Assembly: GCA_900319005.1 (NCBI GenBank)
Contig: ONMV01000001.1
Coordinates: forward strand, 186,001 to 250,000
DNA length: 64,000 nucleotides
Direction of reading: 5' to 3'
Source of the DNA: an uncultured Bacteroidales bacterium
Lineage (GTDB): Bacteria > Bacteroidota > Bacteroidia > Bacteroidales > Paludibacteraceae
The position numbers were made by a program, and so were the translations under genes. The notes beneath the pieces are model-generated. The model saw only the letters and a list, made by a program, of their open reading frames with translations, had not been told where the DNA came from and did not search any database. Shown here piece after piece: positions 1-64,000 of this stretch (the first letter of the stretch is position 1; each line of letters starts with the position of its first letter).

Positions 1-1308
1 ATTGGCGATCCAGAAGAATGTCGTATATCCCACAGCCATCTCTAAAGCGCCCGCTACAAATCCCGGAATCATCATGCTCAATGCCATGAATGCCGTGCAG
101 ATCGCGTAATGGGCGGTCTTGTATTTACCCTCCGAGAAATACATCATATACAGCATATACGCGGTGAAACCGAAACCATAACCGAACTGCTCGAAGCTGA
201 CGGCTGTTCCGATTAGCCAAAGTGACTCCGGTTGAGCCATACTCAGGTAGCAATACACAAAGCTCGGCAGTGTCAAAGCAGCTGCCATCAGCCATATAGA
301 ACGCTTCAATCCGCGACGAGAGATGTAAATACCACCTAAAATGCCGCCTATCAGTAGGAAAATTACGCCTATCGTGCCGTATAGCAAACCAACGGTATCG
401 GTGCTAAGACCTAAACCGCCGCCTATAACCTGGCCGTCACGCATGAACGCCTCTTTGGCATCCACTAAGAATGGCTGACTCAACTTAACCAAAAATCCTT
501 CGCTTAGACGGTAAAGCAGCATGAAAGCGATTGCTAAACCCACGCCGGGCTTGGTGAAGAATGTTGCAAAAGCCTCGCCTAACTCTTTCCAAACAGCTCT
601 TGTCTCTCGGCTCTCAGCTTTCGCTTCCCCTTCTCCTCCCCTTGTGGGGGAGGTCGGGAGGGGGTTATGATTCTCCACTTTCGGCAGCGCAAAACAATGG
701 AAAACTGTGACAAGCAACATAATAACGCTGGTCACACCTAATGTTACTTGCCATGACAGCGGTATATCTCCTGTCTTTTGCTCGATGTATCCTGCCGTAT
801 AAACCAACACGCCCTGCGAGAATACAGCCGCAATGCGGTAAAACGTTGAGCGGATTCCCACAAAAGCAGCCTGACTTTTACTGTCATGTGCTAACATGTA
901 ATAGCCATCTGCCGCAATGTCGTGTGTCGCAGATGCAAAAGCAGTGATAATGAAGAAGATAAGTGTCCATTGGAAGAGCCCCACTGAGGTCTCTTTGGCT
1001 GCCATCATCTCTGCCGAAGGATGAGGTAGTGTAATCGTCAGAAGGATGCACAAGGCTGTCATCAATGCCTGCATCGTGACAATCCACCATCTCTTCGTAC
1101 GCAGGACATCTACGAACGGACTCCATAAACCCTTTAAAAACCAAGGGAAATAGAGCAGGGTGGTAAAGAATGCCAATTGGTCATTGGGTACACCCATTTT
1201 AGCAAACAGCATCACGGAGATGCTGTTTACTAAGAAATAGGGTATTCCTTCTGTGAAGTATAGGGTAGGAACCCATACCCACGGTGTTATGGAATTTTCA
1301 ATTTTCAA
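1..1308 (-). CDS. AmpG-like MFS permease, 3' end outside window
   Basis: Inner-membrane major facilitator of the AmpG type, which in the family imports anhydro-muropeptides for cell-wall recycling; substrate not proven here. The N-terminus reads TPWVWVPTLYFTEGIPYF, the family signature, followed by successive hydrophobic helices; 436 codons are visible and the frame is open at base 1. No ATG is in frame. The frame opens after TGA at 1312-1314 inside an AATTGAAAATT-type repeat, so TTG at 1306-1308 is the best start. The central loop between helices 6 and 7 carries an odd segment, NPLPTSPTRGGEGEAKAE, encoded by a C-rich hairpin repeat (about 626-667). It lies 45 bp downstream of the PpiD-like gene, probably in one operon with it. 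Confidence 0.8.
   Translation of the reverse strand, partial: MKIENSITPWVWVPTLYFTEGIPYFLVNSISVMLFAKMGVPNDQLAFFTTLLYFPWFLKGLWSPFVDVLRTKRWWIVTMQALMTALCILLTITLPHPSAEMMAAKETSVGLFQWTLIFFIITAFASATHDIAADGYYMLAHDSKSQAAFVGIRSTFYRIAAVFSQGVLVYTAGYIEQKTGDIPLSWQVTLGVTSVIMLLVTVFHCFALPKVENHNPLPTSPTRGGEGEAKAESRETRAVWKELGEAFATFFTKPGVGLAIAFMLLYRLSEGFLVKLSQPFLVDAKEAFMRDGQVIGGGLGLSTDTVGLLYGTIGVIFLLIGGILGGIYISRRGLKRSIWLMAAALTLPSFVYCYLSMAQPESLWLIGTAVSFEQFGYGFGFTAYMLYMMYFSEGKYKTAHYAICTAFMALSMMIPGFVAGALEMAVGYTTFFWIAN
626..667. repeat. C/G-rich hairpin repeat inside the AmpG-like gene
   Basis: CCTCCCC (635-641) pairs with GGGGAGG (647-653) around TTGTG, flanked by further C-rich and G-rich runs. On the coding strand it reads as Pro/Thr/Gly/Glu-rich residues in the central cytoplasmic loop. 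Its composition differs from the rest of the gene, and it keeps the frame open. Confidence 0.6.
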
Positions 1309-1327
1309 TTCTCAATTCTCAATTCAC
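1291..1327. repeat. AATTGAAAATT-type intergenic repeat
   Basis: A short tandem array of TTTTCAATT and TCTCAATT units between the PpiD-like and AmpG-like genes. Similar arrays occur at 3375-3410 and 59011-59036. The array spans the start region of the AmpG-like gene and leaves it with no ATG. Confidence 0.7.
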
Positions 1328-1353
1328 CTTATATTATATCGCGCGCGCACGCA

Positions 1354-3354
1354 TTATTGGAAGTTGGCGCGGTTGTCGGTTACCTCTGCTTTCTCCTCAA
1401 CCAGCTGCATTGCTTGGTAAGGCAGATAAGCGAAGCGGCTTGCCAACTGTGCTTTCTCGCTTTCTACGTTGAACTCCTCTGCGCTGTTGTTAGCCGTTCC
1501 GGTCTTAACAACAAACACACCCATGTTGCCCTGAATAGGCTCGCTCAACGTGTTCTCGCCTTGTGCAATCGTCTTGCCGATCACTGCCGGCTCCATGCCT
1601 GCATTTCCGAAACGGCTGTCTGCCAGACTAACGCGCTCTACGCTTTGTACGCGTTGACCCATGATCTGAGCTGCTGCCTCCAGGCTCTCTGCGCCCTTCA
1701 GTTGTTTCTTGATATACTCAGCCTTGGCATTGTTCGTTGCCTCGTAGGTCAACTCTGCGCGTACAGCGTCCAATGAACGGTACTCACCGTCGTTCACTTC
1801 CGTCAAGGCTGCTACGATGAACTGATTGCCGCACTCGAAGACGTCACTCACTGCGCCCTCTTTGGCATCAAACGCCCAGCGAACGATGCTACGGCTGCCT
1901 TTCAACTGACCTACTTTATCGGTAGTTGCGGTCAGGTTATACTCCGGTACAACCGTCATGCCTGCCTCTTGAGCTGCGCTCTCCAGAGCCTCGGCATTGT
2001 TATTGTTTACGATGAACTGCTTTGCGTTGTTGTAGATGATGGAGTAGGTCTTGCTCGACGGAGTTACCTCACGTGCTAAGATAGCCAACTTCACTTTCGG
2101 AGTAGCTTTGCCGATCTCCATGATCTCGTAGGTCTGCTCACCCATGCCTTGTGCTACGGTGAACTTGTCGCCGCGTTTGCCTGCAAAGGCCGGCTCAGCG
2201 ATGTTCTTCGGCAGATCTGCTGCCTTGAACCAACCTAACTCCTGATCCTCGCCGCCTTCTACGATAGCTTTTAACTCAACCGAGTCCGGCAGAGAATAAC
2301 CTGCTTGCATGATACGAGCCATCGCATAAGTGTTGTTCTCAAACAGAATCTCTGTGCAGTCTCCTGTTTTGGCGTCTTTGTTGAATGCGAACTCCTTGAA
2401 CTGAGCCGGAACGGTCTCCTCCGAGTAGTCGCGACCGTCGTACATAACGTCCGAATTGGTGTTTACTACCAGACTTACGTCCTCTGTTGTCTGGAACTCC
2501 TCTTTGAGGTTGTTCATCAGTGTCTCTGCGGCTTTGAAGTCTGCCTCGTTCGGCACGATGTCAAATGCGATATACTTGATTGCGCGGTTCGGAGTCTGTT
2601 TGTATTGCTCCTTGTGCTGCTTGTAAAGCTTTTTCAGGTCGCGGTCGCTTACGCTTACCAAACTGTCTGCTACCGTGAAATACGGCTGCATAACGTACTC
2701 TGCGCTCACACCGTTCTTGCGGCTGTTGAATGCGTACTCGGCATCCAGCGAGTTGGCCTTCAGCATATGTTGCAGAAGGGTTGTGTATTTCTCCTGCATG
2801 TAGCTGATTCGTACGGCTTTCTCCCAGTACAACCAATAGGTCTTTGCCTGTTTGAGGTTTGCGTTCTGCTCAGCGTCTTCGCCTTCCTGATTGATTGCCT
2901 GCAGCAAACTGATTACTGCGTCGCGGCTGAACTGACCGTCTTCGCCTGCAAATGCACGGCGTGCACGGATGATCTGGTGAACGTTCTCTCCAATGCACAG
3001 CTCGCTCAACTCATCGGCGGTTATATCCATGCCGATTTTCTCTGCCTGAGCGCGAAGTGTGTAATCCATCATCAGCATGTTCCATACCTGATTACGGATC
3101 TGGGCGTGAGTGTCCTCGTCAAAATCCGAACGACCGCTCTCAATCTTGTAAACTTCTGTTAACTGTTCCTTGGCGGCTTCGTACTCCGTATAGTGAACCT
3201 TCTGACCCTCTATTACGCCTACGTTCTCGCGGCTACGGTTGAAGAAACTACTACCGGAGTTCAAAAAGTCTCCGAGGATAAATGCCAGCATGGCCAAACC
3301 CACAATCGCAATCAGCAGGGCGCCATGATTTCTAATTTTTTGTAAACTTGCCAT
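1354..3354 (-). CDS. PpiD/SurA-like periplasmic peptidylprolyl isomerase
   Basis: Membrane-anchored periplasmic folding chaperone. The 666-residue protein has a short basic N-terminus, one transmembrane helix (about residues 12-31, ending FILGDFLN), a SurA_N-like helical region (about 35-165), and a parvulin-like segment near residues 350-430 with the ELGWFKAADLP motif typical of PPIC domains. Length and order match Bacteroidota PpiD-like proteins, which help outer-membrane proteins fold. The start at 3354 is followed directly by the cytoplasmic tail and anchor. The lipoprotein gene at 3394-3885 lies 39 bp upstream on the same strand, and the gap is almost entirely AATTGAAAATT-type repeat, so the two and the AmpG-like gene probably share the promoter at 3935-3966. 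Confidence 0.85.
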   Translation of the reverse strand: MASLQKIRNHGALLIAIVGLAMLAFILGDFLNSGSSFFNRSRENVGVIEGQKVHYTEYEAAKEQLTEVYKIESGRSDFDEDTHAQIRNQVWNMLMMDYTLRAQAEKIGMDITADELSELCIGENVHQIIRARRAFAGEDGQFSRDAVISLLQAINQEGEDAEQNANLKQAKTYWLYWEKAVRISYMQEKYTTLLQHMLKANSLDAEYAFNSRKNGVSAEYVMQPYFTVADSLVSVSDRDLKKLYKQHKEQYKQTPNRAIKYIAFDIVPNEADFKAAETLMNNLKEEFQTTEDVSLVVNTNSDVMYDGRDYSEETVPAQFKEFAFNKDAKTGDCTEILFENNTYAMARIMQAGYSLPDSVELKAIVEGGEDQELGWFKAADLPKNIAEPAFAGKRGDKFTVAQGMGEQTYEIMEIGKATPKVKLAILAREVTPSSKTYSIIYNNAKQFIVNNNNAEALESAAQEAGMTVVPEYNLTATTDKVGQLKGSRSIVRWAFDAKEGAVSDVFECGNQFIVAALTEVNDGEYRSLDAVRAELTYEATNNAKAEYIKKQLKGAESLEAAAQIMGQRVQSVERVSLADSRFGNAGMEPAVIGKTIAQGENTLSEPIQGNMGVFVVKTGTANNSAEEFNVESEKAQLASRFAYLPYQAMQLVEEKAEVTDNRANFQ

Positions 3355-3374
3355 TTTTATTTATTATTTTTTTA

Positions 3375-3410
3375 AATTTTCAATTATCAATTTTCAATTT
3401 TCAATTCTCA
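3375..3410. repeat. AATTGAAAATT-type repeat supplying a stop codon
   Basis: Tandem TTTTCAATT/ATCAATT units. The lipoprotein frame runs into the array and ends there (residues RIEN then TGA), so the last codons and the stop of that gene come from repeat sequence. Confidence 0.65.
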
Positions 3411-3885
3411 CAATATAGCTGTCCGTCAGCTCTACAATCTTCTTGCCGTTGTTGTTATACAAGGTCAACCGGCCTTGTACCGTTACGTTGGTTCCTACTG
3501 CGGGAATCTCCGACGGATCATGGAAAGGCTTGTTGTTTATGTTGTTCGTGAGGTAAGCTTCAATCGTTTGCTTGCCGCCGTCCGACATATAGAAACTGAT
3601 ACTCGAGTATTTGCCTGAAGTGATATCTTCCGCTTTGGTTACCATCTCTGTAATCTTACCGCTGATTTTGTATGCATAGGCGGATTTCTCGTCCTCCTTC
3701 TGGGTTAATCCTATCGCATATGCTGAATCCACACTGACTACGATGCCGTTTGTGTCCGGTATCCAGGTCGGTATATCCGGGTAATTGTAACTGTTATCTC
3801 CCGGGGAATTGATGTACGGGCTCTCGTTACAACTGCTCAGCAGAATAGCAATAAACGCGGCTGCGATAAAAAAGTATTTTTTCAT
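3394..3885 (-). CDS. lipoprotein, possible OB-fold
   Basis: A 163-residue exported lipoprotein: signal peptide with lipobox LSSC (residues 16-19), then a Ser/Asn/Pro-rich linker and a compact beta-rich domain ending VQGRLTLYNNNGKKIVEL. The strand pattern (YAYKISGKITEM ... VTVQGRLTLYNNN) resembles OB-fold domains of Bacteroidota lipoproteins, but I cannot name a family. It is the first gene of a minus-strand unit with the PpiD-like and AmpG-like genes. Its last four codons and stop lie in an AATTGAAAATT-type repeat, so the original C-terminus may have been altered. Confidence 0.75.
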   Translation of the reverse strand: MKKYFFIAAAFIAILLSSCNESPYINSPGDNSYNYPDIPTWIPDTNGIVVSVDSAYAIGLTQKEDEKSAYAYKISGKITEMVTKAEDITSGKYSSISFYMSDGGKQTIEAYLTNNINNKPFHDPSEIPAVGTNVTVQGRLTLYNNNGKKIVELTDSYIVRIEN

Positions 3886-3934
3886 ATTGTATGTATTTTG
3901 TATGGTTTTACGTTCTTTGATTCAAAATAGCGTG

Positions 3935-3966
3935 CAAAGATACTAAAAATATTTCACGCGCGCAAA
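3935..3966 (-). promoter_or_regulatory. Bacteroidota-type promoter for the 3394-3885 unit
   Basis: On the minus strand, TTTGC (3962-3966) at -33 and TATCTTTG (3935-3942) at -7 are separated by 19 bp, about 50 bp before the ATG at 3885. It fits the TTTG / TAnnTTTG consensus. Confidence 0.7.
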
Positions 3967-4002
3967 TATTTTAGGAAAAAAATGAAAAAAAACGCATTTT
4001 CC

Positions 4003-4033
4003 TTGCGTATATCAGAAAATTGTTGTAACTTTG
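4003..4033 (+). promoter_or_regulatory. promoter of the infC operon
   Basis: TTGC (4003-4006) and TAACTTTG (4026-4033) are 19 bp apart. The spacer GCGTATATCAGAAAATTG is shared with the toxin-antitoxin promoter at 33765 and with an orphan copy at 32371. Transcription would begin a few bases after 4033. Confidence 0.8.
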
Positions 4034-4168
4034 CACGCTTTTTCGATGGTAGGGTATTTCGTATCCGCACGTAAAGCACTAAGTTTAACAGGAAAGGGAT
4101 GGGGGAAAGTCTTTCTGCTTGAACTAAGCGGTCTTTCTGCTTTCTGCTTTCTACTAACGGCTAAAACT

Positions 4169-4726
4169 ATAGCAACTATTACTCCCAGACCACGCGGTGG
4201 TCGTGTTATCAAAGAAGATCCGCATCGCATTAACGACAAAATTCGCGGTGTGGCACAAGTACGCCTTATTGGCGATAACGTAGAGCAGGGCATCTACCCG
4301 TTTCAACAGGCTTTGAAAATAGCGGATGATCTCAACCTCGACCTCGTTGAGATTGCTCCTACCGCTACTCCTCCTGTTTGCAGGGTTGTTGATTACCAGA
4401 AATTCCTCTACGCACAAAAGAAAAAACAAAAAGAGGCAAAAGCAAACGCTAAAAAGCAGGAAATCAAAGAGATTCGTTTCGGTCCGCAAACCGACGATCA
4501 TGATTACAACTTCAAGCTCAAGCATGCTATCGAGTTCCTCAAAGAGGGCAACAAGGTCAAATCCTATGTCTTCTTCCGTGGACGTTCCATCGTCTTCAAG
4601 GAGCAGGGCGAACTCCTCCTCGCGCGTTTCGCAAACGACCTTGCCGAATATGGCAAACCCGACAACGTGCCTAACCTCGAGGGCAAACGAATGATACTCA
4701 ATATCAGCCCCAAGAGCCAAAAATAA
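4169..4726 (+). CDS. infC: translation initiation factor IF-3
   Basis: IF-3 binds the 30S subunit and proofreads start-codon selection. From the conserved HRINDKIRG (N-domain) through [18 protein letters not shown] to [14 protein letters not shown] (C-domain) it matches Bacteroidota IF-3 throughout. Homologous sequence begins near [20 protein letters not shown]. The only in-frame ATG upstream (4046) lies about 12 bp after the -7 box and would add a 41-residue hydrophobic extension unlike IF-3. The likely start is therefore ATA at 4169 (185 residues), or ATT at 4178. Non-AUG starts that allow autoregulation are known for infC in E. coli. It heads the infC-rpmI-rplT operon. Confidence 0.85.
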
Positions 4727-4733
4727 TTGACAA

Positions 4734-4872
4734 ACGACAGTCAACCGACAGTCAAAGCCTATGTCAGGCGATTGTTGAACCAATAAACAAGTCGTAGGGC
4801 CTACCTTATTGACGCGCCGAGTGCGCGTGGCTGCCCGAGACTTTAGTATTAACAAATTAAAATTATTACAAA
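4734..4872 (+). promoter_or_regulatory. infC-rpmI intergenic leader with hairpins
   Basis: The 146-bp gap holds a tandem CGACAGTCAA pair (about 4735-4755), a small hairpin GCCT-ATGTC-AGGC (4757-4769) and a perfect hairpin ACGCGC-CGAGT-GCGCGT (4812-4828). In other bacteria the RNA ahead of rpmI-rplT is an autoregulatory site bound by L20. A similar role here is inference from position only. Confidence 0.4.
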
Positions 4873-5020
4873 ATGCCAAAGGTAAAAACGAACTCCGGTG
4901 CAAAAAAGCGTTCACATTCTGACGAAGAAGACTAAAAAGCAAAAACGCAACTTGACCCATGTTGCGCTCGTAGATCAAACGAACATGCGCTCCGTACGTG
5001 AGATGCTCCTGCTTCGTTAA
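4873..5020 (+). pseudogene. rpmI: 50S ribosomal protein L35, internally deleted
   Basis: The start MPKVKTNSGAKKR and the end HILTKKTKKQKRNLTHVALV...MRSVREMLLLR are both L35, but about 50 bp that should encode the segment between them are missing near 4911. The loss is out of frame, so translation from the ATG stops after 20 residues (RSHSDEED, then TAA). L35 is normally about 65 residues; here 148 bp remain. It lies between infC and rplT, as in most bacteria. Because the protein is normally present in every genome, either an assembly or sequencing error or a second intact copy elsewhere should be considered. Confidence 0.8.
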
Positions 5021-5051
5021 GTACTAACCATTAAAGTGAAAGGACAGAAAC

Positions 5052-5445
5052 ATGCCAAGATCAGTAAATCACGTTGCTTCGCGCAACCGTCGTAAGAAGA
5101 TCATGTCGCTCACCCGTGGTAACTTTGGTGGTCGTGCTAATGTATGGACCGTAGCAAAGAACACATGGGAGTGCTAATGTATGGACCGTAGCAAAGAACA
5201 CATGGGAAAAAGGTTTGCAGTATGCTTACCGCGATCGTAAGAACAAAAAACGTACATTCCGCGCTCTCTGGATCCAGCGTATCAACGCTGCCGCTCGCCT
5301 CGAAGGTCTGAGCTACAGCCAGTTGATGGGTTGCCTCAAGAAAGCAGGTATCGTTATCAACCGCAAAGCGCTGGCTGACCTCGCTATGAACCAACCCGCT
5401 GCTTTCAAGGCAGTTGTTGATCAGGCGAAAAAAGCTTGCAAGTAA
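5052..5445 (+). pseudogene. rplT: 50S ribosomal protein L20, frameshifted by tandem duplication
   Basis: L20 is an early 23S rRNA-binding assembly protein. The frame starts [18 protein letters not shown] and stays in register to VAKNTWE, then a perfect 37-bp tandem duplication (5134-5170 and 5171-5207) shifts it and translation ends at TAA 5175-5177 (41 residues). The rest of L20, from [16 protein letters not shown] to VDQAKKACK, follows intact in another frame. Removing one copy restores a normal protein of about 118 residues. A hairpin terminator follows at 5495-5517. The same operon's rpmI is also damaged. Confidence 0.85.
5134..5207 (+). repeat. perfect 37-bp tandem duplication in rplT
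   Basis: Two identical 37-bp copies (5134-5170, 5171-5207) with no bases between them. 37 is not a multiple of three, so the reading frame of L20 is lost. Confidence 0.95.
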
Positions 5446-5455
5446 TTGCTAATGT

Positions 5456-5475
5456 ATCCGCCAAACATGGCGGAT
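5456..5475. repeat. interspersed palindrome ATCCGCCA-n-TGGCGGAT
   Basis: ATCCGCCA (5456-5463) and TGGCGGAT (5468-5475) form an 8-bp perfect stem with a 4-base loop. A closely similar palindrome lies inside the S9 peptidase gene (58313-58332), and a weaker one follows rpsA (7521-7538). Confidence 0.7.
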
Positions 5476-5494
5476 CAGTTCTTACAAAACAACG

Positions 5495-5517
5495 AGACGG
5501 CTTCGGCCGTCTTTTTT
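5495..5517 (+). terminator. terminator after rplT
   Basis: AGACGGC (5495-5501), TTCG loop, GCCGTCT (5506-5512), then a T run to 5517. A UUCG tetraloop stem with a U tract is a strong intrinsic terminator. Confidence 0.9.
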
Positions 5518-5578
5518 GATACATTTTTGATAAATTTTTTGACAAAAAACGTGTTCTCGGCATTTTTCTTCTTAAAAA

Positions 5579-5610
5579 TTTGCGTATCTCAAAAAAAAGC
5601 AGTAACTTTG
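5579..5610 (+). promoter_or_regulatory. promoter of rpsA
   Basis: TTTGC (5579-5583) and TAACTTTG (5603-5610) with 19 bp between. The spacer starts GTATCTCAAAA, matching the extended pattern seen in other promoters of the window. Confidence 0.8.
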
Positions 5611-5689
5611 CATGCTTTTTCCGCGCGAACTATATGAGAGTATCGGCTAAAAGAGCGAAAATGTTTAACTTTTAACGGGATTTTGGATT

Positions 5690-5717
5690 CTAGTCCGCTA
5701 GTCAACTAGTCCACTAG
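5690..5717 (+). repeat. 8-bp-period CTAGTCCA array upstream of rpsA
   Basis: CTAGT recurs at 5690, 5698 and 5706 and CTAG at 5714, exactly every 8 bp (CTAGTCCG, CTAGTCAA, CTAGTCCA, CTAG). It lies in the leader 29 bp before the rpsA ATG. Function unknown. Confidence 0.75.
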
Positions 5718-5746
5718 AAAATGATTCCCACTGTTTATCTACCATT

Positions 5747-7510
5747 ATGGCAGAAAATCTTTCTCTCCAGAACTTCGACTGGGATGCCTATGAAGCACAA
5801 AAACAAGGCAAACAAAACGAAGAAGAAATTCAAAAGTACAACGAAACCCTGAATGCTATCAAGGACAATGAGGTAGTAGAGGGTACCGTTATTTCCATCA
5901 ACAAACGTGAGGTAGTTGTTAACGTTGGTTACAAGTCTGACGGTATCGTTCCGGCAGCTGAGTTCCGTTACAACCCTGAGCTCAAAGTGGGCGACAAAGT
6001 AGAGGTGTACATTCAGTCCCAGGAGGACAAGAAGGGTCAGCTCGTTCTCTCGCACAAAGAGGCTCGTACTGCTCGCGCTTGGGACCGCGTTAACGAGGCT
6101 TACAACGCTGGTGAGATCGTTACCGGTTACATCAAATGGCGTTCGAAAGGCGGCATGATCGTGGACGTTCTCGGTATGGAGGCATTCCTCCCGGGTAGCC
6201 AGATCGACGTGAAGCCGGTTCGCGATTACGACATCCTCGTGGGTAAGACCATGGAGTTCAAGATCGTTAAACTGAACCCTGAGTTCCGTAACGTCGTTGT
6301 TTCTCACAAAGCACTTATCGAGGCTGAACTCGAGGCTCAAAAGGCTGAGATCGTTGGCAAGCTCGAGAAGGGTCAGGTACTCGAGGGTACCGTTAAGAAC
6401 ATCACCAACTATGGCGTATTCATCGACCTCGGTGGTGTGGACGGTCTCATTCATATTACCGACCTCAGCTGGGGCCGCGTAAACGATCCGCACGAGCTCC
6501 TGCAACTCGACCAGAAGATTAATGTTGTTATCCTTGATTTCGATGAGGATAAGAAACGTATCGCTCTTGGTCTGAAGCAGCTCACTCCGCATCCGTGGGA
6601 TGCACTTGATCCGAACCTGAAGGTTGGCGACAAGGTACACGGTAAGGTAGTCGTAATGGCTGACTACGGAGCATTCGTTGAGATCGCAGAGGGCGTTGAG
6701 GGTCTTGTTCACGTTTCCGAGATGTCTTGGAGCCAACACCTCCGTTCTGCTAACGACTTCTTGAAAGTTGGCGACGAGGTAGATGCTGTTATCCTCACGC
6801 TCGACCGCGCTGAGCGTAAGATGAGCCTTGGTATCAAGCAACTCAAGGCTGATCCGTGGGCTAACGTGGAGACCAAGTACGCTGTGGGTACACGCCACTG
6901 GGCTAAAGTTCGCAACTTCACCAACTTCGGTGTCTTCGTTGAGATCGAAGAGGGCGTTGACGGACTTATCCACATCTCTGATCTCAGCTGGACCAAGAAG
7001 ATCAAACACCCGAATGAGTTCACCCAGATCGGTGCTCAGATTGAGGTAGTTGTTCTTGACATCGATGTAGCTAACCGCCGTCTGAGCCTTGGTCACAAGC
7101 AACTCGAGGAGAATCCTTGGGAGGAGCTCGAGGCTAAGTTCGGTGTGGACACCGTTGTTGACGGTAAAGTAGTTGAGCTGACCGACAAGGGCGCTGTTGT
7201 TTCCCTCGAGGAGGGCGTTGAGGCATTCTGCACAACCCGTCACCTCCAGAAAGAGGACAAATCGCCGGTTGCTGTTGGCGACACTCTGCCGTTCAAGGTG
7301 ATCGAGTTCAACCGCGATGCTAAACGTATCCTCGTAAGCCACCTCCGCACATGGGAGGAGCGCAAAGAGGCTCCGGCTAAGGCAGCCAAGAAAGCCGCTA
7401 AAGAGGAACCGCAGGTAGAGATGCCGAAGGTAGAGAAGACTACTCTCGCAGAAGCAGCTCCGAAGAAAGCAGCAGCTAAGAAAGCCGCTAAGAAAGAAGA
7501 CGCTGAGTAA
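5747..7510 (+). CDS. rpsA: 30S ribosomal protein S1
   Basis: S1 holds mRNA on the 30S subunit, which matters in a lineage whose mRNAs mostly lack Shine-Dalgarno sites. The 587-residue protein has an N-terminal segment MAENLSLQNFDWDAYE followed by six S1 (OB-fold) domains near residues 45-110, 128-195, 212-280, 297-365, 382-452 and 470-535, recognisable by repeats of the GVFIDLGG-VDGLIHITDLSW and GAFVEIAEGVEGLVHVSEMSW kind. It ends in a Lys/Ala-rich tail (about 545-587). It is transcribed alone, from the promoter at 5579-5610 to the terminator at 7543-7576. Confidence 0.97.
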   Translation: MAENLSLQNFDWDAYEAQKQGKQNEEEIQKYNETLNAIKDNEVVEGTVISINKREVVVNVGYKSDGIVPAAEFRYNPELKVGDKVEVYIQSQEDKKGQLVLSHKEARTARAWDRVNEAYNAGEIVTGYIKWRSKGGMIVDVLGMEAFLPGSQIDVKPVRDYDILVGKTMEFKIVKLNPEFRNVVVSHKALIEAELEAQKAEIVGKLEKGQVLEGTVKNITNYGVFIDLGGVDGLIHITDLSWGRVNDPHELLQLDQKINVVILDFDEDKKRIALGLKQLTPHPWDALDPNLKVGDKVHGKVVVMADYGAFVEIAEGVEGLVHVSEMSWSQHLRSANDFLKVGDEVDAVILTLDRAERKMSLGIKQLKADPWANVETKYAVGTRHWAKVRNFTNFGVFVEIEEGVDGLIHISDLSWTKKIKHPNEFTQIGAQIEVVVLDIDVANRRLSLGHKQLEENPWEELEAKFGVDTVVDGKVVELTDKGAVVSLEEGVEAFCTTRHLQKEDKSPVAVGDTLPFKVIEFNRDAKRILVSHLRTWEERKEAPAKAAKKAAKEEPQVEMPKVEKTTLAEAAPKKAAAKKAAKKEDAE

Positions 7511-7542
7511 TCACGCTTTCATGCGCCATTTGGCGGATTCCT

Positions 7543-7576
7543 GAGAGACGACTCCTTCGAGCCGTCTCTCTTTTTT
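7543..7576 (+). terminator. terminator after rpsA
   Basis: GAGAGACG (7543-7550) pairs with CGTCTCTC (7563-7570), with a CTC/GAG extension inside after one mismatch, followed by TTTTTT. The gene at 7647-8315 converges on it from the other side. Confidence 0.88.
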
Positions 7577-7646
7577 ATCAACATACCTTCCCTTTTCTTT
7601 TGTCTTTTGTCTTATCCCATTCTCGCAACTAAGCTTTTTGGGTTGG

Positions 7647-8315
7647 TCAGACGTGCTCTTGGGACGAGAAAATGAATGAGCGGGGAGGGTAGATAGCGAA
7701 ATCCGGGGAGGGACGATGGGTGAGGGCGTTGAGGAGGTATGTGTGGCGGGAATGGAGAGGACGCGGGTTAATGGGCACGAAGGAAATGTCCTCGGCAGAA
7801 GCGAGGGATTGTTGGGTTGCAGCATTTTGGGCGGCAGATTTGAGGTCGCGGAAAATGGAGACGTAAACGTATTGGTAGAAACGGGCATAAGGCTTGAGAC
7901 CGGGTTCGGGTTTGGCACCACCTTTTACTACATGGAAATAATGATGGAAGAAACGGATTCTCCATTCAATGCCGTTAGCGGAGTAGTCGTGTTCGATGGC
8001 ATGAGCGAGCTTTTGTGCGGTTTTGATGAGTTCGCGGTTAGCTACGCAGGCGGCAGACCAGGTCTTGGGGAAATGGTATGTATAGAGTTGGTGAAGACCG
8101 CCGAAACGCGGTACACGGCGGATGATGATGTGCTTGCGGTATTTTTTGCCTTTCTTGTGGGAATTCATGATGCCGCAGTAGTAATCGATGCCGTCAATGG
8201 GGCGTAAATAGCGCACACCACGTGCATGAACAGGAGAAACCGCGGGAGAAGGAACCGCCTTGAAAATAGTGCGTGTTAAAAGCGAAAATATGGTTGTTTT
8301 TAAATGGCGTGACAT
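7647..8315 (-). CDS. uncharacterised protein
   Basis: A 222-residue soluble, basic protein I cannot assign. It starts MSRHLKTTIFSLLTRTIF. Its centre has a distinctive aromatic/basic stretch (GIEWRIRFFHHYFHVVKGG, then ARFYQYVYVSIFRDLK) of the kind seen in conserved Bacteroidales proteins of unknown role; the C-terminus is Pro/His-rich. There are no membrane helices and no catalytic motif I recognise. The ATG at 8315 is preferred over an upstream TTG (8360). A promoter at 8474-8505 drives it, and it converges on rpsA. An HUH-type (REP) transposase was considered, but no HxH motif was seen. Confidence 0.6.
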   Translation of the reverse strand: MSRHLKTTIFSLLTRTIFKAVPSPAVSPVHARGVRYLRPIDGIDYYCGIMNSHKKGKKYRKHIIIRRVPRFGGLHQLYTYHFPKTWSAACVANRELIKTAQKLAHAIEHDYSANGIEWRIRFFHHYFHVVKGGAKPEPGLKPYARFYQYVYVSIFRDLKSAAQNAATQQSLASAEDISFVPINPRPLHSRHTYLLNALTHRPSPDFAIYPPRSFIFSSQEHV

Positions 8316-8473
8316 AGGTTGTAATTGGTTGTGAATGAGGTTGTTATGTTTTTGTTGCAAATAGTATTGTCTAGGATGCCTCCTTTCCGGTATCGATCCG
8401 CTCCGTACTTAGGTGCGGTTTGAGGGTTGGAGTGTTAGAGGTTGGAGGTTAGGGGTTATTTTGAAATCGTGTG

Positions 8474-8505
8474 CAAAGGTATAAAGAATTTTTGATATAT
8501 GCAAA
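8474..8505 (-). promoter_or_regulatory. promoter for 7647-8315
   Basis: On the minus strand TTTGC (8501-8505) and TACCTTTG (8474-8481) are 19 bp apart; the spacer starts ATATATCAAAAA. Confidence 0.75.
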
Positions 8506-8552
8506 TTTTAGGGAGCGGAAAAAGGTGTTTTTTTAATTTTTTTCTCTTTTTA

Positions 8553-8584
8553 TTTGCATATATCAAAATTTATTACTAATTTTG
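8553..8584 (+). promoter_or_regulatory. promoter of the exported-protein series
   Basis: TTTGC (8553-8557), 19 bp, TAATTTTG (8577-8584). It lies back to back with the minus-strand promoter and has nearly the same spacer start, ATATATCAAAAT. The leader to the first ATG (8932) is about 340 bases. Confidence 0.75.
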
Positions 8585-8710
8585 CAGCCGAATTTACGCC
8601 GAAGCCGTTTTATGCGGCGGAAGGTGGTGGGTTCTTTACATATTGATGGCGTTTATTGACGCTTTGTATTTGACGTGCGAAAAGCTTCGAACACTTTTTT
8701 TGTCACTAAT

Positions 8711-8833
8711 TTCAGTCAAAATCAAAGTAAGCAGTAGATGCCTACGGGTATGACATTTGTACTCGCTCAGTCATTTCGTTGACTGGCGTGTTGTCATATC
8801 GGCGTAGGTTTCATTGTTGTTTGTTTGACTGAA
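8711..8833 (+). ncRNA. nested stem-loop element in leader
   Basis: An outer 10-bp pairing TTCAGTCAAA (8711-8720) with TTTGACTGAA (8824-8833) encloses a hairpin: CCTACG (8741-8746) with CGTAGG (8803-8808), TATGACA (8749-8755) with TGTCATA (8792-8798), CGC with GCG, and CAGTCA (8768-8773) with TGACTG (8780-8785), loop TTTCGT. All levels nest. It may be a cis-regulatory RNA; a small MITE-like element with 10-bp terminal inverted repeats is the alternative. Confidence 0.5.
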
Positions 8834-8852
8834 TGGGTAAGTTCGAAGGCCC

Positions 8853-8893
8853 TCGCGCGTAGATAAGCAATAGCGAAGTCTGCGCTTTTTTGA
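8853..8893 (+). terminator. possible attenuator hairpin before 8932
   Basis: GCGC-GT-AGA pairs with TCTGCGC just before TTTTTT, about 40 bp upstream of the first gene and after the nested stem-loop. The pairing has a two-base bulge, so this is tentative. Confidence 0.4.
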
Positions 8894-8931
8894 TATGTAT
8901 TAATATAATTAGAATAATAGGAATAGGAGTA

Positions 8932-9351
8932 ATGAAAAGAATTTTAATTATTGCATTGTTTGTAGTATGCGGAATGGCAATAATGAAAGCCTCTGCCCAA
9001 GAGATTGCTCCGTGCTCAGAGACTGTATCAAGCACGGAGTTGCGCGAAAATGGCATTGGTAAAGGAGAGTCCGCTTTTGAAGCACTGACAGCGGCGATGA
9101 ACAATGCGATGAAGAAGATAAAAGCTAATATAACAAAACTGTTTCCAGACAAGAAATTAGAATATTCCGTATTATCAAAGTCCACACCTGATGGAGAGGA
9201 AATTGAGTTAGAGACAACGCTCGGTCAACCAAATGTATGCCAACAAGAAATAGAGTGCTCTGATGATGGTTCGAATTGTTCAGCTTCGATAACTTTAAGT
9301 TTTGATATCTCCAATTGGCTTGAAGAAACAAAATCTGAGAAAGAAGAATAA
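8932..9351 (+). CDS. small exported protein, LPP20-like
   Basis: A 139-residue secreted protein. Its signal peptide (residues 1-23) ends KASAQ. The mature part, GIGKGESAFEALTAAMNNAMKK, resembles the helix-rich start of LPP20-type lipoproteins, where an N-terminal helix precedes a small alpha/beta fold; it then ends in a Glu/Lys-rich tail. It has five cysteines (residues 14, 30, 91, 96 and 101), four of them in the mature part. An upstream ATG (8890) would add a non-signal extension; the ATG at 8932 follows AGGAGT, one of few Shine-Dalgarno-like sites here. It is the first gene of a long plus-strand series of exported proteins. No function is known. Confidence 0.7.
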   Translation: MKRILIIALFVVCGMAIMKASAQEIAPCSETVSSTELRENGIGKGESAFEALTAAMNNAMKKIKANITKLFPDKKLEYSVLSKSTPDGEEIELETTLGQPNVCQQEIECSDDGSNCSASITLSFDISNWLEETKSEKEE

Positions 9352-9358
9352 ATTTATA

Positions 9359-9961
9359 ATGAAACATATAAATTATATATTAGTTTTTGTACTGTTTCTT
9401 ACTTCTTGTGCAAGCCGTAAGAACTTGTCAAGAGACATCGTATATGATGAAAATGCGGAGAAGTATCAGCAAGCCTTGCAAAGAAGTAAAGATGCCTTCT
9501 TTGCATCTGATTCTGCTGATATTATCTATAATAATCTCGGTTGGGCAGAGCGCTTGCTGAATGAAACGAAAATATCTGGTTCAAATATGCCATCGGTGTT
9601 CAAAAGCATAGACAACGATCGTTTTACAATTGAATTACCATGTTGGGAATTTGACACAGATGAATTTTTGGCGGCGAGTGTAGTAGTGGAGCATAAACAA
9701 TTGGGAAGCGCACTTGTGGAAGCTAAAATGCAAGGAGTTGACGCTATATATAGTTGCTCTAATCAGCGTATTGTTGCTCATAGTAATGAAAAAGATGACT
9801 ATGTTGTAGATACGATCGAATATACAGAACAATATGCCGACTATATGCGTAAAGCGCAATTTGCTTGTCTATGCATTATGAAAGAAAAGAAAAAATATAT
9901 AGTCAATGCAACTATTAGAATACCAAAATCAATGGAGAATGCCGAAAAGCCGGCAAAATAG
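9359..9961 (+). CDS. lipoprotein, LPP20-like
   Basis: A 200-residue lipoprotein with lipobox LTSC (about residues 14-17) starting CASRKNLSRD. The middle part (NNLGWAERLLNETKISGSNMP, then residues after FAACLC-like helices) and a C-terminal beta segment YIVNATIRIPKSM follow the domain order of LPP20-like outer-membrane lipoproteins, though similarity is weak. It starts 7 bp after the previous stop and is probably cotranscribed. The role is unknown; its neighbours at 10026 and 10719 are of the same general type. Confidence 0.65.
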   Translation: MKHINYILVFVLFLTSCASRKNLSRDIVYDENAEKYQQALQRSKDAFFASDSADIIYNNLGWAERLLNETKISGSNMPSVFKSIDNDRFTIELPCWEFDTDEFLAASVVVEHKQLGSALVEAKMQGVDAIYSCSNQRIVAHSNEKDDYVVDTIEYTEQYADYMRKAQFACLCIMKEKKKYIVNATIRIPKSMENAEKPAK

Positions 9962-9992
9962 AAGTAAGCAAAAAATACGTATTTCAAACTGA

Positions 9993-10015
9993 TGCCTGAT
10001 GGGATATAACTGGCA
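9993..10015 (+). promoter_or_regulatory. repeated leader hairpin, copy 1
   Basis: TGCC (9993-9996) and GGCA (10012-10015) flank GATGGGATATAAC with a T-T mismatch, 10 bases before the ATG of the 10026 gene. The same element precedes the 10719 gene (10688-10709). The loop itself contains an ATG. Confidence 0.5.
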
Positions 10016-10025
10016 ATATATGATT

Positions 10026-10496
10026 ATGAAACACAATAGTTTTGTTTTTCTTATCTTTTGTTTGTTATGCATTTTGACATTTCAAGAAAGTTGCAACATG
10101 CCTAAAAGAATTGCAAATGAGCAAAAACCTCCAGTGAGTGTTAATGACAATTTAGAATGTGATATATTGAGAGACGATTCTATTGTCGTTTTTGCTGAGG
10201 GCCATAGTTACAAAACAGGTTATGAAGCATATAAAAAGGCCTTGCAATATGCCAAAATCAAAATTTTACATCACTTGGATATAAAAGGTAATATAGTTTT
10301 ACCGCCATTAAATGTCGTAAAATCAGAAACCTTAGAAGAAGTTGAAACAGGAAAAATAATATCTCAATTAATAGTGTCGGTCAACCGGAATGAAATATTA
10401 GAGCTAAATAAGAATAACGATTCCATAAAATGTATGGATCCCATCATTATTAAGGATAGTACCGTCATTATGATGTATGAATCCCATCATTATTAA
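10026..10496 (+). CDS. exported protein, C-terminus altered by duplication
   Basis: A 156-residue exported protein with a hydrophobic signal (residues 5-20) and a possible lipobox ending in Cys about residue 23 (FQESC). The mature part EGHSYKTGYEAYKKALQYAKIKI resembles the helical start of the LPP20-like neighbours. An imperfect 43-bp tandem duplication (10431-10514) shifts the frame and ends the protein at 10496. Skipping one copy would extend it with YELHSICTPLGIDTIIYIN and stop at TAG 10615-10617, probably the ancestral end. ATGs at 9999 and 10020 are in frame, but 10026 best fits the signal peptide. Confidence 0.6.
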   Translation: MKHNSFVFLIFCLLCILTFQESCNMPKRIANEQKPPVSVNDNLECDILRDDSIVVFAEGHSYKTGYEAYKKALQYAKIKILHHLDIKGNIVLPPLNVVKSETLEEVETGKIISQLIVSVNRNEILELNKNNDSIKCMDPIIIKDSTVIMMYESHHY

Positions 10497-10514
10497 GGAT
10501 AGTACAGTCATTAT
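10431..10514 (+). repeat. imperfect 43-bp tandem duplication
   Basis: Copies at 10431-10471 and 10474-10514 differ at two positions (G/A and C/A) and repeat with a 43-bp period. Because the copies have diverged, this one is unlikely to be an assembly artefact. Confidence 0.85.
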
Positions 10515-10687
10515 TATTATGTATGAGCTTCATTCCATATGTACTCCTTTAGGAATAGACACTATTATATATATAAATAAAAATGGCGGGAATACCAAAA
10601 GCATAAATCACATATAGATTCAATCTAAACGGAAGCAACCGAAACGCCGTTAGAATAGGTAGTAGGGAAATTAATTCAAAACCGATG

Positions 10688-10709
10688 TGCCGATGGGATA
10701 TAACCGGCA
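10688..10709 (+). promoter_or_regulatory. repeated leader hairpin, copy 2
   Basis: TGCCG (10688-10692) pairs with CGGCA (10705-10709) around ATGGGATATAAC, nine bases before the ATG at 10719. The loop ATG opens a nine-codon frame (MGYNRQNLL) whose TGA overlaps the gene's ATG, so translational coupling is possible. Confidence 0.5.
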
Positions 10710-10718
10710 AAATTTATT

Positions 10719-11411
10719 ATGAAAAAAATGACATTTTTTCCGGTAGTGCTCATGGTAGCAACTGCACTTACCGCATGCGGTGCAAAGAAACAAGTGGCAC
10801 AAAACGGTTACTATCAACAGCAGCAACAACAATCTTATCAGCAACCACAACAACCAACAAATCAGCCACAGCAGCAACCGGCAGAGGTGCGTCCAACTCG
10901 TACGAAACGCGAAATAGAGCCATGTGTTGCTAAGGCTTTAGAACCTGCTGAGAATTTGAGAATGTATGCAACTGCTGTATCCTATGTAGAGCAGCAATCT
11001 ATATCTCAAGCGCTGCAAACTGCCAGAGAGGAATTAGCCGCGACCATTAGAGCGTCGGTTGAGGGTACTCTAAAGAATTGGGCAGAATCTGCAAATATAG
11101 ATCAAAGAGTGACCACTCAAATGTTAAATAACAGAAATTGGACTCAATATATAGCTGAGGAGGTATATCGCTCTAAAACCCTTGAAACTACCATGTATGA
11201 TTTGTCAGACGGGACGGTGCAGGTATATGTATGTATTGAGATGGGCACGAAACAAGATGCCCTCGTTAAAAACATATATAAGAAATTGGAGCCAGAAGTA
11301 AGTGATGATGAAATATTAAAAATGAAATTTAATCAGAAACAATTTGAGGAAGATACTAAAGCGGGTTTAGAAGAATACAAAGCTAGACGTCGTCAAGCAG
11401 AGGGATTATGA
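10719..11411 (+). CDS. LPP20-family-like lipoprotein with Gln-rich linker
   Basis: A 230-residue lipoprotein: lipobox LTAC (residues 17-20), then a low-complexity Gln/Pro linker (about 32-58; CAG/CAA repeats), then a conserved domain (about 70-200) whose elements AVSYVEQQSISQALQTAREE, helical NIDQRVTTQ and VYVCIEMGTKQDALVKNI follow the LPP20 fold found in many outer-membrane lipoproteins. The C-terminal tail is charged. It overlaps the next gene by 4 bp (ATGA), a sign of translational coupling. The family has no agreed biochemical function. Confidence 0.75.
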   Translation: MKKMTFFPVVLMVATALTACGAKKQVAQNGYYQQQQQQSYQQPQQPTNQPQQQPAEVRPTRTKREIEPCVAKALEPAENLRMYATAVSYVEQQSISQALQTAREELAATIRASVEGTLKNWAESANIDQRVTTQMLNNRNWTQYIAEEVYRSKTLETTMYDLSDGTVQVYVCIEMGTKQDALVKNIYKKLEPEVSDDEILKMKFNQKQFEEDTKAGLEEYKARRRQAEGL

Positions 11412-12292
11412 TATTGCTAAAAAAACAAAATATTGTCGCGCTACTACTGTGCTGCTTTTGCGGCACAGTAGTAGCGGGGCAAACTCAATCAGATAAAATT
11501 AGGCCGACGTGGGTAGATGGCTTTTTGCCTATCCCGACGAATGACACATACATATTTGAGCGCAAAACGGCACAAGGTGGCACCTTGGACGAAGCACGTA
11601 GCAATTGTTATCAACAAATAGTGGATAATTCCACTAATATGGCGGGAGCAGTAGTCTATGCGGATTATGTGTCTAACAAAAATGCACATCAGCATTATAG
11701 TAATGGGCGTTTACAAGAGGAAATAGATTATATTTATCAATCTAATTCATATTCGAAAGGAGACAAACATAAACTATATGCAATTTGCGTAGATGAATAT
11801 TGGGAGTATAAACATGGGATGTATTATGTTACTCGTCTTTATGCTAAATCGGAACTACACGGAAAGCCTATTTTTGATGAAGTGGAATATAATAATAAAT
11901 ATGGCGTAGAAGGTCTCGTTCGTTCGCTTGTTCCTGGTTGGGGACAGATCTATAAAGGTAGTAAAATAAAAGGTGGTTTGATTATCGCAGGCGAGGCATT
12001 GGGCATTGGTGGCATAGTGCTAAGTTACAGCATGAAGGCATCTTATGAGAAACTGATGAAAGAAGACCCAAAACACATGAAGGACTATAGTCGGAGTGCT
12101 GACATGTGGCAAAATATTGGTTATGGCGCAATTGCCTTTACTGCAGCCGTTTATATTTATAATCTTATAGATGCGGCAGTGGCTCCTGGTGCTCGCCGTG
12201 TAATAGTTTTACCCAGACAAAATGCGTTAACGATTGCCCCAGCATTTACTACTGAGGGAAGTGTAGGATTGGCAATGAAATATAATTTCTAA
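11408..12292 (+). CDS. exported DUF5683-like membrane protein
   Basis: A 294-residue protein with a signal peptide ending VVAGQ (about residue 25), an N-terminal domain with LPP20-like repeats (DEARSNCYQQIVDNSTNMAG), and a C-terminal half starting SLVPGWGQIYKGSKIKGG followed by two hydrophobic helices. That PGWGQ-Y-G-KGG motif marks DUF5683-type proteins in Bacteroidota. It is coupled to the preceding LPP20-like lipoprotein by ATGA and followed after 4 bp by the 12297 gene. Probably an envelope protein working with the lipoproteins around it; mechanism unknown. Confidence 0.75.
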   Translation: MILLKKQNIVALLLCCFCGTVVAGQTQSDKIRPTWVDGFLPIPTNDTYIFERKTAQGGTLDEARSNCYQQIVDNSTNMAGAVVYADYVSNKNAHQHYSNGRLQEEIDYIYQSNSYSKGDKHKLYAICVDEYWEYKHGMYYVTRLYAKSELHGKPIFDEVEYNNKYGVEGLVRSLVPGWGQIYKGSKIKGGLIIAGEALGIGGIVLSYSMKASYEKLMKEDPKHMKDYSRSADMWQNIGYGAIAFTAAVYIYNLIDAAVAPGARRVIVLPRQNALTIAPAFTTEGSVGLAMKYNF

Positions 12293-12296
12293 AATT

Positions 12297-12629
12297 ATGA
12301 AAAAGTTGTTATTATTTGTCACATTGTTTTTTTCTCTGCTATTATGTAGTTGTGCCAAGCCTATTTCTGATATGACAGTAACTATTTATGGCACAGTGCA
12401 AGACAAGGATACACAGGAGCCTATTAGAGGCGTCTTGGTAACATTAAGCCCTGGCAGTACACCAAGTGTTAGCACAGGTACAGACGGTAAATTTGAGTTT
12501 GTAGACTTGAATCCTCAAACTTATCACATACAAGCTCAAAAAGAGGGTTATCGTACAGATTATCGTAATGTTAACCCCACTCCTGGAGAAACCGTTCAGG
12601 TAAACTTTCTTTTAGAAAAGACTAATTAA
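12297..12629 (+). CDS. carboxypeptidase-regulatory-like lipoprotein
   Basis: A 110-residue lipoprotein: lipobox LCSC (about 16-19), then one carboxypeptidase-regulatory-like beta-sandwich (about 29-108) with the pattern YGTVQDKDTQEPIRGVLVTL ... STGTDGKFEFVDLNPQTYHI ... VQVNFLLEK. Such domains bind or scaffold in surface proteins and are common at the N-terminus of TonB-dependent receptors. Here the domain stands alone. It begins a run of six lipoproteins of increasing size. Confidence 0.8.
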   Translation: MKKLLLFVTLFFSLLLCSCAKPISDMTVTIYGTVQDKDTQEPIRGVLVTLSPGSTPSVSTGTDGKFEFVDLNPQTYHIQAQKEGYRTDYRNVNPTPGETVQVNFLLEKTN

Positions 12630-12647
12630 ATATAAAAGGTGTTAATT

Positions 12648-12995
12648 ATGAAAAATATTTATCATATAATTCTAATGTTATTTGCTCTTTTTTGTATGGG
12701 TTGTGAAAAGGGAGCAGAACCATCTGGCAAACCAAGTGAAGTGTCTATCATCTATGGTTATGCTATTAATAAAACAACAAATGCCCCGATTCAAGGAGCG
12801 TTAATTACACTTATGCCCAATGCTGAGAACAGATATACAGGATCAGATGGAACATATCAGTTCAACAACCTTCCAATAAATAATAGATATACTTTAACGG
12901 CAGATGCAGATGGCTTCGGTCCGGGAAGAAAAGACGTGCTATTAAAAGATAATAATCCTCTTGAGGTTACATTTGTATTGGAGCCTAAGGAGTAA
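12648..12995 (+). CDS. carboxypeptidase-regulatory-like lipoprotein
   Basis: A 115-residue paralogue of the previous gene: lipobox CMGC (about 16-19), then one beta-sandwich domain (YGYAINKTTNAPIQGALITL ... GSDGTYQFNNLP ... EVTFVLEPKE). The start at 12648 is chosen over 12639 because the signal peptide then begins MKN. Spacing to its neighbours is short, which suggests one transcript. Confidence 0.78.
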   Translation: MKNIYHIILMLFALFCMGCEKGAEPSGKPSEVSIIYGYAINKTTNAPIQGALITLMPNAENRYTGSDGTYQFNNLPINNRYTLTADADGFGPGRKDVLLKDNNPLEVTFVLEPKE

Positions 12996-13003
12996 GTCAA
13001 TGT

Positions 13004-13567
13004 ATGAGAAAAGGTCAGAAAATATTACTCATTTTGCTTGGTTTATTACTGCTAAATAGTTGTAACTTGTTTACGAAACCGGGTACAATTGTTTATGATG
13101 CACAGACAAATATTACAATTGACTTAACATCAGTAATAATCATTCCTGATTCTACAAGCGGACTTGTACAAGACAATATAAATAACCCGCAAGTCATTTT
13201 CTGGGGTACCTTATTAAACTTGTCCGATAGTCTTCCTGTATCTAACGCAAAAATTCGAATCGTAGGAACTGACTCTCCCGGACAAACCGTTTATACTCAA
13301 CCAAATGGGAGTTGGGAAGCCATACTTCCAATTGTTCCTAGTTGGAATGATGAAAACATAACAGTATTTGTAATTGAAGTACAACACAATAATGCAAAAG
13401 TCGCTCCCCTTGCTTCGTTTTGTAAAAACGATCAATTAGTTTATGACCTTCTGAATGTTTCGAATCCGTATGAATATGTAGTTGCAGGAGCATATAGATA
13501 CAATATAGCTTGGGATAATTTATATAGACGAATAGAGTTCCCTTTATATGTACAACTGCAACAATAA
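13004..13567 (+). CDS. surface lipoprotein, paralogue of 13580
   Basis: A 187-residue lipoprotein with lipobox LNSC (about 17-20). The domain VIFWGTLLNLSDSLPVSNAK ... GTDSPGQTVYTQPNGSWEAILPIVP is a carboxypeptidase-regulatory-like beta-sandwich with a longer C-terminal extension (NPYEYVVAGAYRYNIAWD). The next gene has the same architecture (GTDTPG ... ITLPIVP ... NPQEYKVA), so the two come from a tandem duplication. Function unknown. Confidence 0.75.
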   Translation: MRKGQKILLILLGLLLLNSCNLFTKPGTIVYDAQTNITIDLTSVIIIPDSTSGLVQDNINNPQVIFWGTLLNLSDSLPVSNAKIRIVGTDSPGQTVYTQPNGSWEAILPIVPSWNDENITVFVIEVQHNNAKVAPLASFCKNDQLVYDLLNVSNPYEYVVAGAYRYNIAWDNLYRRIEFPLYVQLQQ

Positions 13568-13579
13568 ACAAATCGTTCT

Positions 13580-14104
13580 ATGAAAAAAACATTATTTTTA
13601 ATAACATGTTTAGCACTCATGTCTGCTTGTGAATCATATTTACAAGTAAGGGCAAGCGCAGAAGCTACAGGGGATGCTAAGATTGAAGTAGATAATATTA
13701 CAGAATCTGTCGTTTCTGGCACGAATGTTGTTTTTTATGGGAACGTGTATTCGATTAAAGATGCTAAAACTACTTATTCCATACCAGGGGCACATATCCG
13801 AGTAGTAGGGACAGATACCCCGGGTGGATATGTCTTTACGGATGAGAGTGGTAATTTTGAAATCACACTACCGATTGTTCCCCAAGAGAACGGAGATGTG
13901 TTATCTTTTGTGGTTGAAGTGCAAAAAGAGGGAGCTATCACATCTCCTATTTCTAAGTATTGCAGCGATCCCTTCGCATGGCAACTGCTGGGAATCTCCA
14001 ATCCTCAAGAATATAAGGTCGCAAGCGCAATATTCAGTAACTTTGGATGGGATGTTGTAGGTAAGAAAATAAAATGTACATTTCCAATTTCAATGGAAGA
14101 ATGA
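13580..14104 (+). CDS. surface lipoprotein, paralogue of 13004
   Basis: A 174-residue lipoprotein with lipobox MSAC (about 14-17), then the same beta-sandwich plus extension as the 13004 gene. Its stop overlaps the next start by 4 bp (ATGA at 14101-14104). The tandem paralogues have diverged strongly at the DNA level, so the duplication is old. Confidence 0.75.
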   Translation: MKKTLFLITCLALMSACESYLQVRASAEATGDAKIEVDNITESVVSGTNVVFYGNVYSIKDAKTTYSIPGAHIRVVGTDTPGGYVFTDESGNFEITLPIVPQENGDVLSFVVEVQKEGAITSPISKYCSDPFAWQLLGISNPQEYKVASAIFSNFGWDVVGKKIKCTFPISMEE

Positions 14105-14736
14105 AAAAATATGATTTTATAATATCCATTTTATCATTGCTAGTTTGTCTCACAGCATGTGAACAAGCCACAAAAACTCCTAATGATGTCTTTATTTATG
14201 GGATAGTTCAAGACAAATTATCAGGAGAATGGCTTGACAATGTAGAAATCCATAGCGATTCAATGTATATTGGGAATGTAGTGACTGGCTTTGATGGCTA
14301 TTTTGCGCTTACGATTCCAAATACTAAGAAAATGATAAACCTAAAAGCAAGCAAGCATAATTATGAAACGGAAACGCAGTTAATAAATGTTTACGAATTG
14401 AGCAAGAATCCGAATAAGTCTATAGATTTTCAATTACTCCGATCGTCTATTATTTATACGGGAGTCGTTGTGGATGCGATTTCGAGAGAACCTATAGCAA
14501 ACGCAAAAGTTCATGCAAAAATACAGAATGGGGCATATATTGGAGCTGTTGGGACTGTATTCACGAACCAGAATGGATTATATACACTTGAGTTATCTAA
14601 ACCTGAATATGAATCTTGGAAATATTATATTACTGCAGACGCAAGTGGTTATAATGTGCAAACATATACATTGAGTCACACCAAAATAGATATTGGTAAA
14701 AACTTTGTACTGGATTTTCAATTACAAACGAAATAA
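14101..14736 (+). CDS. lipoprotein with two carboxypeptidase-regulatory-like domains
   Basis: A 211-residue lipoprotein: lipobox LTAC (about 16-19), then two similar beta-sandwich domains, the first with YGIVQDKLSGEWLDNVEIH (about 31-120) and the second with YTGVVVDAISREPIANAKVH (about 121-211). The start at 14101 is coupled to the preceding gene by ATGA. Likely a surface-exposed structural lipoprotein. Confidence 0.75.
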   Translation: MKKYDFIISILSLLVCLTACEQATKTPNDVFIYGIVQDKLSGEWLDNVEIHSDSMYIGNVVTGFDGYFALTIPNTKKMINLKASKHNYETETQLINVYELSKNPNKSIDFQLLRSSIIYTGVVVDAISREPIANAKVHAKIQNGAYIGAVGTVFTNQNGLYTLELSKPEYESWKYYITADASGYNVQTYTLSHTKIDIGKNFVLDFQLQTK

Positions 14737-14760
14737 TCAGATTTAAAATCTTCATATTGA

Positions 14761-17646
14761 ATGAGATCAATACATTTATATATAATTATAATATTATCAT
14801 TTGGTGCACTTTTGTTTACTAGTTGCAAATCTAAAGAGGAACCTAAATTGTTAGGATCCGTATATGGAACCGTAATTGATAAAAATACTAGTAATCCTAT
14901 TCAGAATGCAGGTGTTGAATTAATGACCAATGGAAAAATGCTGCAGAAGACTATCACCGGTTCTGATGGATTATTTGAATTTCCAAAAGTGGAAGCGGGG
15001 ATATATAACCTTTGTATCACCAAATCTGGTTATTTGGAATATCAAACAACGGATATACTAGTTAACGAAGATAGTAAAGATAAACCCGTACACATCCTCC
15101 TTGAGAAACTTCCGCCCGCTTTAACAATTCTCGATGGTGACGGTAATAAAATTGATACGATTGAATTTGGGGATCTTAAAAATGATATTATCCGCTCGTT
15201 CAATATCTTCAATGATTGCGAAAATATGTTAGATTGGCAGATAACTTGGGCTGAAAGTTGGATAGAACTTAATAAAGATAGAGGACAACTTAAGGCAAAT
15301 GGGTTTCAAACCATCGTTATTAAAATTGACAGAAGCAAGTTAATATCAGGAATAAATAATGCGACTCTTATTATCACATCAGATAATGGGAATAAGGAAT
15401 TATTTGTTCTTGCTACAGGAGAGGCATTCATAGAAACAAATGATGCTACGAATATTAGTACAACATCTGCTATTCTAAATGGAAAAATTTCGCGTAAGCC
15501 CCCTACTGCCATATTACAATATGGTTTCGTATATAATCAAACTCCAACCCCATCATTGGAGAACGGAGCCTTTATAGCAAAGGTTGAAAGCGAACCGGCT
15601 ATTGCTCCTTTCAGTTATATGGTAGAAGATCTGGTGATAGATAAAAATTATTTTTATCGTGCATATGCTACAACATCTGATGGCACTTTTTATGGAGAGG
15701 AACGAAGTTTTCGCGCGGAAGCAAGTTTACCCTTAGTAGAGACTACAAAACCCAGGGCAGAAACGCTTTCACAAGCCATAGGAGGTGGCAATGTTACCTC
15801 TGATGGTGGTTTTAAAGTGGGGAAAAGAGGTGTATGCTGGAGTTCTAATAATGCAGCACCTACAATAGAATTAGATACACATACAATAGATGGAGATGGA
15901 ACTGGCTCCTTCATAAGTCATATAGAGCCGTTGCAAAAAGGCAAAAAGTATTATGTTAGAGCGTATGCGCAAAATATACAAGGAATTAATTACGGTAAAA
16001 CTGAAACTCTTGAAATGCCGACAGGTGAACCCACAATATTGACTACGGTGCCAATAGTTAAAGCCAATACGATTACTATAGGAGGAAATATTACCTCCGA
16101 TGGAGGTCTGTCTATTAAAGAAAGAGGCATTTGTTATAGTAAAACCAATACAGAACCAACTCTTAGTGATTGCTTTGAGGCACAAGGTACTGGTATGGGG
16201 CAATATAGCGTTACTATATCGGGATTAACAGAGAATACTGTGTATTACATGCGTGCGTATGCTAAAAACAGTAATGGCACGTATATGGGCAATGTCATTA
16301 CAGCTAAAACATTATACGGTGATGTTACCGTATTGACTAGCGATGTAACAAATATCACAGCCAACTCTGCTGTAAGTGGAGTTAGCGTTATAGATTTAGG
16401 AGGGGCAACTCTGCAATCGTGTGGAATATGTTGGGGAACAAGTTCTACTCCAACACTCAATAATAATGCGTTTGTCGAAGCAAGTAGAGTAAAAGGAACA
16501 TATTCCTGTAATATCACAAACCTAATACCAGAAACGAGATATTATGTGCGTGCTTATGCCACTACTGAGAATGGTGCCAAGTATGGAGATGTAAAAAAAT
16601 TCACCACCTTGAATTGTATGCCAAGCGTAACTACTACACAACCTTCAGCTGCTGCGACAACGGTATTGTCAGGAGGAATTATAATAGCTAATGGAGGCTA
16701 TACTATCACAGCATGCGGTGTGTGTTATAGCAAAACAAATAGTTCGCCCACAATAACGGACGGATGCATAAATGCCAATAACACCAATGCCAATACATTT
16801 AGTGTTACTATTCCCAATTTAACTCCTAATACACAATATTATGTTCGTGCATACGTTACCAATAGTTGTAATAGTACTGCATATGGTTCTGCATATTCCA
16901 TCATTACTAAAAACGGCAATATTACAATAGCTACACATAAAAATTTCACAAATATCACATCTGAATCTGCCACAGGCGGATATCAAATTACAGAAACAGG
17001 TGGAGCAAATATTAAGTCTGCTGGTATTTGTTGGAGTACCTCAAGATATCCTACAATAAGCGACAACAAGACTTCAGGAGGCACTACTATCGGCACATAT
17101 AGTTGTAACATAAATGGTTTAGCCTCAAACACTACATACTATGTGCGAGCTTATGCGGAATCTGATTTAGGTACCACATACGGCACATCATATTCATTTA
17201 CCACGTTAGCTAAATCTGATTATGTGGATTTAGGTCTACCAAGTGGCACAAAGTGGCGGGATCATAATGAATCTTCCCAACACCAATATAATTTTTATTT
17301 TAATGGCGGCAAGGTGCCAACTAAGGTGCAATGGGAGGAACTCAAAAATCTATGTACATGGCGATGGACAGGAAATGGATACATGGTGACGGGTTTGAAT
17401 GGAAACTATATTATTCTTTCAGCCGAAGGTCATGAATACAATGTGACGAATGTATATAGTGGAGGTACTGCGTATGGTGTAGGTACTTGGGGGTATTATT
17501 GGACAAGTGATGACGACCCGAATAATTATACTATGGGTATTAGTAAGTCTGATTATGCGGCATGGGCTTTTGTATTTAATCAGTCAAATATTTATTTTGC
17601 TTTACATAAATACACAAATTTATTGTCAGTACGATTAGTACAGTAA
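14761..17646 (+). CDS. modular surface lipoprotein: regulatory-like, BACON-like, Fn3-like repeats, FISUMP-like
   Basis: A 961-residue lipoprotein with lipobox FTSC (about 19-22). Domains in order: a carboxypeptidase-regulatory-like domain (about 32-120); a BACON-like domain (about 122-222: DWQITWAESWIELNKDRGQL ... LIITSDNGNKELFV); about six Fn3-like repeats of roughly 95 residues marked by GVCWSS and YYVRAYA (about 223-815); and a C-terminal FISUMP-like domain (DYVDLGLPSGTKW ... YYWTSDDDP ... SVRLVQ). Modular proteins of this type are surface exposed in Bacteroidales and often bind polymers. A 172-bp stretch (14952-15123) is about 98% identical to the next gene. Confidence 0.82.
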   Translation: MRSIHLYIIIILSFGALLFTSCKSKEEPKLLGSVYGTVIDKNTSNPIQNAGVELMTNGKMLQKTITGSDGLFEFPKVEAGIYNLCITKSGYLEYQTTDILVNEDSKDKPVHILLEKLPPALTILDGDGNKIDTIEFGDLKNDIIRSFNIFNDCENMLDWQITWAESWIELNKDRGQLKANGFQTIVIKIDRSKLISGINNATLIITSDNGNKELFVLATGEAFIETNDATNISTTSAILNGKISRKPPTAILQYGFVYNQTPTPSLENGAFIAKVESEPAIAPFSYMVEDLVIDKNYFYRAYATTSDGTFYGEERSFRAEASLPLVETTKPRAETLSQAIGGGNVTSDGGFKVGKRGVCWSSNNAAPTIELDTHTIDGDGTGSFISHIEPLQKGKKYYVRAYAQNIQGINYGKTETLEMPTGEPTILTTVPIVKANTITIGGNITSDGGLSIKERGICYSKTNTEPTLSDCFEAQGTGMGQYSVTISGLTENTVYYMRAYAKNSNGTYMGNVITAKTLYGDVTVLTSDVTNITANSAVSGVSVIDLGGATLQSCGICWGTSSTPTLNNNAFVEASRVKGTYSCNITNLIPETRYYVRAYATTENGAKYGDVKKFTTLNCMPSVTTTQPSAAATTVLSGGIIIANGGYTITACGVCYSKTNSSPTITDGCINANNTNANTFSVTIPNLTPNTQYYVRAYVTNSCNSTAYGSAYSIITKNGNITIATHKNFTNITSESATGGYQITETGGANIKSAGICWSTSRYPTISDNKTSGGTTIGTYSCNINGLASNTTYYVRAYAESDLGTTYGTSYSFTTLAKSDYVDLGLPSGTKWRDHNESSQHQYNFYFNGGKVPTKVQWEELKNLCTWRWTGNGYMVTGLNGNYIILSAEGHEYNVTNVYSGGTAYGVGTWGYYWTSDDDPNNYTMGISKSDYAAWAFVFNQSNIYFALHKYTNLLSVRLVQ
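14952..15123 (+). repeat. 172-bp near-identical segment, copy A
   Basis: Matches 17882-18053 with four differences over 172 bp, while the sequence on both sides has diverged strongly. It covers the end of the regulatory-like domain. Confidence 0.9.
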
Positions 17647-17705
17647 TCGAGACTATAACCATTAAACTGTAAATGCAGTCAAGGTAATACATATTTCAAA
17701 TATAT

Positions 17706-19046
17706 ATGAAATATATATATCAAATAGTATTGATTTTATTGTTATTTGGTTATTTCTGCTCTTGCGACAAGACGAATGAGTTAAATGTGACGGGTTCGTT
17801 GTATGGTTCAGTAACCGATAAAGCGACCGGAGGACCTGTGAAATATGCCAAGGTAGAGATTATGCAAACCGGTATGAGTGTTATCACCGGTTCTGATGGA
17901 TTATTTGAATTTCCAAAAGTGGAAGCGGGAATATATAACCTTTATGTCACCAAATCTGGTTATTTGGAATATCAAACAACGGATATACTAGTTAACGAAG
18001 ATAGTAAAGATAAACCCGTACACATCCTCCTTGAAAAACTTCCGCCCGCTTTACAAATAGTAGATGATACTCGCCATGAAATAGATTCTATAATTTTCGG
18101 AGAAGTCGAGGGAGACGAGATGCGTTCTTTCATGATCTATAACAATAGCGAGGATGCACTAGAATGGGAAATTGTGTACAAAACCGATGGTTGGATAAAA
18201 TCTTTTAGTAAAGAAGCCGGAAATCTTGCCGCAGGAAAATCCCAAGCCGTTGTGGTTACAATAGATCGCACGAAGTTAAATTCTGGATATAATTCTACCG
18301 TGGTACATATTGTGTCCAATAATGGAAGTAAACAATTAACAATTACTGCAGTTTCCATTAGTTTGATAGAAACACTGGCTGTCACAGAGATAACGCCCTC
18401 ATCTGCGGTTTTGAATGGAAGATTCAATAAAAAGGCAACATCTTCTATCGTAGAATATGGCTTTGTCTACGGAACCATGCCTACACCTTCCTTAGATAAT
18501 GGAGCAACAAAAGTTGTTATTAAAGGAACTGCACATGTTGGTGATTATAGTTATGCTATTTCAGAACTAACAAACGGAGAGACCTATTTCGTTCGTGCTT
18601 TCGCAACAACAGGAAATGAGGAATATTATGGTGAAACGCAAAGTTTTACTGCGCAAGAGGTTCCATATGTAACATTATTGCCCGCCAATCTAATGGTACA
18701 GAAGACTAATCTTGGTTGTGTGGATAGATCTTCTGCAATAACTATGTGTGAATCATCCATAGTGGGAGGATATGATGATTGGCGTTTACCGTCAATAGAA
18801 GAGTTAATGGTAGTATACAATGAAAGAGAGAAAATAGGAGGATTATGTGATGATGAAATAATTGCATATAATGTTTCTTATGATGTGACTATAGATAGAG
18901 CATATGCACCATATTGGTCATCTACTAAGAAATCAGGTAATAGTAGTGAATATTATTATTTTATGTCTTTTGAAGATGGGACTCAAAACCTCACATCATA
19001 TAATTATAATAAAATGTTCGTTCGTGCCGTTAGAACAATAAAATAA
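17706..19046 (+). CDS. modular surface lipoprotein with C-terminal DUF1566-like domain
   Basis: A 446-residue lipoprotein with lipobox FCSC (about 17-20), a carboxypeptidase-regulatory-like domain (about 30-118), a BACON-like domain (about 119-215), one Fn3-like repeat (about 220-315: VEYGFVYGTMPTPSLDNGA ... YFVRAFATT) and a C-terminal DUF1566/Lcl_C-like domain (DDWRLPSIEELMVVYNER ... APYWSSTKKSG ... MFVRAVRTIK). It is a shortened relative of the preceding gene and shares a 172-bp near-identical patch with it. Confidence 0.82.
   Translation: MKYIYQIVLILLLFGYFCSCDKTNELNVTGSLYGSVTDKATGGPVKYAKVEIMQTGMSVITGSDGLFEFPKVEAGIYNLYVTKSGYLEYQTTDILVNEDSKDKPVHILLEKLPPALQIVDDTRHEIDSIIFGEVEGDEMRSFMIYNNSEDALEWEIVYKTDGWIKSFSKEAGNLAAGKSQAVVVTIDRTKLNSGYNSTVVHIVSNNGSKQLTITAVSISLIETLAVTEITPSSAVLNGRFNKKATSSIVEYGFVYGTMPTPSLDNGATKVVIKGTAHVGDYSYAISELTNGETYFVRAFATTGNEEYYGETQSFTAQEVPYVTLLPANLMVQKTNLGCVDRSSAITMCESSIVGGYDDWRLPSIEELMVVYNEREKIGGLCDDEIIAYNVSYDVTIDRAYAPYWSSTKKSGNSSEYYYFMSFEDGTQNLTSYNYNKMFVRAVRTIK
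17882..18053 (+). repeat. 172-bp near-identical segment, copy B
   Basis: Partner of 14952-15123. The four differences and the sharp edges point to recent gene conversion or recombination between the neighbours. Confidence 0.9.
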
Positions 19047-19053
19047 CACTATT

Positions 19054-20520
19054 ATGAAACGCTTACTAATTATTCTATTTGCTTTGTTGCACATTGTTGC
19101 TTCATATGCTCAGAAGCAGACTTTTGAGCAGTATAAAGCAGAGCAGCAGTCAAAGTACCAAAAGTACAAATCCGACAAGCAGAAACAGTATGATGCGTAT
19201 CGGCAGAAGATTAATGCAGAGTACGCAGATTACATGGCTAAACAATGGAGTGCATATAAATCTTATGCTGCCAAACATAAACCGAAGGATCAAGATTCAC
19301 CAACCCCTACCGTTAAGAATAGTGAAGAACCAAAAGGAACGGACGAGATTCGGTACAAATTGGTTATCAAGATTGTTCCATATGAGGTTCCGGAACCCGT
19401 AGTCCCTGTTGATGATCCTCCTACGGAGGATAAACCGCAATTCAAGTTTATGTTTCATGGCACCCAATGCGCGGTGCATCTCAATGATGCTTTGAAATAC
19501 ACACTTTCGGATGCAACAGAGCAATCGGCTTCAGATATGTGGAAACATTTGTCTGACCAAGCATATGATGCTCTAATAAGTGATTGTTTGAAATTGCGTC
19601 GTGAATTGCAATTGGGAGATTGGGGGTATATTAATCTTATACAAACATTGACGAATAGCTTTTGTGGAACAAACTCTAATGAGGCTATTCTTATGCAAAT
19701 GTTTCTTCTAACCCAATCAGGCTATGCTATTCGTATTGCCAGAGCGAATGATAGTAGGTTTGTTCTCCTAGTGCCTTTTGAAGCTACATTATATGATTAT
19801 TCCTATTTCTCTCTAGATGGGAAGCATTACTACATATTGGATAAGGAAGATGGTTCTCGGAACTATCATATTTTTAACAAATCGTTCCCTGAAGAGCAAA
19901 CGCCATCGTTACGCATGACAGAATCTCCCAAATTAACATATACGGCTGCTTCCTCACGCACTTTAACTTCTCGCCGATGGCCAACTATGCGTGCCACTAT
20001 CTCAGAAAACAAAAACCTCATTAATTTTTATAATGAGTATCCGTTAAGCACTAGTTGGGATTATTATTCTGCTGCATCTCTGTCTGATGAGACTAAGAAA
20101 GCTTTGTATCCCGTTTTACGTAGAGAAATCTCTGGCAAATCAAAATATGATGCTGCCAATATGCTAATTAACTTTGTACAAACAGCATTTGATTATAAAA
20201 CGGATGGAGATCAGTTCGGATATGAACGCCCTCTTTTTGGTGACGAAACAATATTTTATCCCTACTCGGATTGTGAGGATCGGAGTATTCTGTACTCTAT
20301 ACTCGTACGGGAACTACTCGATTTAGATGTGGTACTTCTTCTTTATCCAAGACATTTGGCTACAGCAGTCGCGTTCCCCGATAACAAATCATACGGCTAC
20401 CATTTCACTTATAATAATAAGGTCTATACAATATGCGATCCGACATACATTAACGCAGATGCAGGTGATTGTATGCCATCATACAGAACAACTTCGCCGG
20501 AAGTAATACAAATTCAATAA
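19054..20520 (+). CDS. exported transglutaminase-like protein
   Basis: A 488-residue exported protein. The signal peptide ends SYAQ (about residue 20) and is followed by a Lys/Gln/Tyr-rich helical segment (about 21-75: EQYKAEQQSKYQKYK). The C-terminal domain has the Cys-His-Asp arrangement of the transglutaminase fold: Cys in SDCEDRS (about 407), His in YPRHLATAV (about 434) and Asp in TICDPTY (about 462). These proteins are usually proteases or amidases, or carry out cross-linking. It closes the series of exported proteins and is the only recognisable enzyme in it, so it may process or link the upstream lipoproteins (inference). Confidence 0.8.
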   Translation: MKRLLIILFALLHIVASYAQKQTFEQYKAEQQSKYQKYKSDKQKQYDAYRQKINAEYADYMAKQWSAYKSYAAKHKPKDQDSPTPTVKNSEEPKGTDEIRYKLVIKIVPYEVPEPVVPVDDPPTEDKPQFKFMFHGTQCAVHLNDALKYTLSDATEQSASDMWKHLSDQAYDALISDCLKLRRELQLGDWGYINLIQTLTNSFCGTNSNEAILMQMFLLTQSGYAIRIARANDSRFVLLVPFEATLYDYSYFSLDGKHYYILDKEDGSRNYHIFNKSFPEEQTPSLRMTESPKLTYTAASSRTLTSRRWPTMRATISENKNLINFYNEYPLSTSWDYYSAASLSDETKKALYPVLRREISGKSKYDAANMLINFVQTAFDYKTDGDQFGYERPLFGDETIFYPYSDCEDRSILYSILVRELLDLDVVLLLYPRHLATAVAFPDNKSYGYHFTYNNKVYTICDPTYINADAGDCMPSYRTTSPEVIQIQ

Positions 20521-20605
20521 AGAAGAATCTTACATAAAAGGAACCGATGTGCCAAAGGTATATGAGATATATTTAACGGAATAGTGTAAAGTCCACTAAA
20601 CAACG

Positions 20606-21588
20606 ATGAAACTCATTAACTACTTTTGGGTGTTCGCTGTTTCAGCCACACTATATAGTTGTCATTCAGACAATAAACCCACTAGCGATAGCCGTTTGCT
20701 CTTTGCTGCCGAGATTGATAAGGAGGATGATGATGGGATATCCATTGTGTCATCTCCGGACGGCAGCATATGTCTATATAGCCGCAATAGTACATCCAAA
20801 GACGCGACAATGGGGTGGAGCATCTTATATGATGTTAGAGACAAGGATACCGTTTATACATATGAGGGATTGCCGGATTGGCAAGGGGAGGTGTCGGACA
20901 TAAAAAAATATTTTCTTTGCCACATCCTAAACGCAATCTGTATCTTTTCGATGCCTTCTTCCGTATCAGCGGAGCCTATGGCTATCAGTCGTTTATCGCC
21001 TATGAGCGTATCGGCCACCAACTCAAACGGGTGGGCCTATGGTCCGATGAGTCAGGTGTCCTATGCAATGAGATCGGATTCGAGTATAATATTCCGGATT
21101 ATTACTTCCGCTTTGCCCGTTCGCTGGACTATGACTACCAATACATGTGCGATGAAGACGAAGGTATCTTCTATTATCCTCTCCTAAAACAAGAGAGTTA
21201 CTTCCTTACAGACAAGTTTGTGAAGTATATATGGAATGGTAAGCGTCTGTGCCCAACAACCGATACCGTGGCTAATCCGCATTTGTACGAGCCATTACGT
21301 AATTATGAGATGTGCTATCAACACACCGATGCCGGATATGTTCAAGCGCGAGTGGATAGCCTGCCGGATGGTCGTCTGCGTTATACGGCATGGGATAAGG
21401 GCGCCAATGTCGGTACGGAACCGAACATCGTGCTATATGGCAAGCGGGTGGGGGACGAATATCATTTCTATAACCCGCCTACGTACACCTATGTGGTGAC
21501 CATCGAAGATATCCCGGAAGTGCGGACGTATCATAGCGAGACTCCCGGACAATTGGGTGAGTTATATGATACATATACAGATAATTAA
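20606..21588 (+). pseudogene. lipoprotein, frameshifted at an A7 tract
   Basis: The N-terminal part (MKLINYFWVF..., lipobox LYSC about residues 16-19) reads to VSDIKK; the rest continues in another frame as IFSLPHPKRNLYLFDAF ... LYDTYTDN. The shift falls on seven A's at 20902-20908; eight would join the two into one protein of about 327 residues. Tyr-rich beta-type sequence follows, but I recognise no family. It may be a sequencing error, a true pseudogene or a slippage-controlled gene. ACCGATGTGCC upstream (20543-20553) also occurs before the 10719 gene. Confidence 0.7.
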
Positions 21589-21606
21589 CAAGTAATATCT
21601 ATCATT

Positions 21607-22143
21607 ATGAGTTCCTTGGTCAACCCTGAAATCCTTACGGAAGATGTAGTACGTATTGATAAGTATTTGCCGAATGCGTATTATGACCCTGTACACCTGC
21701 TCCAAATGGCGCATAACGCACATATGGAGACGCTCTATGCCATTCGGATGCGAAAACGAGAATGGAAAGCTGTGTTGGAAGATGGTGATGCAGGAGAGCA
21801 CGGAAAAATGGAGATATATACCGTTTGGAGTGACCATTCAGACTGTATGGATGTCTTGACAACAACCATTTACTATGATCCTCGCTCTCCATGGGGAACG
21901 GATTATACGTTTTCGGTGACGCAAAGTATGCTGGCAATCAGTTTAGCGAATGGATATCGAATGTCGAGTCCGCTTTTCCATTGCGCAACCGAGGAGGAAC
22001 TGCGGGCATTCCTGGAAGATAAAGAGACTCCCTTCAAACGATATTTGCACCTGGAGCATGTCATGAAGCGACTGCGCGAATCAGACGAGGGACAGGCTAC
22101 GATTCAAAAGATAGAGAGAGAACAAAAAGAGAAAGAAATATGA
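21607..22143 (+). CDS. hypothetical protein
   Basis: A 178-residue soluble acidic/basic protein without a signal peptide. The first half has His and Arg clusters (HLLQMAHNAHMETLYAIRMRKREW), the second a beta segment (TTIYYDPRSPWGTDYTFSVTQ) and a charged C-terminal helix. No family recognised. It overlaps the next gene by 4 bp (ATGA at 22140-22143). Confidence 0.6.
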   Translation: MSSLVNPEILTEDVVRIDKYLPNAYYDPVHLLQMAHNAHMETLYAIRMRKREWKAVLEDGDAGEHGKMEIYTVWSDHSDCMDVLTTTIYYDPRSPWGTDYTFSVTQSMLAISLANGYRMSSPLFHCATEEELRAFLEDKETPFKRYLHLEHVMKRLRESDEGQATIQKIEREQKEKEI

Positions 22144-22625
22144 AACTGAATGGAGATTATTTGGAGGACATGGCTCAATTGGAGCAATGTGACTGTTATT
22201 CATGGGGAGAGAACCTGCTGCTTGTGAAAGATGAGTATGGGGATCGGTATCTGGTCAATAAAGAAACCGGCAAGGCACGGCAGATTTCTACGCCTGGATT
22301 TGTTGTCGGCTTTTCGGATGAGGAGATTGACTTTGCAACGGTTGATAAACTGCCCCATAGCGAAAATGCCCATTCCCGTAGGATGGATTATACTCCAGTT
22401 GGTTGGTACGATCGATGTAAGGATGGACAGATTGTGCTCGTATGGATGCTTTATCCGGAAGGTCGATATTTCGCAGACGAAGACGGCTTCGGCATGGAAA
22501 ATCATGGTGAGGAGAAGATATACTGTGTAATGAATGACAATATGGAGGTGGTGCGGCCGTTTACCGTTGTTGATGATGTTCCGACATTACTTAAAGAATT
22601 AAGAGAAGTTAATATAAATCAATAA
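22140..22625 (+). CDS. hypothetical protein
   Basis: A 161-residue acidic cytoplasmic protein translationally coupled to the previous gene. It has short beta-hairpin-like segments (LLVKDEYGDRYLVNKETG; GQIVLVWMLYPEGRYF) that loosely recall WG-type repeats. No domain is certain. A degraded gene remnant follows. Confidence 0.55.
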   Translation: MKLNGDYLEDMAQLEQCDCYSWGENLLLVKDEYGDRYLVNKETGKARQISTPGFVVGFSDEEIDFATVDKLPHSENAHSRRMDYTPVGWYDRCKDGQIVLVWMLYPEGRYFADEDGFGMENHGEEKIYCVMNDNMEVVRPFTVVDDVPTLLKELREVNINQ

Positions 22626-22635
22626 CTTTTCAACT

Positions 22636-22803
22636 ATGTACAACAGAGTATTTTAACCGGAGTTTATCACGGAGTTGAAGCCGAATGAGGTATTTGCCTT
22701 CGGCTGTAATTTGCAAGGTATGCACTCAGGAGAAGCCGCACGGAGCTATGGATGTGGAGAATATCATCCTGCCTGAAACGTTTTTCAGTAATTGCTTAAA
22801 TTA
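22636..22803 (+). pseudogene. remnant of a conserved FxFGxNxxGxHxGxAAR-type gene
   Basis: Reading from ATG 22636 gives MYNRVF, an in-frame TAA, then PEFITELKPNEVFAFG and CNLQGMHSGEAAR. This resembles the start of a conserved Bacteroidota family typified by ITELKxNExFVFGSNLQGMHGGGAAR. Another frame soon after gives MDVENIILPETFF, like a C-terminus. The middle, well over 100 codons, is missing. The internal stop and deletion make it a dead fragment. Confidence 0.55.
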
Positions 22804-22809
22804 TATCCT

Positions 22810-24528
22810 ATGAAACAAGAAACATTTAAAAAGTTAGTTGCCCTTTCTGCTGTTGGTATGACAGCATATACCGTTCATTGTCTCTTACAGCTTATTCCTG
22901 CCGTGCGGGAATTGACGAACCGCTTATTGCCTTCCGTGACCGTTTGGGACGATGCGTATTTCGGTACATGGTTCGGGTTGCTGATGACGGTGGTTATCAT
23001 GACCATTGTGGTCATGCTCAAGCGAGGCAAACAGGATCCGGCTATGCCTAATAAGCCATTCCGGCGCATGACTTATATAACGGCTATCATCGCTGTATTC
23101 GCTGTTGTTATAGGGTGCTATGCGACGGATATATCCATCTATTACACGCCTGATTTCTACGTCCCAATAGTCATCCGTATCCCGCTTATGTTATGTGCTA
23201 CCGTGTGGCTTTGGATGATGAGTTGTCAAGACGGAATCGGGCGCATTTCCAAAGCACTACGCATAGTCGCAATCATCGGTATTGTCGGGCTCAGTGTCCC
23301 TATATCGCGGATGATTATATCTGCTATTTATTATGTCTTTAACGGCGAAGTGATTATATACCGTTCGTGGGCGGTTTCCTCATGGGCGAAAATAACTATT
23401 CCGGCATTCTTGTTGGTGTGGTACAGTATCGAGTTATGGTGGCAAACAAATAAACAATATATGACTATGGAAGAGAAAAACAAACATTTTTGGAAGAAGA
23501 TCATGATCGTAGCACTTTGTGTGTTGGCATTAGGATCTGTAACTACAGCCGTCTTTTGGGCAAGCGAATGGTATGCACATCGCCATCGGGTTATTTATTG
23601 GGAAACGCCAACTCGATATATCTCTAAGCATATCCAGTTGGTATATGGGTATCATGGTAATATATCTTTCGAGCGCCTCAAAGATGCTCGTACCGGTGAA
23701 TTTACGACGCCGGAGTTGGATCATGTGTTCATAAATGAATATAACTCAGAGGACAGTCTGGTTGTGTTTCGGTCGTTTGACCACAAGCGTGGATATATCA
23801 ATATGAATACCGGCAAGATCGTTATCCCTGCCCAATTCAACCGTGCTTGGAACTTCTACGAAGGGCTTGCGGCGGTGTTCGTAGATGGCTACGTATGGTT
23901 TATCAATGAGAACGGAGAAATGGCTTTTAAAGAAGTATTTCCTATTGTCTATGATGATGACTATAACAGTATCGCTTTTCGGTTTCATCATGGTCTTTGC
24001 GTCATGAGGACGATGGAGGGCAAATGGGGTATGATCAATACAAAAGGAGAATGGATCGTAGAGCCTATTTATACCGTCCTTTCTGCACCACAATTAGGAT
24101 CACGAATTGTCGGTGATGGTACCCATTACGGATTGTTGGACTTAGAGGGGAACATCATTCTGCCGGTGGAGTACGATGATATTCATCTCTCCAATAGGGA
24201 GGGGTGCCTGATGTTGGTCAAAGACGGACGGGCTAAACTGGTAAATCGCGAACTGGAGACGGTGGAGCCCTTCGTGTTTGATAGAACATTCCTGCTTTCT
24301 TACGTCGATGGCTATCGTGATTCGGAAGAGGAGGCAACGTCTGTTCATCCTAAGTATTTTGGCTATCAAATAGGAGAGTATTGTGGCGTGCTGGACGATC
24401 AGGGACACGTGATTATCCCTGCTAAATACGAATGGGTCCGTATCGCAGGAGAACATCTCTTTGAGGTGAGTATCTCATCCTACAACGAGAGAATTCTATT
24501 CAATCACAAAGGTGAAAGAGTCAAGTGA
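22810..24528 (+). CDS. membrane protein with C-terminal WG repeats
   Basis: A 572-residue protein. The N-terminal half (about 1-250) has around six hydrophobic segments. The C-terminal half contains WG-type beta repeats: GYINMNTGKIVIPAQFNRAW, WGMINTKGEWIVEPIYTVL, YGLLDLEGNIILPVEYDDI and CGVLDDQGHVIIPAKYEW. WG repeats are short hairpins of unknown function, often periplasmic or surface located. The start at 22810 is preferred over an ATG six codons upstream. The stop codon overlaps the first base pair of a GATGTACGA repeat, and a hairpin terminator follows. Confidence 0.75.
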   Translation: MKQETFKKLVALSAVGMTAYTVHCLLQLIPAVRELTNRLLPSVTVWDDAYFGTWFGLLMTVVIMTIVVMLKRGKQDPAMPNKPFRRMTYITAIIAVFAVVIGCYATDISIYYTPDFYVPIVIRIPLMLCATVWLWMMSCQDGIGRISKALRIVAIIGIVGLSVPISRMIISAIYYVFNGEVIIYRSWAVSSWAKITIPAFLLVWYSIELWWQTNKQYMTMEEKNKHFWKKIMIVALCVLALGSVTTAVFWASEWYAHRHRVIYWETPTRYISKHIQLVYGYHGNISFERLKDARTGEFTTPELDHVFINEYNSEDSLVVFRSFDHKRGYINMNTGKIVIPAQFNRAWNFYEGLAAVFVDGYVWFINENGEMAFKEVFPIVYDDDYNSIAFRFHHGLCVMRTMEGKWGMINTKGEWIVEPIYTVLSAPQLGSRIVGDGTHYGLLDLEGNIILPVEYDDIHLSNREGCLMLVKDGRAKLVNRELETVEPFVFDRTFLLSYVDGYRDSEEEATSVHPKYFGYQIGEYCGVLDDQGHVIIPAKYEWVRIAGEHLFEVSISSYNERILFNHKGERVK

Positions 24529-24560
24529 TGTACGAAGGAAGAATGTACGATGTACGAAGG
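24527..24560. repeat. GATGTACGAAGG repeat, intergenic copy
   Basis: A 34-bp unit built of GATGTACGA and GTACGAAGGAA steps. It matches 49965-49998, inside the M20 peptidase gene, at 32 of 34 positions. Its first two bases form part of the TGA of the WG-repeat gene. Confidence 0.8.
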
Positions 24561-24562
24561 AA

Positions 24563-24617
24563 GAAAAATCGCTCAAATCGGGCGATTTTTCTATTTATAT
24601 TTGCATATGTGCAAAAA
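24563..24617 (+). repeat. 55-bp duplicated terminator/-33 block, copy 1
   Basis: Identical over 55 bp to 47232-47286. It contains a terminator hairpin and TTTGCATATGTGCAAA, a perfect inverted repeat carrying a -33 box. Copy 1 lacks a -7 box after it. Confidence 0.9.
24564..24590. terminator. terminator after the WG-repeat gene
   Basis: AAAAATCGC (24564-24572) pairs with GCGATTTTT (24582-24590). The A/T tails make it usable in either direction. Confidence 0.85.
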
Positions 24618-24767
24618 GACCTGGATTCGCCCGAAGGGCAAAAAGTAGGGTGGAGACAAAATTGAACATTCTTGCAGAGGTCTTACATAGTTGATTAACC
24701 TATGGGGAAGATATGGAACATAGTGTCAGAAAATATGTTTTACAACATGTTTTTGGATTTTTTTTGT

Positions 24768-24806
24768 AATTATGCTTGCATAATTCATGAAATTTTCGTA
24801 ACTTTG
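24768..24806 (+). promoter_or_regulatory. promoter of the STN-OmpA operon with palindrome over -33
   Basis: TTGC (24776-24779), 19 bp, TAACTTTG (24799-24806). The -33 box sits at the centre of the perfect palindrome AATTATGCTTGCATAATT (24768-24785), a possible operator. Confidence 0.7.
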
Positions 24807-24873
24807 CACCCAAATTGATAAATTTGGCAGAAAAAACGAACTAAATTATTCATTAAAACACAATAGAAACACC

Positions 24874-26661
24874 ATGAAAAAATGCTCTTTTTCTTGGAAA
24901 TTGGTACTGCTGTTGGTTGTCGGGTTGCTGGTGTCTGTCTCTGCCTTTTCGGCAGGCAAGTCCAAGTATAACCCGTTCACCAAGACCTACAAGAATGCCC
25001 GGTTGGAGCAAGTGATCAATGACCTCCAATCGAAGACAGGGTATAAGATCCAGTATGATGAGGCGGATTTGGACCTCAACATGCGTGTTACGGGTCAGTT
25101 TAAAAAGCAGTCTGCACGCGCCGTGTTGCGCAAAGTGCTGGATAAGGATATGCAGGTCGCAGCCAAACGCGGCGTGATCACTATTAGCAAGAAAGCGGCG
25201 CCACCACAAGAGATGAAGGTGATGGCGACCACCCCCTCGCGTATCGAGGAGGACTCGCTCAAGACCGTCACTATCTACGAGGACACGACGTTCACCGTCA
25301 AGTGCAAGACCGTCACCGTGGAGAAGCCCGCTCAGGAACCCGAGCAACCGGAGTTCACGCCCAAGGGGCATTACCTGCAGGGCTATGCCGGTATCGGGTA
25401 TGCCCAGATAGGCTTCAAGCCTTCGCGTGAGAACGATCAGGCGAAGGGTGGAGTAGGCGCTACGGTAGGACTCAATTATGTCTATTATTTCCATGAGAAC
25501 TGGGGCGTTACGGCCGGTGCAGCTTTCGATTATTTCGGAGGTCGCGCGGTCATCAACGGTCTCTATGAGTGGCCCGGTCAGGGCGATAGTGACGGCGAGG
25601 CTTACACCCATCGCGTCTATGGTCACGGATGGACAGAGAAGCAAAGCATCGGTATGATCGATATACCGGTTGGTATCCAGATGATGTATCCGGTGCAAAA
25701 GAAAGAGCAGCCGCTCAAGATCTACGCCGGTGCGGGTCTTCAAGTAGGTCTGCCCGTGCTTAAGACCTATCGCCTCGCGAGTGGTCAGATTGAGCACCGC
25801 GGATGGTACGAGCAATGGAAAATGGAGATGCATGACCAGGCCGATCGTGATTTCTATTACGAAGGTGTGGAGAACTTCAGCAAGGGTTCTAACTCGCTGC
25901 AAATCAGTTCTGTAGCCGTCGGTGTGTTCGCGGAATTAGGCGTTGCTATTCCCGTTGCAGAGCAATGGGATATCATGGTAGGCGCGTTCGCGAAAGTGAC
26001 CTGTAATAACATGTACAACGGCTCTAACGGTAACCTCGGTTGGAGAAAAGACGTAGCAGACGCTGCGGCTCCGGATTATATCACACACCCCTTCATGGAT
26101 TACTACGGTGGTTACGTCAACTCCAATGAGGTGAGCGCTGTGCGTCCCTGGATGATCGGTATCAAGGCCGGTTTCAGTTGGCATCATAAGCCCAAAGCCA
26201 AACCTCTGGCGCCTGAGTATGAGCGTCTGCAGGTATGTGATACGACGTACACTCTGGCTGAGCGTCGCGAGACCGTCATGAAGCCGCAACCCGTGGCTTC
26301 GCAGCAGATCATCAAGCTCATGGAGCGCTCGATCATCTGGTTCGATCTGGATAGCTGGAAACCCAAACTGGAACCGGCGGATATCATCGATCGTATCGCG
26401 GAGATCCTCATCGAGAACCCCGAGCAACATATCCTTGTTAACGGTCACGCCTCCAGCGAAGGTAACGAATCGCATAACCAGATGCTGAGTGACAAACGTG
26501 CTGAGGCTGTGGTTAACCTGCTGATTGAGAAGGGCGTACGTCCTGAGCAGATATCCAGCAAGGGTTACAGTTCTGCTATCCGATATACGGAGCAGGATAC
26601 GGAGTCCAATCCGCACGATATATCGCTTGATAGACGTGTCGAAATCATTCCTATTCAATAA
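24874..26661 (+). CDS. STN / beta-barrel / OmpA-like outer-membrane protein
   Basis: A 595-residue outer-membrane protein: signal peptide (about 1-27), an STN domain as found in secretins and TonB receptors (about 33-105: YKNARLEQVINDLQSKTGY ... VLDKDMQVAAKRGVITISKK), a linker, an OmpA-type membrane barrel (about 165-440), and a C-terminal OmpA peptidoglycan-binding domain (about 485-595) with VNGHASSEGNESHNQMLSDK and the closing LDRRVEI. An STN domain on an OmpA barrel is unusual: STN normally contacts partner proteins in secretion or signalling. It is the first gene of a four-gene operon, 18 bp before the next. Confidence 0.88.
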   Translation: MKKCSFSWKLVLLLVVGLLVSVSAFSAGKSKYNPFTKTYKNARLEQVINDLQSKTGYKIQYDEADLDLNMRVTGQFKKQSARAVLRKVLDKDMQVAAKRGVITISKKAAPPQEMKVMATTPSRIEEDSLKTVTIYEDTTFTVKCKTVTVEKPAQEPEQPEFTPKGHYLQGYAGIGYAQIGFKPSRENDQAKGGVGATVGLNYVYYFHENWGVTAGAAFDYFGGRAVINGLYEWPGQGDSDGEAYTHRVYGHGWTEKQSIGMIDIPVGIQMMYPVQKKEQPLKIYAGAGLQVGLPVLKTYRLASGQIEHRGWYEQWKMEMHDQADRDFYYEGVENFSKGSNSLQISSVAVGVFAELGVAIPVAEQWDIMVGAFAKVTCNNMYNGSNGNLGWRKDVADAAAPDYITHPFMDYYGGYVNSNEVSAVRPWMIGIKAGFSWHHKPKAKPLAPEYERLQVCDTTYTLAERRETVMKPQPVASQQIIKLMERSIIWFDLDSWKPKLEPADIIDRIAEILIENPEQHILVNGHASSEGNESHNQMLSDKRAEAVVNLLIEKGVRPEQISSKGYSSAIRYTEQDTESNPHDISLDRRVEIIPIQ

Positions 26662-26679
26662 TCGCAAACGATGATGCAT

Positions 26680-28596
26680 ATGAAAAAGATAGTTAGTTTG
26701 ATACTCATGAGCGTAGCAACGCTCGCGTTACATGCGGCTGATATTCCCCAGAACTCCGTCGTTTATCTGGATGCGTCCCAGGCATGGTGTTGTAAGGCTA
26801 CTTACGCGGTCTGCACCTCTTCGGGAGGTGATGCAGCCCGTATCATGAAGGCTGTGGAAGGCCAAAGCGGCGTATATACCTATACCGTCACCATGAGTGA
26901 TGGTATGCAGGAGAATTTCCGTTTCGGTTATTCCGATATCGTTGTCACCCGCGATCAGGCCGGTTGGGATAATTTCTATACCAAAGAGCCTTCGGGTAGT
27001 TGGTCAGCAGCCAAACCGTATTATATCGTCACCGGTACTGACGGTAGCGGTTATTGGGCGGCAGAACCGGCTTCTTCCGGTGTGACCTCTTTGGATAGCG
27101 TTATTGTCGCTACCCCTACTTCCTGCATCGATAGTACGTATGATGTCGTAGTCACCGTCTATTTCACAGGAGCACCGTGCAGCCTTACCCTCTCCGGCGA
27201 TCAATGGGCTACTGCTCCCTATAAGACTACCAAGATGAAGAAACCGTTGGTCATTAAGCAAGAGGGCATCAAAGAGCCTGTCGGGAATGCACATAGTATT
27301 AACGTAACCCTTTATTCCTCAACGAATTACACGGGTGAGATCGCTTCGCTGCAACAGGCATATGTCTCTCCCGAGATCGAATGTGAGGTGGAGACGGAGA
27401 TGGGTGATCAATGTGCCAACGAACCGCTTACCCTCACCGCCAATACGGAAGGAGATGTCTATATTTGGTCCACAGGCGATAACACACCGTCTATCCAGTT
27501 TACGCCTTCCCTTGGCGAGCAGGATGTAACCGTTGAAGTCTTCAAATCAGTCCTCCATCCGGAGCAGAACCTGATGGCGAATGGTGACTTTGAGTCGAAC
27601 CCTCCGTCTGGCTTCACCAGCGATTATACCTATGCCGGTTGGAACCCCGCTTCGTATTATTCCAGTCATTCCGGCGCAGATAATCTCTATGCTATCACCA
27701 AGAATGCTAATTATTTCTGGAGAGATTTTGCGGTTGTTATGCCGCACGGAGGAGAGTATTTCGCGCTCTTCGATGCCGGAAAATCCGGCTACGCTTGGAA
27801 GGCGACCACAACGGATAATCCGGACCTCGTTATTCAGAAAGACTCTATCTATCTGTTCAGTTACTGGGCAGCGTATCCGAACACGGATATGAATAATAAT
27901 CCGGCGCGCTTGCAGTTTGAGATCAAGTACCGCGATGCAGCAGGGAAGATGCAACCCCAGCAGCTCGGCGCTGTCTATACATTAGGTCAGGAGGAGAAAC
28001 TCAACGGCTGGTACCAGCAAACCGTTAGTTGGAAAGCACCCTGTGACGCTTCTTATGTAGAGATTGGCGTCAAAGACCTCAATACGGCGCATGACGGCAA
28101 CGACTTCTGCCTCGATGATATCATGTTCCAAAAAGCCCGAGTAACCAATCTTGTGCTCTCGCGCAAGGAAATCTATCATATCAACGGTATCGATTGCGGT
28201 ACTCCTCCGCCTGATCCCGAGTGCACGGACAACTGGTTGCGTACCAAATGGAATGATGTGCTCTTCGTGGATAACAGCGCCGGTGAGTTCGTCAGCTATC
28301 AATGGTACGTCAACGGAGAAGAGATAGCGGGCGCTACCGAGCAGTATTATCGTGCGTCGCAGAGCCTTACGCAATCGAGCGACCTCTATTCGGTCAAAAT
28401 GCTGAAAGCGGATGGAACAGCTATCCTGTCGTGCGAAAAGACTTTCGCGCAGATCTCGCCGAGCCGCGAAGAGTACCCTGCGCCGGAGAAGAAACAAGTG
28501 GTCTTCCGCCGCTATCATGTTATCGGAAGCCATTTCCGAATCGTAGTCACCGGTTATGATGACGGTAGTGTGGAAGCGAATAAAGAATTGTATTAA
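26680..28596 (+). CDS. large extracellular protein with galactose-binding-like domain
   Basis: A 638-residue exported protein. The signal peptide ends HAAD (about 22). An N-terminal beta region follows, then a jelly-roll/galactose-binding-like domain (about 290-480) opening NLMANGDFE and closing DFCLDDIMF, the usual boundaries of such carbohydrate-binding folds; then an Ig-like segment KWNDVLFVDNSAGEFVSYQW. The C-terminus RRYHVIGSHFRIVVTGYDDG resembles that of the next gene and may be a sorting or anchoring signal. Probably an adhesin or binding protein displayed with the OmpA partner (inference). Start 26680 preferred over 26671. Confidence 0.75.
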   Translation: MKKIVSLILMSVATLALHAADIPQNSVVYLDASQAWCCKATYAVCTSSGGDAARIMKAVEGQSGVYTYTVTMSDGMQENFRFGYSDIVVTRDQAGWDNFYTKEPSGSWSAAKPYYIVTGTDGSGYWAAEPASSGVTSLDSVIVATPTSCIDSTYDVVVTVYFTGAPCSLTLSGDQWATAPYKTTKMKKPLVIKQEGIKEPVGNAHSINVTLYSSTNYTGEIASLQQAYVSPEIECEVETEMGDQCANEPLTLTANTEGDVYIWSTGDNTPSIQFTPSLGEQDVTVEVFKSVLHPEQNLMANGDFESNPPSGFTSDYTYAGWNPASYYSSHSGADNLYAITKNANYFWRDFAVVMPHGGEYFALFDAGKSGYAWKATTTDNPDLVIQKDSIYLFSYWAAYPNTDMNNNPARLQFEIKYRDAAGKMQPQQLGAVYTLGQEEKLNGWYQQTVSWKAPCDASYVEIGVKDLNTAHDGNDFCLDDIMFQKARVTNLVLSRKEIYHINGIDCGTPPPDPECTDNWLRTKWNDVLFVDNSAGEFVSYQWYVNGEEIAGATEQYYRASQSLTQSSDLYSVKMLKADGTAILSCEKTFAQISPSREEYPAPEKKQVVFRRYHVIGSHFRIVVTGYDDGSVEANKELY

Positions 28597-28614
28597 CCTC
28601 AATGTGATATAAGA

Positions 28615-31371
28615 ATGAAAAAACGAATCATAGGTATCCTCCTGTTCTTGGGATTGTGGTGGTCGGGTGCGACAGCTTCCACTATTCCGGCAGGTCAGAC
28701 CTTGTACCTCTATGTGTCATCGCCTTCGTGGCTGTGTTATGCGTCCTATGTCCTCTATTCCTCGCATTGGCAGGCGTATGAGCTCATGACGCCGGTAGAT
28801 GGTGTGCCGGGATTGTACCAGTTTACCTTCACCTCCAGTTTTAATCATAGGATCTATTTCGGAGCCACGAGTCAGGTGTTGACAGGGGGTGCGCACGAGT
28901 GGATCGGCTTCTGCGATGTGAAGACCAAGGAGTTGGATTTTAGCTGGACAGCATCGAATCCCTGCTATCTCATTGATGATGTCACGGGTTCCGGTCATTG
29001 GGGCGCTATTCCGGAGGGAACGAGTGGCGCGTTTGATGTGGAGATCGATTCGGTCACCTATGAGATCGTCAGTTCATGTGTCACCGAGACCTATAACATC
29101 ACCGTCAATGCCTATTTCAAAGGCGATGCATGTAGTTATAAACTGACGGGAACGGAGTTTACGCGTGAGATTGTACGTACGAATCCCGTTTCGCCGGTTA
29201 CCTATGTGATCAAGAATATCCCGGCCAAGCAGACCCAGATTGAGGAGAGTATCACTTTCGCGCTTAGCGCGGATGGTAGCGGTTCGTCCGTTATCACTTC
29301 GCAGACCGTGACCTATCTCACGCCCACTTTGGATTGCGAGATTCTGCATGAGACCACCGAGGTCTGCGCCGGCTTCCCGGACGTAGTGCTTGAGGCCAGC
29401 ATGGAGGGCGATTCGTACTTGTGGAGCACAGGAGAAACGACCAAGTCTATTTCCGTCCCCTCCGATAAGTCGGAGACCTATTCGGTGGAGGTCTTCTCGA
29501 TCACCCATAGCGCGATCGATAACCTGATGGCGAACGGTGATTTCGAGACCGAACCGGTAGGTAACAATCCGCCGGAGGGCTTCACCAGTTCGTATGAGTA
29601 TGTCGGCTCCTTTGATCCGGCTCAGTATTATAAGAGTCATGGCGGAAAATCGAATATCTATGCCATCACCCATAATGCCAACTATTTCTGGAAGGACTTT
29701 GCGGATATAGAGCCTCATGGCGGTAATTACTATGCGCTCTTCGACGCCGGTAAATCCGGCTATGCATGGAAGGCCACAACGAATGACAACACCTCCCTGA
29801 CGGTGGAGAAAGACTCCGTCTATCTCTTCAGTTATTGGGCTGCATATCCGAATATCAAGCCGAACAACAGTCCCGCTGTCCTCCAGTTCCGTATCTCTTA
29901 TACAGACCCCAACGGAAGCACTCAGACCGAAGACCTCGGTCAACCCTATACCTTGGGTCAGGAGGCGGACCTCAATGCCTGGTATCATCAGATGATTGAG
30001 TGGAAGGCGCCCTGTAATTCCGCTTCGGTCACTATCTCCGTCGAGGACCTCAACAGTGCCTCCGGAGGTAATGACTTCTGCCTCGATGATATCCTCTTCC
30101 AGCGTACCACAGTGGGTAAATCCGTGCTGGCGCGCAAGGATATCTACCCGGTCGTTTCCAATGAATGCGACGTGCTCAAGGATACGATCTGTCTCGGCGA
30201 ACGTTATACCGGGCATGGTCTGGATGTCACGCCAACGGAACCGGGCATAGCGACCTATATCGTACCCGGTACCCAATCGACCCTCACTCTGCTGGTTATA
30301 GCGCCTATCCGGGCTACGTTCACGGCACCGGGTCCGTTCTGTAACTTCGGCGGAGGCGAGATAGAGATACCGTTCACCGTGCAGCAGGGTACGCCCTATT
30401 CGTATTCGCTGCAATGCGCTAATCCGTTGATTGAGTCTGTAGAGAAAAAGCAAGTGGAGGGCAATGCGATCATCGTCTCTGTCAGTGATAGTATCTTCGA
30501 GCCGGCGACTGTGCAGATCACCCTCTATGATGAGTTCGGCACTTGTGATCCCTTCAGCGCGGATATGACCCTTGCTTTTCGGGAATGCAGCTATCGGATG
30601 GATACCGTTTGTTCCGGCGAACCGTATTCGAAAGACGGCTTTGAGCACCCTGCTGACCAACCCGGTTCGTATATCCTTACCCAGGGTACGGATACGCTGC
30701 TCCTGACTGTTATCGAGAGTCTGGCGGTCTCTATCCAAACGCCTGCACCCCTGTGTAACGTGGTCAAGGATACGACCCTTTCGGTCGCTTATTCCGTGCT
30801 CAGCGGAGCACCGAAGACTTATTCGCTCCATTTCGATACGCCGCTCATGGAGGATGTGGAGAACGAACCGCTCCAGGGCGATCAGATCCGTATCTTCCTG
30901 CCGGGTATAGTGGACCAGACCGTTCAGGTCACTTTCTCGGCGGAGGAAGCTACCGGTCATTGCGCGGTTGAGACGCAGTTCGCGATCGGTCGTGACGGTG
31001 GCGTGGCGGTCTATAGCAAATGGGACGACGTCCTCTTCGTGGATAACAGCAAGGGCGATTATGTAGCTTATCAGTGGTACTGCGACGGCGTTGCTATCCC
31101 GGGTGCTACGCGCCAGGATTACTATTCCGGCGTACCGTTACAGAACGACGGCCATTCCTATTACGCCGTCCTCATCCGCGCAGATGGCTCCACCGACATC
31201 ACCTGTCCGATCAGCTTCGGCGATGCGGCTCCCAGTTCACCGCTCAATCCGGGCGACAGGCAGTCCACGCCGTATCATGTACGCCGTTGGATGGTGGGCG
31301 CTCACGTGGAGATAATTGAAACTATCTATGAAGATGGTAATATTGATGTTCAAAAGCGAATTGTACTATGA
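28615..31371 (+). CDS. large extracellular protein, paralogue of 26680
   Basis: A 918-residue paralogue with the same signal, N-terminal beta region and galactose-binding-like domain (NLMANGDFE ... DFCLDDILF, about 300-505). It has an extra stretch of about 260 residues with two repeats opening CLGERYTGHGL and CSGEPYSKDGF, then the same end (KWDDVLFVDNSKGDYVAYQW and RRWMVGAHVEIIETIYEDG). It overlaps the next gene by 4 bp (ATGA). The two are clear duplicates that diverged by insertion or loss of the repeat block. Confidence 0.78.
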   Translation: MKKRIIGILLFLGLWWSGATASTIPAGQTLYLYVSSPSWLCYASYVLYSSHWQAYELMTPVDGVPGLYQFTFTSSFNHRIYFGATSQVLTGGAHEWIGFCDVKTKELDFSWTASNPCYLIDDVTGSGHWGAIPEGTSGAFDVEIDSVTYEIVSSCVTETYNITVNAYFKGDACSYKLTGTEFTREIVRTNPVSPVTYVIKNIPAKQTQIEESITFALSADGSGSSVITSQTVTYLTPTLDCEILHETTEVCAGFPDVVLEASMEGDSYLWSTGETTKSISVPSDKSETYSVEVFSITHSAIDNLMANGDFETEPVGNNPPEGFTSSYEYVGSFDPAQYYKSHGGKSNIYAITHNANYFWKDFADIEPHGGNYYALFDAGKSGYAWKATTNDNTSLTVEKDSVYLFSYWAAYPNIKPNNSPAVLQFRISYTDPNGSTQTEDLGQPYTLGQEADLNAWYHQMIEWKAPCNSASVTISVEDLNSASGGNDFCLDDILFQRTTVGKSVLARKDIYPVVSNECDVLKDTICLGERYTGHGLDVTPTEPGIATYIVPGTQSTLTLLVIAPIRATFTAPGPFCNFGGGEIEIPFTVQQGTPYSYSLQCANPLIESVEKKQVEGNAIIVSVSDSIFEPATVQITLYDEFGTCDPFSADMTLAFRECSYRMDTVCSGEPYSKDGFEHPADQPGSYILTQGTDTLLLTVIESLAVSIQTPAPLCNVVKDTTLSVAYSVLSGAPKTYSLHFDTPLMEDVENEPLQGDQIRIFLPGIVDQTVQVTFSAEEATGHCAVETQFAIGRDGGVAVYSKWDDVLFVDNSKGDYVAYQWYCDGVAIPGATRQDYYSGVPLQNDGHSYYAVLIRADGSTDITCPISFGDAAPSSPLNPGDRQSTPYHVRRWMVGAHVEIIETIYEDGNIDVQKRIVL

Positions 31372-32312
31372 GAAAGATTACTGTTATCATAGCGCTTTTT
31401 ATCCTTTTGCCTCTGTGGGCAGCGGAAACCGGTAGGTATCATAGCCGCGGAAACGCATTTGAAATCACGGTCGGAGGCGGTTATTCATCGCTGGGCTATA
31501 AGGTCAATAATGTGGCAGACCAACTGGCGTCCAAGACTTCCGGCTCCTATAGCCTTCAGGCGCATATCGGCTATAACTGGTTCTTTTGTGAGTATGCGGG
31601 ATTAGCGGTCGGCGCTGATATTCAGCATTATGGTCAGAAAGCTACCCTCAACGGACTGCTCACCTGGAGCGGTGTCACCGATACAGACGGTGAGAAATAT
31701 GACCACCTGCTCAACCTCAATAACTGGACGGAGCAGCAGAATTACTGGGCCGTGGAGATTCCCGTCTCCTTCGTCTTCTCCTTCCCGGTAGTGCAGGATA
31801 AACTCTACATCACGGCGCAGGTCGGCGGTAAGTACGGTATCCCTCTCTCGGCGAAGTATGCCGGTAGCGGCGCGCTCACCCATAGCGGCTATTATGCGCC
31901 CTGGGGGCTGACTCTGGCTGACAAGCCCAACCATGGTTTTTATACCGAGCAGGGCTTTAACCCCCAAGGTACGCTGACTAAGAAGAACTACTGGACCGTC
32001 TTTGCCAAAGTCGGTGTAGCGATCCCCTTGGTGGAGCATCTGGATCTGTTGGTACAGGGTTATTTCAACTATGCGCTCACCGCTATCGGACAGAGCGGCA
32101 GCAATGTAGCCTTGGGTTTCCGCAATGACCGTCCAGGTCAGGAGGAAGCGCACTATTTCATGCAGAACTATACAGACTTGTCCAATACCTCTGTCATCAC
32201 AGGCTCTTTCAAACCCTGGTCTGCCGGACTGGAGATCGGTATCCGATATACCATTCCGACCAAGAAAACCAATAAATACCCTTGTCGTTGCTTAAACAAC
32301 TACTGGATGTAA
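31368..32312 (+). CDS. outer-membrane beta-barrel protein
   Basis: A 314-residue barrel with a signal peptide ending WAAE (about 20). It is paralogous to the barrel of the 24874 protein (GADIQHYGQKATLNGLLTW; WTEQQNYWAVEIPVS; KVGVAIPLVEHLDLLVQGYF) but has neither STN nor OmpA domains. It is translationally coupled to the previous gene. With the STN-OmpA barrel it suggests a two-barrel outer-membrane assembly carrying the two big extracellular proteins. Terminator at 32324-32350. Confidence 0.82.
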   Translation: MRKITVIIALFILLPLWAAETGRYHSRGNAFEITVGGGYSSLGYKVNNVADQLASKTSGSYSLQAHIGYNWFFCEYAGLAVGADIQHYGQKATLNGLLTWSGVTDTDGEKYDHLLNLNNWTEQQNYWAVEIPVSFVFSFPVVQDKLYITAQVGGKYGIPLSAKYAGSGALTHSGYYAPWGLTLADKPNHGFYTEQGFNPQGTLTKKNYWTVFAKVGVAIPLVEHLDLLVQGYFNYALTAIGQSGSNVALGFRNDRPGQEEAHYFMQNYTDLSNTSVITGSFKPWSAGLEIGIRYTIPTKKTNKYPCRCLNNYWM

Positions 32313-32323
32313 ATAAACGAATG

Positions 32324-32350
32324 AGTGCTCTCCGGAGCACTTATTTTTTC
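32324..32350 (+). terminator. terminator of the STN-OmpA operon
   Basis: AGTGCTC (32324-32330), TCCG loop, GAGCACT (32335-32341), then TATTTTTT. Confidence 0.88.
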
Positions 32351-32465
32351 ATTTTTGTGCACAATTATATGCGTATGTCAGAAAATTGAAGAAAAGGGAA
32401 CAAGCTGAACAAAAAGGGCATAATAGGCGCAAAAATGAAAATATTTCGTAAATTTTACAAATAAA

Positions 32466-32509
32466 TTTGTATATTTGGAAAAAAAGTAGTAACTTTGCAG
32501 CCCAAAGTT
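32466..32509 (+). promoter_or_regulatory. promoter/operator of the HEPN-MNT pair
   Basis: TTTGT (32466-32470), 19 bp, TAACTTTG (32490-32497). AACTTTG (32491-32497) and CAAAGTT (32503-32509) form a 7-bp inverted repeat over the -7 box and presumed start, a plausible autorepression site. Confidence 0.65.
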
Positions 32510-32544
32510 GCAAAGGTAACAATTAATAGAAGATTTAAATCGCT

Positions 32545-32940
32545 ATGATGACTAAAGAAGAAAAGGTGGCATATTGGCTGGATATCGCTGATTACGATAT
32601 GGAAACAGCCGAAGCAATGTACAAAACCAAACGGTGGTTGTACGTGGCTTTTATGTGCCATCAAGTCATCGAAAAAGCCATTAAAGCATATTGGTCGGCG
32701 AAACGCGATGATATACCACCTTATGTACACAATCACATGCGTCTTGCCGATAGCTGTGGGCTTTATGAGCAGATGGATGAATCTCAAAAGACTTTTTTAG
32801 AGGTCATCACCAATTATAACATAGAAGCACGATACCCGGAAGATAAGGCGGCATTAACACGTACGCTAAGTCCTAAAGTTTGCCGAGAATTAATAGATAA
32901 AACGAAACAGTTGCTACAATGGATCAAAGAAAAGCTTTAA
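32545..32940 (+). CDS. HEPN-domain protein, likely toxin of MNT-HEPN pair
   Basis: A 131-residue helical protein of the HEPN type: DIADYDMETAEAMYKTKRW, then FMCHQVIEKAIKAYW and IEARYPEDK, the pattern of PF05168-like HEPN proteins. HEPN toxins of such pairs act as RNases and are silenced by the partner nucleotidyltransferase. The classic RX4-6H motif is not obvious here, so ribonuclease activity is uncertain. It overlaps the MNT gene by 22 bp in another frame, typical for these modules. Confidence 0.85.
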   Translation: MMTKEEKVAYWLDIADYDMETAEAMYKTKRWLYVAFMCHQVIEKAIKAYWSAKRDDIPPYVHNHMRLADSCGLYEQMDESQKTFLEVITNYNIEARYPEDKAALTRTLSPKVCRELIDKTKQLLQWIKEKL

Positions 32941-33236
32941 ATTATGATGAAGCCATTAACCTTGTACGCCAGTACAAACAGGTTATAGCGCATCGCTTTG
33001 AGCAGGAGCCCAGAGTGATGATGTTTGGTTCGTATAGTAAAGGCTATGCAAATCCGGATAGCGATATTGATGTTGCGGTCATTGTGCCTACCTATGGTGA
33101 TCGTAAAATGGAGATTTCGCGCGATTTGTGGTCGGACACGCGTCGCATCAGTTTTCTGATCGAGCCTGTTTTGATGGCAGATGATCGCCCATCTCCGTTA
33201 TATGATGATGTAATGAAAACCGGCATAGCCGTATAA
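32919..33236 (+). CDS. minimal nucleotidyltransferase (MNT), likely antitoxin
   Basis: A 105-residue minimal nucleotidyltransferase with the signature GSYSKGYANPDSDIDVAVI: Gly-Ser followed by the DxD metal ligands (SDID), about residues 37-55. MNT antitoxins add nucleotides to the HEPN partner and inactivate it. The 22-bp overlap with the HEPN gene supports coupled translation. Confidence 0.88.
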   Translation: MDQRKALNYDEAINLVRQYKQVIAHRFEQEPRVMMFGSYSKGYANPDSDIDVAVIVPTYGDRKMEISRDLWSDTRRISFLIEPVLMADDRPSPLYDDVMKTGIAV

Positions 33237-33510
33237 CATACCGCTGGCACCGACAGCGTAAAAAGCGGTGCGTCTGATCTAAGACGTTAAATGGGATGAC
33301 ATAATGAAAGGCGTTTATTGAAACGTTGTTCACGATTCCTTGAAACATCGCAACTTTCAACGGAATAAAGTCGTAGCAACAGCAATGAATGTCCATGTGG
33401 GTATGTATTAATATGCCCCACGCCCATGATAGGGCGGGATGGGTAATAAATATCGGGCATGGATTTCGGTTGTTATTCTACTTTATTCGGGCAATGCGAA
33501 GGCCTCAAGG

Positions 33511-33542
33511 AGCGTGAAGAGCAAGTGAACTTCACGCTTTTT
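33511..33542 (+). terminator. intrinsic terminator
   Basis: AGCGTGAAG (33511-33519) pairs with CTTCACGCT (33530-33538), followed by TTTTT. Confidence 0.85.
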
Positions 33543-33598
33543 GTGTATGTATATATGGATAAAAACGATCCAAATTACGATACATAACGGGTGCAATA

Positions 33599-33625
33599 CG
33601 AGATAATATCGAGATAATATCGAGA
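33599..33625 (+). repeat. 11-bp tandem repeat CGAGATAATAT
   Basis: Two perfect units (33599-33609, 33610-33620) and a partial third (CGAGA). Upstream of the RelE/ParE-type pair. Confidence 0.8.
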
Positions 33626-33764
33626 GCAATACGAGGGCAACACGGGGAAACACGTATCCCGCTACACCCAGCCCGCGCCTTGGGGCTTAAAAACGAGGCA
33701 AAGGATCTTTGACGTATTGATATGCTGAAAAAACAGGCAAAAAAGAAAGATTTTTGCACAAATG

Positions 33765-33808
33765 TTTGCGTATGTCAGAAAATTGTTGTACCTTTGCAGT
33801 CGCAAAGG
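33765..33808 (+). promoter_or_regulatory. promoter/operator of the RelE/ParE-type pair
   Basis: TTTGC (33765-33769), 19 bp, TACCTTTG (33789-33796). The inverted repeat CCTTTGC (33791-33797) / GCAAAGG (33802-33808) covers the -7 box and start, as expected for an autoregulated antitoxin operator. Confidence 0.7.
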
Positions 33809-33831
33809 TTAAAACAATAAAACTGACAAGT

Positions 33832-34071
33832 ATGGAAGCAGCATTAAGACAACCGGTTATGCAATATGCAGGAACTATCTCGGAGGAGAAATGGGATAGT
33901 ATGCATACCATTGATGAGTTGGATGCGTCATTGAAGAGTATTATCTACAAAGAGAAACTTATTGATTCTGACTGGAAAGAGCAACCAATGCGTCTATGGT
34001 CTGAGGTGTATGACGAGATGTGTTGTGAGGTTGGGCATGCCTATGGTCTAAATGATATTCGAGAGGCGTGA
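33832..34071 (+). CDS. putative antitoxin
   Basis: A 79-residue acidic protein beginning MEAALRQPVMQYAG, with a charged helical body. Size, position directly before a RelE/ParE-like gene, the 4-bp overlap (GTGA) and the palindromic promoter all suit an antitoxin; no DNA-binding fold is evident in the sequence itself. Upstream in-frame starts lie before the promoter's -7 box and are excluded. Confidence 0.7.
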   Translation: MEAALRQPVMQYAGTISEEKWDSMHTIDELDASLKSIIYKEKLIDSDWKEQPMRLWSEVYDEMCCEVGHAYGLNDIREA

Positions 34072-34376
34072 ATATGAGGCGTTTTGAGATATATCTTTCT
34101 GGCAAAGCTCAAAGCGACGTCGATAAGTTGCGTTTTGCTATAGTCTTCAAATTCCGTGCCCCACTTACAGCCAAGCGTTATCTGCAGGGTCTGAATAAGA
34201 AGATGCAATCATTAAGGATAGGGGCAGATGCAATTCAAGTTGACGAGGAATTATCTAAACAATATGGATTTGATATACGCAGGACCTATTATAAGGAAAT
34301 GACAATACTTTATACTATTGAGGATGCAAACGTATATATCATTCGTATAATGCCCCAGAGTTTGATTATTTTCTAA
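34068..34376 (+). CDS. RelE/ParE-type toxin
   Basis: A 102-residue protein with the compact RelE/ParE-like order: an N-terminal strand (FEIYLSGKAQSDVDKL), helical middle, then IRRTYYKEMTILYTIEDANVYIIRIM, the terminal beta-sheet of the fold. It starts at GTG 34068 (overlapping the antitoxin stop) or ATG 34074. RelE types cleave ribosome-bound mRNA and ParE types poison gyrase; I cannot tell which from sequence alone. Terminator at 34405-34436. Confidence 0.8.
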   Translation: MNMRRFEIYLSGKAQSDVDKLRFAIVFKFRAPLTAKRYLQGLNKKMQSLRIGADAIQVDEELSKQYGFDIRRTYYKEMTILYTIEDANVYIIRIMPQSLIIF

Positions 34377-34404
34377 TAGTTACACCTATATTTCTATTTT
34401 GCCT

Positions 34405-34436
34405 GACATGAGAGAAATCTCATGTCTTGCTTTTTT
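34405..34436 (+). terminator. terminator of the RelE/ParE-type pair
   Basis: GACATGAG (34405-34412) pairs with CTCATGTC (34419-34426); the tail is TTGCTTTTTT. Confidence 0.88.
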
Positions 34437-34610
34437 ATGTATATCAATGTAGTCAAAAAAGGAATAAGTGAAAGGGACTAAGTAGGGAACAAGCACGGGA
34501 CAGAGACGTCCGTAATGCGAACGAGATGGGAATGAGAGGGGAGTGAGAGTGGAGGCTAAACAAAAAGGACCAAGACTAAAGGGACTAAGTAATAATAACA
34601 ACCGGGAAAT

Positions 34611-34656
34611 CCTAGGTAGACCTAGGTAGCCCTATGAAGACCTAGGTAATCCTAGG
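34611..34656 (+). repeat. phased CCTAGG array, 10-bp period
   Basis: Units begin at 34611, 34621, 34631, 34641 and 34651; four have CCTAGG, the third is changed to CCTATG. CCTAGG is self-complementary and recurs once per helical turn immediately before a gene. The last unit runs into AGGAGGA, the ribosome-binding site of the 34670 gene. Confidence 0.85.
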
Positions 34657-34669
34657 AGGAAAAAGAACA

Positions 34670-35242
34670 ATGAGCAATAGAGAGACACATTATTTCGTGC
34701 AGAGCGTGCCGAACTACAAAGAGTTGCTGTTTTTTCGCAAGTCGGTAGCGCTGTATGATGTGACTTTTGCTTTTTGTGAGCGCTACCTGACAAAAGGCGA
34801 CCGGACTATCGATCAGATGGTACAAGCTGCCCGAAGCGGGAAACAGAATATCATCGAGGGCTCGGAAGCCGCTCCTACCTCCAGCGAGACGGAGATCAAA
34901 TTGCTCAATGTCGCGCGTGCGAGCCTGAAGGAGTTACAAGCCGACTATGAGGATTATTTGCGCGCAAGGAAGATGACGATGTGGGATGAGAAGCATGCGC
35001 GATATGAAGGATTGAAGCGGTTCTGCAGCCGGGCGAATGACAGCGAGATGTATATGGGGCAGATAGAGAAGATGAATGATGAGGAGATAGCGAATATGGC
35101 GATCACGATGTGTCACCAGGTAGATGTGATGATGATGAAGTACATCGCAGTCAAGGAGCGGGAGTTTGTGGAGAAAGGCGGTATCCGCGAGGCCATGACC
35201 CGTGCCCGCCTCCAGTACCGAAATGAGCACCTGACCACTTAG
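34670..35242 (+). CDS. four-helix-bundle (S23-type) protein
   Basis: A 190-residue helical protein of the four-helix-bundle suffix type: LLFFRKSVALYDVTF, then TKGDRTIDQMVQAARSGKQN, IIEGSEA, and KLLNVARASLKELQADYEDY. S23-like bundles occur within 23S rRNA intervening sequences and as accessory proteins of diversity-generating retroelements, but neither context is present here. The ATG follows AGGAGGA, a strong Shine-Dalgarno that is rare in this genome, at the end of the CCTAGG array. Confidence 0.8.
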   Translation: MSNRETHYFVQSVPNYKELLFFRKSVALYDVTFAFCERYLTKGDRTIDQMVQAARSGKQNIIEGSEAAPTSSETEIKLLNVARASLKELQADYEDYLRARKMTMWDEKHARYEGLKRFCSRANDSEMYMGQIEKMNDEEIANMAITMCHQVDVMMMKYIAVKEREFVEKGGIREAMTRARLQYRNEHLTT

Positions 35243-35314
35243 TTAGATTCGGTTAGACCTATAAAAGAAAAGTGCAGAAAGTGCAAAGCAAAAATAAGAT
35301 AAAAAGATAAGAAA

Positions 35315-35788
35315 ATGGTAGAGCCAACGATCATAGCGAATATGGGTGATGGAGAAACGGGTAAGTCCGATTCTATCAAAAGGGCATATGAAAAGCTGTG
35401 TAAAGTGGCAGATAGTGTCCCTCTTCCATTGCGTGACCCAGAGAAATTCAGTGGGGATGTTTGTGCTATTATAACGATAAATGAAGTGAAAGTTGGAATA
35501 GTAAGTCATGGAGATGTCATAACGACCATTAAAGACTGTATCGATGAATTGATTCGTCACGAATGTCAAATCATATTGGCATCAGGAAGGAATAGCTATA
35601 AAGCGATATGTCTTCTGAAGAGTTATTACAACAAAGGATACCGCATTTGGCGCACATCCAATGCCCGGATATATGAATATATTGATACGAATAATCCGCG
35701 CGTAGCGCCAAAAGGAATCCAAACCCGCTTCAATGAGCAGTGGGCTGACGAGATAGCTAACTTAATTGAGAGTTGGTGCTATGCATAA
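35315..35788 (+). CDS. P-loop protein of unknown function
   Basis: A 157-residue protein opening with a strand and Walker A-type loop, PTIIANMGDGETGKSDS (GxxxxGKS). The middle, NEVKVGIVSHGD ... CQIILASGRNSYKA, recalls an uncharacterised Bacteroidota P-loop family in which a second strand carries the GIxSxGD motif. Small for an ATPase: no Walker B or sensor is obvious. It starts a very AT-rich group of four genes and is the only one with a recognisable fold. Confidence 0.6.
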   Translation: MVEPTIIANMGDGETGKSDSIKRAYEKLCKVADSVPLPLRDPEKFSGDVCAIITINEVKVGIVSHGDVITTIKDCIDELIRHECQIILASGRNSYKAICLLKSYYNKGYRIWRTSNARIYEYIDTNNPRVAPKGIQTRFNEQWADEIANLIESWCYA

Positions 35789-36919
35789 ATGATTTATATG
35801 CAGTGGATACATAACATATGGTTTTTAGGTTTGATAATCATTATTGCTATAATAGTGATTGGTTTTACCGAATATATGCATCGTGCATATTACAAACATG
35901 AGCATCTATACAGAACAGAAGGGCATGTTATCTCATCATTGTGGTTTGTTGTAATTTGCATATTTACTCTAATTGTTCTGTATCCGAGTGGTTTACGTCA
36001 TAATATTATAGAATGGCATAAAACAATTATAGATACATTTAAGGACGTTTTGCCGATAGTATATGCTATTTTGGTAACGATACTAGGTATATTTATTACT
36101 TTTTATATTCTCCGACCAAATGTCAAGACTTCAAATGTTATTACATATTTGCCTAAGACCAATCAATTAATAGTCAATGTTAGGAACAATAAACTGTTCC
36201 CTATAAGTGGTTTACAACCAACATTATATAAATGTACAATCCAATCACATAATCAGGCTCTTGATAAAATTGATTTGGATATAGACAATTTCCATGTTTT
36301 AGAATGGAGTTTAGGGCATTCGGATCAGAAATGTATAGAATTTGCCACAAAAGAATCCGCAAAAGAGAAAGTGAAACAAACTTTAGAAGAAATCAAGAGT
36401 AATGATAATGTGTGTTTGTTATTTAGTTTATCTGTGACAAATATGGTTTCTCGAACACCATTTGTACTTACAAAAACATATTACAAAAATGATATCATTA
36501 AAGGAAGATTTAAAGGTGGCTCTATTTATGAGATATCAGATAGTGGTATTCTTGGATATAAAGTAAAAATTCGCCAAGATTCTTGGGATAAATATCATTC
36601 GATTGCTAAAAGTCTCGAATGGATTTTAAGTATAGTTTTGTTGATGTTATATGTTTATATAATTGGCAGATTATATCCTCATTGTAGTAACTGCGAGTGC
36701 TGCCGAAATCAATATATCTCAATATTTGAAATCGTAACTATTTGCATTTATGTGTTAGAAATAATACGCCGGCTCACAGATATTAGAGTGCCATCACCGT
36801 ATAATGATAAACTCTCATTCATTAATTGGTTACAAAGTGTCCCAAAAGAAAAAGAATCATTAGTGACGCAAGTATATAGAAGAATCTGTGTATTCGTCCG
36901 CTATTTTATTAAATGGTAA
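35789..36919 (+). CDS. membrane protein of unknown function
   Basis: A 376-residue protein with about five membrane segments: three near the N-terminus (about 10-28, 47-66 and 86-110) and two near residues 277-297 and 312-330. Between them lies a soluble domain of about 150 residues rich in beta strands (NQLIVNVRNNKLFPISGLQP). It begins right after the P-loop gene's stop. Base composition is strikingly AT-rich compared with flanking genes. No family recognised. Confidence 0.6.
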   Translation: MIYMQWIHNIWFLGLIIIIAIIVIGFTEYMHRAYYKHEHLYRTEGHVISSLWFVVICIFTLIVLYPSGLRHNIIEWHKTIIDTFKDVLPIVYAILVTILGIFITFYILRPNVKTSNVITYLPKTNQLIVNVRNNKLFPISGLQPTLYKCTIQSHNQALDKIDLDIDNFHVLEWSLGHSDQKCIEFATKESAKEKVKQTLEEIKSNDNVCLLFSLSVTNMVSRTPFVLTKTYYKNDIIKGRFKGGSIYEISDSGILGYKVKIRQDSWDKYHSIAKSLEWILSIVLLMLYVYIIGRLYPHCSNCECCRNQYISIFEIVTICIYVLEIIRRLTDIRVPSPYNDKLSFINWLQSVPKEKESLVTQVYRRICVFVRYFIKW

Positions 36920-36942
36920 TTAACCGACAGAATCAAAATATT

Positions 36943-37215
36943 ATGGCAGAATTTCAAAATATTTGCGAGCAACTCTCGCAAGAAGTGATTAGTAGGGTCA
37001 ATGCTGAACGCTTACATGAAGGTAAAAGTGCATTGACAAGTGAACAAATACAATCTTTAAAAACCGAAGTAAGTAATACTTCTATTCGGATGGAAAGATT
37101 GTATGAAAAAACAACTGTTTATGATGATGCATATGTCCAAAAAACGGTGCAAGATAATCTGGATAGTAATGAAGGTATACTAGATATTATCAAGAGGTTT
37201 ATTGGGCTTGTTTAA
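36943..37215 (+). CDS. small helical protein of unknown function
   Basis: A 90-residue protein, mostly helical (ICEQLSQEVISRVNAERLHE). The start at 36943 avoids overlapping the membrane-protein gene; an in-frame ATG at 36913 is possible. Third member of the AT-rich cassette; may be a partner of the membrane protein by position. Confidence 0.5.
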   Translation: MAEFQNICEQLSQEVISRVNAERLHEGKSALTSEQIQSLKTEVSNTSIRMERLYEKTTVYDDAYVQKTVQDNLDSNEGILDIIKRFIGLV

Positions 37216-37231
37216 CTAAAAACAAATTACC

Positions 37232-37828
37232 ATGAATGAGGATTTTATAAAGGCTTTGGAAAGCCTTCACGCTGAAAGGTTTGACATGACTGATCAACAA
37301 AGGATAGAGTTATTGTCTCAAAAATTACAAGGTAGTAAAAGAGGGTGGATAAATCCTAATATTAACAATCTTGTAAATAATGCTAATATTCTTTCGTATC
37401 CGGAAGATATATTGTGTTGTTACTACCCTTCAATATATCAATACCTTCAAAAAATACCAAGACAATATTGGTTCGTAATAACAATTCCTCAGGGTGTAGA
37501 TACGGCAGACCCATTCTTATATAAAAATTTTGAAAATCACTTTGAGAGTTTTATGTCAATCAAGGAAGAAATTAAGCTATGGGGATTAGGAGAATTATTG
37601 TTTTTTAAGATTGAGCAATCGCATATTATATCTGTTTTTAATGTAGAACAACCGTGTGTAGACAATGCGAAAAATCTTTCAATTATCTTGCAACAATGGA
37701 TAAATAAGCAATATTTTGATATTTATAATAAGATTAATTATGCTTGGAAAGTAAGATATTCTAAAGTATATGAATATGAAGATATTCCGGTGACCTTAAA
37801 TAATATTGAAAAAGGTAGGATCGCATAA
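37232..37828 (+). CDS. unknown protein
   Basis: A 198-residue soluble protein with aromatic-rich segments (CCYYPSIYQYLQKIPRQYWF) and no motif I know. It lies 16 bp after the preceding gene and ends the AT-rich cassette. AT content and rare codons match its three upstream neighbours, so the four probably arrived together. Confidence 0.5.
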   Translation: MNEDFIKALESLHAERFDMTDQQRIELLSQKLQGSKRGWINPNINNLVNNANILSYPEDILCCYYPSIYQYLQKIPRQYWFVITIPQGVDTADPFLYKNFENHFESFMSIKEEIKLWGLGELLFFKIEQSHIISVFNVEQPCVDNAKNLSIILQQWINKQYFDIYNKINYAWKVRYSKVYEYEDIPVTLNNIEKGRIA

Positions 37829-37883
37829 TATAAATTTATCAGGAGCATTGGGTTGGCTTATACTCACCACAAACACCTATAAA

Positions 37884-37904
37884 ACGCGTACGTACGCGTA
37901 CGCG
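37884..37904. repeat. alternating pyrimidine-purine tract with palindrome
   Basis: ACGCGTACGTACGCGT (37884-37899) is a perfect 16-bp palindrome, and bases 37885-37904 alternate strictly between pyrimidine and purine. Such tracts can adopt Z-DNA. Located about 45 bp before the giant gene. Confidence 0.7.
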
Positions 37905-37948
37905 ATGGGAATAGAATAACAAAACTAACTTTAAAATATAAAACTATC

Positions 37949-40900
37949 ATGAAAAATTTAAACTTAATCAAAAGGCTATGGACAGATAGCCATGAAAAAC
38001 AATCACCGCAGAGGTTTGGACGCTATGCGGCAATGCTCATCATGCTCCTCACCCTCGGTGTCGGACAGATGTGGGCGGCATGGTATGTACAAGGCACGGG
38101 CTCTGGTCTTAATGGTTGGGGAGGAGGTGCCCAAATGACACAAAGTAATTCAAATACGAATGTGTATTACCGTCAAGTATCAGGTTCTTGTGAGTTTAAA
38201 ATCACAAGTAATTCTTCTGGTTATAACGACCAAAGGAATGGCTCTCATATTAATAACACCCTTGGTTCATTTAATCTTTCTGGCAGTTCGGGTTCAAACA
38301 TTTCAGGTGACGGTGGTGATAATTGGTATATTTGCTATAACACATCATCGGAAAAGGTATACGGTACTACGGTTATCCCATATTATCCTGACTTGTATCT
38401 TGGCGGAGATGATTCATGGATATCAAAAGCATGGAATACAACTGATAATGCCAATAAATTATCACGTAGTAGCAGTATTTATACTATTGCTATTAATAGT
38501 GTTTCTGCCAGTGAGGACCATAAGATGAAGATAGCTGCATACGGTTGGGGGCAACCGCAATACGGGTCAACGGCTTATAATTTATCTGGTTCCAAGAACA
38601 TTAACTCCAAGTCCGCTGATGGAGATGGTAATAAGGTATTCCAAACTTACGTTACTGGACAAGTGATAGTTAAATTAGACATTTCTGCTGGAACATTTAC
38701 ACTGTACGGTCCGCGTACCATTACGCTTAACAATCAGTCTGCGACATCTGCGGGAACAGAAAGTGTGGCAGCAACGTACGGAGCTGCTACATCAAATATT
38801 ACTTGTCCAACCAAAACTGGATACAATTTTGGCGGATATTATACAGGAACTGGTGGTTCCGGAACAAATGTCATTAAAGCAGGTGGTAGTTGGGTCGCTA
38901 GGGTTAGCAATTATACCAGCAGTGGAAAATATGCTGCTACGGCTAATAAAACCCTTTACGCGAAGTGGACGCAGACGGTAACACTGCACGATAATAATGG
39001 TGGCTCACATAATGGTTCTGCAACGGCGACTTACAACAGCACCGGAGCTTTTACTCCTACTGCACCAACCAAAACGGGCTACCATGTCGAAGGTTACTAT
39101 GCAGAACCGGCTTGTACCAATAAGGTTATGACCGATGCTGGTGCGTTAGTTAATTATTCCGGTTATGTAGAAAGTGGCAAATGGGTTCATTCCGGAGCTA
39201 CTACGCTTTATGCAAAATGGGTGGGAAATACTTACTACGTATCCTATAATGCAAATGGAGGCTCGGGTACTATGACTAACTCGACCCACACGTACGGTAC
39301 TGCTTCGAACTTGAAAACTTGTACCTTTACTGCTCCGAGTGGAAAGACTTTTGCCGGTTGGGCAACATCCTCGGGTGGTTCTGTTGAGTATGCCGATGGC
39401 GCCAGCGTAAGTACATTGACGGCCACCGATGGCGGAACCTATCCTCTTTTCGCAAAATGGGATGACTTATCCGGAGGTTCGGTAACACTTAATGCCGGAA
39501 CAGGAGGTAAAGTAAGTAAAGATAATAGCAACTGGGGCGCAAGTGCCACCATTACGGATATTACAAGCGATCAAGCTGTTAACATCTATGCGCAAGCGAA
39601 TACAGGTTATACTTTTAGTACTTGGACCAAAACAAGCGGTTCGGGTTCTGTGAAGACCAACGCTGCTTCCGGTGCCTATAACGCTATCGGTTATGCAAAT
39701 GATGTAGTAACCGCTTCGTTTACGGAGAATATGTCAGCTCTGAGTGTCAGCCGGACTATTGATGAAGGTTCGCCGAGTATTGCAGTTCCGACCGTTGCAG
39801 GTTCGGCGACTGATGTCGGTTATGTTACTACCCGCACTATCACAGCTGCTGCGGCTGCTACGGGCTATGCGCTCACCAGTTGGACGATTACGAATGGTAC
39901 TCGTACGGATGGAGGCGGAGATAGGGCTAACCCGATTACCGTTCGCTCGAATGGTGATGGCTTGGCAGTAACTGTGACTGCGAACTATTCTATTCAGAGT
40001 TACACTATCTCTGCTTCGAACTCGAATGTAACGTATTCGCCCGCTAGCGGTACCTCTTTCAAATTTGGTTCTACAGGAGATAAGATGACCATTACGCCGA
40101 AGAGCGGATATAAGATTACGGCGATTAATACCGGCAATGTTGCTCTTACTGCTTCGGCGGATAACAATGCAGCTGGTTCATGGACTGTAACCGGAACCAT
40201 GCCGGGAACTGATGTGACGTTGACGGTAACTACTGCGGCTGTGCCAGAAATAAGACTATTAGGTAGATTCAAGATTTACAATTCTACTCGTACGGTATAT
40301 ACTACGGTAAATGGTTCTAATGACGATTGGGAAGAGGATTATTCCGACTCTCATCTTTCCATGACATATAACTATGTCACGGGATACTATGATTTAGCCA
40401 CCTATCGTTCTGCATCAGAATTAACTGCTGATGATGCCCCATATTTCTTCCTTAAGAGCAGTTCGACTAAATACGGAACGTCTTCTGGCGGAAACACAGA
40501 TCTTGGATCTTCTGTTCCCGTAAGTGCAAACGTATATAGTAGCGGAGGTGGTGGAAACTTCCATTTCAATAGTGATGCAGCATTGATTAATGTAGTATTG
40601 CATTTTGATAAGGAAAACTATAAATTCTGGTTTACAGGCGAAGCAGAGACCTTATATAGCACTACCTTCTATGCGGGCGATCATGGTTCGATTAATGCAA
40701 AGGGCACATCCATCTCTAAAAATAGTAGTAAATCTGTGACTATTGGTTTGGGAAAAGCTCTAACGGCAACTCCGGAATCGGGCTACTTGTTCGATTATTG
40801 GGAGACAACGGGTAGCGTAACCGTGGCTGATATTTATAGTGCATCTACCACTGTTACAGCCACTGCTGCCGGCGGTACTGTAAGAGCACACTATAGTGCT

Positions 40901-43900
40901 GTTGTAAACAGCGGATGGTATGTGCATGGACAGATTGATGATTATGGACAATGGGGACCGGATAAAAAAGAACGACCGATTGATCGTTCGTATCGCGGAG
41001 TAAGCGGTGTATATTATCGCCGTATCTCGAAGTTAAATAACGATGCATACTTTGGTGTCCATGATGGCACGAATAAATATAGTGGACATACAAAGACAGA
41101 CGTAGATTATAATGTTTCAAGCTTGAATACACTTATTACGCTTTATACGAATAGTGAAAAATCCTTCCAAGCAAAAGCTGATTTTGCTGGTAAGTGGTTG
41201 GTTGTCAATACCAATGGCACGAAGAAAATGTGGATTCAAGATACTGATGCGTATTATACTATGAGCGTTACTTCCGATCATGGAACGGTTACATTGACGG
41301 AGAATGTTTATGGTAATTTGCAGACTAATCAGTTTGAAGCAGGAGAGACGGTAAATATAAGTGTTTCCGCTGCGAGTGGTTATTGGATTGATGATATTGA
41401 ATTAAACGGTACTCCTCTTGTTACTGATCGTAATAGTGGTTCATGGAGCGGCTCAACTACGATGCCCGCCGGCAATGCTACATTAACCGTAACTTATAAC
41501 CGCTATTATACGCTGACATACGATGCCAATTATTACACATCAGGAACAGGGGGAACTGCGCCATCGGCATCAAGTTATGTTAGTGGATCTAATGTGACTG
41601 TTGTAGGTAAAGGTGATTTAACCATGACGAATTATACCTTCAGTGGATGGAATACGGATCCACATATTACCGGAACAAATTATGCAGAGGGTGCAAATAT
41701 TGAAATGACCGGTAATATCACCCTATATGGTGTATGGAAACGTACTATCCCATTCGAACTGGAAGACGCTGATCCTGAATTTGTAATGGCAACCGTATAT
41801 GGTACTTATAACTGCACTACCTTAACCGATTACGATAATCCTACCAAAGATGGTTATACGTTCGGTGGCTGGTGGACTAATATAGCTGGTGGTGATAATT
41901 ATGTGATAAGTCCGGAAAAGGAGTTACAACCTGGTGTATATCACTGGACTAATTACGATAATAAAACTAACGAATTTATGCGTTACCCGACCAGTAAATC
42001 TTCACTTTATGCCAAGTGGACGCAGACGGTTACGCTGAATCCAAATCTAGCTAATCATGGTTCGGGTGATAACACATCGGCTACTATTGTATATAAGGCG
42101 ACGGGAAAAACAAGCATTACGCATTGTACTCCTGCTGCCGGTTATCATCTTGTAGGTTACTATACCGCAGCAACGGATGGCGTGAAAGTGCTGAATGCAG
42201 ATGGATCATTTGCAGCCGCTACTGTAACGGACTATATCACCGACAGTAAGTGGACTAAAGCAGGTGCAACTACGCTTTTCGCACATTATGAGCCGAATAC
42301 CTATGATGTTATTCTGGACGTCAATGGTGCTACAACAGGAAGCAACCAAACTGTAACTGCTACGTATGATGCAAATATGCCGACTACGCAGAAGGGCGGT
42401 TCGACACCGATTAGTGCTCCAAGCAAAACCGGTTACACGTTTGGCGGCTATTGGACGAACGCAGCCGGTACAGGTACACAATATTATACCAGCGGGTTAG
42501 CAAGCAATCATGTATGGGATGTCGCGACCAATAATACAACTATCTACGCTAAATGGACGGCTAATCCATACACTGTTGTTTTGGACAAGCAGACAGGTGT
42601 AACGGGATATGGAGGAAATGCAGGAACGGTAGCAAATCAGACGGTTACGTTTGATGCAACACCGGCTACCGTTTCCGGCACTATGCCAAGTGCGGCAGAC
42701 GGTTATGCTTTCATGGGATTCTATAGCGCAACCGGCGGAAACGGCAGATGTTTCATTGATCCTTCGGGTAATTGGGTAACCAGCGCAGGTGATACCATCA
42801 GCGGAGGCAACTGGGTTAAACCGGCAGGAATCACCCTCTACGCTTACTACAAGCAAGCCGAGATCACGGAAGTTACATTATCAACAGGCAGTACCGTTGC
42901 ACCGAGTACAACAGGTATTACGGCAACAGCAACTCTTGCACCAGCTTCTGCAGGAACAACTCATATTGACTGGAGAATTCTTTATAGCAACGACAACCCG
43001 TTGGCAATACAACCAAGTTTCGGTACCGGTACAACAACCAATTCTTTTACCGCACCGGAAACAAGTGGCACATACAAATTAGAGGCCACACTGCGCACGG
43101 GAAGTACAGCTAATAGTGGTACTCTCCTTGACAGTTACGTCCTCGCTTTCCAAGTAGCGGGCGACCATACCGTCACTGTACAATACAAGTGCGGCGATGT
43201 GACCTTGCAGGGTGCCAAGTCTATCTCCGCTCGTCCGTTAGTTTGGTCAGACGAGATTATACCTGATGAGATCTTCGGATATTCCTTTGAAAAATGGGTA
43301 GCCGGAGACGGTGTAACCATGACCATGGATGATGGGGTAACAACAATAGAGACAGGCGGTGAAACGACCGGTAAAGCAACTACGCACGCAGTCCGAATCA
43401 AAGCTATCTACGATGGTAAACTGATAGCCAAATACACCAAGAAGAATATTATTTACTTCAAGAACACTTTGGGTTGGAGCGAGGTGTATGTGAACCTTTA
43501 TCCATATGCATGGTGGAACTCTTCAAAGGGAGCAGGTAACAATACCTTGGCAGATGATAATAGAAACAAACAAATGACCCAACTCGGTGAAACCGATATC
43601 TGGTATTACGAATATGGAAACACCGCAACAACGGCTTATGTTTCTTTCACGGATAGAACTCAGAATAACTATGAAGGTTTTGCAGGAACCAGCGGATCAG
43701 ACAAGGTACAAGTATCTTATCCTACAAGACCAGATGCGACAAAAGCCGAAAATGCAAATTACGGTTTCAATGCCGGTACTCCGATGTTCGTTCCGACAGC
43801 CGGACAAACTGCCCAGCCATGGAATAAGAGCGGAAGTGACGACCTTGCAGAATACTACAACAAAGGCTACTGGCGGAAGTACGATCCAATCCAAGGAGAG

Positions 43901-46753
43901 ACGGGTTATACCCTCAAGGTGTATAACAAGACAGAAGATAGCGGACGAACGGAACTCAAATCCATCAAATTTGTTGAGTCGGATGTTCCCGGTCAGCTCT
44001 TCAAAGCCGTGGCGGACTTAGAGGCAGCCGGAGGTTACGGAATCAAGTTTGAGCGTGACAATAGTATGCTTTATACAAATGCTGTAGGCCACCTCCAGCA
44101 CACAGGCGATGTAGTAATCACAGACAAGCAAGACGACAATTATGCCGCTATCTGGATTAAGGCAACTGCGGCGGGCGACTACACCTTTGCCATCACCATC
44201 AACGGAGATGGAAAGCTCTGCATTCAGGCGGAGTTCCCTGTTGCGGAAAATGACTATCGCGTTATTTATACTGACAACGACACATGGACAAAAGCTCACA
44301 CAGCGTGTACTTGGGTTCACCCGTCACGTATCATTAGTGCCGAGGAGAACGCAGTAGATACTATCTCGTTCTTCGTCAGCAAAGGTCACTCACCGGAATT
44401 CAAGATCCAACGAGTGAACTCTATCGACGAGGAAACCGGCGCTATTACCTGGACGGATGTTACTTCATGGACCTCATGCAACGACGTAGATGCCAGCGGT
44501 GTATATAACTTCATCTTCACCCAAGACGGTTCTAAAAACATCAGTTTCACCAAGAAAGAGCCGTACACCGGTAATTTCTATATCCGAACGGATGCAGCCG
44601 GTTCAACCAAATGGGACAATTACCGCGCGGCGGATCACCTGATGACCTATTCCGAGTACTCTGAGACCTATAGTGACTTTACACACTACTTTGTAGCACA
44701 CGTAGAAAGCACAAATAACGTCAAATTCGTAGTAGCCAATGACTATAGCCCGTGTATCTCGGATACGTTGGAAATATCGACCTATCGCGGCGGAGACGCT
44801 GCTCATATCAATTCAGGAGGATACATCAAGGCCAATGCGAATGTGCGCTTTATGTGGGATAGGCGGAAGAATGCCGTTTACCGGGCTTATCTGGATGAAG
44901 CCAAATCAGACGGTTCCAGGTTCCTTGTACTCCGCGCTAACAGTAGTGATGATTTGATGGATGAGAATGGAAATCCGCTAACAAGCAGCAATAATCACGG
45001 AGCACCGGACAATAGTATCCAGTTCGTGGATAATGAGAACTGGATATATGAGACCAATGTCATGGTTAAACCGGGCGCATATGTCAAACTCTACGGCCAT
45101 TTCAATAGTCAAGACTTCTACTTCAAGGGAGAAAGCGGTGATGACTTTAACGACGAAGACGGAGATGGTGACGGAATAGCAAATGCTATCCAGCTGATGA
45201 CAGGAGACGGAGAAGCGCAGAAAGTTCGCGTTATCTATGACTTCAAGACTGACCGTCTGTTGGCTGCATGGATGCCGAGCGGCGAGATTGACGGCGAACA
45301 TAAGATTAATGCAGATGTGATGTTCGTACGTGAGGGACAGGGTGATATTAACCAATTAGTTTTCGTTGATAGAGATCTAGATGACAGATATGGTTCTATC
45401 ACTGCCATCAAATCCGCGTACGGCGTAATGCGTTTCAATAAATGGACGCTGAACAACAAAGAGAAGACCGGAAGTCATGGCGTATTAAGCAGTCCGGCAT
45501 CCATCTATGAGCGTTCGCTATTCTGGATCAGTTTCCCGTTCCGTGTCAAGTTGAGCGATGTATTCGGATTTGGCACGTACGGTGTCGATTGGGCTATCCA
45601 ACGCTATGACGGTGCAGAGCGTGCAGAAAAAGGCTTCTGGGCAGAAAGCAGCGGTTTCTGGAAGTGGATGGACCGCAACACCGAATATCTGGAGCCGGAC
45701 CAAGGTTATCTTCTGGCGATTGACCTTGATTTGTTGGGCGAAAGTGCTTCTGTTTGGAATAATGGCGTGGAGCAGATAGAGCTCTATTTCCCGTCGTACG
45801 GAACCATGCCGGGTATTACAAGTGCAGCAGTAGAACATACCCTCCCGTCTCACGCATGCGAGATTGACTGGAGCGGACGTTCCAACGGAAACGGCGGAAC
45901 ACTTGGTTCAGCATATAACCGCACCATCAAAGACAGTCACTGGAACGTGATGAGTGTACCGACGTATGTAAACACGAGCAATATCGCCTTCGCCAATACA
46001 ACATGGACAAATACAATCGGTCCGAACTTCCTCTATACATGGAACGCGAGCGACAACACGCTGACCCCGACCGCCGGTGAAGGCTACCACTACCACGCTA
46101 TGCACGCATACATGGTTCAGTATCATGGAGATGTAACATGGACAGCTTCCAGCGGTTCGCCTTATCCGATTGTAGCTCGCCGTACCTATGCTGAGCAACC
46201 GAAGAAAGTGAACTTCTGTCTGGAAATTCAACAAAACGAGAAGATGCTTGACCGTACGTTTGTTCAGATGAGCGATGATGAAGAGGTAAGCGCAGAATTT
46301 AGCTTCGGCGAAGATATGGGTAAGGAGTTCAACAGCCGCAAGGCGAATATCTACACCGTTATAGAGGGCTATCTGCAGGCAGCAGGAAACACATTGCCGA
46401 TGAGCGATCAGACTACTCTTGTCCCGGTTGGCGTGAAGACCACCGCGGCAGGTGAATACACCTTCGCAATGCCGGATGGTACCAACGGCGTGAGTGTAGT
46501 CCTTATAGATAATATCGCAGGCACGCGCACGAACCTCGCACTCTCTGACTACACTGTTGCACTCGGTAAGGGTGATTTGAGCGACCGCTTTATGTTAGAG
46601 ATCGCACCGATCAAGCAGATGCCGACAGACGTAGAAAATGTACCAAGTGACGATGTACAAAGTACTAATGTGCGCAAAGTGATGGTAGATGGAATCCTGT
46701 ACATCGTTAAGGATGGAAAGGTATTTGATGCCCGCGGAGCGAAAGTGAAATAA
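37949..46753 (+). CDS. giant secreted protein with Listeria-Bacteroides repeats
   Basis: A 2934-residue exported protein with a long signal peptide (hydrophobic core LIMLLTLGVGQMWA, about residues 28-43). After an N-terminal starch-binding-like region come many InlB-type beta repeats of 70-80 residues, each ending in a FxGW or LYAKW motif (for example TGYNFGGYYTGTGG and TLYAKWTQTVTL), interleaved with unrelated beta modules to about residue 1550, and then a large region without simple repeats. The C-terminal MVDGILYIVKDGKVFDARG resembles short terminal signals of Bacteroidales surface proteins. Probably a surface adhesin or polymer-binding protein. The 46810 gene, 56 bp downstream, is a likely partner. 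Confidence 0.85.
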   Translation: MKNLNLIKRLWTDSHEKQSPQRFGRYAAMLIMLLTLGVGQMWAAWYVQGTGSGLNGWGGGAQMTQSNSNTNVYYRQVSGSCEFKITSNSSGYNDQRNGSHINNTLGSFNLSGSSGSNISGDGGDNWYICYNTSSEKVYGTTVIPYYPDLYLGGDDSWISKAWNTTDNANKLSRSSSIYTIAINSVSASEDHKMKIAAYGWGQPQYGSTAYNLSGSKNINSKSADGDGNKVFQTYVTGQVIVKLDISAGTFTLYGPRTITLNNQSATSAGTESVAATYGAATSNITCPTKTGYNFGGYYTGTGGSGTNVIKAGGSWVARVSNYTSSGKYAATANKTLYAKWTQTVTLHDNNGGSHNGSATATYNSTGAFTPTAPTKTGYHVEGYYAEPACTNKVMTDAGALVNYSGYVESGKWVHSGATTLYAKWVGNTYYVSYNANGGSGTMTNSTHTYGTASNLKTCTFTAPSGKTFAGWATSSGGSVEYADGASVSTLTATDGGTYPLFAKWDDLSGGSVTLNAGTGGKVSKDNSNWGASATITDITSDQAVNIYAQANTGYTFSTWTKTSGSGSVKTNAASGAYNAIGYANDVVTASFTENMSALSVSRTIDEGSPSIAVPTVAGSATDVGYVTTRTITAAAAATGYALTSWTITNGTRTDGGGDRANPITVRSNGDGLAVTVTANYSIQSYTISASNSNVTYSPASGTSFKFGSTGDKMTITPKSGYKITAINTGNVALTASADNNAAGSWTVTGTMPGTDVTLTVTTAAVPEIRLLGRFKIYNSTRTVYTTVNGSNDDWEEDYSDSHLSMTYNYVTGYYDLATYRSASELTADDAPYFFLKSSSTKYGTSSGGNTDLGSSVPVSANVYSSGGGGNFHFNSDAALINVVLHFDKENYKFWFTGEAETLYSTTFYAGDHGSINAKGTSISKNSSKSVTIGLGKALTATPESGYLFDYWETTGSVTVADIYSASTTVTATAAGGTVRAHYSAVVNSGWYVHGQIDDYGQWGPDKKERPIDRSYRGVSGVYYRRISKLNNDAYFGVHDGTNKYSGHTKTDVDYNVSSLNTLITLYTNSEKSFQAKADFAGKWLVVNTNGTKKMWIQDTDAYYTMSVTSDHGTVTLTENVYGNLQTNQFEAGETVNISVSAASGYWIDDIELNGTPLVTDRNSGSWSGSTTMPAGNATLTVTYNRYYTLTYDANYYTSGTGGTAPSASSYVSGSNVTVVGKGDLTMTNYTFSGWNTDPHITGTNYAEGANIEMTGNITLYGVWKRTIPFELEDADPEFVMATVYGTYNCTTLTDYDNPTKDGYTFGGWWTNIAGGDNYVISPEKELQPGVYHWTNYDNKTNEFMRYPTSKSSLYAKWTQTVTLNPNLANHGSGDNTSATIVYKATGKTSITHCTPAAGYHLVGYYTAATDGVKVLNADGSFAAATVTDYITDSKWTKAGATTLFAHYEPNTYDVILDVNGATTGSNQTVTATYDANMPTTQKGGSTPISAPSKTGYTFGGYWTNAAGTGTQYYTSGLASNHVWDVATNNTTIYAKWTANPYTVVLDKQTGVTGYGGNAGTVANQTVTFDATPATVSGTMPSAADGYAFMGFYSATGGNGRCFIDPSGNWVTSAGDTISGGNWVKPAGITLYAYYKQAEITEVTLSTGSTVAPSTTGITATATLAPASAGTTHIDWRILYSNDNPLAIQPSFGTGTTTNSFTAPETSGTYKLEATLRTGSTANSGTLLDSYVLAFQVAGDHTVTVQYKCGDVTLQGAKSISARPLVWSDEIIPDEIFGYSFEKWVAGDGVTMTMDDGVTTIETGGETTGKATTHAVRIKAIYDGKLIAKYTKKNIIYFKNTLGWSEVYVNLYPYAWWNSSKGAGNNTLADDNRNKQMTQLGETDIWYYEYGNTATTAYVSFTDRTQNNYEGFAGTSGSDKVQVSYPTRPDATKAENANYGFNAGTPMFVPTAGQTAQPWNKSGSDDLAEYYNKGYWRKYDPIQGETGYTLKVYNKTEDSGRTELKSIKFVESDVPGQLFKAVADLEAAGGYGIKFERDNSMLYTNAVGHLQHTGDVVITDKQDDNYAAIWIKATAAGDYTFAITINGDGKLCIQAEFPVAENDYRVIYTDNDTWTKAHTACTWVHPSRIISAEENAVDTISFFVSKGHSPEFKIQRVNSIDEETGAITWTDVTSWTSCNDVDASGVYNFIFTQDGSKNISFTKKEPYTGNFYIRTDAAGSTKWDNYRAADHLMTYSEYSETYSDFTHYFVAHVESTNNVKFVVANDYSPCISDTLEISTYRGGDAAHINSGGYIKANANVRFMWDRRKNAVYRAYLDEAKSDGSRFLVLRANSSDDLMDENGNPLTSSNNHGAPDNSIQFVDNENWIYETNVMVKPGAYVKLYGHFNSQDFYFKGESGDDFNDEDGDGDGIANAIQLMTGDGEAQKVRVIYDFKTDRLLAAWMPSGEIDGEHKINADVMFVREGQGDINQLVFVDRDLDDRYGSITAIKSAYGVMRFNKWTLNNKEKTGSHGVLSSPASIYERSLFWISFPFRVKLSDVFGFGTYGVDWAIQRYDGAERAEKGFWAESSGFWKWMDRNTEYLEPDQGYLLAIDLDLLGESASVWNNGVEQIELYFPSYGTMPGITSAAVEHTLPSHACEIDWSGRSNGNGGTLGSAYNRTIKDSHWNVMSVPTYVNTSNIAFANTTWTNTIGPNFLYTWNASDNTLTPTAGEGYHYHAMHAYMVQYHGDVTWTASSGSPYPIVARRTYAEQPKKVNFCLEIQQNEKMLDRTFVQMSDDEEVSAEFSFGEDMGKEFNSRKANIYTVIEGYLQAAGNTLPMSDQTTLVPVGVKTTAAGEYTFAMPDGTNGVSVVLIDNIAGTRTNLALSDYTVALGKGDLSDRFMLEIAPIKQMPTDVENVPSDDVQSTNVRKVMVDGILYIVKDGKVFDARGAKVK

Positions 46754-46798
46754 CGAGTGAAAGAATGAAAGAATGAACGACTGAACGAATGAAAGAAT
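46754..46798 (+). repeat. 8-bp tandem repeat AGAATGAA
   Basis: Five to six units of (A/C)GAATGAA type occupy the gap between the giant gene and the 46810 gene. TGA occurs in every unit. Confidence 0.75.
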
Positions 46799-46809
46799 AT
46801 AAAGATATT

Positions 46810-47190
46810 ATGAAAAATTTAATTGAAATGAATCGTGCCATTGTGACTAAGAAAAAAGTTATGATGATTATCATGGCGGCGGCGCTTATAGCGCTGCCGA
46901 CCATGGCACAAGATTGGCAGTCCACATCGGCAATGCAAGGTTCAGGAAGTACCTACTCGTCGCAGGTGACCGAAGTGGGTGCTACATCCGTAGCCAGCGA
47001 AGCCACCACCACGGAGAGTTATTCTCCGGCTAAAGCACCGAGTGGTAGGAGAAAAACTTTAATTAATGGTCCGGAATCCGATCAGGGTCCTTCGCCTGTC
47101 GGTGATGCTGTGCTGCCTTTGATGCTGATGGCGCTTGCGTTTGGCGGCTATATAGCCATCAAGCGTAGAAAACTGACAGCTAACGACTGA
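46810..47190 (+). CDS. small exported protein with GDA-type C-terminal anchor
   Basis: A 126-residue exported protein: signal peptide ending TMAQ, a Ser/Thr-rich central region, and a three-part C-terminal tail SPVGDAVLPL, a hydrophobic helix, then KRRK. Short motif, helix and basic tail is the layout of sortase, exosortase or rhombosortase substrates in other bacteria; a tail-anchored membrane protein is the alternative. It follows the giant gene and is followed by the terminator at 47233-47259. An ATG at 46789 is an alternative start. Confidence 0.65.
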   Translation: MKNLIEMNRAIVTKKKVMMIIMAAALIALPTMAQDWQSTSAMQGSGSTYSSQVTEVGATSVASEATTTESYSPAKAPSGRRKTLINGPESDQGPSPVGDAVLPLMLMALAFGGYIAIKRRKLTAND

Positions 47191-47231
47191 TCAAGAACTC
47201 AGTCTCAAACGGGGCTTTGCCCCAAACAAAC

Positions 47232-47286
47232 GAAAAATCGCTCAAATCGGGCGATTTTTCTATTTATATTTGCATATGTGCAAAAA
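47232..47286 (+). repeat. 55-bp duplicated terminator/-33 block, copy 2
   Basis: Identical to 24563-24617. Here a -7 box follows, so this copy is part of a complete promoter. Confidence 0.9.
47233..47259. terminator. terminator after the small anchored protein
   Basis: AAAAATCGC (47233-47241) pairs with GCGATTTTT (47251-47259). Confidence 0.85.
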
Positions 47287-47300
47287 AAATCGTACCTTTG
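47269..47300 (+). promoter_or_regulatory. promoter of the phosphatase gene
   Basis: TTTGC (47269-47273), 19 bp, TACCTTTG (47293-47300). The -33 box is in the inverted repeat TTTGCA-TATG-TGCAAA. Confidence 0.75.
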
Positions 47301-47339
47301 CAGTCGAATAAAAAAGACCCATAGAGCGGATTGCTAAAA

Positions 47340-48965
47340 ATGAGACACCATACTTTGCCTATAGTGGCTATTCTTTTCATTGCTGCAGTAATGGTTGTTC
47401 AGTTTGTTATCTCCTTTACCCTTGAGAAAGAACATGTGGACGAGGTGGTGGAATACAAGATGCAGTTGGCGCAGAAAGACTTCTTCTACGTCTTGTTGGG
47501 TTTTCATAATGCAGCAGACGAGATGCGGAAATATGTGTTGGAACATCCATGTGATGAGCGCGAGTTATTAGAGGCAATCCGTTCGGAGCTCAATCGATAT
47601 CCGTACATTGACAATATTTTCGTCAAGTTCGCGCCGGGTGTCTATCATGACAAGGAGAACAATTTTTTTCCTCGTACGTACCGTTCTAATGGAGAGACGA
47701 TCACTACTGCACGTGGCTCGGATAGTTTGGATTACTATGTGCGCGACTGGTACACGGGTGCACTCCGATGCGATAGTAACGGCTATTGGTCGGAGCCGTA
47801 TATAGGCGCCAGTGCGCAAACGTTGATTGCTTCCCATTCCATCAAAATAGAAGATAAACAGGGACGATTAATAGGTGTAGTGGGAAACGATTTTTCGATA
47901 GAGTGGATTAAAGATATTCTCCGTGATATCAAGCCTTACGAAGAAGCGGTTTGTCTCATTTACGGAACCAAGGGCTCGCTTATCGCTTCATCGGACAATA
48001 GTACGCTGGAGAATGAGATGCATTACAAGAGCGATAAATGGCATTGGATGGTATATTCGCAGACGATGTATCCGATTAACATGGAGTTGATGATAGCCGT
48101 ACCGAATCGTATCATTTGGCAGAGCATCCAAAAGAGATGTATTATCACTCTCTGCGTGCTGCTTATCGGTATAGCGGTCCTCTTTCTTCTTTTTCGACGG
48201 ATTGTGAAGAACCAGAAAGCGTACCTCCAAGTGGAGAATGAGCACAAACTCATCCAGAACGAGATGGAGATAGCGAGGAATATCCAACGGGGTATCTTGG
48301 TGCACGATTTCATCGACGATGACCAACTCTCTCTCCATGCCACGCTGGTACCTATGCAGAGCGTTGGGGGCGACCTGTATGATTTCTACCGGGACGGTGA
48401 TTATGTGACCTTCATTATCGGTGATGTCAGCGGCAAAGGTATGCCTGCGGCGATGTTCATGAGCTCTACCGTTACGCTTTTCCGCGCTACTGTCAAGCAC
48501 CATCTTTCTCCCAGTGTAATCATGGGAGAGATCAACTCCACGCTATCTTCGAATAATAGCCAGATGATGTTTGTCACCGCCTTTATCGGCCGTCTCCATC
48601 TGCCTACGGGACAATTGACATACTGCAACGCAGGGCATCTTCCTCCGCTGCTTGTCAAGGACGGACAATGCCGTTGGTTTGAGATGAAGGAGGTGAATGT
48701 CATCTTAGGTCTGGATGAAAAATACCATTTCACGGAGCAATCGACTACTCTTGCGCATGGCGAGCAGATGATCGTTTTCACCGATGGGGTAATCGAGGCG
48801 GAGAATGTTCGAAAAGAGTTATTGGGCTTTGATCATCTTATAGAACTCCTTCAAACTGTTCATCAGCCGATAGACGATCAGACGGTTTATGATGTTGTAT
48901 GTCAGTATAGCATCAATGCAGAACAATCTGATGACATCGCCATTATGAATATTATGAGAAAATAA
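47340..48965 (+). CDS. membrane-bound SpoIIE/PP2C-type serine phosphatase
   Basis: A 541-residue signalling protein: an N-terminal membrane helix (about 7-28), an extracytoplasmic sensor region of Cache type (about 30-265, YPYIDNIFVKF ... GVVGNDFSIEWIK), a second helix (about 270-290), and a C-terminal PP2C-type phosphatase domain (about 325-541) with GGDLYDFYR, GDVSGKGMPAA and FTDGVIEAEN carrying the metal-binding Asp residues. RsbU-type phosphatases relieve anti-anti-sigma or similar switches; no such partner is next to it. ATG 47340 chosen over TTG 47331. Confidence 0.85.
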   Translation: MRHHTLPIVAILFIAAVMVVQFVISFTLEKEHVDEVVEYKMQLAQKDFFYVLLGFHNAADEMRKYVLEHPCDERELLEAIRSELNRYPYIDNIFVKFAPGVYHDKENNFFPRTYRSNGETITTARGSDSLDYYVRDWYTGALRCDSNGYWSEPYIGASAQTLIASHSIKIEDKQGRLIGVVGNDFSIEWIKDILRDIKPYEEAVCLIYGTKGSLIASSDNSTLENEMHYKSDKWHWMVYSQTMYPINMELMIAVPNRIIWQSIQKRCIITLCVLLIGIAVLFLLFRRIVKNQKAYLQVENEHKLIQNEMEIARNIQRGILVHDFIDDDQLSLHATLVPMQSVGGDLYDFYRDGDYVTFIIGDVSGKGMPAAMFMSSTVTLFRATVKHHLSPSVIMGEINSTLSSNNSQMMFVTAFIGRLHLPTGQLTYCNAGHLPPLLVKDGQCRWFEMKEVNVILGLDEKYHFTEQSTTLAHGEQMIVFTDGVIEAENVRKELLGFDHLIELLQTVHQPIDDQTVYDVVCQYSINAEQSDDIAIMNIMRK

Positions 48966-48970
48966 TAAAA

Positions 48971-49678
48971 ATGAAGAACAACATGAGTATGAAAAAGAGT
49001 TTTTTATTTTTAGTGGCAGCATTGCTGTTTTTCTCCTGCCGAAAGCAGGAAAGTAAGGCGCTTGAGTATGACAACAGCGATTTTGTACGCGTTACGGATG
49101 TTATTCCTGATGCTATTCTGGAAATCCGATATTATAGTACCTATAATTTTGTGGGTGAACGGATTGACGGTTATGAGTTGCCGATTGCGCTGATGACGCG
49201 CGAAGCTGCGGATTCGCTCAAGGCGGTCAATGACGAGCTGAAGGCGAACGGGTACCGGATCAAGATATGGGATACCTATCGTCCACAGCGGGCAGTTAAC
49301 CATTTTATCCGATGGGCGGAGAATATCTCAGATACCGCCATGAAGGCTGTTTTCTATCCGATGGTAGATAAAACATTGCTTTTCGAACAAGGGTATATCT
49401 ATGCGCGTTCCAGTCATAGCAGAGGTTCGACGGTGGACTTGACGCTCTTGGATGCCGCTAGCGGAAAGGAGTTGGATATGGGTTCGCCTTTCGACTGGTT
49501 CGGCGAGGAGAGCCATCCGGATTATCCTTGTCCGTTGTATCGTCAATCGGAGAACCGCAAGATCTTGCACAATGCGATGGTTCGTCACGGCTTTGAAGGC
49601 ATCGATTCCGAATGGTGGCATTTTACACTCCGCAACGAACCATATCCGGATACGTATTTTGATTTTCCGGTTCAGTAA
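48971..49678 (+). CDS. D-Ala-D-Ala dipeptidase (VanX/DdpX type), lipoprotein
   Basis: Zn-dependent M15D peptidase hydrolysing D-Ala-D-Ala. Signal peptide with lipobox FFSC; about residues 130-160 hold the zinc motif SSHSRGSTVDLTL (His and Asp ligands) and EWWHFT near the C-terminus (catalytic Glu, His ligand). No vanH or vanA homologues lie nearby, so a role in peptidoglycan turnover is more likely than glycopeptide resistance. An alternative start is 48989. Confidence 0.88.
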   Translation: MKNNMSMKKSFLFLVAALLFFSCRKQESKALEYDNSDFVRVTDVIPDAILEIRYYSTYNFVGERIDGYELPIALMTREAADSLKAVNDELKANGYRIKIWDTYRPQRAVNHFIRWAENISDTAMKAVFYPMVDKTLLFEQGYIYARSSHSRGSTVDLTLLDAASGKELDMGSPFDWFGEESHPDYPCPLYRQSENRKILHNAMVRHGFEGIDSEWWHFTLRNEPYPDTYFDFPVQ

Positions 49679-49745
49679 GTGGTCGCGCAACGATGCAACA
49701 AAATGTACATTGGATACAATAAGAAAACCAGCAAAAGATAGACAT

Positions 49746-51137
49746 ATGACGGCAAAAGCGTATATCGAAGCGCATAGGGCGCGGTTTATGGAGGAATGGG
49801 CGAGTCTCATTCGTATCCCAAGTGTGAGTTGTCAACCTGAGCACAAGGCGGACATGATGCGTTGTGCGGAGCGATGGAAAGAATTGCTGTTAGCCGCAGG
49901 ATGCCAGAAGGCAGAGGTGATGCCTTCTGCCGGCAATCCCTTCGTCTATGCGGAGTATAAGGCTGATGTACGAAGGAACGATGTACGATGTACGAAGGGT
50001 GTGCCGACGGTCCTGGTATATGCGCATTACGACGTGATGCCGGTGGAGCCTTTGGAGTTATGGCACTCCGATCCATGGGAGCCGCAGATACGTGACGGAC
50101 GGCTCTATGCGCGCGGCGCAGACGACGATAAAGGGCAGGCAATGATCCAAGCCAAAGCGTTTGAGTACATGGTACACGAGGGCTTGATGGCATGTAATGT
50201 GAAGTTCATCTTTGAGGGGGAAGAAGAGATCGGTTCTCCGAGTTTGGAAGCATTTCTGGAGGACCATAAAGAGTTGCTGAAAGCGGATATTATCTTGGTG
50301 AGCGACACCTCGATGATCGGCAAAGAGACCCCGTCACTGACGACCGGATTGCGGGGCTTGGCATATTGGCAGATTGAGGTGGACGGTCCGAACAGAGACT
50401 TGCATAGTGGTCATTTCGGCGGAGCGGTGAAGAACCCTGTGAATGCTCTGTGTGAGATGATTGCGAAAGTGGTGGACAGCGAGGGACGAATCACTATCCC
50501 GGGTTTCTACGACGATGTGCTGCCTATTCCGGATGAGGAGAGGAAGATGATTGCGCAGATTCCATTTGACGAAGATGCGTATAAGCGCGCTATTGACGTA
50601 GATGAAGTGTTTGGCGAAAAAGGATATAGTACGCTTGAACGTAATTCCTGTCGTCCGTCGTTTGATGTATGCGGCATATGGGGTGGTTATACGGGCGAAG
50701 GGAGCAAGACCGTTTTGCCGAGCAAGGCATTTGCGAAAGTGAGTTGTCGTCTGGTGGCGAACCAAGACCATGAGCAGATCTCTAAAGCTTTCATCGATTA
50801 TATCGAGTCGATTGCGCCGAAGGGTGTGCGCGTCAAGGTGACTCCTATGCACGGCGGTCAGGGTTATGTGTGCCCGATTGACATTCCAGCGTATAAGGCT
50901 GCGGAGAAAGGGTTTGAAGCGGCGTTCGGTAAACGTCCGTTGGCGGCAAGACGAGGGGGTAGTATTCCTATCATTGCGGCTTTTGAACAGATATTGGGTC
51001 GCAAAACCATCCTTATGGGTTTTGGATTGGAGCAAAATGCTATCCATTCGCCCAACGAGAGTATGGATATGGAGGTATGGGAGAAAGGCATTGTCGCTGT
51101 TAGCGAATTTTATAAGCAATTCGCTAACAGCATTTAA
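49746..51137 (+). CDS. M20-family dipeptidase
   Basis: A 463-residue cytoplasmic metallopeptidase: YAHYDVMPVEP (His, Asp metal ligands), GRLYARGADDDKGQ, EGEEEIGSP (Glu ligand and base) and the closing AIHSPNESMD. M20 dipeptidases cleave dipeptides and so could complement the VanX-like gene before it. An insertion near residues 73-84 (DVRRNDVRCTKG) between strands of the catalytic domain is encoded by a GATGTACGAAGG repeat and is absent in my recollection of homologues. The ATG at 49746 matches the N-terminal helix. Confidence 0.88.
   Translation: MTAKAYIEAHRARFMEEWASLIRIPSVSCQPEHKADMMRCAERWKELLLAAGCQKAEVMPSAGNPFVYAEYKADVRRNDVRCTKGVPTVLVYAHYDVMPVEPLELWHSDPWEPQIRDGRLYARGADDDKGQAMIQAKAFEYMVHEGLMACNVKFIFEGEEEIGSPSLEAFLEDHKELLKADIILVSDTSMIGKETPSLTTGLRGLAYWQIEVDGPNRDLHSGHFGGAVKNPVNALCEMIAKVVDSEGRITIPGFYDDVLPIPDEERKMIAQIPFDEDAYKRAIDVDEVFGEKGYSTLERNSCRPSFDVCGIWGGYTGEGSKTVLPSKAFAKVSCRLVANQDHEQISKAFIDYIESIAPKGVRVKVTPMHGGQGYVCPIDIPAYKAAEKGFEAAFGKRPLAARRGGSIPIIAAFEQILGRKTILMGFGLEQNAIHSPNESMDMEVWEKGIVAVSEFYKQFANSI
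49965..49998. repeat. GATGTACGAAGG repeat, coding copy
   Basis: Matches 24527-24560 at 32 of 34 positions. It inserts about 11 residues into the M20 peptidase without breaking the frame. Confidence 0.8.
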
Positions 51138-51163
51138 GATTTAAGATTGAAGATTTTAGATTT

Positions 51164-51976
51164 ATGAGAATCGCAATTATTGGAGCGGGGAGTGTGGGCA
51201 CCAATCTGCATCATGCTTTTGAATTGAAGGGTGTTCGAACCGAGCTCATCCATGCGCGCCCTTTGACCGCTGAGCACCCGGAGTTATTAGAGGATCCGAG
51301 AGTGTCGGACGAGGTCCTGAATAGTTTTGATGTGTATATCTACACAATTGCTGACCATGCGTTACGGGAGGTCGTGTCGAAAGTGAATGCCCCCAAGGCA
51401 TTGCATATGCATACCTCCGGTTCAATGCCGATTGAGGTCTTTGGAGTCGATAAGCCCCATGCAGGTATTATGTATTTCTTCCAGAGTTTCAGCCGCGAAA
51501 AACTGATTGATGACTGGAGTGGAATACCTTGTTTCTTAGAGGGTAGGAACATAGACGACATAGCGGCTATTTACTCGTTGGCGCAAACTCTGACGAGCCG
51601 GATCTACGAGGCTTCACAGCACGACAGAGAACGGCTGCATATCGCCGGTGTGTTTGCCAATAACTATTCGAACCTCATGTACTGCATTGCGGCACAAGTG
51701 TTGGCAGATACGCAGATTCCTTTCGAAGCACTTCTTCCGCTGATTGACCAAACGGCAGCGAAAGTACACTCCATCCGACCTGTAGATGCCCAAACGGGCC
51801 CGGCTCAACGAGGGGATGAGGTGGTGATGAAGAAGCATATGGAGATTCTGAAAGAATTAAAAATTAAAAATTACGAATTAGGAATGACGAATAATTCCGA
51901 TTCGTTTAGCGGGGAAGAATTGTGCAAAGTTTATCAAGAACTCGCAGCGTTAATCGTGAAAGCGCATACTCATTGA
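51164..51976 (+). CDS. Rossmann-like DUF2520 protein
   Basis: A 270-residue protein with an NAD(P)-binding N-terminus (RIAIIGAGSVGTNLHHAF), the conserved HMHTSGSMPIEVF and GIMYFFQSFSRE, and a helical C-terminal domain of DUF2520 type (HIAGVFANNYSNLMY). Family members resemble F420/NADP oxidoreductases or ketopantoate reductases; substrate unknown. Between residues about 230 and 245 lies an AT-rich insertion KELKIKNYELGMTNNSDS, encoded by an AATTAAAAATTACGAATTA-type repeat. The gene's last 71 bp overlap mutY on the other strand. Confidence 0.8.
   Translation: MRIAIIGAGSVGTNLHHAFELKGVRTELIHARPLTAEHPELLEDPRVSDEVLNSFDVYIYTIADHALREVVSKVNAPKALHMHTSGSMPIEVFGVDKPHAGIMYFFQSFSREKLIDDWSGIPCFLEGRNIDDIAAIYSLAQTLTSRIYEASQHDRERLHIAGVFANNYSNLMYCIAAQVLADTQIPFEALLPLIDQTAAKVHSIRPVDAQTGPAQRGDEVVMKKHMEILKELKIKNYELGMTNNSDSFSGEELCKVYQELAALIVKAHTH
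51855..51897. repeat. AATTAAAAATTACGAATTA-type repeat, coding copy
   Basis: AT-rich tandem of AATTAAAA, AATTACG and AATTAGG steps read through in frame as KIKNYELGMTNN. Related to the intergenic arrays at 1291, 3375 and 59011. Confidence 0.6.
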
Positions 51977-52937
51977 GATCTTCCCAATGAATGAGCATAG
52001 TGCCGGGTATCTCCGGCATTTTTTGTACCTTATGTATTATATAACGCGCGTGAAGCTTTTGATGCGAGAGTACGTGGGTGAATTCGAAGGCCTCTTCGCT
52101 GTTAGATTCCTCGCACGGGAACTCATACAGGTGATACCAGATATCCTTGGGATTCTCACGTTTCCGGATTAATGTGTATATCTCTGAAGGCTGACCATTT
52201 ACGCAAGTCTGACCCTGCTGCAAATAAATATGGTAAGTGAACCATCTTTCTCGTATTTTGGGACGTGGTTTGCGGACGGGGAGCAGTTCGGCTGTACCGT
52301 GCGCGTAACCGAGACACACGCTTTGCAGCGGACAGGTGAGACAGTTATCGCCGAGAGATGGCGTACAATGGAGAGCGCCGAACTCCATGATAGCGGAGTT
52401 GAAGAGACGCGGGTGAGCATGGTCAAGGAGTGTCTCTATCTGCTGGTGAAAGAGTTTCTTGCCCGCAGTAGTGTCAAAGGGCTCGTCTATATCCAGCAGA
52501 CGTGCTACCACCCGATAGACATTCCCATCCATAGCCGGATAAGGTTGGTTATAGGCGAAAGAAGAAATAGCTCCCGCGGTATAATCACCGATACCAGGCA
52601 GCGAGCGGATGTCCTCAAAACGGGTAGGGAAGGGTGCCCAACCGTTGGCAACAATCATTTGCGCGGCTTTATGCAGATTGCGCGCCCTTGAATAATAACC
52701 CAACCCCTGCCATTCACGGAGCACTTCCGCTTCGTCTGCTGCGGCTAAATCTTCCACACGGGGCCATCTTGCCACAAAACGCATATAGTAATCCAAGCCC
52801 TGAGCGACACGGGTCTGCTGTAAAATGACCTCGCTGAGCCAAATGAAATAGGCATCTTCGGTTTCTCGCCAAGGAAGGATTCGGCGATTGGATTCATACC
52901 AACGATATAAATTACTATATACGAATGAATTGGGCAT
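51906..52937 (-). CDS. mutY: A/G-specific adenine glycosylase MutY
   Basis: Removes adenine paired with 8-oxoguanine. Signatures: WREDA-like start PWRETEDAYFIWLSEVILQQ, the helix-hairpin-helix and catalytic region LPGIGDYTAGAI and MDGNVYRV, and iron-sulphur cysteines HCTPSLGDNCLTCPLQSVC. The first cysteine spacing is seven residues rather than the usual six. The C-terminal NUDT-like domain is present (TYHIYLQQGQT). The start at 52937 (MPNSFVYS) lies downstream of the promoter at 52979-53009; an upstream frame extension to 53039 would precede it. Confidence 0.92.
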   Translation of the reverse strand: MPNSFVYSNLYRWYESNRRILPWRETEDAYFIWLSEVILQQTRVAQGLDYYMRFVARWPRVEDLAAADEAEVLREWQGLGYYSRARNLHKAAQMIVANGWAPFPTRFEDIRSLPGIGDYTAGAISSFAYNQPYPAMDGNVYRVVARLLDIDEPFDTTAGKKLFHQQIETLLDHAHPRLFNSAIMEFGALHCTPSLGDNCLTCPLQSVCLGYAHGTAELLPVRKPRPKIRERWFTYHIYLQQGQTCVNGQPSEIYTLIRKRENPKDIWYHLYEFPCEESNSEEAFEFTHVLSHQKLHARYIIHKVQKMPEIPGTMLIHWEDLNEYALSRLTLRVLDKLCTILPR

Positions 52938-52978
52938 AAAATTTGTGAATTTTGGACTAAAAATACCAAAATCGGGTG

Positions 52979-53009
52979 CAAAATTACAAAAAAATGCACA
53001 AATTTGCAA
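52979..53009 (-). promoter_or_regulatory. promoter of mutY
   Basis: On the minus strand TTGC (53006-53009), 19 bp, TAATTTTG (52979-52986). Confidence 0.65.
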
Positions 53010-53027
53010 TTTTTTTTGCGAAAAACT

Positions 53028-53057
53028 TTTGTATTTCAATAATTTATAGTAACTTTG
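53028..53057 (+). promoter_or_regulatory. promoter of the HU gene
   Basis: TTTG (53028-53031) and TAACTTTG (53050-53057) with 18 bp between; divergent from the mutY promoter. Confidence 0.7.
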
Positions 53058-53101
53058 CAGAGTTTTTTGATTATTAACAAAAAAATATAGGTATAATTGC
53101 T

Positions 53102-53386
53102 ATGACTAAAGCAGAATTAGTAAACGACATTGCGATCGCTACCGGTTATGACAAGACTTCCATCGGAGTGATTGTTGAGTCCTTCATGGACAACATTAAA
53201 AAGAATGTTACCAAGGGTGAGAATGTATATCTCCGTGGTTTCGGTAGTTTTGTATCCAAGACGCGTAAAGCAAAGATAGCCCGCAATATTTCGCAGAGCA
53301 CATCCATCCGCGTTCCGGAGCATCAAATCGCTGCATTCAAACCGGCAGCAGAGTTCGCACAGGCGATGCGTGACAAGAAAAAATAA
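53102..53386 (+). CDS. HU-family DNA-binding protein
   Basis: A 94-residue nucleoid protein: helical dimerisation part (TKAELVNDIAIATGYDKTSI), then VYLRGFGSFVSKTRKAK and the flexible arm ARNISQSTSIRVPEH with the Pro that intercalates DNA, closing AAFKPAAEFA. HU/IHF bends DNA and organises the chromosome. Followed by the mS38-like gene. Confidence 0.93.
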   Translation: MTKAELVNDIAIATGYDKTSIGVIVESFMDNIKKNVTKGENVYLRGFGSFVSKTRKAKIARNISQSTSIRVPEHQIAAFKPAAEFAQAMRDKKK

Positions 53387-53424
53387 TAAATATATTCAGT
53401 ATAACATTTTAATAACTAACCATT

Positions 53425-53514
53425 ATGCCAAACGGAAAGAAGCATAAGAGACATAAGATGTCAACGCACAAACGTAAAAAACGTCTGCGTAAGAATCGTC
53501 ATAAGCATAAGTAA
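53425..53514 (+). CDS. tiny basic mS38/AURKAIP1-like protein
   Basis: A 29-residue Lys/Arg/His-rich peptide MPNGKKHKRHKMSTHKRKKR ... RHKHK. It resembles the short AURKAIP1/COX24-type proteins annotated in Bacteroidota, related to mitochondrial mS38 and bacterial bS22-like ribosomal proteins. Ribosome association is therefore likely but not shown here. It lies between the HU gene and a strong terminator. Confidence 0.8.
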   Translation: MPNGKKHKRHKMSTHKRKKRLRKNRHKHK

Positions 53515-53531
53515 TTGACGATGTTTTTTCA

Positions 53532-53585
53532 GCTTTGTGGTGTATGACTTGCCCAAGTGAGGGTAAGTTGCCACAAGGCTTTTTT
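53532..53585 (+). terminator. terminator after the mS38-like gene
   Basis: GCTTTGTGG (53532-53540) pairs with CCACAAGGC (53571-53579) with one G-U pair; inside it ACTTGCCC pairs with GGGTAAGT; then TTTTTT. Confidence 0.85.
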
Positions 53586-53613
53586 ATTTATTGTTTAATT
53601 AATCCTTTCAAGT

Positions 53614-55512
53614 ATGAAAAGCGAATTGATTGTGGACGTACAGCCTCAAGAGATCGCAATTGCGCTAACGGAGGATGACCGCTTGCAGGAAGTGGCGCGT
53701 GAGAAACGTGACCAAGACAACTTCTCTGTGGGGAATATCTATTACGGTCGTGTCAAGAAAGTTATGCCTGCGCTTAATGCCGTCTTTGTGGATGTAGGTC
53801 ATGAGAAAGAAGCTTTTCTGCATTATTTGGATTTAGGTTCTCAGTTTCGTACGCTGCAAACGTATGTTACCAAAGCCGTTTCGGACAGACGTCATGTGCC
53901 ATTAATTACGAAGACACAACGTAAACCGGAGGTAGGCAAAGAGGGGCAGATCTCGGATGTTCTCAAGGTGGGCGACCCTATTTTAGTGCAGGTTTCCAAA
54001 GAGCCGATAAACACAAAGGGGCCTCGTCTGACCGCAGAGATTTCGATAGCAGGACGTAATATCGTCCTGATGCCTTTTGCCGACGGCGTTATGGTATCTC
54101 AGAAGATTAAACGCGAGGCGGAACGTCAACGTCTCAAACAACTGATGCTTTCCATCAAGCCTGCGGGTTTCGGAATCATCGTGCGTACTGTAGCAGAAGA
54201 CAAGCGAGTGGCTGAGTTGGACAATGAATTGCGATTACTGGTAGAGCGCTGGGAGCAGACTGTGAAAAGTCTCCAGCAGAAAGAACCCGTAAGTCTCGTG
54301 AGTGAAGAGATGGGACGGACGCTCGGTATTATCCGGGATGTGCTCAATCCTGATTTTACCTCTATTCAGATCAATGACAAAGACACCTATGATGATGTTC
54401 GTCATTATTTAGAGTTGATTGCTCCCGAGAGCGCAAAGATTGTCAAACTCTATCAAGGCACACAGCCTATCTTTGACCATTTCGACATCACCCGTCAGAT
54501 GAAAACGGGACTCGGTAGGACGGTCGGTTTTAAACATGGGGGATACCTCATTATTGATAGAACCGAAGCACTGTTCTCCATTGATGTCAATTCCGGCAGC
54601 AAGAAGATCTATGAGGACCAAGAGGAGAATGCGTTCCAATTCAACATGTTGGCGGCGGATGAGTTGGTTCACCAACTTCGTTTGCGCGATATTGGCGGTA
54701 TCATCATTGTGGATTTCATCGACATGGATGACAAAGGCCACCAGCAGGAGTTGTACGATTATGTACGCAAACTGATGGAACGCGACCGCGCTAAGCACAA
54801 TGTGCTTCCGCTCAGTAAGTTCGGCCTTATGCAAATCACGCGTCAGCGCGTTCGTCCGGCGGTAGAGGTTGAGGTGATGGAGACTTGTCCTACCTGTATG
54901 GGAAAGGGAAAAATCCAGCCGTCTATTCTCTTTACCGACCAGATAGCAGAGATGTGCGAACATATGCATGAGCAGTATGGACGGGGATTGAAGTTGCATC
55001 TGCACCCCTATGTCTATGCCTATGTCAGCCGCGGATGGTTATTCTCTCTCAAAGCCAAATGGCAACTTCAGTATGGTGTGAAAGTGGTGGAAAACCAATC
55101 ACTGGGCATGCTGGAGATGCGTTTCTTGGATGCAAAAGGTCAAATCGTGCAGCATAAGCATGAAGAGCCGAAGGAGGAGAAAAAAGATGATCCGAAACCG
55201 GAACCGAAGGAAGAACAACCCAAACAGGTGGAACAGCCTAAATCGGTTGAGAAACCCAAACAGGTAGAACAACCTAAACCGGTTGAGAAGCCCAAGGTAG
55301 AGCAACCAAAGCCGGTAGAGCTGCCGCAAGAAGAGGAGACTCCGAAGAAAAAGACAGCGCGGCGAAGCGCTAAGAAAGCGGCTAAACCTGCGCCTGTTGA
55401 ACCGGCAGAGAAATCTCCTGCAGAGACCAAAGCACCTACTGCGGTTAAGAAACGCGCGCGTAGAAAGAAAGCTGAAAATGCAGAAAGCAAACAAAAAACA
55501 GAGACCGCATAA
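53614..55512 (+). CDS. rng: ribonuclease G/E family protein
   Basis: A 632-residue endoribonuclease of the RNase E/G family, acting in rRNA processing and mRNA decay. An S1-like domain (about 38-125) is followed by the catalytic domain with the metal-binding aspartates in LFSIDVNSGSKK (about 325) and GGIIIVDFIDM (about 368), then the zinc-link cysteines TCPTCMGKGK. The C-terminal 110 residues are a Lys/Pro/Glu tail of repeating EQPKPVEKPK units and a basic end, typical of scaffolding tails. The last codons lie in the terminator stem at 55492-55526. Confidence 0.92.
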   Translation: MKSELIVDVQPQEIAIALTEDDRLQEVAREKRDQDNFSVGNIYYGRVKKVMPALNAVFVDVGHEKEAFLHYLDLGSQFRTLQTYVTKAVSDRRHVPLITKTQRKPEVGKEGQISDVLKVGDPILVQVSKEPINTKGPRLTAEISIAGRNIVLMPFADGVMVSQKIKREAERQRLKQLMLSIKPAGFGIIVRTVAEDKRVAELDNELRLLVERWEQTVKSLQQKEPVSLVSEEMGRTLGIIRDVLNPDFTSIQINDKDTYDDVRHYLELIAPESAKIVKLYQGTQPIFDHFDITRQMKTGLGRTVGFKHGGYLIIDRTEALFSIDVNSGSKKIYEDQEENAFQFNMLAADELVHQLRLRDIGGIIIVDFIDMDDKGHQQELYDYVRKLMERDRAKHNVLPLSKFGLMQITRQRVRPAVEVEVMETCPTCMGKGKIQPSILFTDQIAEMCEHMHEQYGRGLKLHLHPYVYAYVSRGWLFSLKAKWQLQYGVKVVENQSLGMLEMRFLDAKGQIVQHKHEEPKEEKKDDPKPEPKEEQPKQVEQPKSVEKPKQVEQPKPVEKPKVEQPKPVELPQEEETPKKKTARRSAKKAAKPAPVEPAEKSPAETKAPTAVKKRARRKKAENAESKQKTETA

Positions 55513-55526
55513 GTCTCTGTTTTTTG
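55492..55526. terminator. bidirectional terminator overlapping the 3' end of rng
   Basis: CAAAAAACAGAGAC (55492-55505) pairs perfectly over 14 bp with GTCTCTGTTTTTTG (55513-55526). The stop codon of rng is in the 7-base loop. It serves rng and the opposing 55532 gene. Confidence 0.9.
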
Positions 55527-55531
55527 TTTAT

Positions 55532-56038
55532 TCATTCACTCACTTCTTCGCTCTCAGCCTCTTCCTCTATGTTAGCTCCCGGAACGTATTTTTTGAGCAC
55601 GCGTGCCACGCCGGTGGTCCATGAGTTGATAGAATCGCTATCCATCTGCAGACCACTAATCATCTTTACAGCTTGGTCGATAGGCATGCCGTATCGGAGG
55701 ACACCGGAGATAAGGCGGGCGTAGTTCCAGAACTCGCGGTCGAACTTATAACTGAGTCCTTCTACCGTTGTTTTGAAACCGCGCGTGTTGACAAACTGGA
55801 AGTCATAACGTTTCGAGCCGTCTTCTTGTACTACCTTGATAATCTTACCTTTTGTAACTGATTTAGGCAATGCGATGCCCATCTCATCATCGGCTAAACC
55901 AGTGAAGATCTCGTATGGACGACCGTCTTTGAGACCAACGAAGGCAATCCATTTGTCTTTTTGGTTTTGGAAGCGAACGACGTCACATTCCAGTTCTGCG
56001 GGGCGCTTCAAGAGCGTTGAGTTATCTTGTGTTTCCAT
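55532..56038 (-). CDS. stand-alone NrdJ C-terminal-like protein
   Basis: A 168-residue protein like the C-terminal region of adenosylcobalamin-dependent (class II) ribonucleotide reductase: LKRPAELECDVVRFQNQKDK, IAFVGLKDGRPYEIFTG, RYDFQF and FWNYARLISGVLRYGMP. In some bacteria this region is a separate subunit, NrdJb. Here it has its own ATG with no reductase catalytic part before it, and it lacks the terminal CxxC redox tail, keeping just one cysteine. It is separated by 11 bp from the thioesterase gene. Role uncertain: a regulatory partner or a leftover subunit. Confidence 0.75.
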   Translation of the reverse strand: METQDNSTLLKRPAELECDVVRFQNQKDKWIAFVGLKDGRPYEIFTGLADDEMGIALPKSVTKGKIIKVVQEDGSKRYDFQFVNTRGFKTTVEGLSYKFDREFWNYARLISGVLRYGMPIDQAVKMISGLQMDSDSINSWTTGVARVLKKYVPGANIEEEAESEEVSE

Positions 56039-56049
56039 ATGCTAATGGG

Positions 56050-56766
56050 TTAATCGCTAATCGTAATTTTAGCGGAACAACTGGTTTCGTTATTTTCGTT
56101 TTTCATCTGATATTGAACACCATCTTCACTAACGAGATAATAGGTTTGTAAACTATCACCAAGCATGGCTTCCTTGGAATAGTTGATGTCCAGCCGTACT
56201 TTTTTCCCGTAATAATCAGGAAGATAGGCGTCTGTCATGGCCTGGAGGTAACGGCAGCTATTACAATGTCCGTTATAATCGATGTCCGAATAGACGATTG
56301 TATGCTGCGCACATCCCGTCGGTTCAGGGATGGTGGTCATGCGTACACGGGGCATATCAATCACTTCTCCGTCCACGGCATCATTGAACATCGGGTCGTC
56401 GAAGATATTGACAATCTCGCGTTTCTGCAGATCCAACACAGCCCAAACGGATTTGCATTGACCGATAAGTTTGTCTCCGCTGTAGATGCGGAAATTACGG
56501 GTGCTGAGCATATGGGCGTTGGACTCGATCCATGTCTCGAACCGTACTTTCTGGCAATGCGTAGGCAGTTCGTACATCTCTACGGAGAGCCGCGTCAGGA
56601 TCCATGTCAGCCCTCTCGGATGGAGGTTGGCGATACCGAATCCCAGTTCATCCGCCACTGTTCCCGCTACTTCCAGCAGGTAGTTCTCCAAGTTGAAGAG
56701 GCGGAGTTTTTTCTCGCCGTCCACCTCCTGGTATTTAATCTCGTATTCGTAATTATATTTCGCCAT
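56050..56766 (-). CDS. acyl-ACP thioesterase
   Basis: A 238-residue double-hotdog thioesterase that releases fatty acids from acyl carrier protein. Conserved parts: the substrate-tunnel strand RGLTWILTRLSVEMYELP, IRSNAH-like WIESNAHMLSTRNF, and DIDYNGHCNSCRYL, where Asp/Asn/His near the second hotdog are catalytic in the PF01643 family. Between the S9 peptidase and the NrdJ-like gene. Confidence 0.88.
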   Translation of the reverse strand: MAKYNYEYEIKYQEVDGEKKLRLFNLENYLLEVAGTVADELGFGIANLHPRGLTWILTRLSVEMYELPTHCQKVRFETWIESNAHMLSTRNFRIYSGDKLIGQCKSVWAVLDLQKREIVNIFDDPMFNDAVDGEVIDMPRVRMTTIPEPTGCAQHTIVYSDIDYNGHCNSCRYLQAMTDAYLPDYYGKKVRLDINYSKEAMLGDSLQTYYLVSEDGVQYQMKNENNETSCSAKITISD

Positions 56767-56810
56767 TTTCGGATTTTCTTATTTACTCATTTGCTTATTT
56801 TTGCATTCTC

Positions 56811-58982
56811 TTATCTTAACCAGCGGTCGAGCCAGTTGCGGAACTCGCGTTGCCAGAGGATGCCGTTCTGGGGTTTGAGGACCCAGTGGTTCTCGTCCGG
56901 GAAGATGAGGAGTTCGGCAGGTACGCCGCGCATCTTGGCGGCATCGAAGGCTGCCATGGCTTGGTTAGCAAGGATACGGTAGTCTTTCTCTCCATGGATG
57001 CAGAGAATAGGGGTGTCCCATTTGTCCACGAACCGATGCGGACTGTTAGCAAAGGTACGCTGTGCAATTTGGTTGTTTTTGTCCCAATACGCACCGCCCA
57101 TATCCCAGTTGGCGAACCATTTTTCCTCGGTTTCAAGGTATTGCATCTCCATGTTGAAGATACCATCGTGTGCGATGAACGCCTTAAAGCGTCCGTCGTG
57201 GTGACCTGCGATCCAATAGACACTGAAGCCACCAAAAGAAGCACCCACACAGCCCAGATGGTCTTTGTCCACATAAGGCTCTTTGCAGAACTCGTCAATA
57301 GCCGTGAAATAATCCTTCATACACTGACCACCATAGTCACCGGAGATCTCTTCGTTCCATGCTTTGCCGAATCCCGGCAGGCCGCGTCTGTTCGGAGCGA
57401 CGATGATATAATCGCCGGCAGACATCATCATAAAGTTCCAACGGAAAGACCAGAACTGCGAAACAGGACTTTGCGGACCACCTTCACAATAGAGGATCGT
57501 CGGGTATTTCTTAGACGGGTCGAAATGCGGCGGATAGATGATCCAAGTCAACATCTGCTTTCCGTCCGTCGTCTTCTGCCAACGAGGCTCTACGGTCGAA
57601 CGCTCGATTTGGTTATAAATATTGTCGTTCTCGCTCGTCAACTTATCCAACAACTGATTATAGGTGTCAAAAGGTTGGTCGTACCATACCTCCGTGTGAG
57701 CCATTTTCTCGCTATCCTTGTGTAACCATTCCGCTACATCGAGACGGTAAATCTCGTTTGCCTGACGCATGGAGTGACCCAAGACAAAAGCATAATGGTC
57801 GCTCACATCGCCTAAACCAAGGTCAAATTGACCGTCCGTCAGTTTGTTGACCTGTCCGTCTAAAGTCACACGGTAGAGTTGCACGGTAGCATGCCAACAG
57901 GCGGTGAAGAGGATGGATGAGTCGTTGTACCACGCGTATTCATCTACGTTGGTGTCCATCGTGCGGCTGAGGAAGCGTTTCTCGCCGGTCGTCAGGTTCA
58001 TCACCATCAACCGATTTTCGTCGCTCTCATAACCGTCTCGTTCCATCGACTGCCATGCGATCCACTTGCCGTCCGGAGAATACGACGGATTGGTGTCATA
58101 ACCTTTGTTGACCGCTGTGATGTTTTTCTCCTCGCGCGTGCGTACATTATATAAATAGATGTCGCTATTGGTTGAAACGGCATAATCCAAGCCCGTTTTC
58201 TTGCGGCAGGTATAGGCTATTTCCTCGTTGTTCGGGTTCCAAGCCAACTGCTCAATTCCGCCGAATGGTTTCATCGGGCTCTCAAAAGCCGTCCCCTCAA
58301 GGATGTTTTGACATCCGCCAAGTTTGGCGGATTTGATTCGCTCACCCTCACCGTAGTACTCAATCTGCAGGTCGCAAACGAAGGGTTGTGGAGCTGTCTC
58401 GGTCCACTCGTCCCAGTGCTTGTACATCAGGTCCTCATGCATATGCCCGGTAGCCAGAGGCAGATCCGGATATTTGTCTGCGGTTGACTGAACAGTCTTC
58501 ACTTGTTTGATAAGGATGATTTTATCGCGCATCGGAGAGAGCAGGAAGCCCTCAATGTCATTTACCATTGGGTCATTTGGCATGACCTCCACTTCCTCTT
58601 TGTCGCGACGAAGGTATAGTTTGCCTCCCTTGAGGTACGCGAGACATCCGCTGTTGCCGAACCATGCGGGCTCGTTACCCACGAACTCATCCACTACCTG
58701 CATATTTTCATACGGATTGCAAATCCGAATCCACGTCGTACTCCGGTTCTCCTCGACGGAATAATAACTCACTGTGTATGCGAGCAGACCTGTCTCGATA
58801 TCACTTTTTACACTACCGATGCGACCCATCGCCCATAATCCTTCCGGAGTCAGGCGACCGCCTTCGATCGTAATTTGAGGTTTGGTGATTGGCGTTTTGC
58901 CCTCCTCTGCCTTTTGGCAGCTTACGCCCATTAAAGCCACTACTGCCATGATAAAGATGCGTATTTGTTTCATTGTTTTCAT
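56811..58982 (-). CDS. S9 family peptidase, lipoprotein
   Basis: A 723-residue prolyl-oligopeptidase-type lipoprotein: signal peptide with lipobox GVSC (about 18-21), a beta-propeller region (about 40-480) with WD-like strand pairs, and a C-terminal alpha/beta-hydrolase with nucleophile GASFGGFS (Ser about 584), Asp in GEKDYR and His in ENHWVLK. Such enzymes (DPP-type) trim dipeptides in the periplasm of asaccharolytic Bacteroidales. A palindrome (58313-58332) in the propeller region encodes SAKLGG. An alternative start lies three codons downstream. Confidence 0.9.
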   Translation of the reverse strand: MKTMKQIRIFIMAVVALMGVSCQKAEEGKTPITKPQITIEGGRLTPEGLWAMGRIGSVKSDIETGLLAYTVSYYSVEENRSTTWIRICNPYENMQVVDEFVGNEPAWFGNSGCLAYLKGGKLYLRRDKEEVEVMPNDPMVNDIEGFLLSPMRDKIILIKQVKTVQSTADKYPDLPLATGHMHEDLMYKHWDEWTETAPQPFVCDLQIEYYGEGERIKSAKLGGCQNILEGTAFESPMKPFGGIEQLAWNPNNEEIAYTCRKKTGLDYAVSTNSDIYLYNVRTREEKNITAVNKGYDTNPSYSPDGKWIAWQSMERDGYESDENRLMVMNLTTGEKRFLSRTMDTNVDEYAWYNDSSILFTACWHATVQLYRVTLDGQVNKLTDGQFDLGLGDVSDHYAFVLGHSMRQANEIYRLDVAEWLHKDSEKMAHTEVWYDQPFDTYNQLLDKLTSENDNIYNQIERSTVEPRWQKTTDGKQMLTWIIYPPHFDPSKKYPTILYCEGGPQSPVSQFWSFRWNFMMMSAGDYIIVAPNRRGLPGFGKAWNEEISGDYGGQCMKDYFTAIDEFCKEPYVDKDHLGCVGASFGGFSVYWIAGHHDGRFKAFIAHDGIFNMEMQYLETEEKWFANWDMGGAYWDKNNQIAQRTFANSPHRFVDKWDTPILCIHGEKDYRILANQAMAAFDAAKMRGVPAELLIFPDENHWVLKPQNGILWQREFRNWLDRWLR
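58313..58332. repeat. interspersed palindrome inside the S9 peptidase gene
   Basis: ATCCGCCAA (58313-58321) and TTGGCGGAT (58324-58332) form a perfect 9-bp inverted repeat around two bases. Same motif as 5456-5475. Confidence 0.75.
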
Positions 58983-58993
58983 AAAAAATCGTG

Positions 58994-59001
58994 CAAAGGT
59001 A
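58994..59001 (-). promoter_or_regulatory. -7 box for the S9 peptidase operon
   Basis: TACCTTTG on the minus strand (58994-59001). No clear TTTG lies 19 bp upstream, so the -33 element is weak. Confidence 0.5.
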
Positions 59002-59010
59002 CTAAAAATA

Positions 59011-59036
59011 ATTGAAAATTGAAAATTTAAAAATGA
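59011..59036. repeat. AATTGAAAATT-type repeat between divergent promoters
   Basis: Tandem ATTGAAA units in the 109-bp divergent region between the S9 peptidase gene and korA. Confidence 0.6.
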
Positions 59037-59040
59037 AAAT

Positions 59041-59072
59041 TTTGTTTTTTTTAAAAAAAAGTAGTACCTTTG
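59041..59072 (+). promoter_or_regulatory. promoter of korAB
   Basis: TTTG (59041-59044) and TACCTTTG (59065-59072), 20 bp apart. Confidence 0.7.
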
Positions 59073-59091
59073 CAGAAAATTTCTCTATATC

Positions 59092-60930
59092 ATGAAAAAT
59101 ATTGTAGTTCGTTTTTGTGGCGATTCGGGAGACGGCATGCAGCTCACGGGTAATATGTTTGCCCAACTTGGCGCCGAGATGGGGCATGAGATCTCCACGC
59201 TTCCGGATTTTCCAGCCGAGATTAGAGCACCGCAAGGTACGATTGGTGGTGTCAGTGGTTTTCAGGTTCAGTTGGGCAGCGGCGTCTATACGCCTGGTGA
59301 CAAAGCAGACGTGATTGTGGCGATGAATGCCGCGGCTTTGAAAGTGAGCGCGATTAACAAGCATTACCATGATCATGCGATCATCATTGTCGATACGGAT
59401 GCGTTGAGCGCAAAGGATCTGGAGAAAGCGCAGTATAAAACGGATAACCCGTTTACGGAGCTGGGTATTCCGGAGACCGTTAAGATTGTTCCTGTAGCCC
59501 TGACGACACTGACCAAAGAGGCGCTCAAGGAATCGGAGATGGATAATAAGGCGGTTCTCAAATGTCGTAATATGTTCGCGTTGGGACTGATCTATTGGCT
59601 TTTTGACGAGCCGATGGACAAAGCGATTCGTCTCTTGGAAGATAAGTTCAAGAAGAAACCTGCGTTGGTAGCTCCGAATACGAAAGTGATGGTGGATGGT
59701 TATAACTATGGTCAGAACCTTGCCATTAGTCAATTAATAATTGATAATGAACAATTAACATCTCGTGAAGCGGGTAGTCAATTAATAATTAATAATGAAC
59801 AATTAACATCTCGCTTCACTTCCATCGCGGGTAACAAAGCGACAGCTTGGGGTTTGATTGCCGCGGCTCAGAAGGCAGGCAAACATCTTTTCCTAGGCTC
59901 TTATCCTATTACTCCCGCTACGGATATCCTGCATGAGTTGGCAGCGCGTAAGGACCAGAACGTGATGGCTATTCAGGCGGAAGACGAGATATCCGGTGTA
60001 TGTACGGCTATCGGGGCTGCTTTTGCGGGCGATCTGGCTTGTACGACTACCAGCGGTCCCGGTCTGAGTCTCAAATCCGAGGCTATCGGTTTGGCTGTCA
60101 TGGCGGAATTGCCGCTGGTGGTTGTGGATGTTCAGCGTGGTGGACCGAGCACGGGTCTGCCTACCAAGACAGAGCAGACCGACCTCCTGCAAGCTCTCTA
60201 CGGGCGTAACGGAGAGTGTCCGGCAGTAGTCCTTGCGGCTTCAAGCAGTGCCAATTGTTTTGATTTTGCCTACGAAGCATGTAAGATTGCTTTGGAGAAT
60301 ATGACCCCCGTTATTTTGTTGACCGATACTTATCTGGCGAACGGAACGGCATTATGGCGAATCCCCAAGTTGGCAGAGCTGCCGGATATCAAGCCGCAGA
60401 GCGTTCCCGAAGAACTGAAGGGACATTATAATCCTGCGCTGCGGGATGAGAGGGGTGTGCGTTATTGGGCGTTCCCCGGGATGGAAGGTTTTGAGCACCG
60501 CAACATCGGTTTGGAGCGTGATGCAGTTCGCGGTACAATCTCCACAAGCCCTGAGAACCACGAGCAGATGGTTCTTACCCGTAAGCACAAAATCGAGCAG
60601 ATAGCCAATTCGATTCCGGAGTTGCAGGTGCAAGGCAATGCTCATAGTGATCTCCTCTTGGTAGGATGGGGTAGTACGGAGGGTCACCTGCATGCCGCTG
60701 CCGATGAGCTGAATTGTGCTTTGGCGCAGTTCAATTATATCTCTCCGCTGCCGAAAAACACTCGCGAGGTGCTTAGTCAATATAAGCGAATTATCGTTTG
60801 TGAGTTGAATACGGGTCAGTTCGCGGCTTATCTTCGCAGCCAACTGCCGGGTATAGAAATCGAACAATTTAATGAAATTCAAGGACAGCCGTTTGCTGTA
60901 GAAAGGATCGTGAATTATGCAAGCAAGTGA
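59092..60930 (+). CDS. korA: 2-oxoglutarate:ferredoxin oxidoreductase, alpha subunit (gamma-alpha fusion)
   Basis: KorA with KorB oxidatively decarboxylates 2-oxoglutarate to succinyl-CoA, reducing ferredoxin. The 612-residue protein has an N-terminal gamma domain (about 1-200; RFCGDSGDGMQLTGN), a linker, and an alpha domain (about 245-612) with FLGSYPITPATDILHEL and GPGLSLKSEAIGLAVMAELP. The linker holds a 48-bp repeat, present twice (59728-59813), that encodes SQLIIDNEQLTSREAG. Typical linkers are shorter. It overlaps korB by 14 bp. Confidence 0.92.
   Translation: MKNIVVRFCGDSGDGMQLTGNMFAQLGAEMGHEISTLPDFPAEIRAPQGTIGGVSGFQVQLGSGVYTPGDKADVIVAMNAAALKVSAINKHYHDHAIIIVDTDALSAKDLEKAQYKTDNPFTELGIPETVKIVPVALTTLTKEALKESEMDNKAVLKCRNMFALGLIYWLFDEPMDKAIRLLEDKFKKKPALVAPNTKVMVDGYNYGQNLAISQLIIDNEQLTSREAGSQLIINNEQLTSRFTSIAGNKATAWGLIAAAQKAGKHLFLGSYPITPATDILHELAARKDQNVMAIQAEDEISGVCTAIGAAFAGDLACTTTSGPGLSLKSEAIGLAVMAELPLVVVDVQRGGPSTGLPTKTEQTDLLQALYGRNGECPAVVLAASSSANCFDFAYEACKIALENMTPVILLTDTYLANGTALWRIPKLAELPDIKPQSVPEELKGHYNPALRDERGVRYWAFPGMEGFEHRNIGLERDAVRGTISTSPENHEQMVLTRKHKIEQIANSIPELQVQGNAHSDLLLVGWGSTEGHLHAAADELNCALAQFNYISPLPKNTREVLSQYKRIIVCELNTGQFAAYLRSQLPGIEIEQFNEIQGQPFAVERIVNYASK
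59728..59813. repeat. tandem AATTAATAATT repeat inside korA
   Basis: Copies of 38 bp (59728-59765, 59776-59813) differ by one base and are spaced by 48 bp, a multiple of three. Adds about 28 residues in frame, including two IINNEQLTSR-type segments. Confidence 0.85.
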
Positions 60931-61918
60931 TTTTAAATCAGATCAATACGTACGTTTCTGCCCGGGGTGTGGTGATCATGCAATCTGCATGGCTTTGCAG
61001 AAAGCGATGGCGCAGATAGGCGTTCCGACTCATCAGGTAGCTGTTATTTCCGGTATCGGTTGTTCAAGCCGTATGCCGCATTATCTGAATACGTATGGTT
61101 TTAATACGATTCATGGTCGCGGCGGTGCGATAGCTACGGGCGTGAAGACGAGTCATCCGGAGTTGACCGTTTGGCAGATGAGCGGCGATGGAGACTGTCT
61201 GGCGATTGGCGGAAACCATTTCATTCATGAGATTCGTCGAAATGTGGACTTGAATGTCTGCTTGTTTAATAACCGCATCTATGGTTTGACCAAGGGTCAG
61301 TACTCGCCAACGAGCCCGAAGGGCTTTGTCTCCAAGTCTTCTCCGTTCGGTACCGTGGAGCGTCCTTTCGTACCCGCACAGTTGGTGTTGGGAGCGGGTG
61401 GTACGTTCTTTGCCCGCACGCTGGATGTGGACATGCCGACGACCGTTGATTGCTTTGTTGAGGCGCAGAAACATAAGGGTTGCTCCATCGTTGAGTGCCT
61501 TGTGAACTGCGTTATTTTCAATAACGGAACGCATGCTTGGATAGCTGACCGCGAACAACGCGCGGAGCATTCCATCATTCTCAAGCATGGCGAGAAAATG
61601 ATTTTCGGTAAGGACAAAGACAAAGGTATAGCTGTAGAGATTGACCCGGCTACTTTTGTGCCGAAGATTGTGGTGGTGTCTGCTGACGATCCGAGGGTGC
61701 TGACCCATGATGCCGCTCAATCCGATCCGACGCTGCATCGTCTCTTGGCGCTTATGGGCGAGGAGAACGGACTGCCGGTAGCATTGGGTGTTATCCGCAA
61801 TGTAGAAGCGGAGACTTATGACCAAGCGGTGAATAAGCAGATTGCGGACGTACGCGAGAAAGCGAAAGCGAAGACCTTCGATGAGTTGACCGCTACGTTG
61901 GATAGTTGGCAGATGTGA
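60917..61918 (+). CDS. korB: 2-oxoglutarate:ferredoxin oxidoreductase, beta subunit
   Basis: A 333-residue TPP-binding subunit: FCPGCGDHAICMAL, SGIGCSSRMPHYLNTYGF, HGRGGAIATGVKTSHPE and the thiamine-pyrophosphate motif GDGDCLAIGGNHF ... NNRIYGLTKGQYSPTS. Works with KorA. Its stop codon abuts the opposing glycosyltransferase gene with no spacer. Confidence 0.94.
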   Translation: MQASDFKSDQYVRFCPGCGDHAICMALQKAMAQIGVPTHQVAVISGIGCSSRMPHYLNTYGFNTIHGRGGAIATGVKTSHPELTVWQMSGDGDCLAIGGNHFIHEIRRNVDLNVCLFNNRIYGLTKGQYSPTSPKGFVSKSSPFGTVERPFVPAQLVLGAGGTFFARTLDVDMPTTVDCFVEAQKHKGCSIVECLVNCVIFNNGTHAWIADREQRAEHSIILKHGEKMIFGKDKDKGIAVEIDPATFVPKIVVVSADDPRVLTHDAAQSDPTLHRLLALMGEENGLPVALGVIRNVEAETYDQAVNKQIADVREKAKAKTFDELTATLDSWQM

Positions 61919-62809
61919 TTAGCGGTAGGCACGACGCATGCGGTGATAATCCCGTCGTGCCTGAAAGACCGCTTTGAAAGCTCCCCATCGTCCCTGCAGC
62001 AGATAGAAGAACGCTGCAGCATAATCCAAGAAGAAACGAGCAATGAGCACCCCATACGGGTGCTTTTTGTTTTTATAGATCATCAGCAGGTTGTTGCGAT
62101 GATTGAGATATGCCTTACGGGGATTATCATAACTGAGCGCACCTCCGCCGAGATGATAGACCGTACTGTCCGGCACACAAGCGAGACGCCAACCTTTATT
62201 GCGTATTCGCCAGCAGAGGTCAATCTCTTCCATATGGGCAAAGAAAGCAGCATCCAGTCCGCCGCACGCTTTATAGACTTGTGTGCGAACACACATACAG
62301 GCACCGGATGTCCAATCGACCTCTATCGGCGTATTGTATTGACCATGATCTTCCTCCACTTTCCATAGCACTCTTCCGCGACAATAAGGATAACCGAGCG
62401 CATTGACGAAACCGCCGGCTGCTCCGGCATGCTCAAAGAACGCACGCTGACGGTCACTGCGGATCTTCGGCTGTACAGCGGCTACGTCCGGATGCTGCTC
62501 CAGATAATCCAAAAGGGAATCTAACCAATTGTCCGTCACCTCTACATCCGAGTTGAGCAGCACCACGTACTCGCTGTCTATGAGGTCAATAGCGCGGTTA
62601 TACCCCTCCGCAAATCCGTAGTTCTTGTCGAGAACGATGGTACGAACGGTCGGGAACTCCTGGGCTAATACCTTCAGACTGTCGTCCGTACTTCCGTTGT
62701 CCGCGACGATGATCTCTGCTTTCGGGGTATGAGCCACTACGGAGGGCAGATACTTCCTAAGTATCCGTGCCCCGTTCCAGTTCAATATGATTACGCTGGT
62801 TTTGTCCAT
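61919..62809 (-). CDS. GT2 family glycosyltransferase
   Basis: A 296-residue inverting glycosyltransferase: KTSVIILNWNGARILRKYLP, IIVADNGSTDDSLKVL, VLLNSDVEVTDNWLDSLL (DxD-like metal site) and GACMCVRTQVYKACGGLDAAFF. A C-terminal hydrophobic region follows. GT2 enzymes of this type act on rhamnosyl or lipid-linked glycans; acceptor unknown. It overlaps the acyltransferase gene by 19 bp and is coexpressed with envelope lipid genes. Confidence 0.9.
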   Translation of the reverse strand: MDKTSVIILNWNGARILRKYLPSVVAHTPKAEIIVADNGSTDDSLKVLAQEFPTVRTIVLDKNYGFAEGYNRAIDLIDSEYVVLLNSDVEVTDNWLDSLLDYLEQHPDVAAVQPKIRSDRQRAFFEHAGAAGGFVNALGYPYCRGRVLWKVEEDHGQYNTPIEVDWTSGACMCVRTQVYKACGGLDAAFFAHMEEIDLCWRIRNKGWRLACVPDSTVYHLGGGALSYDNPRKAYLNHRNNLLMIYKNKKHPYGVLIARFFLDYAAAFFYLLQGRWGAFKAVFQARRDYHRMRRAYR

Positions 62810-63660
62810 TTGAAACGATTATGAGTCCACAACCATAACTCGGGTTGAGTACGAATATTCTCTTCGAGTGCTTTGACATACGCGGCGGTTATCTCACCTT
62901 CGGAGGTGGTTTTCGGATCCGCTGCCAAAATACGTACCTCCCCTTTGTAGTACCCGCGTGCGGTGCGGGTGAGGAAGACATAGAAGACCGGATAACCGAA
63001 CTTGCGTGCCAGTACTTCGGCACCATCCAGGAATCCTGTCTCCTGATGCAGGAAAGGTAACCATACGCGTGTTACTTCCGGACGGGGTTTTTGGTCACTG
63101 AGCAGACCGACGATCACGGGTTGTTTCTCATTCCGATACCGTATCATCTCCCTCAATATACGCTGTTTCTCTACGCACACTCCGCCCCGTTGTGCACGGA
63201 GCGCTAACATGATCCGGTCGGTCTGTGCGTTCTTCAGACGCCGATATACATTGATCTCTTTCACTCCGGGACTGACCCAGTTCTGCATGGTCGCCATCCA
63301 TTCCCAGTTACCCATGTGTGCGAGAGTGAAGAGACCTCCGCCGGCTGCATCGATCAGGCGGTTCACCTCCTCCATATTCTCGAATATCATGTGCGACCGC
63401 AGTTGTTCATTGCTTTGATGCCAGCCGTACAGACTCTCAACGATCGTATCACAGAACTGATGGTAAAACGCTTTGGCAATCTCTTGGCGCCCGGCTTCCG
63501 TCTTGTCGGGAAAAGCCATCCGGAGGTTTTTTGCTACCATACGACGCCGATAACGTATAACATGATACATTACCGGATAAAGAAGCCAATCTGCACACCG
63601 ATACAGTGCTTTCAGGGACAGACGACTCAGAGCAGCGGCGCAATGAAATAGCATAACCAA
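62791..63660 (-). CDS. LpxL/HtrB-like lipid A acyltransferase
   Basis: A 289-residue membrane-associated acyltransferase: one N-terminal helix, the catalytic HX4D-type motif THMGNWEWM (about 117-122: HMGNWE), the VYRRLKN stretch, and PVIVGLLSDQKPR. This family adds secondary acyl chains to lipid A or acts on lysophospholipids. It overlaps cdsA by 34 bp and the next gene by 19 bp. Confidence 0.88.
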   Translation of the reverse strand: MVMLFHCAAALSRLSLKALYRCADWLLYPVMYHVIRYRRRMVAKNLRMAFPDKTEAGRQEIAKAFYHQFCDTIVESLYGWHQSNEQLRSHMIFENMEEVNRLIDAAGGGLFTLAHMGNWEWMATMQNWVSPGVKEINVYRRLKNAQTDRIMLALRAQRGGVCVEKQRILREMIRYRNEKQPVIVGLLSDQKPRPEVTRVWLPFLHQETGFLDGAEVLARKFGYPVFYVFLTRTARGYYKGEVRILAADPKTTSEGEITAAYVKALEENIRTQPELWLWTHNRFKWTKPA

Positions 63661-64000
63661 CAGAATGCTGTCAATATAGGTGAAGCCAATAAAAGACTGT
63701 CAAAACGATCCAGAATACCTCCGTGTCCGGGCATGAAATGTCCGCTATCTTTGACTCCTATAGAGCGTTTGAAAAGACTCTCCATCAAATCTCCCATTGT
63801 TCCGAAGAGGCTGGTCAGGGCGGCAAAAATAAGGGCTACCAAGATATCGTGCTCATGGGCACTGATGGCATCGAACCATCCGCATTGCGCCAAAACATAA
63901 GCAGCTAAAAGACAGAAAACAATGCCTCCGATTAGCCCCTCCCAACTCTTCTTGGGACTGATATGCGGCGTCATCTTATGATTGCCCTGCGGTCTCTTGG
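63627..64000 (-). CDS. cdsA: phosphatidate cytidylyltransferase, 5' end outside window
   Basis: C-terminal 123 residues of CdsA, which makes CDP-diacylglycerol for phospholipid synthesis. The signature SLFGTMGDLMESLFKRSIG ... KDSGHFMPGHGGILDRFDSL is complete. The frame is open to the right edge. Confidence 0.93.
   Translation of the reverse strand, partial: KRPQGNHKMTPHISPKKSWEGLIGGIVFCLLAAYVLAQCGWFDAISAHEHDILVALIFAALTSLFGTMGDLMESLFKRSIGVKDSGHFMPGHGGILDRFDSLLLASPILTAFCWLCYFIAPLL

Follow-up and report, generated by a model that had tools for sequence, protein, structure and literature searches.

Dispersed short repeat arrays, mostly of period 7, between and inside the genes of a Bacteroidales bacterium

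We asked what the short repeats are that lie in frame inside unrelated protein-coding genes of an uncultured Bacteroidales bacterium. In a 64,000-nt stretch of its genome (the window), a sequence-only reading had marked five such segments, and all five were present where it had placed them. A C-rich hairpin is read as NPLPTSPTRGGEGE in an AmpG-like permease gene (626..667, minus strand), a GATGTACGA array as ADVRRNDVRCTKG in an M20-type peptidase gene (49964..49998, plus strand) and an AATTAAA/AATTACG array as ELKIKNYELGMTNN in a DUF2520 gene (51852..51897, plus strand). The ATCCGCCAAACTTGGCGGAT palindrome lies in an S9 peptidase gene (58313..58332, minus strand), and korA carries two in-frame copies of an AATTNNN heptad array on the plus strand: the first (59727..59765) is read as QLIIDNEQLT and the second (59775..59813), 48 bp downstream and 97% identical, as QLIINNEQLT.

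Further arrays lie at gene ends and between genes of the same window. AATTGAN heptad arrays occur at the 5' end of the AmpG-like gene (1293..1325, minus strand) and between two minus-strand genes (3354..3410, no strand assigned), where the array overlaps the end of the second gene (3394-3885). An AATTGAA heptad array separates the S9 gene from korA (59010..59041, plus strand), and an ATTTAAG heptad array lies between the M20 stop codon and the DUF2520 start codon (51132..51163, plus strand). A second GATGTACGA array (family D5; 24526..24582, plus strand) starts at the stop codon of the ORF at 22792-24528, and over its first 35 nt it matches the M20 copy at 94% identity. A GTACCAAG/GATGTAC repeat with 69% identity to the D5 reference (46636..46670, plus strand) lies close to the 3' end of a 2934-codon ORF, and at the stop codon of this ORF we found an array with an 8-nt period (TGAAAGAA; 46752..46798, plus strand). 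A copy of the ATCCGCCA palindrome (ATCCGCCAAACATGGCGGAT) lies between called genes (5456..5475, no strand assigned).

How common are such arrays in the genome? In 758,907 bases (0.759 Mb) sampled from the 2.18-Mb genome we counted 99 direct-repeat arrays of period 7; a fourth-order Markov control of this sample had none. In this excess of a tandem 7-nt unit, the arrays resemble heptameric simple sequence repeats. Those of period 7 that we listed are direct repeats, shorter than 65 nt for the most part, and it is period 7 that unifies the families; the palindrome was ruled out in this role. Arrays of period 7, 8, 11, 14 or 15 lie inside 57 of the 609 called genes of the sample (∼9%), while 20 codon shuffles gave a mean of 0.5 array-bearing genes and a maximum of 1. 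By period, 45 in-gene arrays had a period of 7, four of 8, three of 11 and one of 14; the 12 of period 15, a multiple of three, take in some ordinary protein repeats. The hosts include serS, murG, mnmA, rimO, miaB, queA, prmC, ribD and ispH. The nearest relatives of this gut bacterium are mostly of rumen origin, and three genomes of the same genus had arrays in 10 of 163, 6 of 59 and 10 of 128 genes. The encoded segments are more hydrophilic than the average gene product (mean hydropathy of 61 in-gene arrays -0.68, versus a gene mean of -0.22), which we counted in favour of the explanation preferred below. Counted against it, the frame in use was the most hydrophilic open one for just 22 of 55 arrays, where 16.9 were expected.

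The sequence-only reading had described dispersed families read in frame within unrelated genes, and we confirmed this on a larger scale. GATGTACGATGTACGAAGG and the 17-mer AATTAAAAATTACGAAT each have 13 sites in the genome, six and seven of them, respectively, in genes. The 20-mer ATTTACCATTTGGTCATTTA has 19 sites, 13 of which fall in 10 genes; all 13 in-gene copies have a single orientation and 12 of them are read in the NDQMV frame or a close variant. In another family all seven in-gene copies encode a KIKNYEL-like or KITN-like peptide, but copies of the GATGTACGA family are read in either orientation. The C-rich hairpin had nine genome matches (weakest E 0.74), eight in called genes and one outside. 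For ATCCGCCAAACTTGGCGGAT we found 12 sites at ≤4 mismatches, some perhaps due to chance; six lie in genes and four are exact. Together with the 20-nt palindrome, the C-rich hairpin makes up the palindromic share of the families followed up. The expectation that the repeats recur genome-wide thus held for the hairpin, GATGTACGATGTACGAAGG, AATTAAAAATTACGAAT and ATCCGCCAAACTTGGCGGAT but failed for the korA repeat itself, which at ≤3 mismatches has two matches in the whole genome, both in korA, and this we counted against the explanation preferred below. Its looser class, AATTNNN, recurs and is common in the genome. The typical unit is part fixed, often with one free position, as in AATTGAN, where several positions are nearly fixed.

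We then compared the host proteins with their homologues. For korA, M20, DUF2520 and AmpG, the segments lie where species of the genus differ and more distant genomes are shorter, which fits the earlier claim of insertions for these four; the loops were read by eye. The AmpG hairpin was present, among the aligned relatives, only in G021 (L193). At the position of the M20 loop other species carry other repeat families, and the M20 and AmpG loops turn over like the korA loop. The claim did not hold for S9, where the palindrome aligns without a gap to the nearer homologues. Seven sequences from the same genus (L236-L242) are ∼11 residues shorter immediately before the palindrome, and an older insertion may have occurred there; judged from these alignments, the palindrome is dispersed, yet it is no simple insertion. 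In MurG and PrmC a variable stretch is rewritten with a small net change in length, and arrays often overwrite variable loops. In a check that covered part of the relatives, an alignment to a relative spanned only 16 of 68 in-gene arrays; nine showed a gap of at least four residues in at least one relative and seven showed none, an outcome that we counted against the explanation preferred below. At the DNA level, a search for empty sites against G021 met ∼60-91% identity (mostly 70-80%) and few clean intergenic sites, and therefore we relied on coding sites.

The turnover was followed most closely in one korA loop, where 32 of 78 sequences differ from the ancestral form and at least 10 switches have occurred, with family labels assigned by eye. 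On the korA tree, which left out L110, L111 and L117 (internal stops or partial), the count of changes was 19 without nine rows labelled 'other' and 26 with them. Closely related sequences already differ: L062 and L072 (korA DNA 96.1% identical) have the ancestral length in one and an array in the other, L085 and L086 (92.6%) carry two different array families, and of L108 and L128 (89.5%) one has an array and the other has none. In the predicted model, KorA residues 213-240 have pLDDT <50 and no secondary structure, and the model places the second korA loop between two strands. The suggestion that the segments sit in loops or linkers is borne out for the KorA segment only, for which the model supports a linker.

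What could have produced these arrays? They belong to a large population of dispersed short repeat arrays, mostly with 7-nt units, that is present throughout the genus; their excess, their dispersal in many families, their presence in ∼9% of the sampled genes and the family differences at one loop between sister species were observed directly. As to their origin, we consider it probable that a unit is copied ectopically or seeded in place, perhaps most often while a break or gap is repaired, and that the resulting array then lengthens and shortens in 7-nt steps under selection. Selection would purge copies that shift the frame, bring in a stop codon or hit a folded core, so that survivors remain between genes or as loops and linkers of proteins. 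The smaller palindromic share (the C-rich hairpin and the ATCCGCCA palindrome) may move differently. Within AATTGAN arrays the variants follow one another in very mixed order, which would not be expected if entire arrays were copied and may count against such copying; the AAA-to-ACG asymmetry (8 versus 2) is weak. Plain replication slippage, in which each array grows from a local seed in 7-nt steps and family likeness reflects base composition, is possible though doubtful. This mechanism has already been put forward to explain heptanucleotide repeats elsewhere among prokaryotes; it would agree with the restriction of the korA string to korA, and the AAAATGC unit of L108 could, by eye, stem from AATGC of the ancestral loop. 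However, the same families, including non-periodic strings such as GATTGACGAGGTACGATTGA (11 sites at ≤3 mismatches), recur at unrelated sites and, as judged by eye, in several species, variation is concentrated in a few phases rather than spread across all seven, and non-periodic flanks common to copies were seen in part.

Mobilization in trans by an enzyme, with arrays and hairpins borne by a transposase like Rickettsia palindromic elements, REPs or MITEs, is unlikely. It would account for dispersed in-frame families, and two palindromic families with dispersed copies, the C-rich hairpin and ATCCGCCA, speak for it too. The G000 assembly has two Y1 transposase matches above the cut-off, with CTCGGCAT palindromes directly before, and in the end of, one of the Y1 genes; a scan found no palindromes beside the second match. 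The palindromes by the Y1 gene differ from the reported ones, however, and most families consist of direct repeats of variable length, and a Y1 transposase as the mover of all families was rejected. Selection for functional sites, e.g. those of a protein whose footprint on RNA or DNA spans 7 nt, appears highly improbable: the nearly fixed positions and single free position of AATTGAN and the start or stop codons abutted by some arrays speak for it, but the same pattern recurs in the 10 in-gene arrays assigned to the AATTGAN family, where there is less reason to expect a regulatory site, and sister species carry different families at one place. We give an equally slim chance to template-cycling DNA synthesis at breaks, in which about six fixed bases would be copied, one untemplated base added and the strand realigned. 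Such cycling would yield a 7-nt period and a single free position whether or not the DNA is coding, and would use guide sequences common to the genus. No match to the reverse transcriptase domain RVT_1 (PF00078) was found in the G000 assembly, and therefore it would need a DNA polymerase or primase-polymerase; an origin by reverse transcriptase was set aside on the same result, a weak one given that the assembly is 85% complete.

Finally, we compared the arrays with known systems. The degenerate GGGNATC heptamers of Xanthomonas and Nostoc have, in the excerpts of the report used here, free positions and often four units per array; they occur genome-wide, many near ORF ends, and are over-represented in non-coding DNA but scarcer than expected on the ORF coding strand (PMC4692102). 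Our arrays share the 7-nt unit with free positions, the frequent length of four units, the dispersal and the closeness of many arrays to ORF ends, but in contrast to the G-rich GGGNATC repeats they form many, mostly A+T-rich families and enter genes at the frequency given above. TAACTGA direct repeats, as the cited portion of their description has it, occur in Beggiatoaceae, Cyanobacteria and five Bacteroidetes, among them Paludibacter propionicigenes with two sets; in the main genome studied most of them directly precede start codons, and one set of two lies in a gene, purC of Flexibacter litoralis (PMC4679880). They are likewise dispersed heptamer arrays, built from one exact unit where we see many families. 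Porphyromonas gingivalis is a member of the same order. Its BrickBuilt element joins a tandem repeat to a MITE: in extracts of the two sources it is a minisatellite contained in a MITE and is reported to lie strictly between genes (PMC4596501, PMC10969869). A 2025 survey, cited here in part, gives a high density of STRs in Bacteroidota, both genome-wide and genic (PMC12699852). Rickettsia palindromic elements are, in the passages cited, palindromic and ∼150 bp each, with a conserved peptide in each (PMC10969869). The sequence-only reading had been reminded of them, aptly in that dispersed families enter unrelated protein genes in frame, less so in that the majority of families form short arrays of degenerate, directly repeated heptads that vary in length, rather than palindromes of ∼150 bp. 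The arrays thus resemble Rickettsia palindromic elements in effect and are not members of that class. That reading had also known of no such elements in Bacteroidales, and we found no such report in the open-licence literature.

If the arrays reshape stretches of about one in ten proteins and change family between species whose korA DNA is only 4-10% apart, they would be a natural source of linker variation in bacterial proteins that works unusually fast. If true, gene trees of this system would also allow the origin of heptameric repeats to be dated. In these Bacteroidales, the arrays blur both gene annotation and family alignments.

All five repeat segments that the sequence-only reading had reported inside genes were confirmed in the window, namely a C-rich hairpin in the AmpG-like permease (626-667), repeats in an M20 peptidase (49965-49998), a DUF2520 gene (51855-51897) and korA (59728-59813), and a palindrome in an S9 peptidase (58313-58332). 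Direct repeats with periods of 1 to 24 were counted in the window plus 40 stretches of the source genome, G000 (758,907 bases in total; the assembly has 2,183,908 bases in 41 contigs, of which C34 contains the window at 186001-250000, and is 85% complete), with fourth-order Markov sequence as the control. This yielded 99 arrays (runs of short direct repeats) of period 7, 33 of period 11, 21 of period 8 and 19 of period 15, versus a single array, of period 1, over all periods in the control. A 7-nt period is the theme common to the arrays, and their units are diverse (AATTGAN, AATTAAA/AATTACG, AAATNTC, GGTGTAY, AAGAGNC, AAAGTTG and others, named by eye). The window also has longer tandem repeats of 37 nt (5134-5207), 43 nt (10430-10521) and 36 nt (55217-55320).

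With genes called by a purpose-written simple hexamer caller (609 genes, 655,671 coding bases), 57 of the 609 contained an array of period 7, 8, 11, 14 or 15, whereas 20 codon-shuffle controls averaged 0.5 such genes and never exceeded 1. Arrays were denser outside genes (4.8% of non-coding versus 0.36% of coding bases), and part of the period-15 arrays are ordinary protein repeats. An NCBIfam scan of 30 of the 59 listed array genes (59 and 57 follow different counting rules) identified serS, gldG, murG, mnmA, rimO, miaB, mazG, ribD, prmC, queA, galK, ispH, a DegP-type protease, an RluA-type synthase and others as hosts, together with a CCA-adding enzyme scoring below the curated cut-off; six of the 30 had no NCBIfam family at E 1e-15. 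By eye, the AmpG-like ORF may start within an AATTGAN array (window 1293-1325), which could provide its start codon and first residues.

The claim that the repeats recur elsewhere in the genome held for most families. The C-rich hairpin had nine whole-genome matches (weakest E 0.74), eight within called genes. In the 0.759 Mb sample, AATTAAAAATTACGAAT (≤1 mismatch) had 13 sites, 7 in genes; GATGTACGATGTACGAAGG (≤2 mismatches) had 13, in both orientations, 6 of them in 5 genes; the palindrome ATCCGCCAAACTTGGCGGAT (≤4 mismatches) had 12, 4 exact and some perhaps due to chance, 6 in genes; and the non-periodic GATTGACGAGGTACGATTGA (≤3 mismatches) had 11, 2 in genes. ATTTACCATTTGGTCATTTA (≤2 mismatches) had 19 sites, 13 of them in 10 genes; all 13 were antisense to the pattern and 12 read in the NDQMV frame or a close variant. 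The claim failed for the korA string, which at ≤3 mismatches matched the whole genome only twice, both times in korA; its looser class, AATTNNN, alone recurs. A second repeat-like segment of the S9 gene (58560-58579) reads PNDPMVND and differs from the NDQMV family by two mismatches. The 11-nt array family GGGTGATTAGT occurs at G000:C34:14202, 112924 and 157220, C35:78600, C28:19978 and C10:11035, and all seven of its sample matches lie outside called genes. Two CTCGGCATAnATGCCGAG palindromes accompany a Y1/RAYT-like gene, one immediately ahead of it and the other within its end (locus L018, G000:C34:122621-122638 and 123605-123622). The window contains two identical copies of a 55-nt block in which a promoter-like stretch follows a hairpin with a T run (24563-24617 and 47232-47286), and a promoter-like sequence that ends in GTAACTTTGCA / GTACCTTTGCA and resembles the Bacteroidetes promoter recurs at 4025, 5602, 24798, 32489 and 53049.

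The segments had been read as in-frame insertions, which was borne out in part, several results speaking against simple insertion. For 16 of the 68 in-gene arrays an alignment to a fetched relative spanned the array; nine of these showed a gap of at least 4 residues in one relative or more and seven did not, the relative in some cases seemingly bearing an array too. When MurG and PrmC were set against solved structures, their arrays fell in variable stretches where net length hardly changes; arrays thus often overwrite a loop. The S9 palindrome was gapless against nearer homologues. Its exact 20-mer is common to the window and two relatives (L243, L244) and is missing from L223, which is nearer to the window; seven same-genus sequences are ∼11 residues shorter immediately before it. 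The proposed siting in loops or linkers was supported for KorA, the sole protein modelled (35 sequences, mean pLDDT 78), where residues 213-240, the doubled array, are predicted at pLDDT under 50 and without secondary structure.

KorA of 80 relatives has two variable loops. The first carries the doubled AATTNNN array in the window and, by eye, GAGAGTG, GGTTAGA, CGTCAGC, ACCAAGT, CAATCAC or CCTTCAT arrays or a C-rich hairpin in relatives. The second, between strands 513-515 and 521-526 of the predicted model, resembles KVQGNA-SDTLLVGWGS in distant and many sister species; 32 of 78 sequences depart from this, 23 via nameable repeat families (labelled by eye). On a quickly built tree of korA DNA minus both loops, the second loop switched between empty and not empty at least 10 times, and its state changed at least 19 times without nine unnamed rows and 26 times with them, counts that use labels assigned by eye and are blind to gain versus loss. 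Loops differed even in close pairs (korA DNA identity 96.1% for L062/L072, 92.6% for L085/L086 and 89.5% for L108/L128). Of 24 same-genus M20 sequences, the window included, seven had heptad arrays by eye, two had 15-nt repeats and one had a hairpin-like insert, with none of these in six sequences from other families. In AmpG, also by eye, three relatives had heptads, and the hairpin was present in the window and in G021.

The nearest KorA relatives in the genome collection searched were Bacteroidales/Paludibacteraceae MAGs, chiefly from rumen and other gut sites. We divided the 80 loci into 68 nearer ones, with 54 period-7 arrays in 478,683 bases, and 12 distant ones, with a single such array in 87,087 bases. 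Genes with an array numbered 10/163, 6/59 and 10/128 in stretches of the same-genus genomes G002, G003 and G021; G129, of another family, had 18 period-7 arrays in 220 kb (stretches partly picked for matches), of which one lay in a called gene. A 21-mer search (2 mismatches allowed) for the NDQMV 15-mer family in 295 genomes of the order gave matches in nine: G000 42 times, G269 (same genus) 12 times, G243 4 times and six others once each, on a par with the reversed control (a single match in each of 8 genomes). AATTGAN arrays (1 mismatch) had 124 overlapping matches in G000 versus 0 reversed and at least one in 60 of 395 Bacteroidota genomes, several other genomes giving up to 10 reversed-control matches. 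Heptameric repeats are a long-known observation (Mrazek 2007 via PMC4679880; PMC4692102). The degenerate GGGNATC arrays of Xanthomonas and Nostoc (PMC4692102) are closest in form and the Rickettsia palindromic elements (PMC10969869) closest in effect; searches of an open-licence library turned up no description of heptad arrays read in frame in Bacteroidales.

Finally, we considered how the arrays arise. Their variation was clustered by phase both in genes (sum of squares 247, null mean 201) and between genes (423, null mean 310), with 0 of 2000 simulations reaching the observed value in either class. In arrays assigned to AATTGAN, each of the four letters occurred at the seventh base, both in genes (T11 G11 C6 A12, 10 arrays) and between them (T22 G33 C23 A63, 32 arrays; A favoured), while positions 3 and 4 were almost invariant, position 5 was somewhat variable and position 2 had some T from ATTTGAN-like units. 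As a period of 7 nt is not divisible by 3, the free base comes to lie at every codon position, and coding selection therefore fails to explain the pattern. Unit order within AATTGAN arrays is very mixed, an arrangement that copying of whole arrays alone would not yield. Phase clustering, the free base and mixed unit order lead us to favour an account in which arrays would be born by copying of a short seed, a step that we infer, and would grow by 7-nt expansion. Selection would then filter them. Mean hydropathy was -0.68 for in-gene arrays (n = 61) and -0.22 for genes at large, the arrays being the more hydrophilic; in the 55 arrays with a choice of open frame the frame used averaged -0.62 versus -0.07 for the open frames, but the most hydrophilic one was used in only 22 (16.9 expected).
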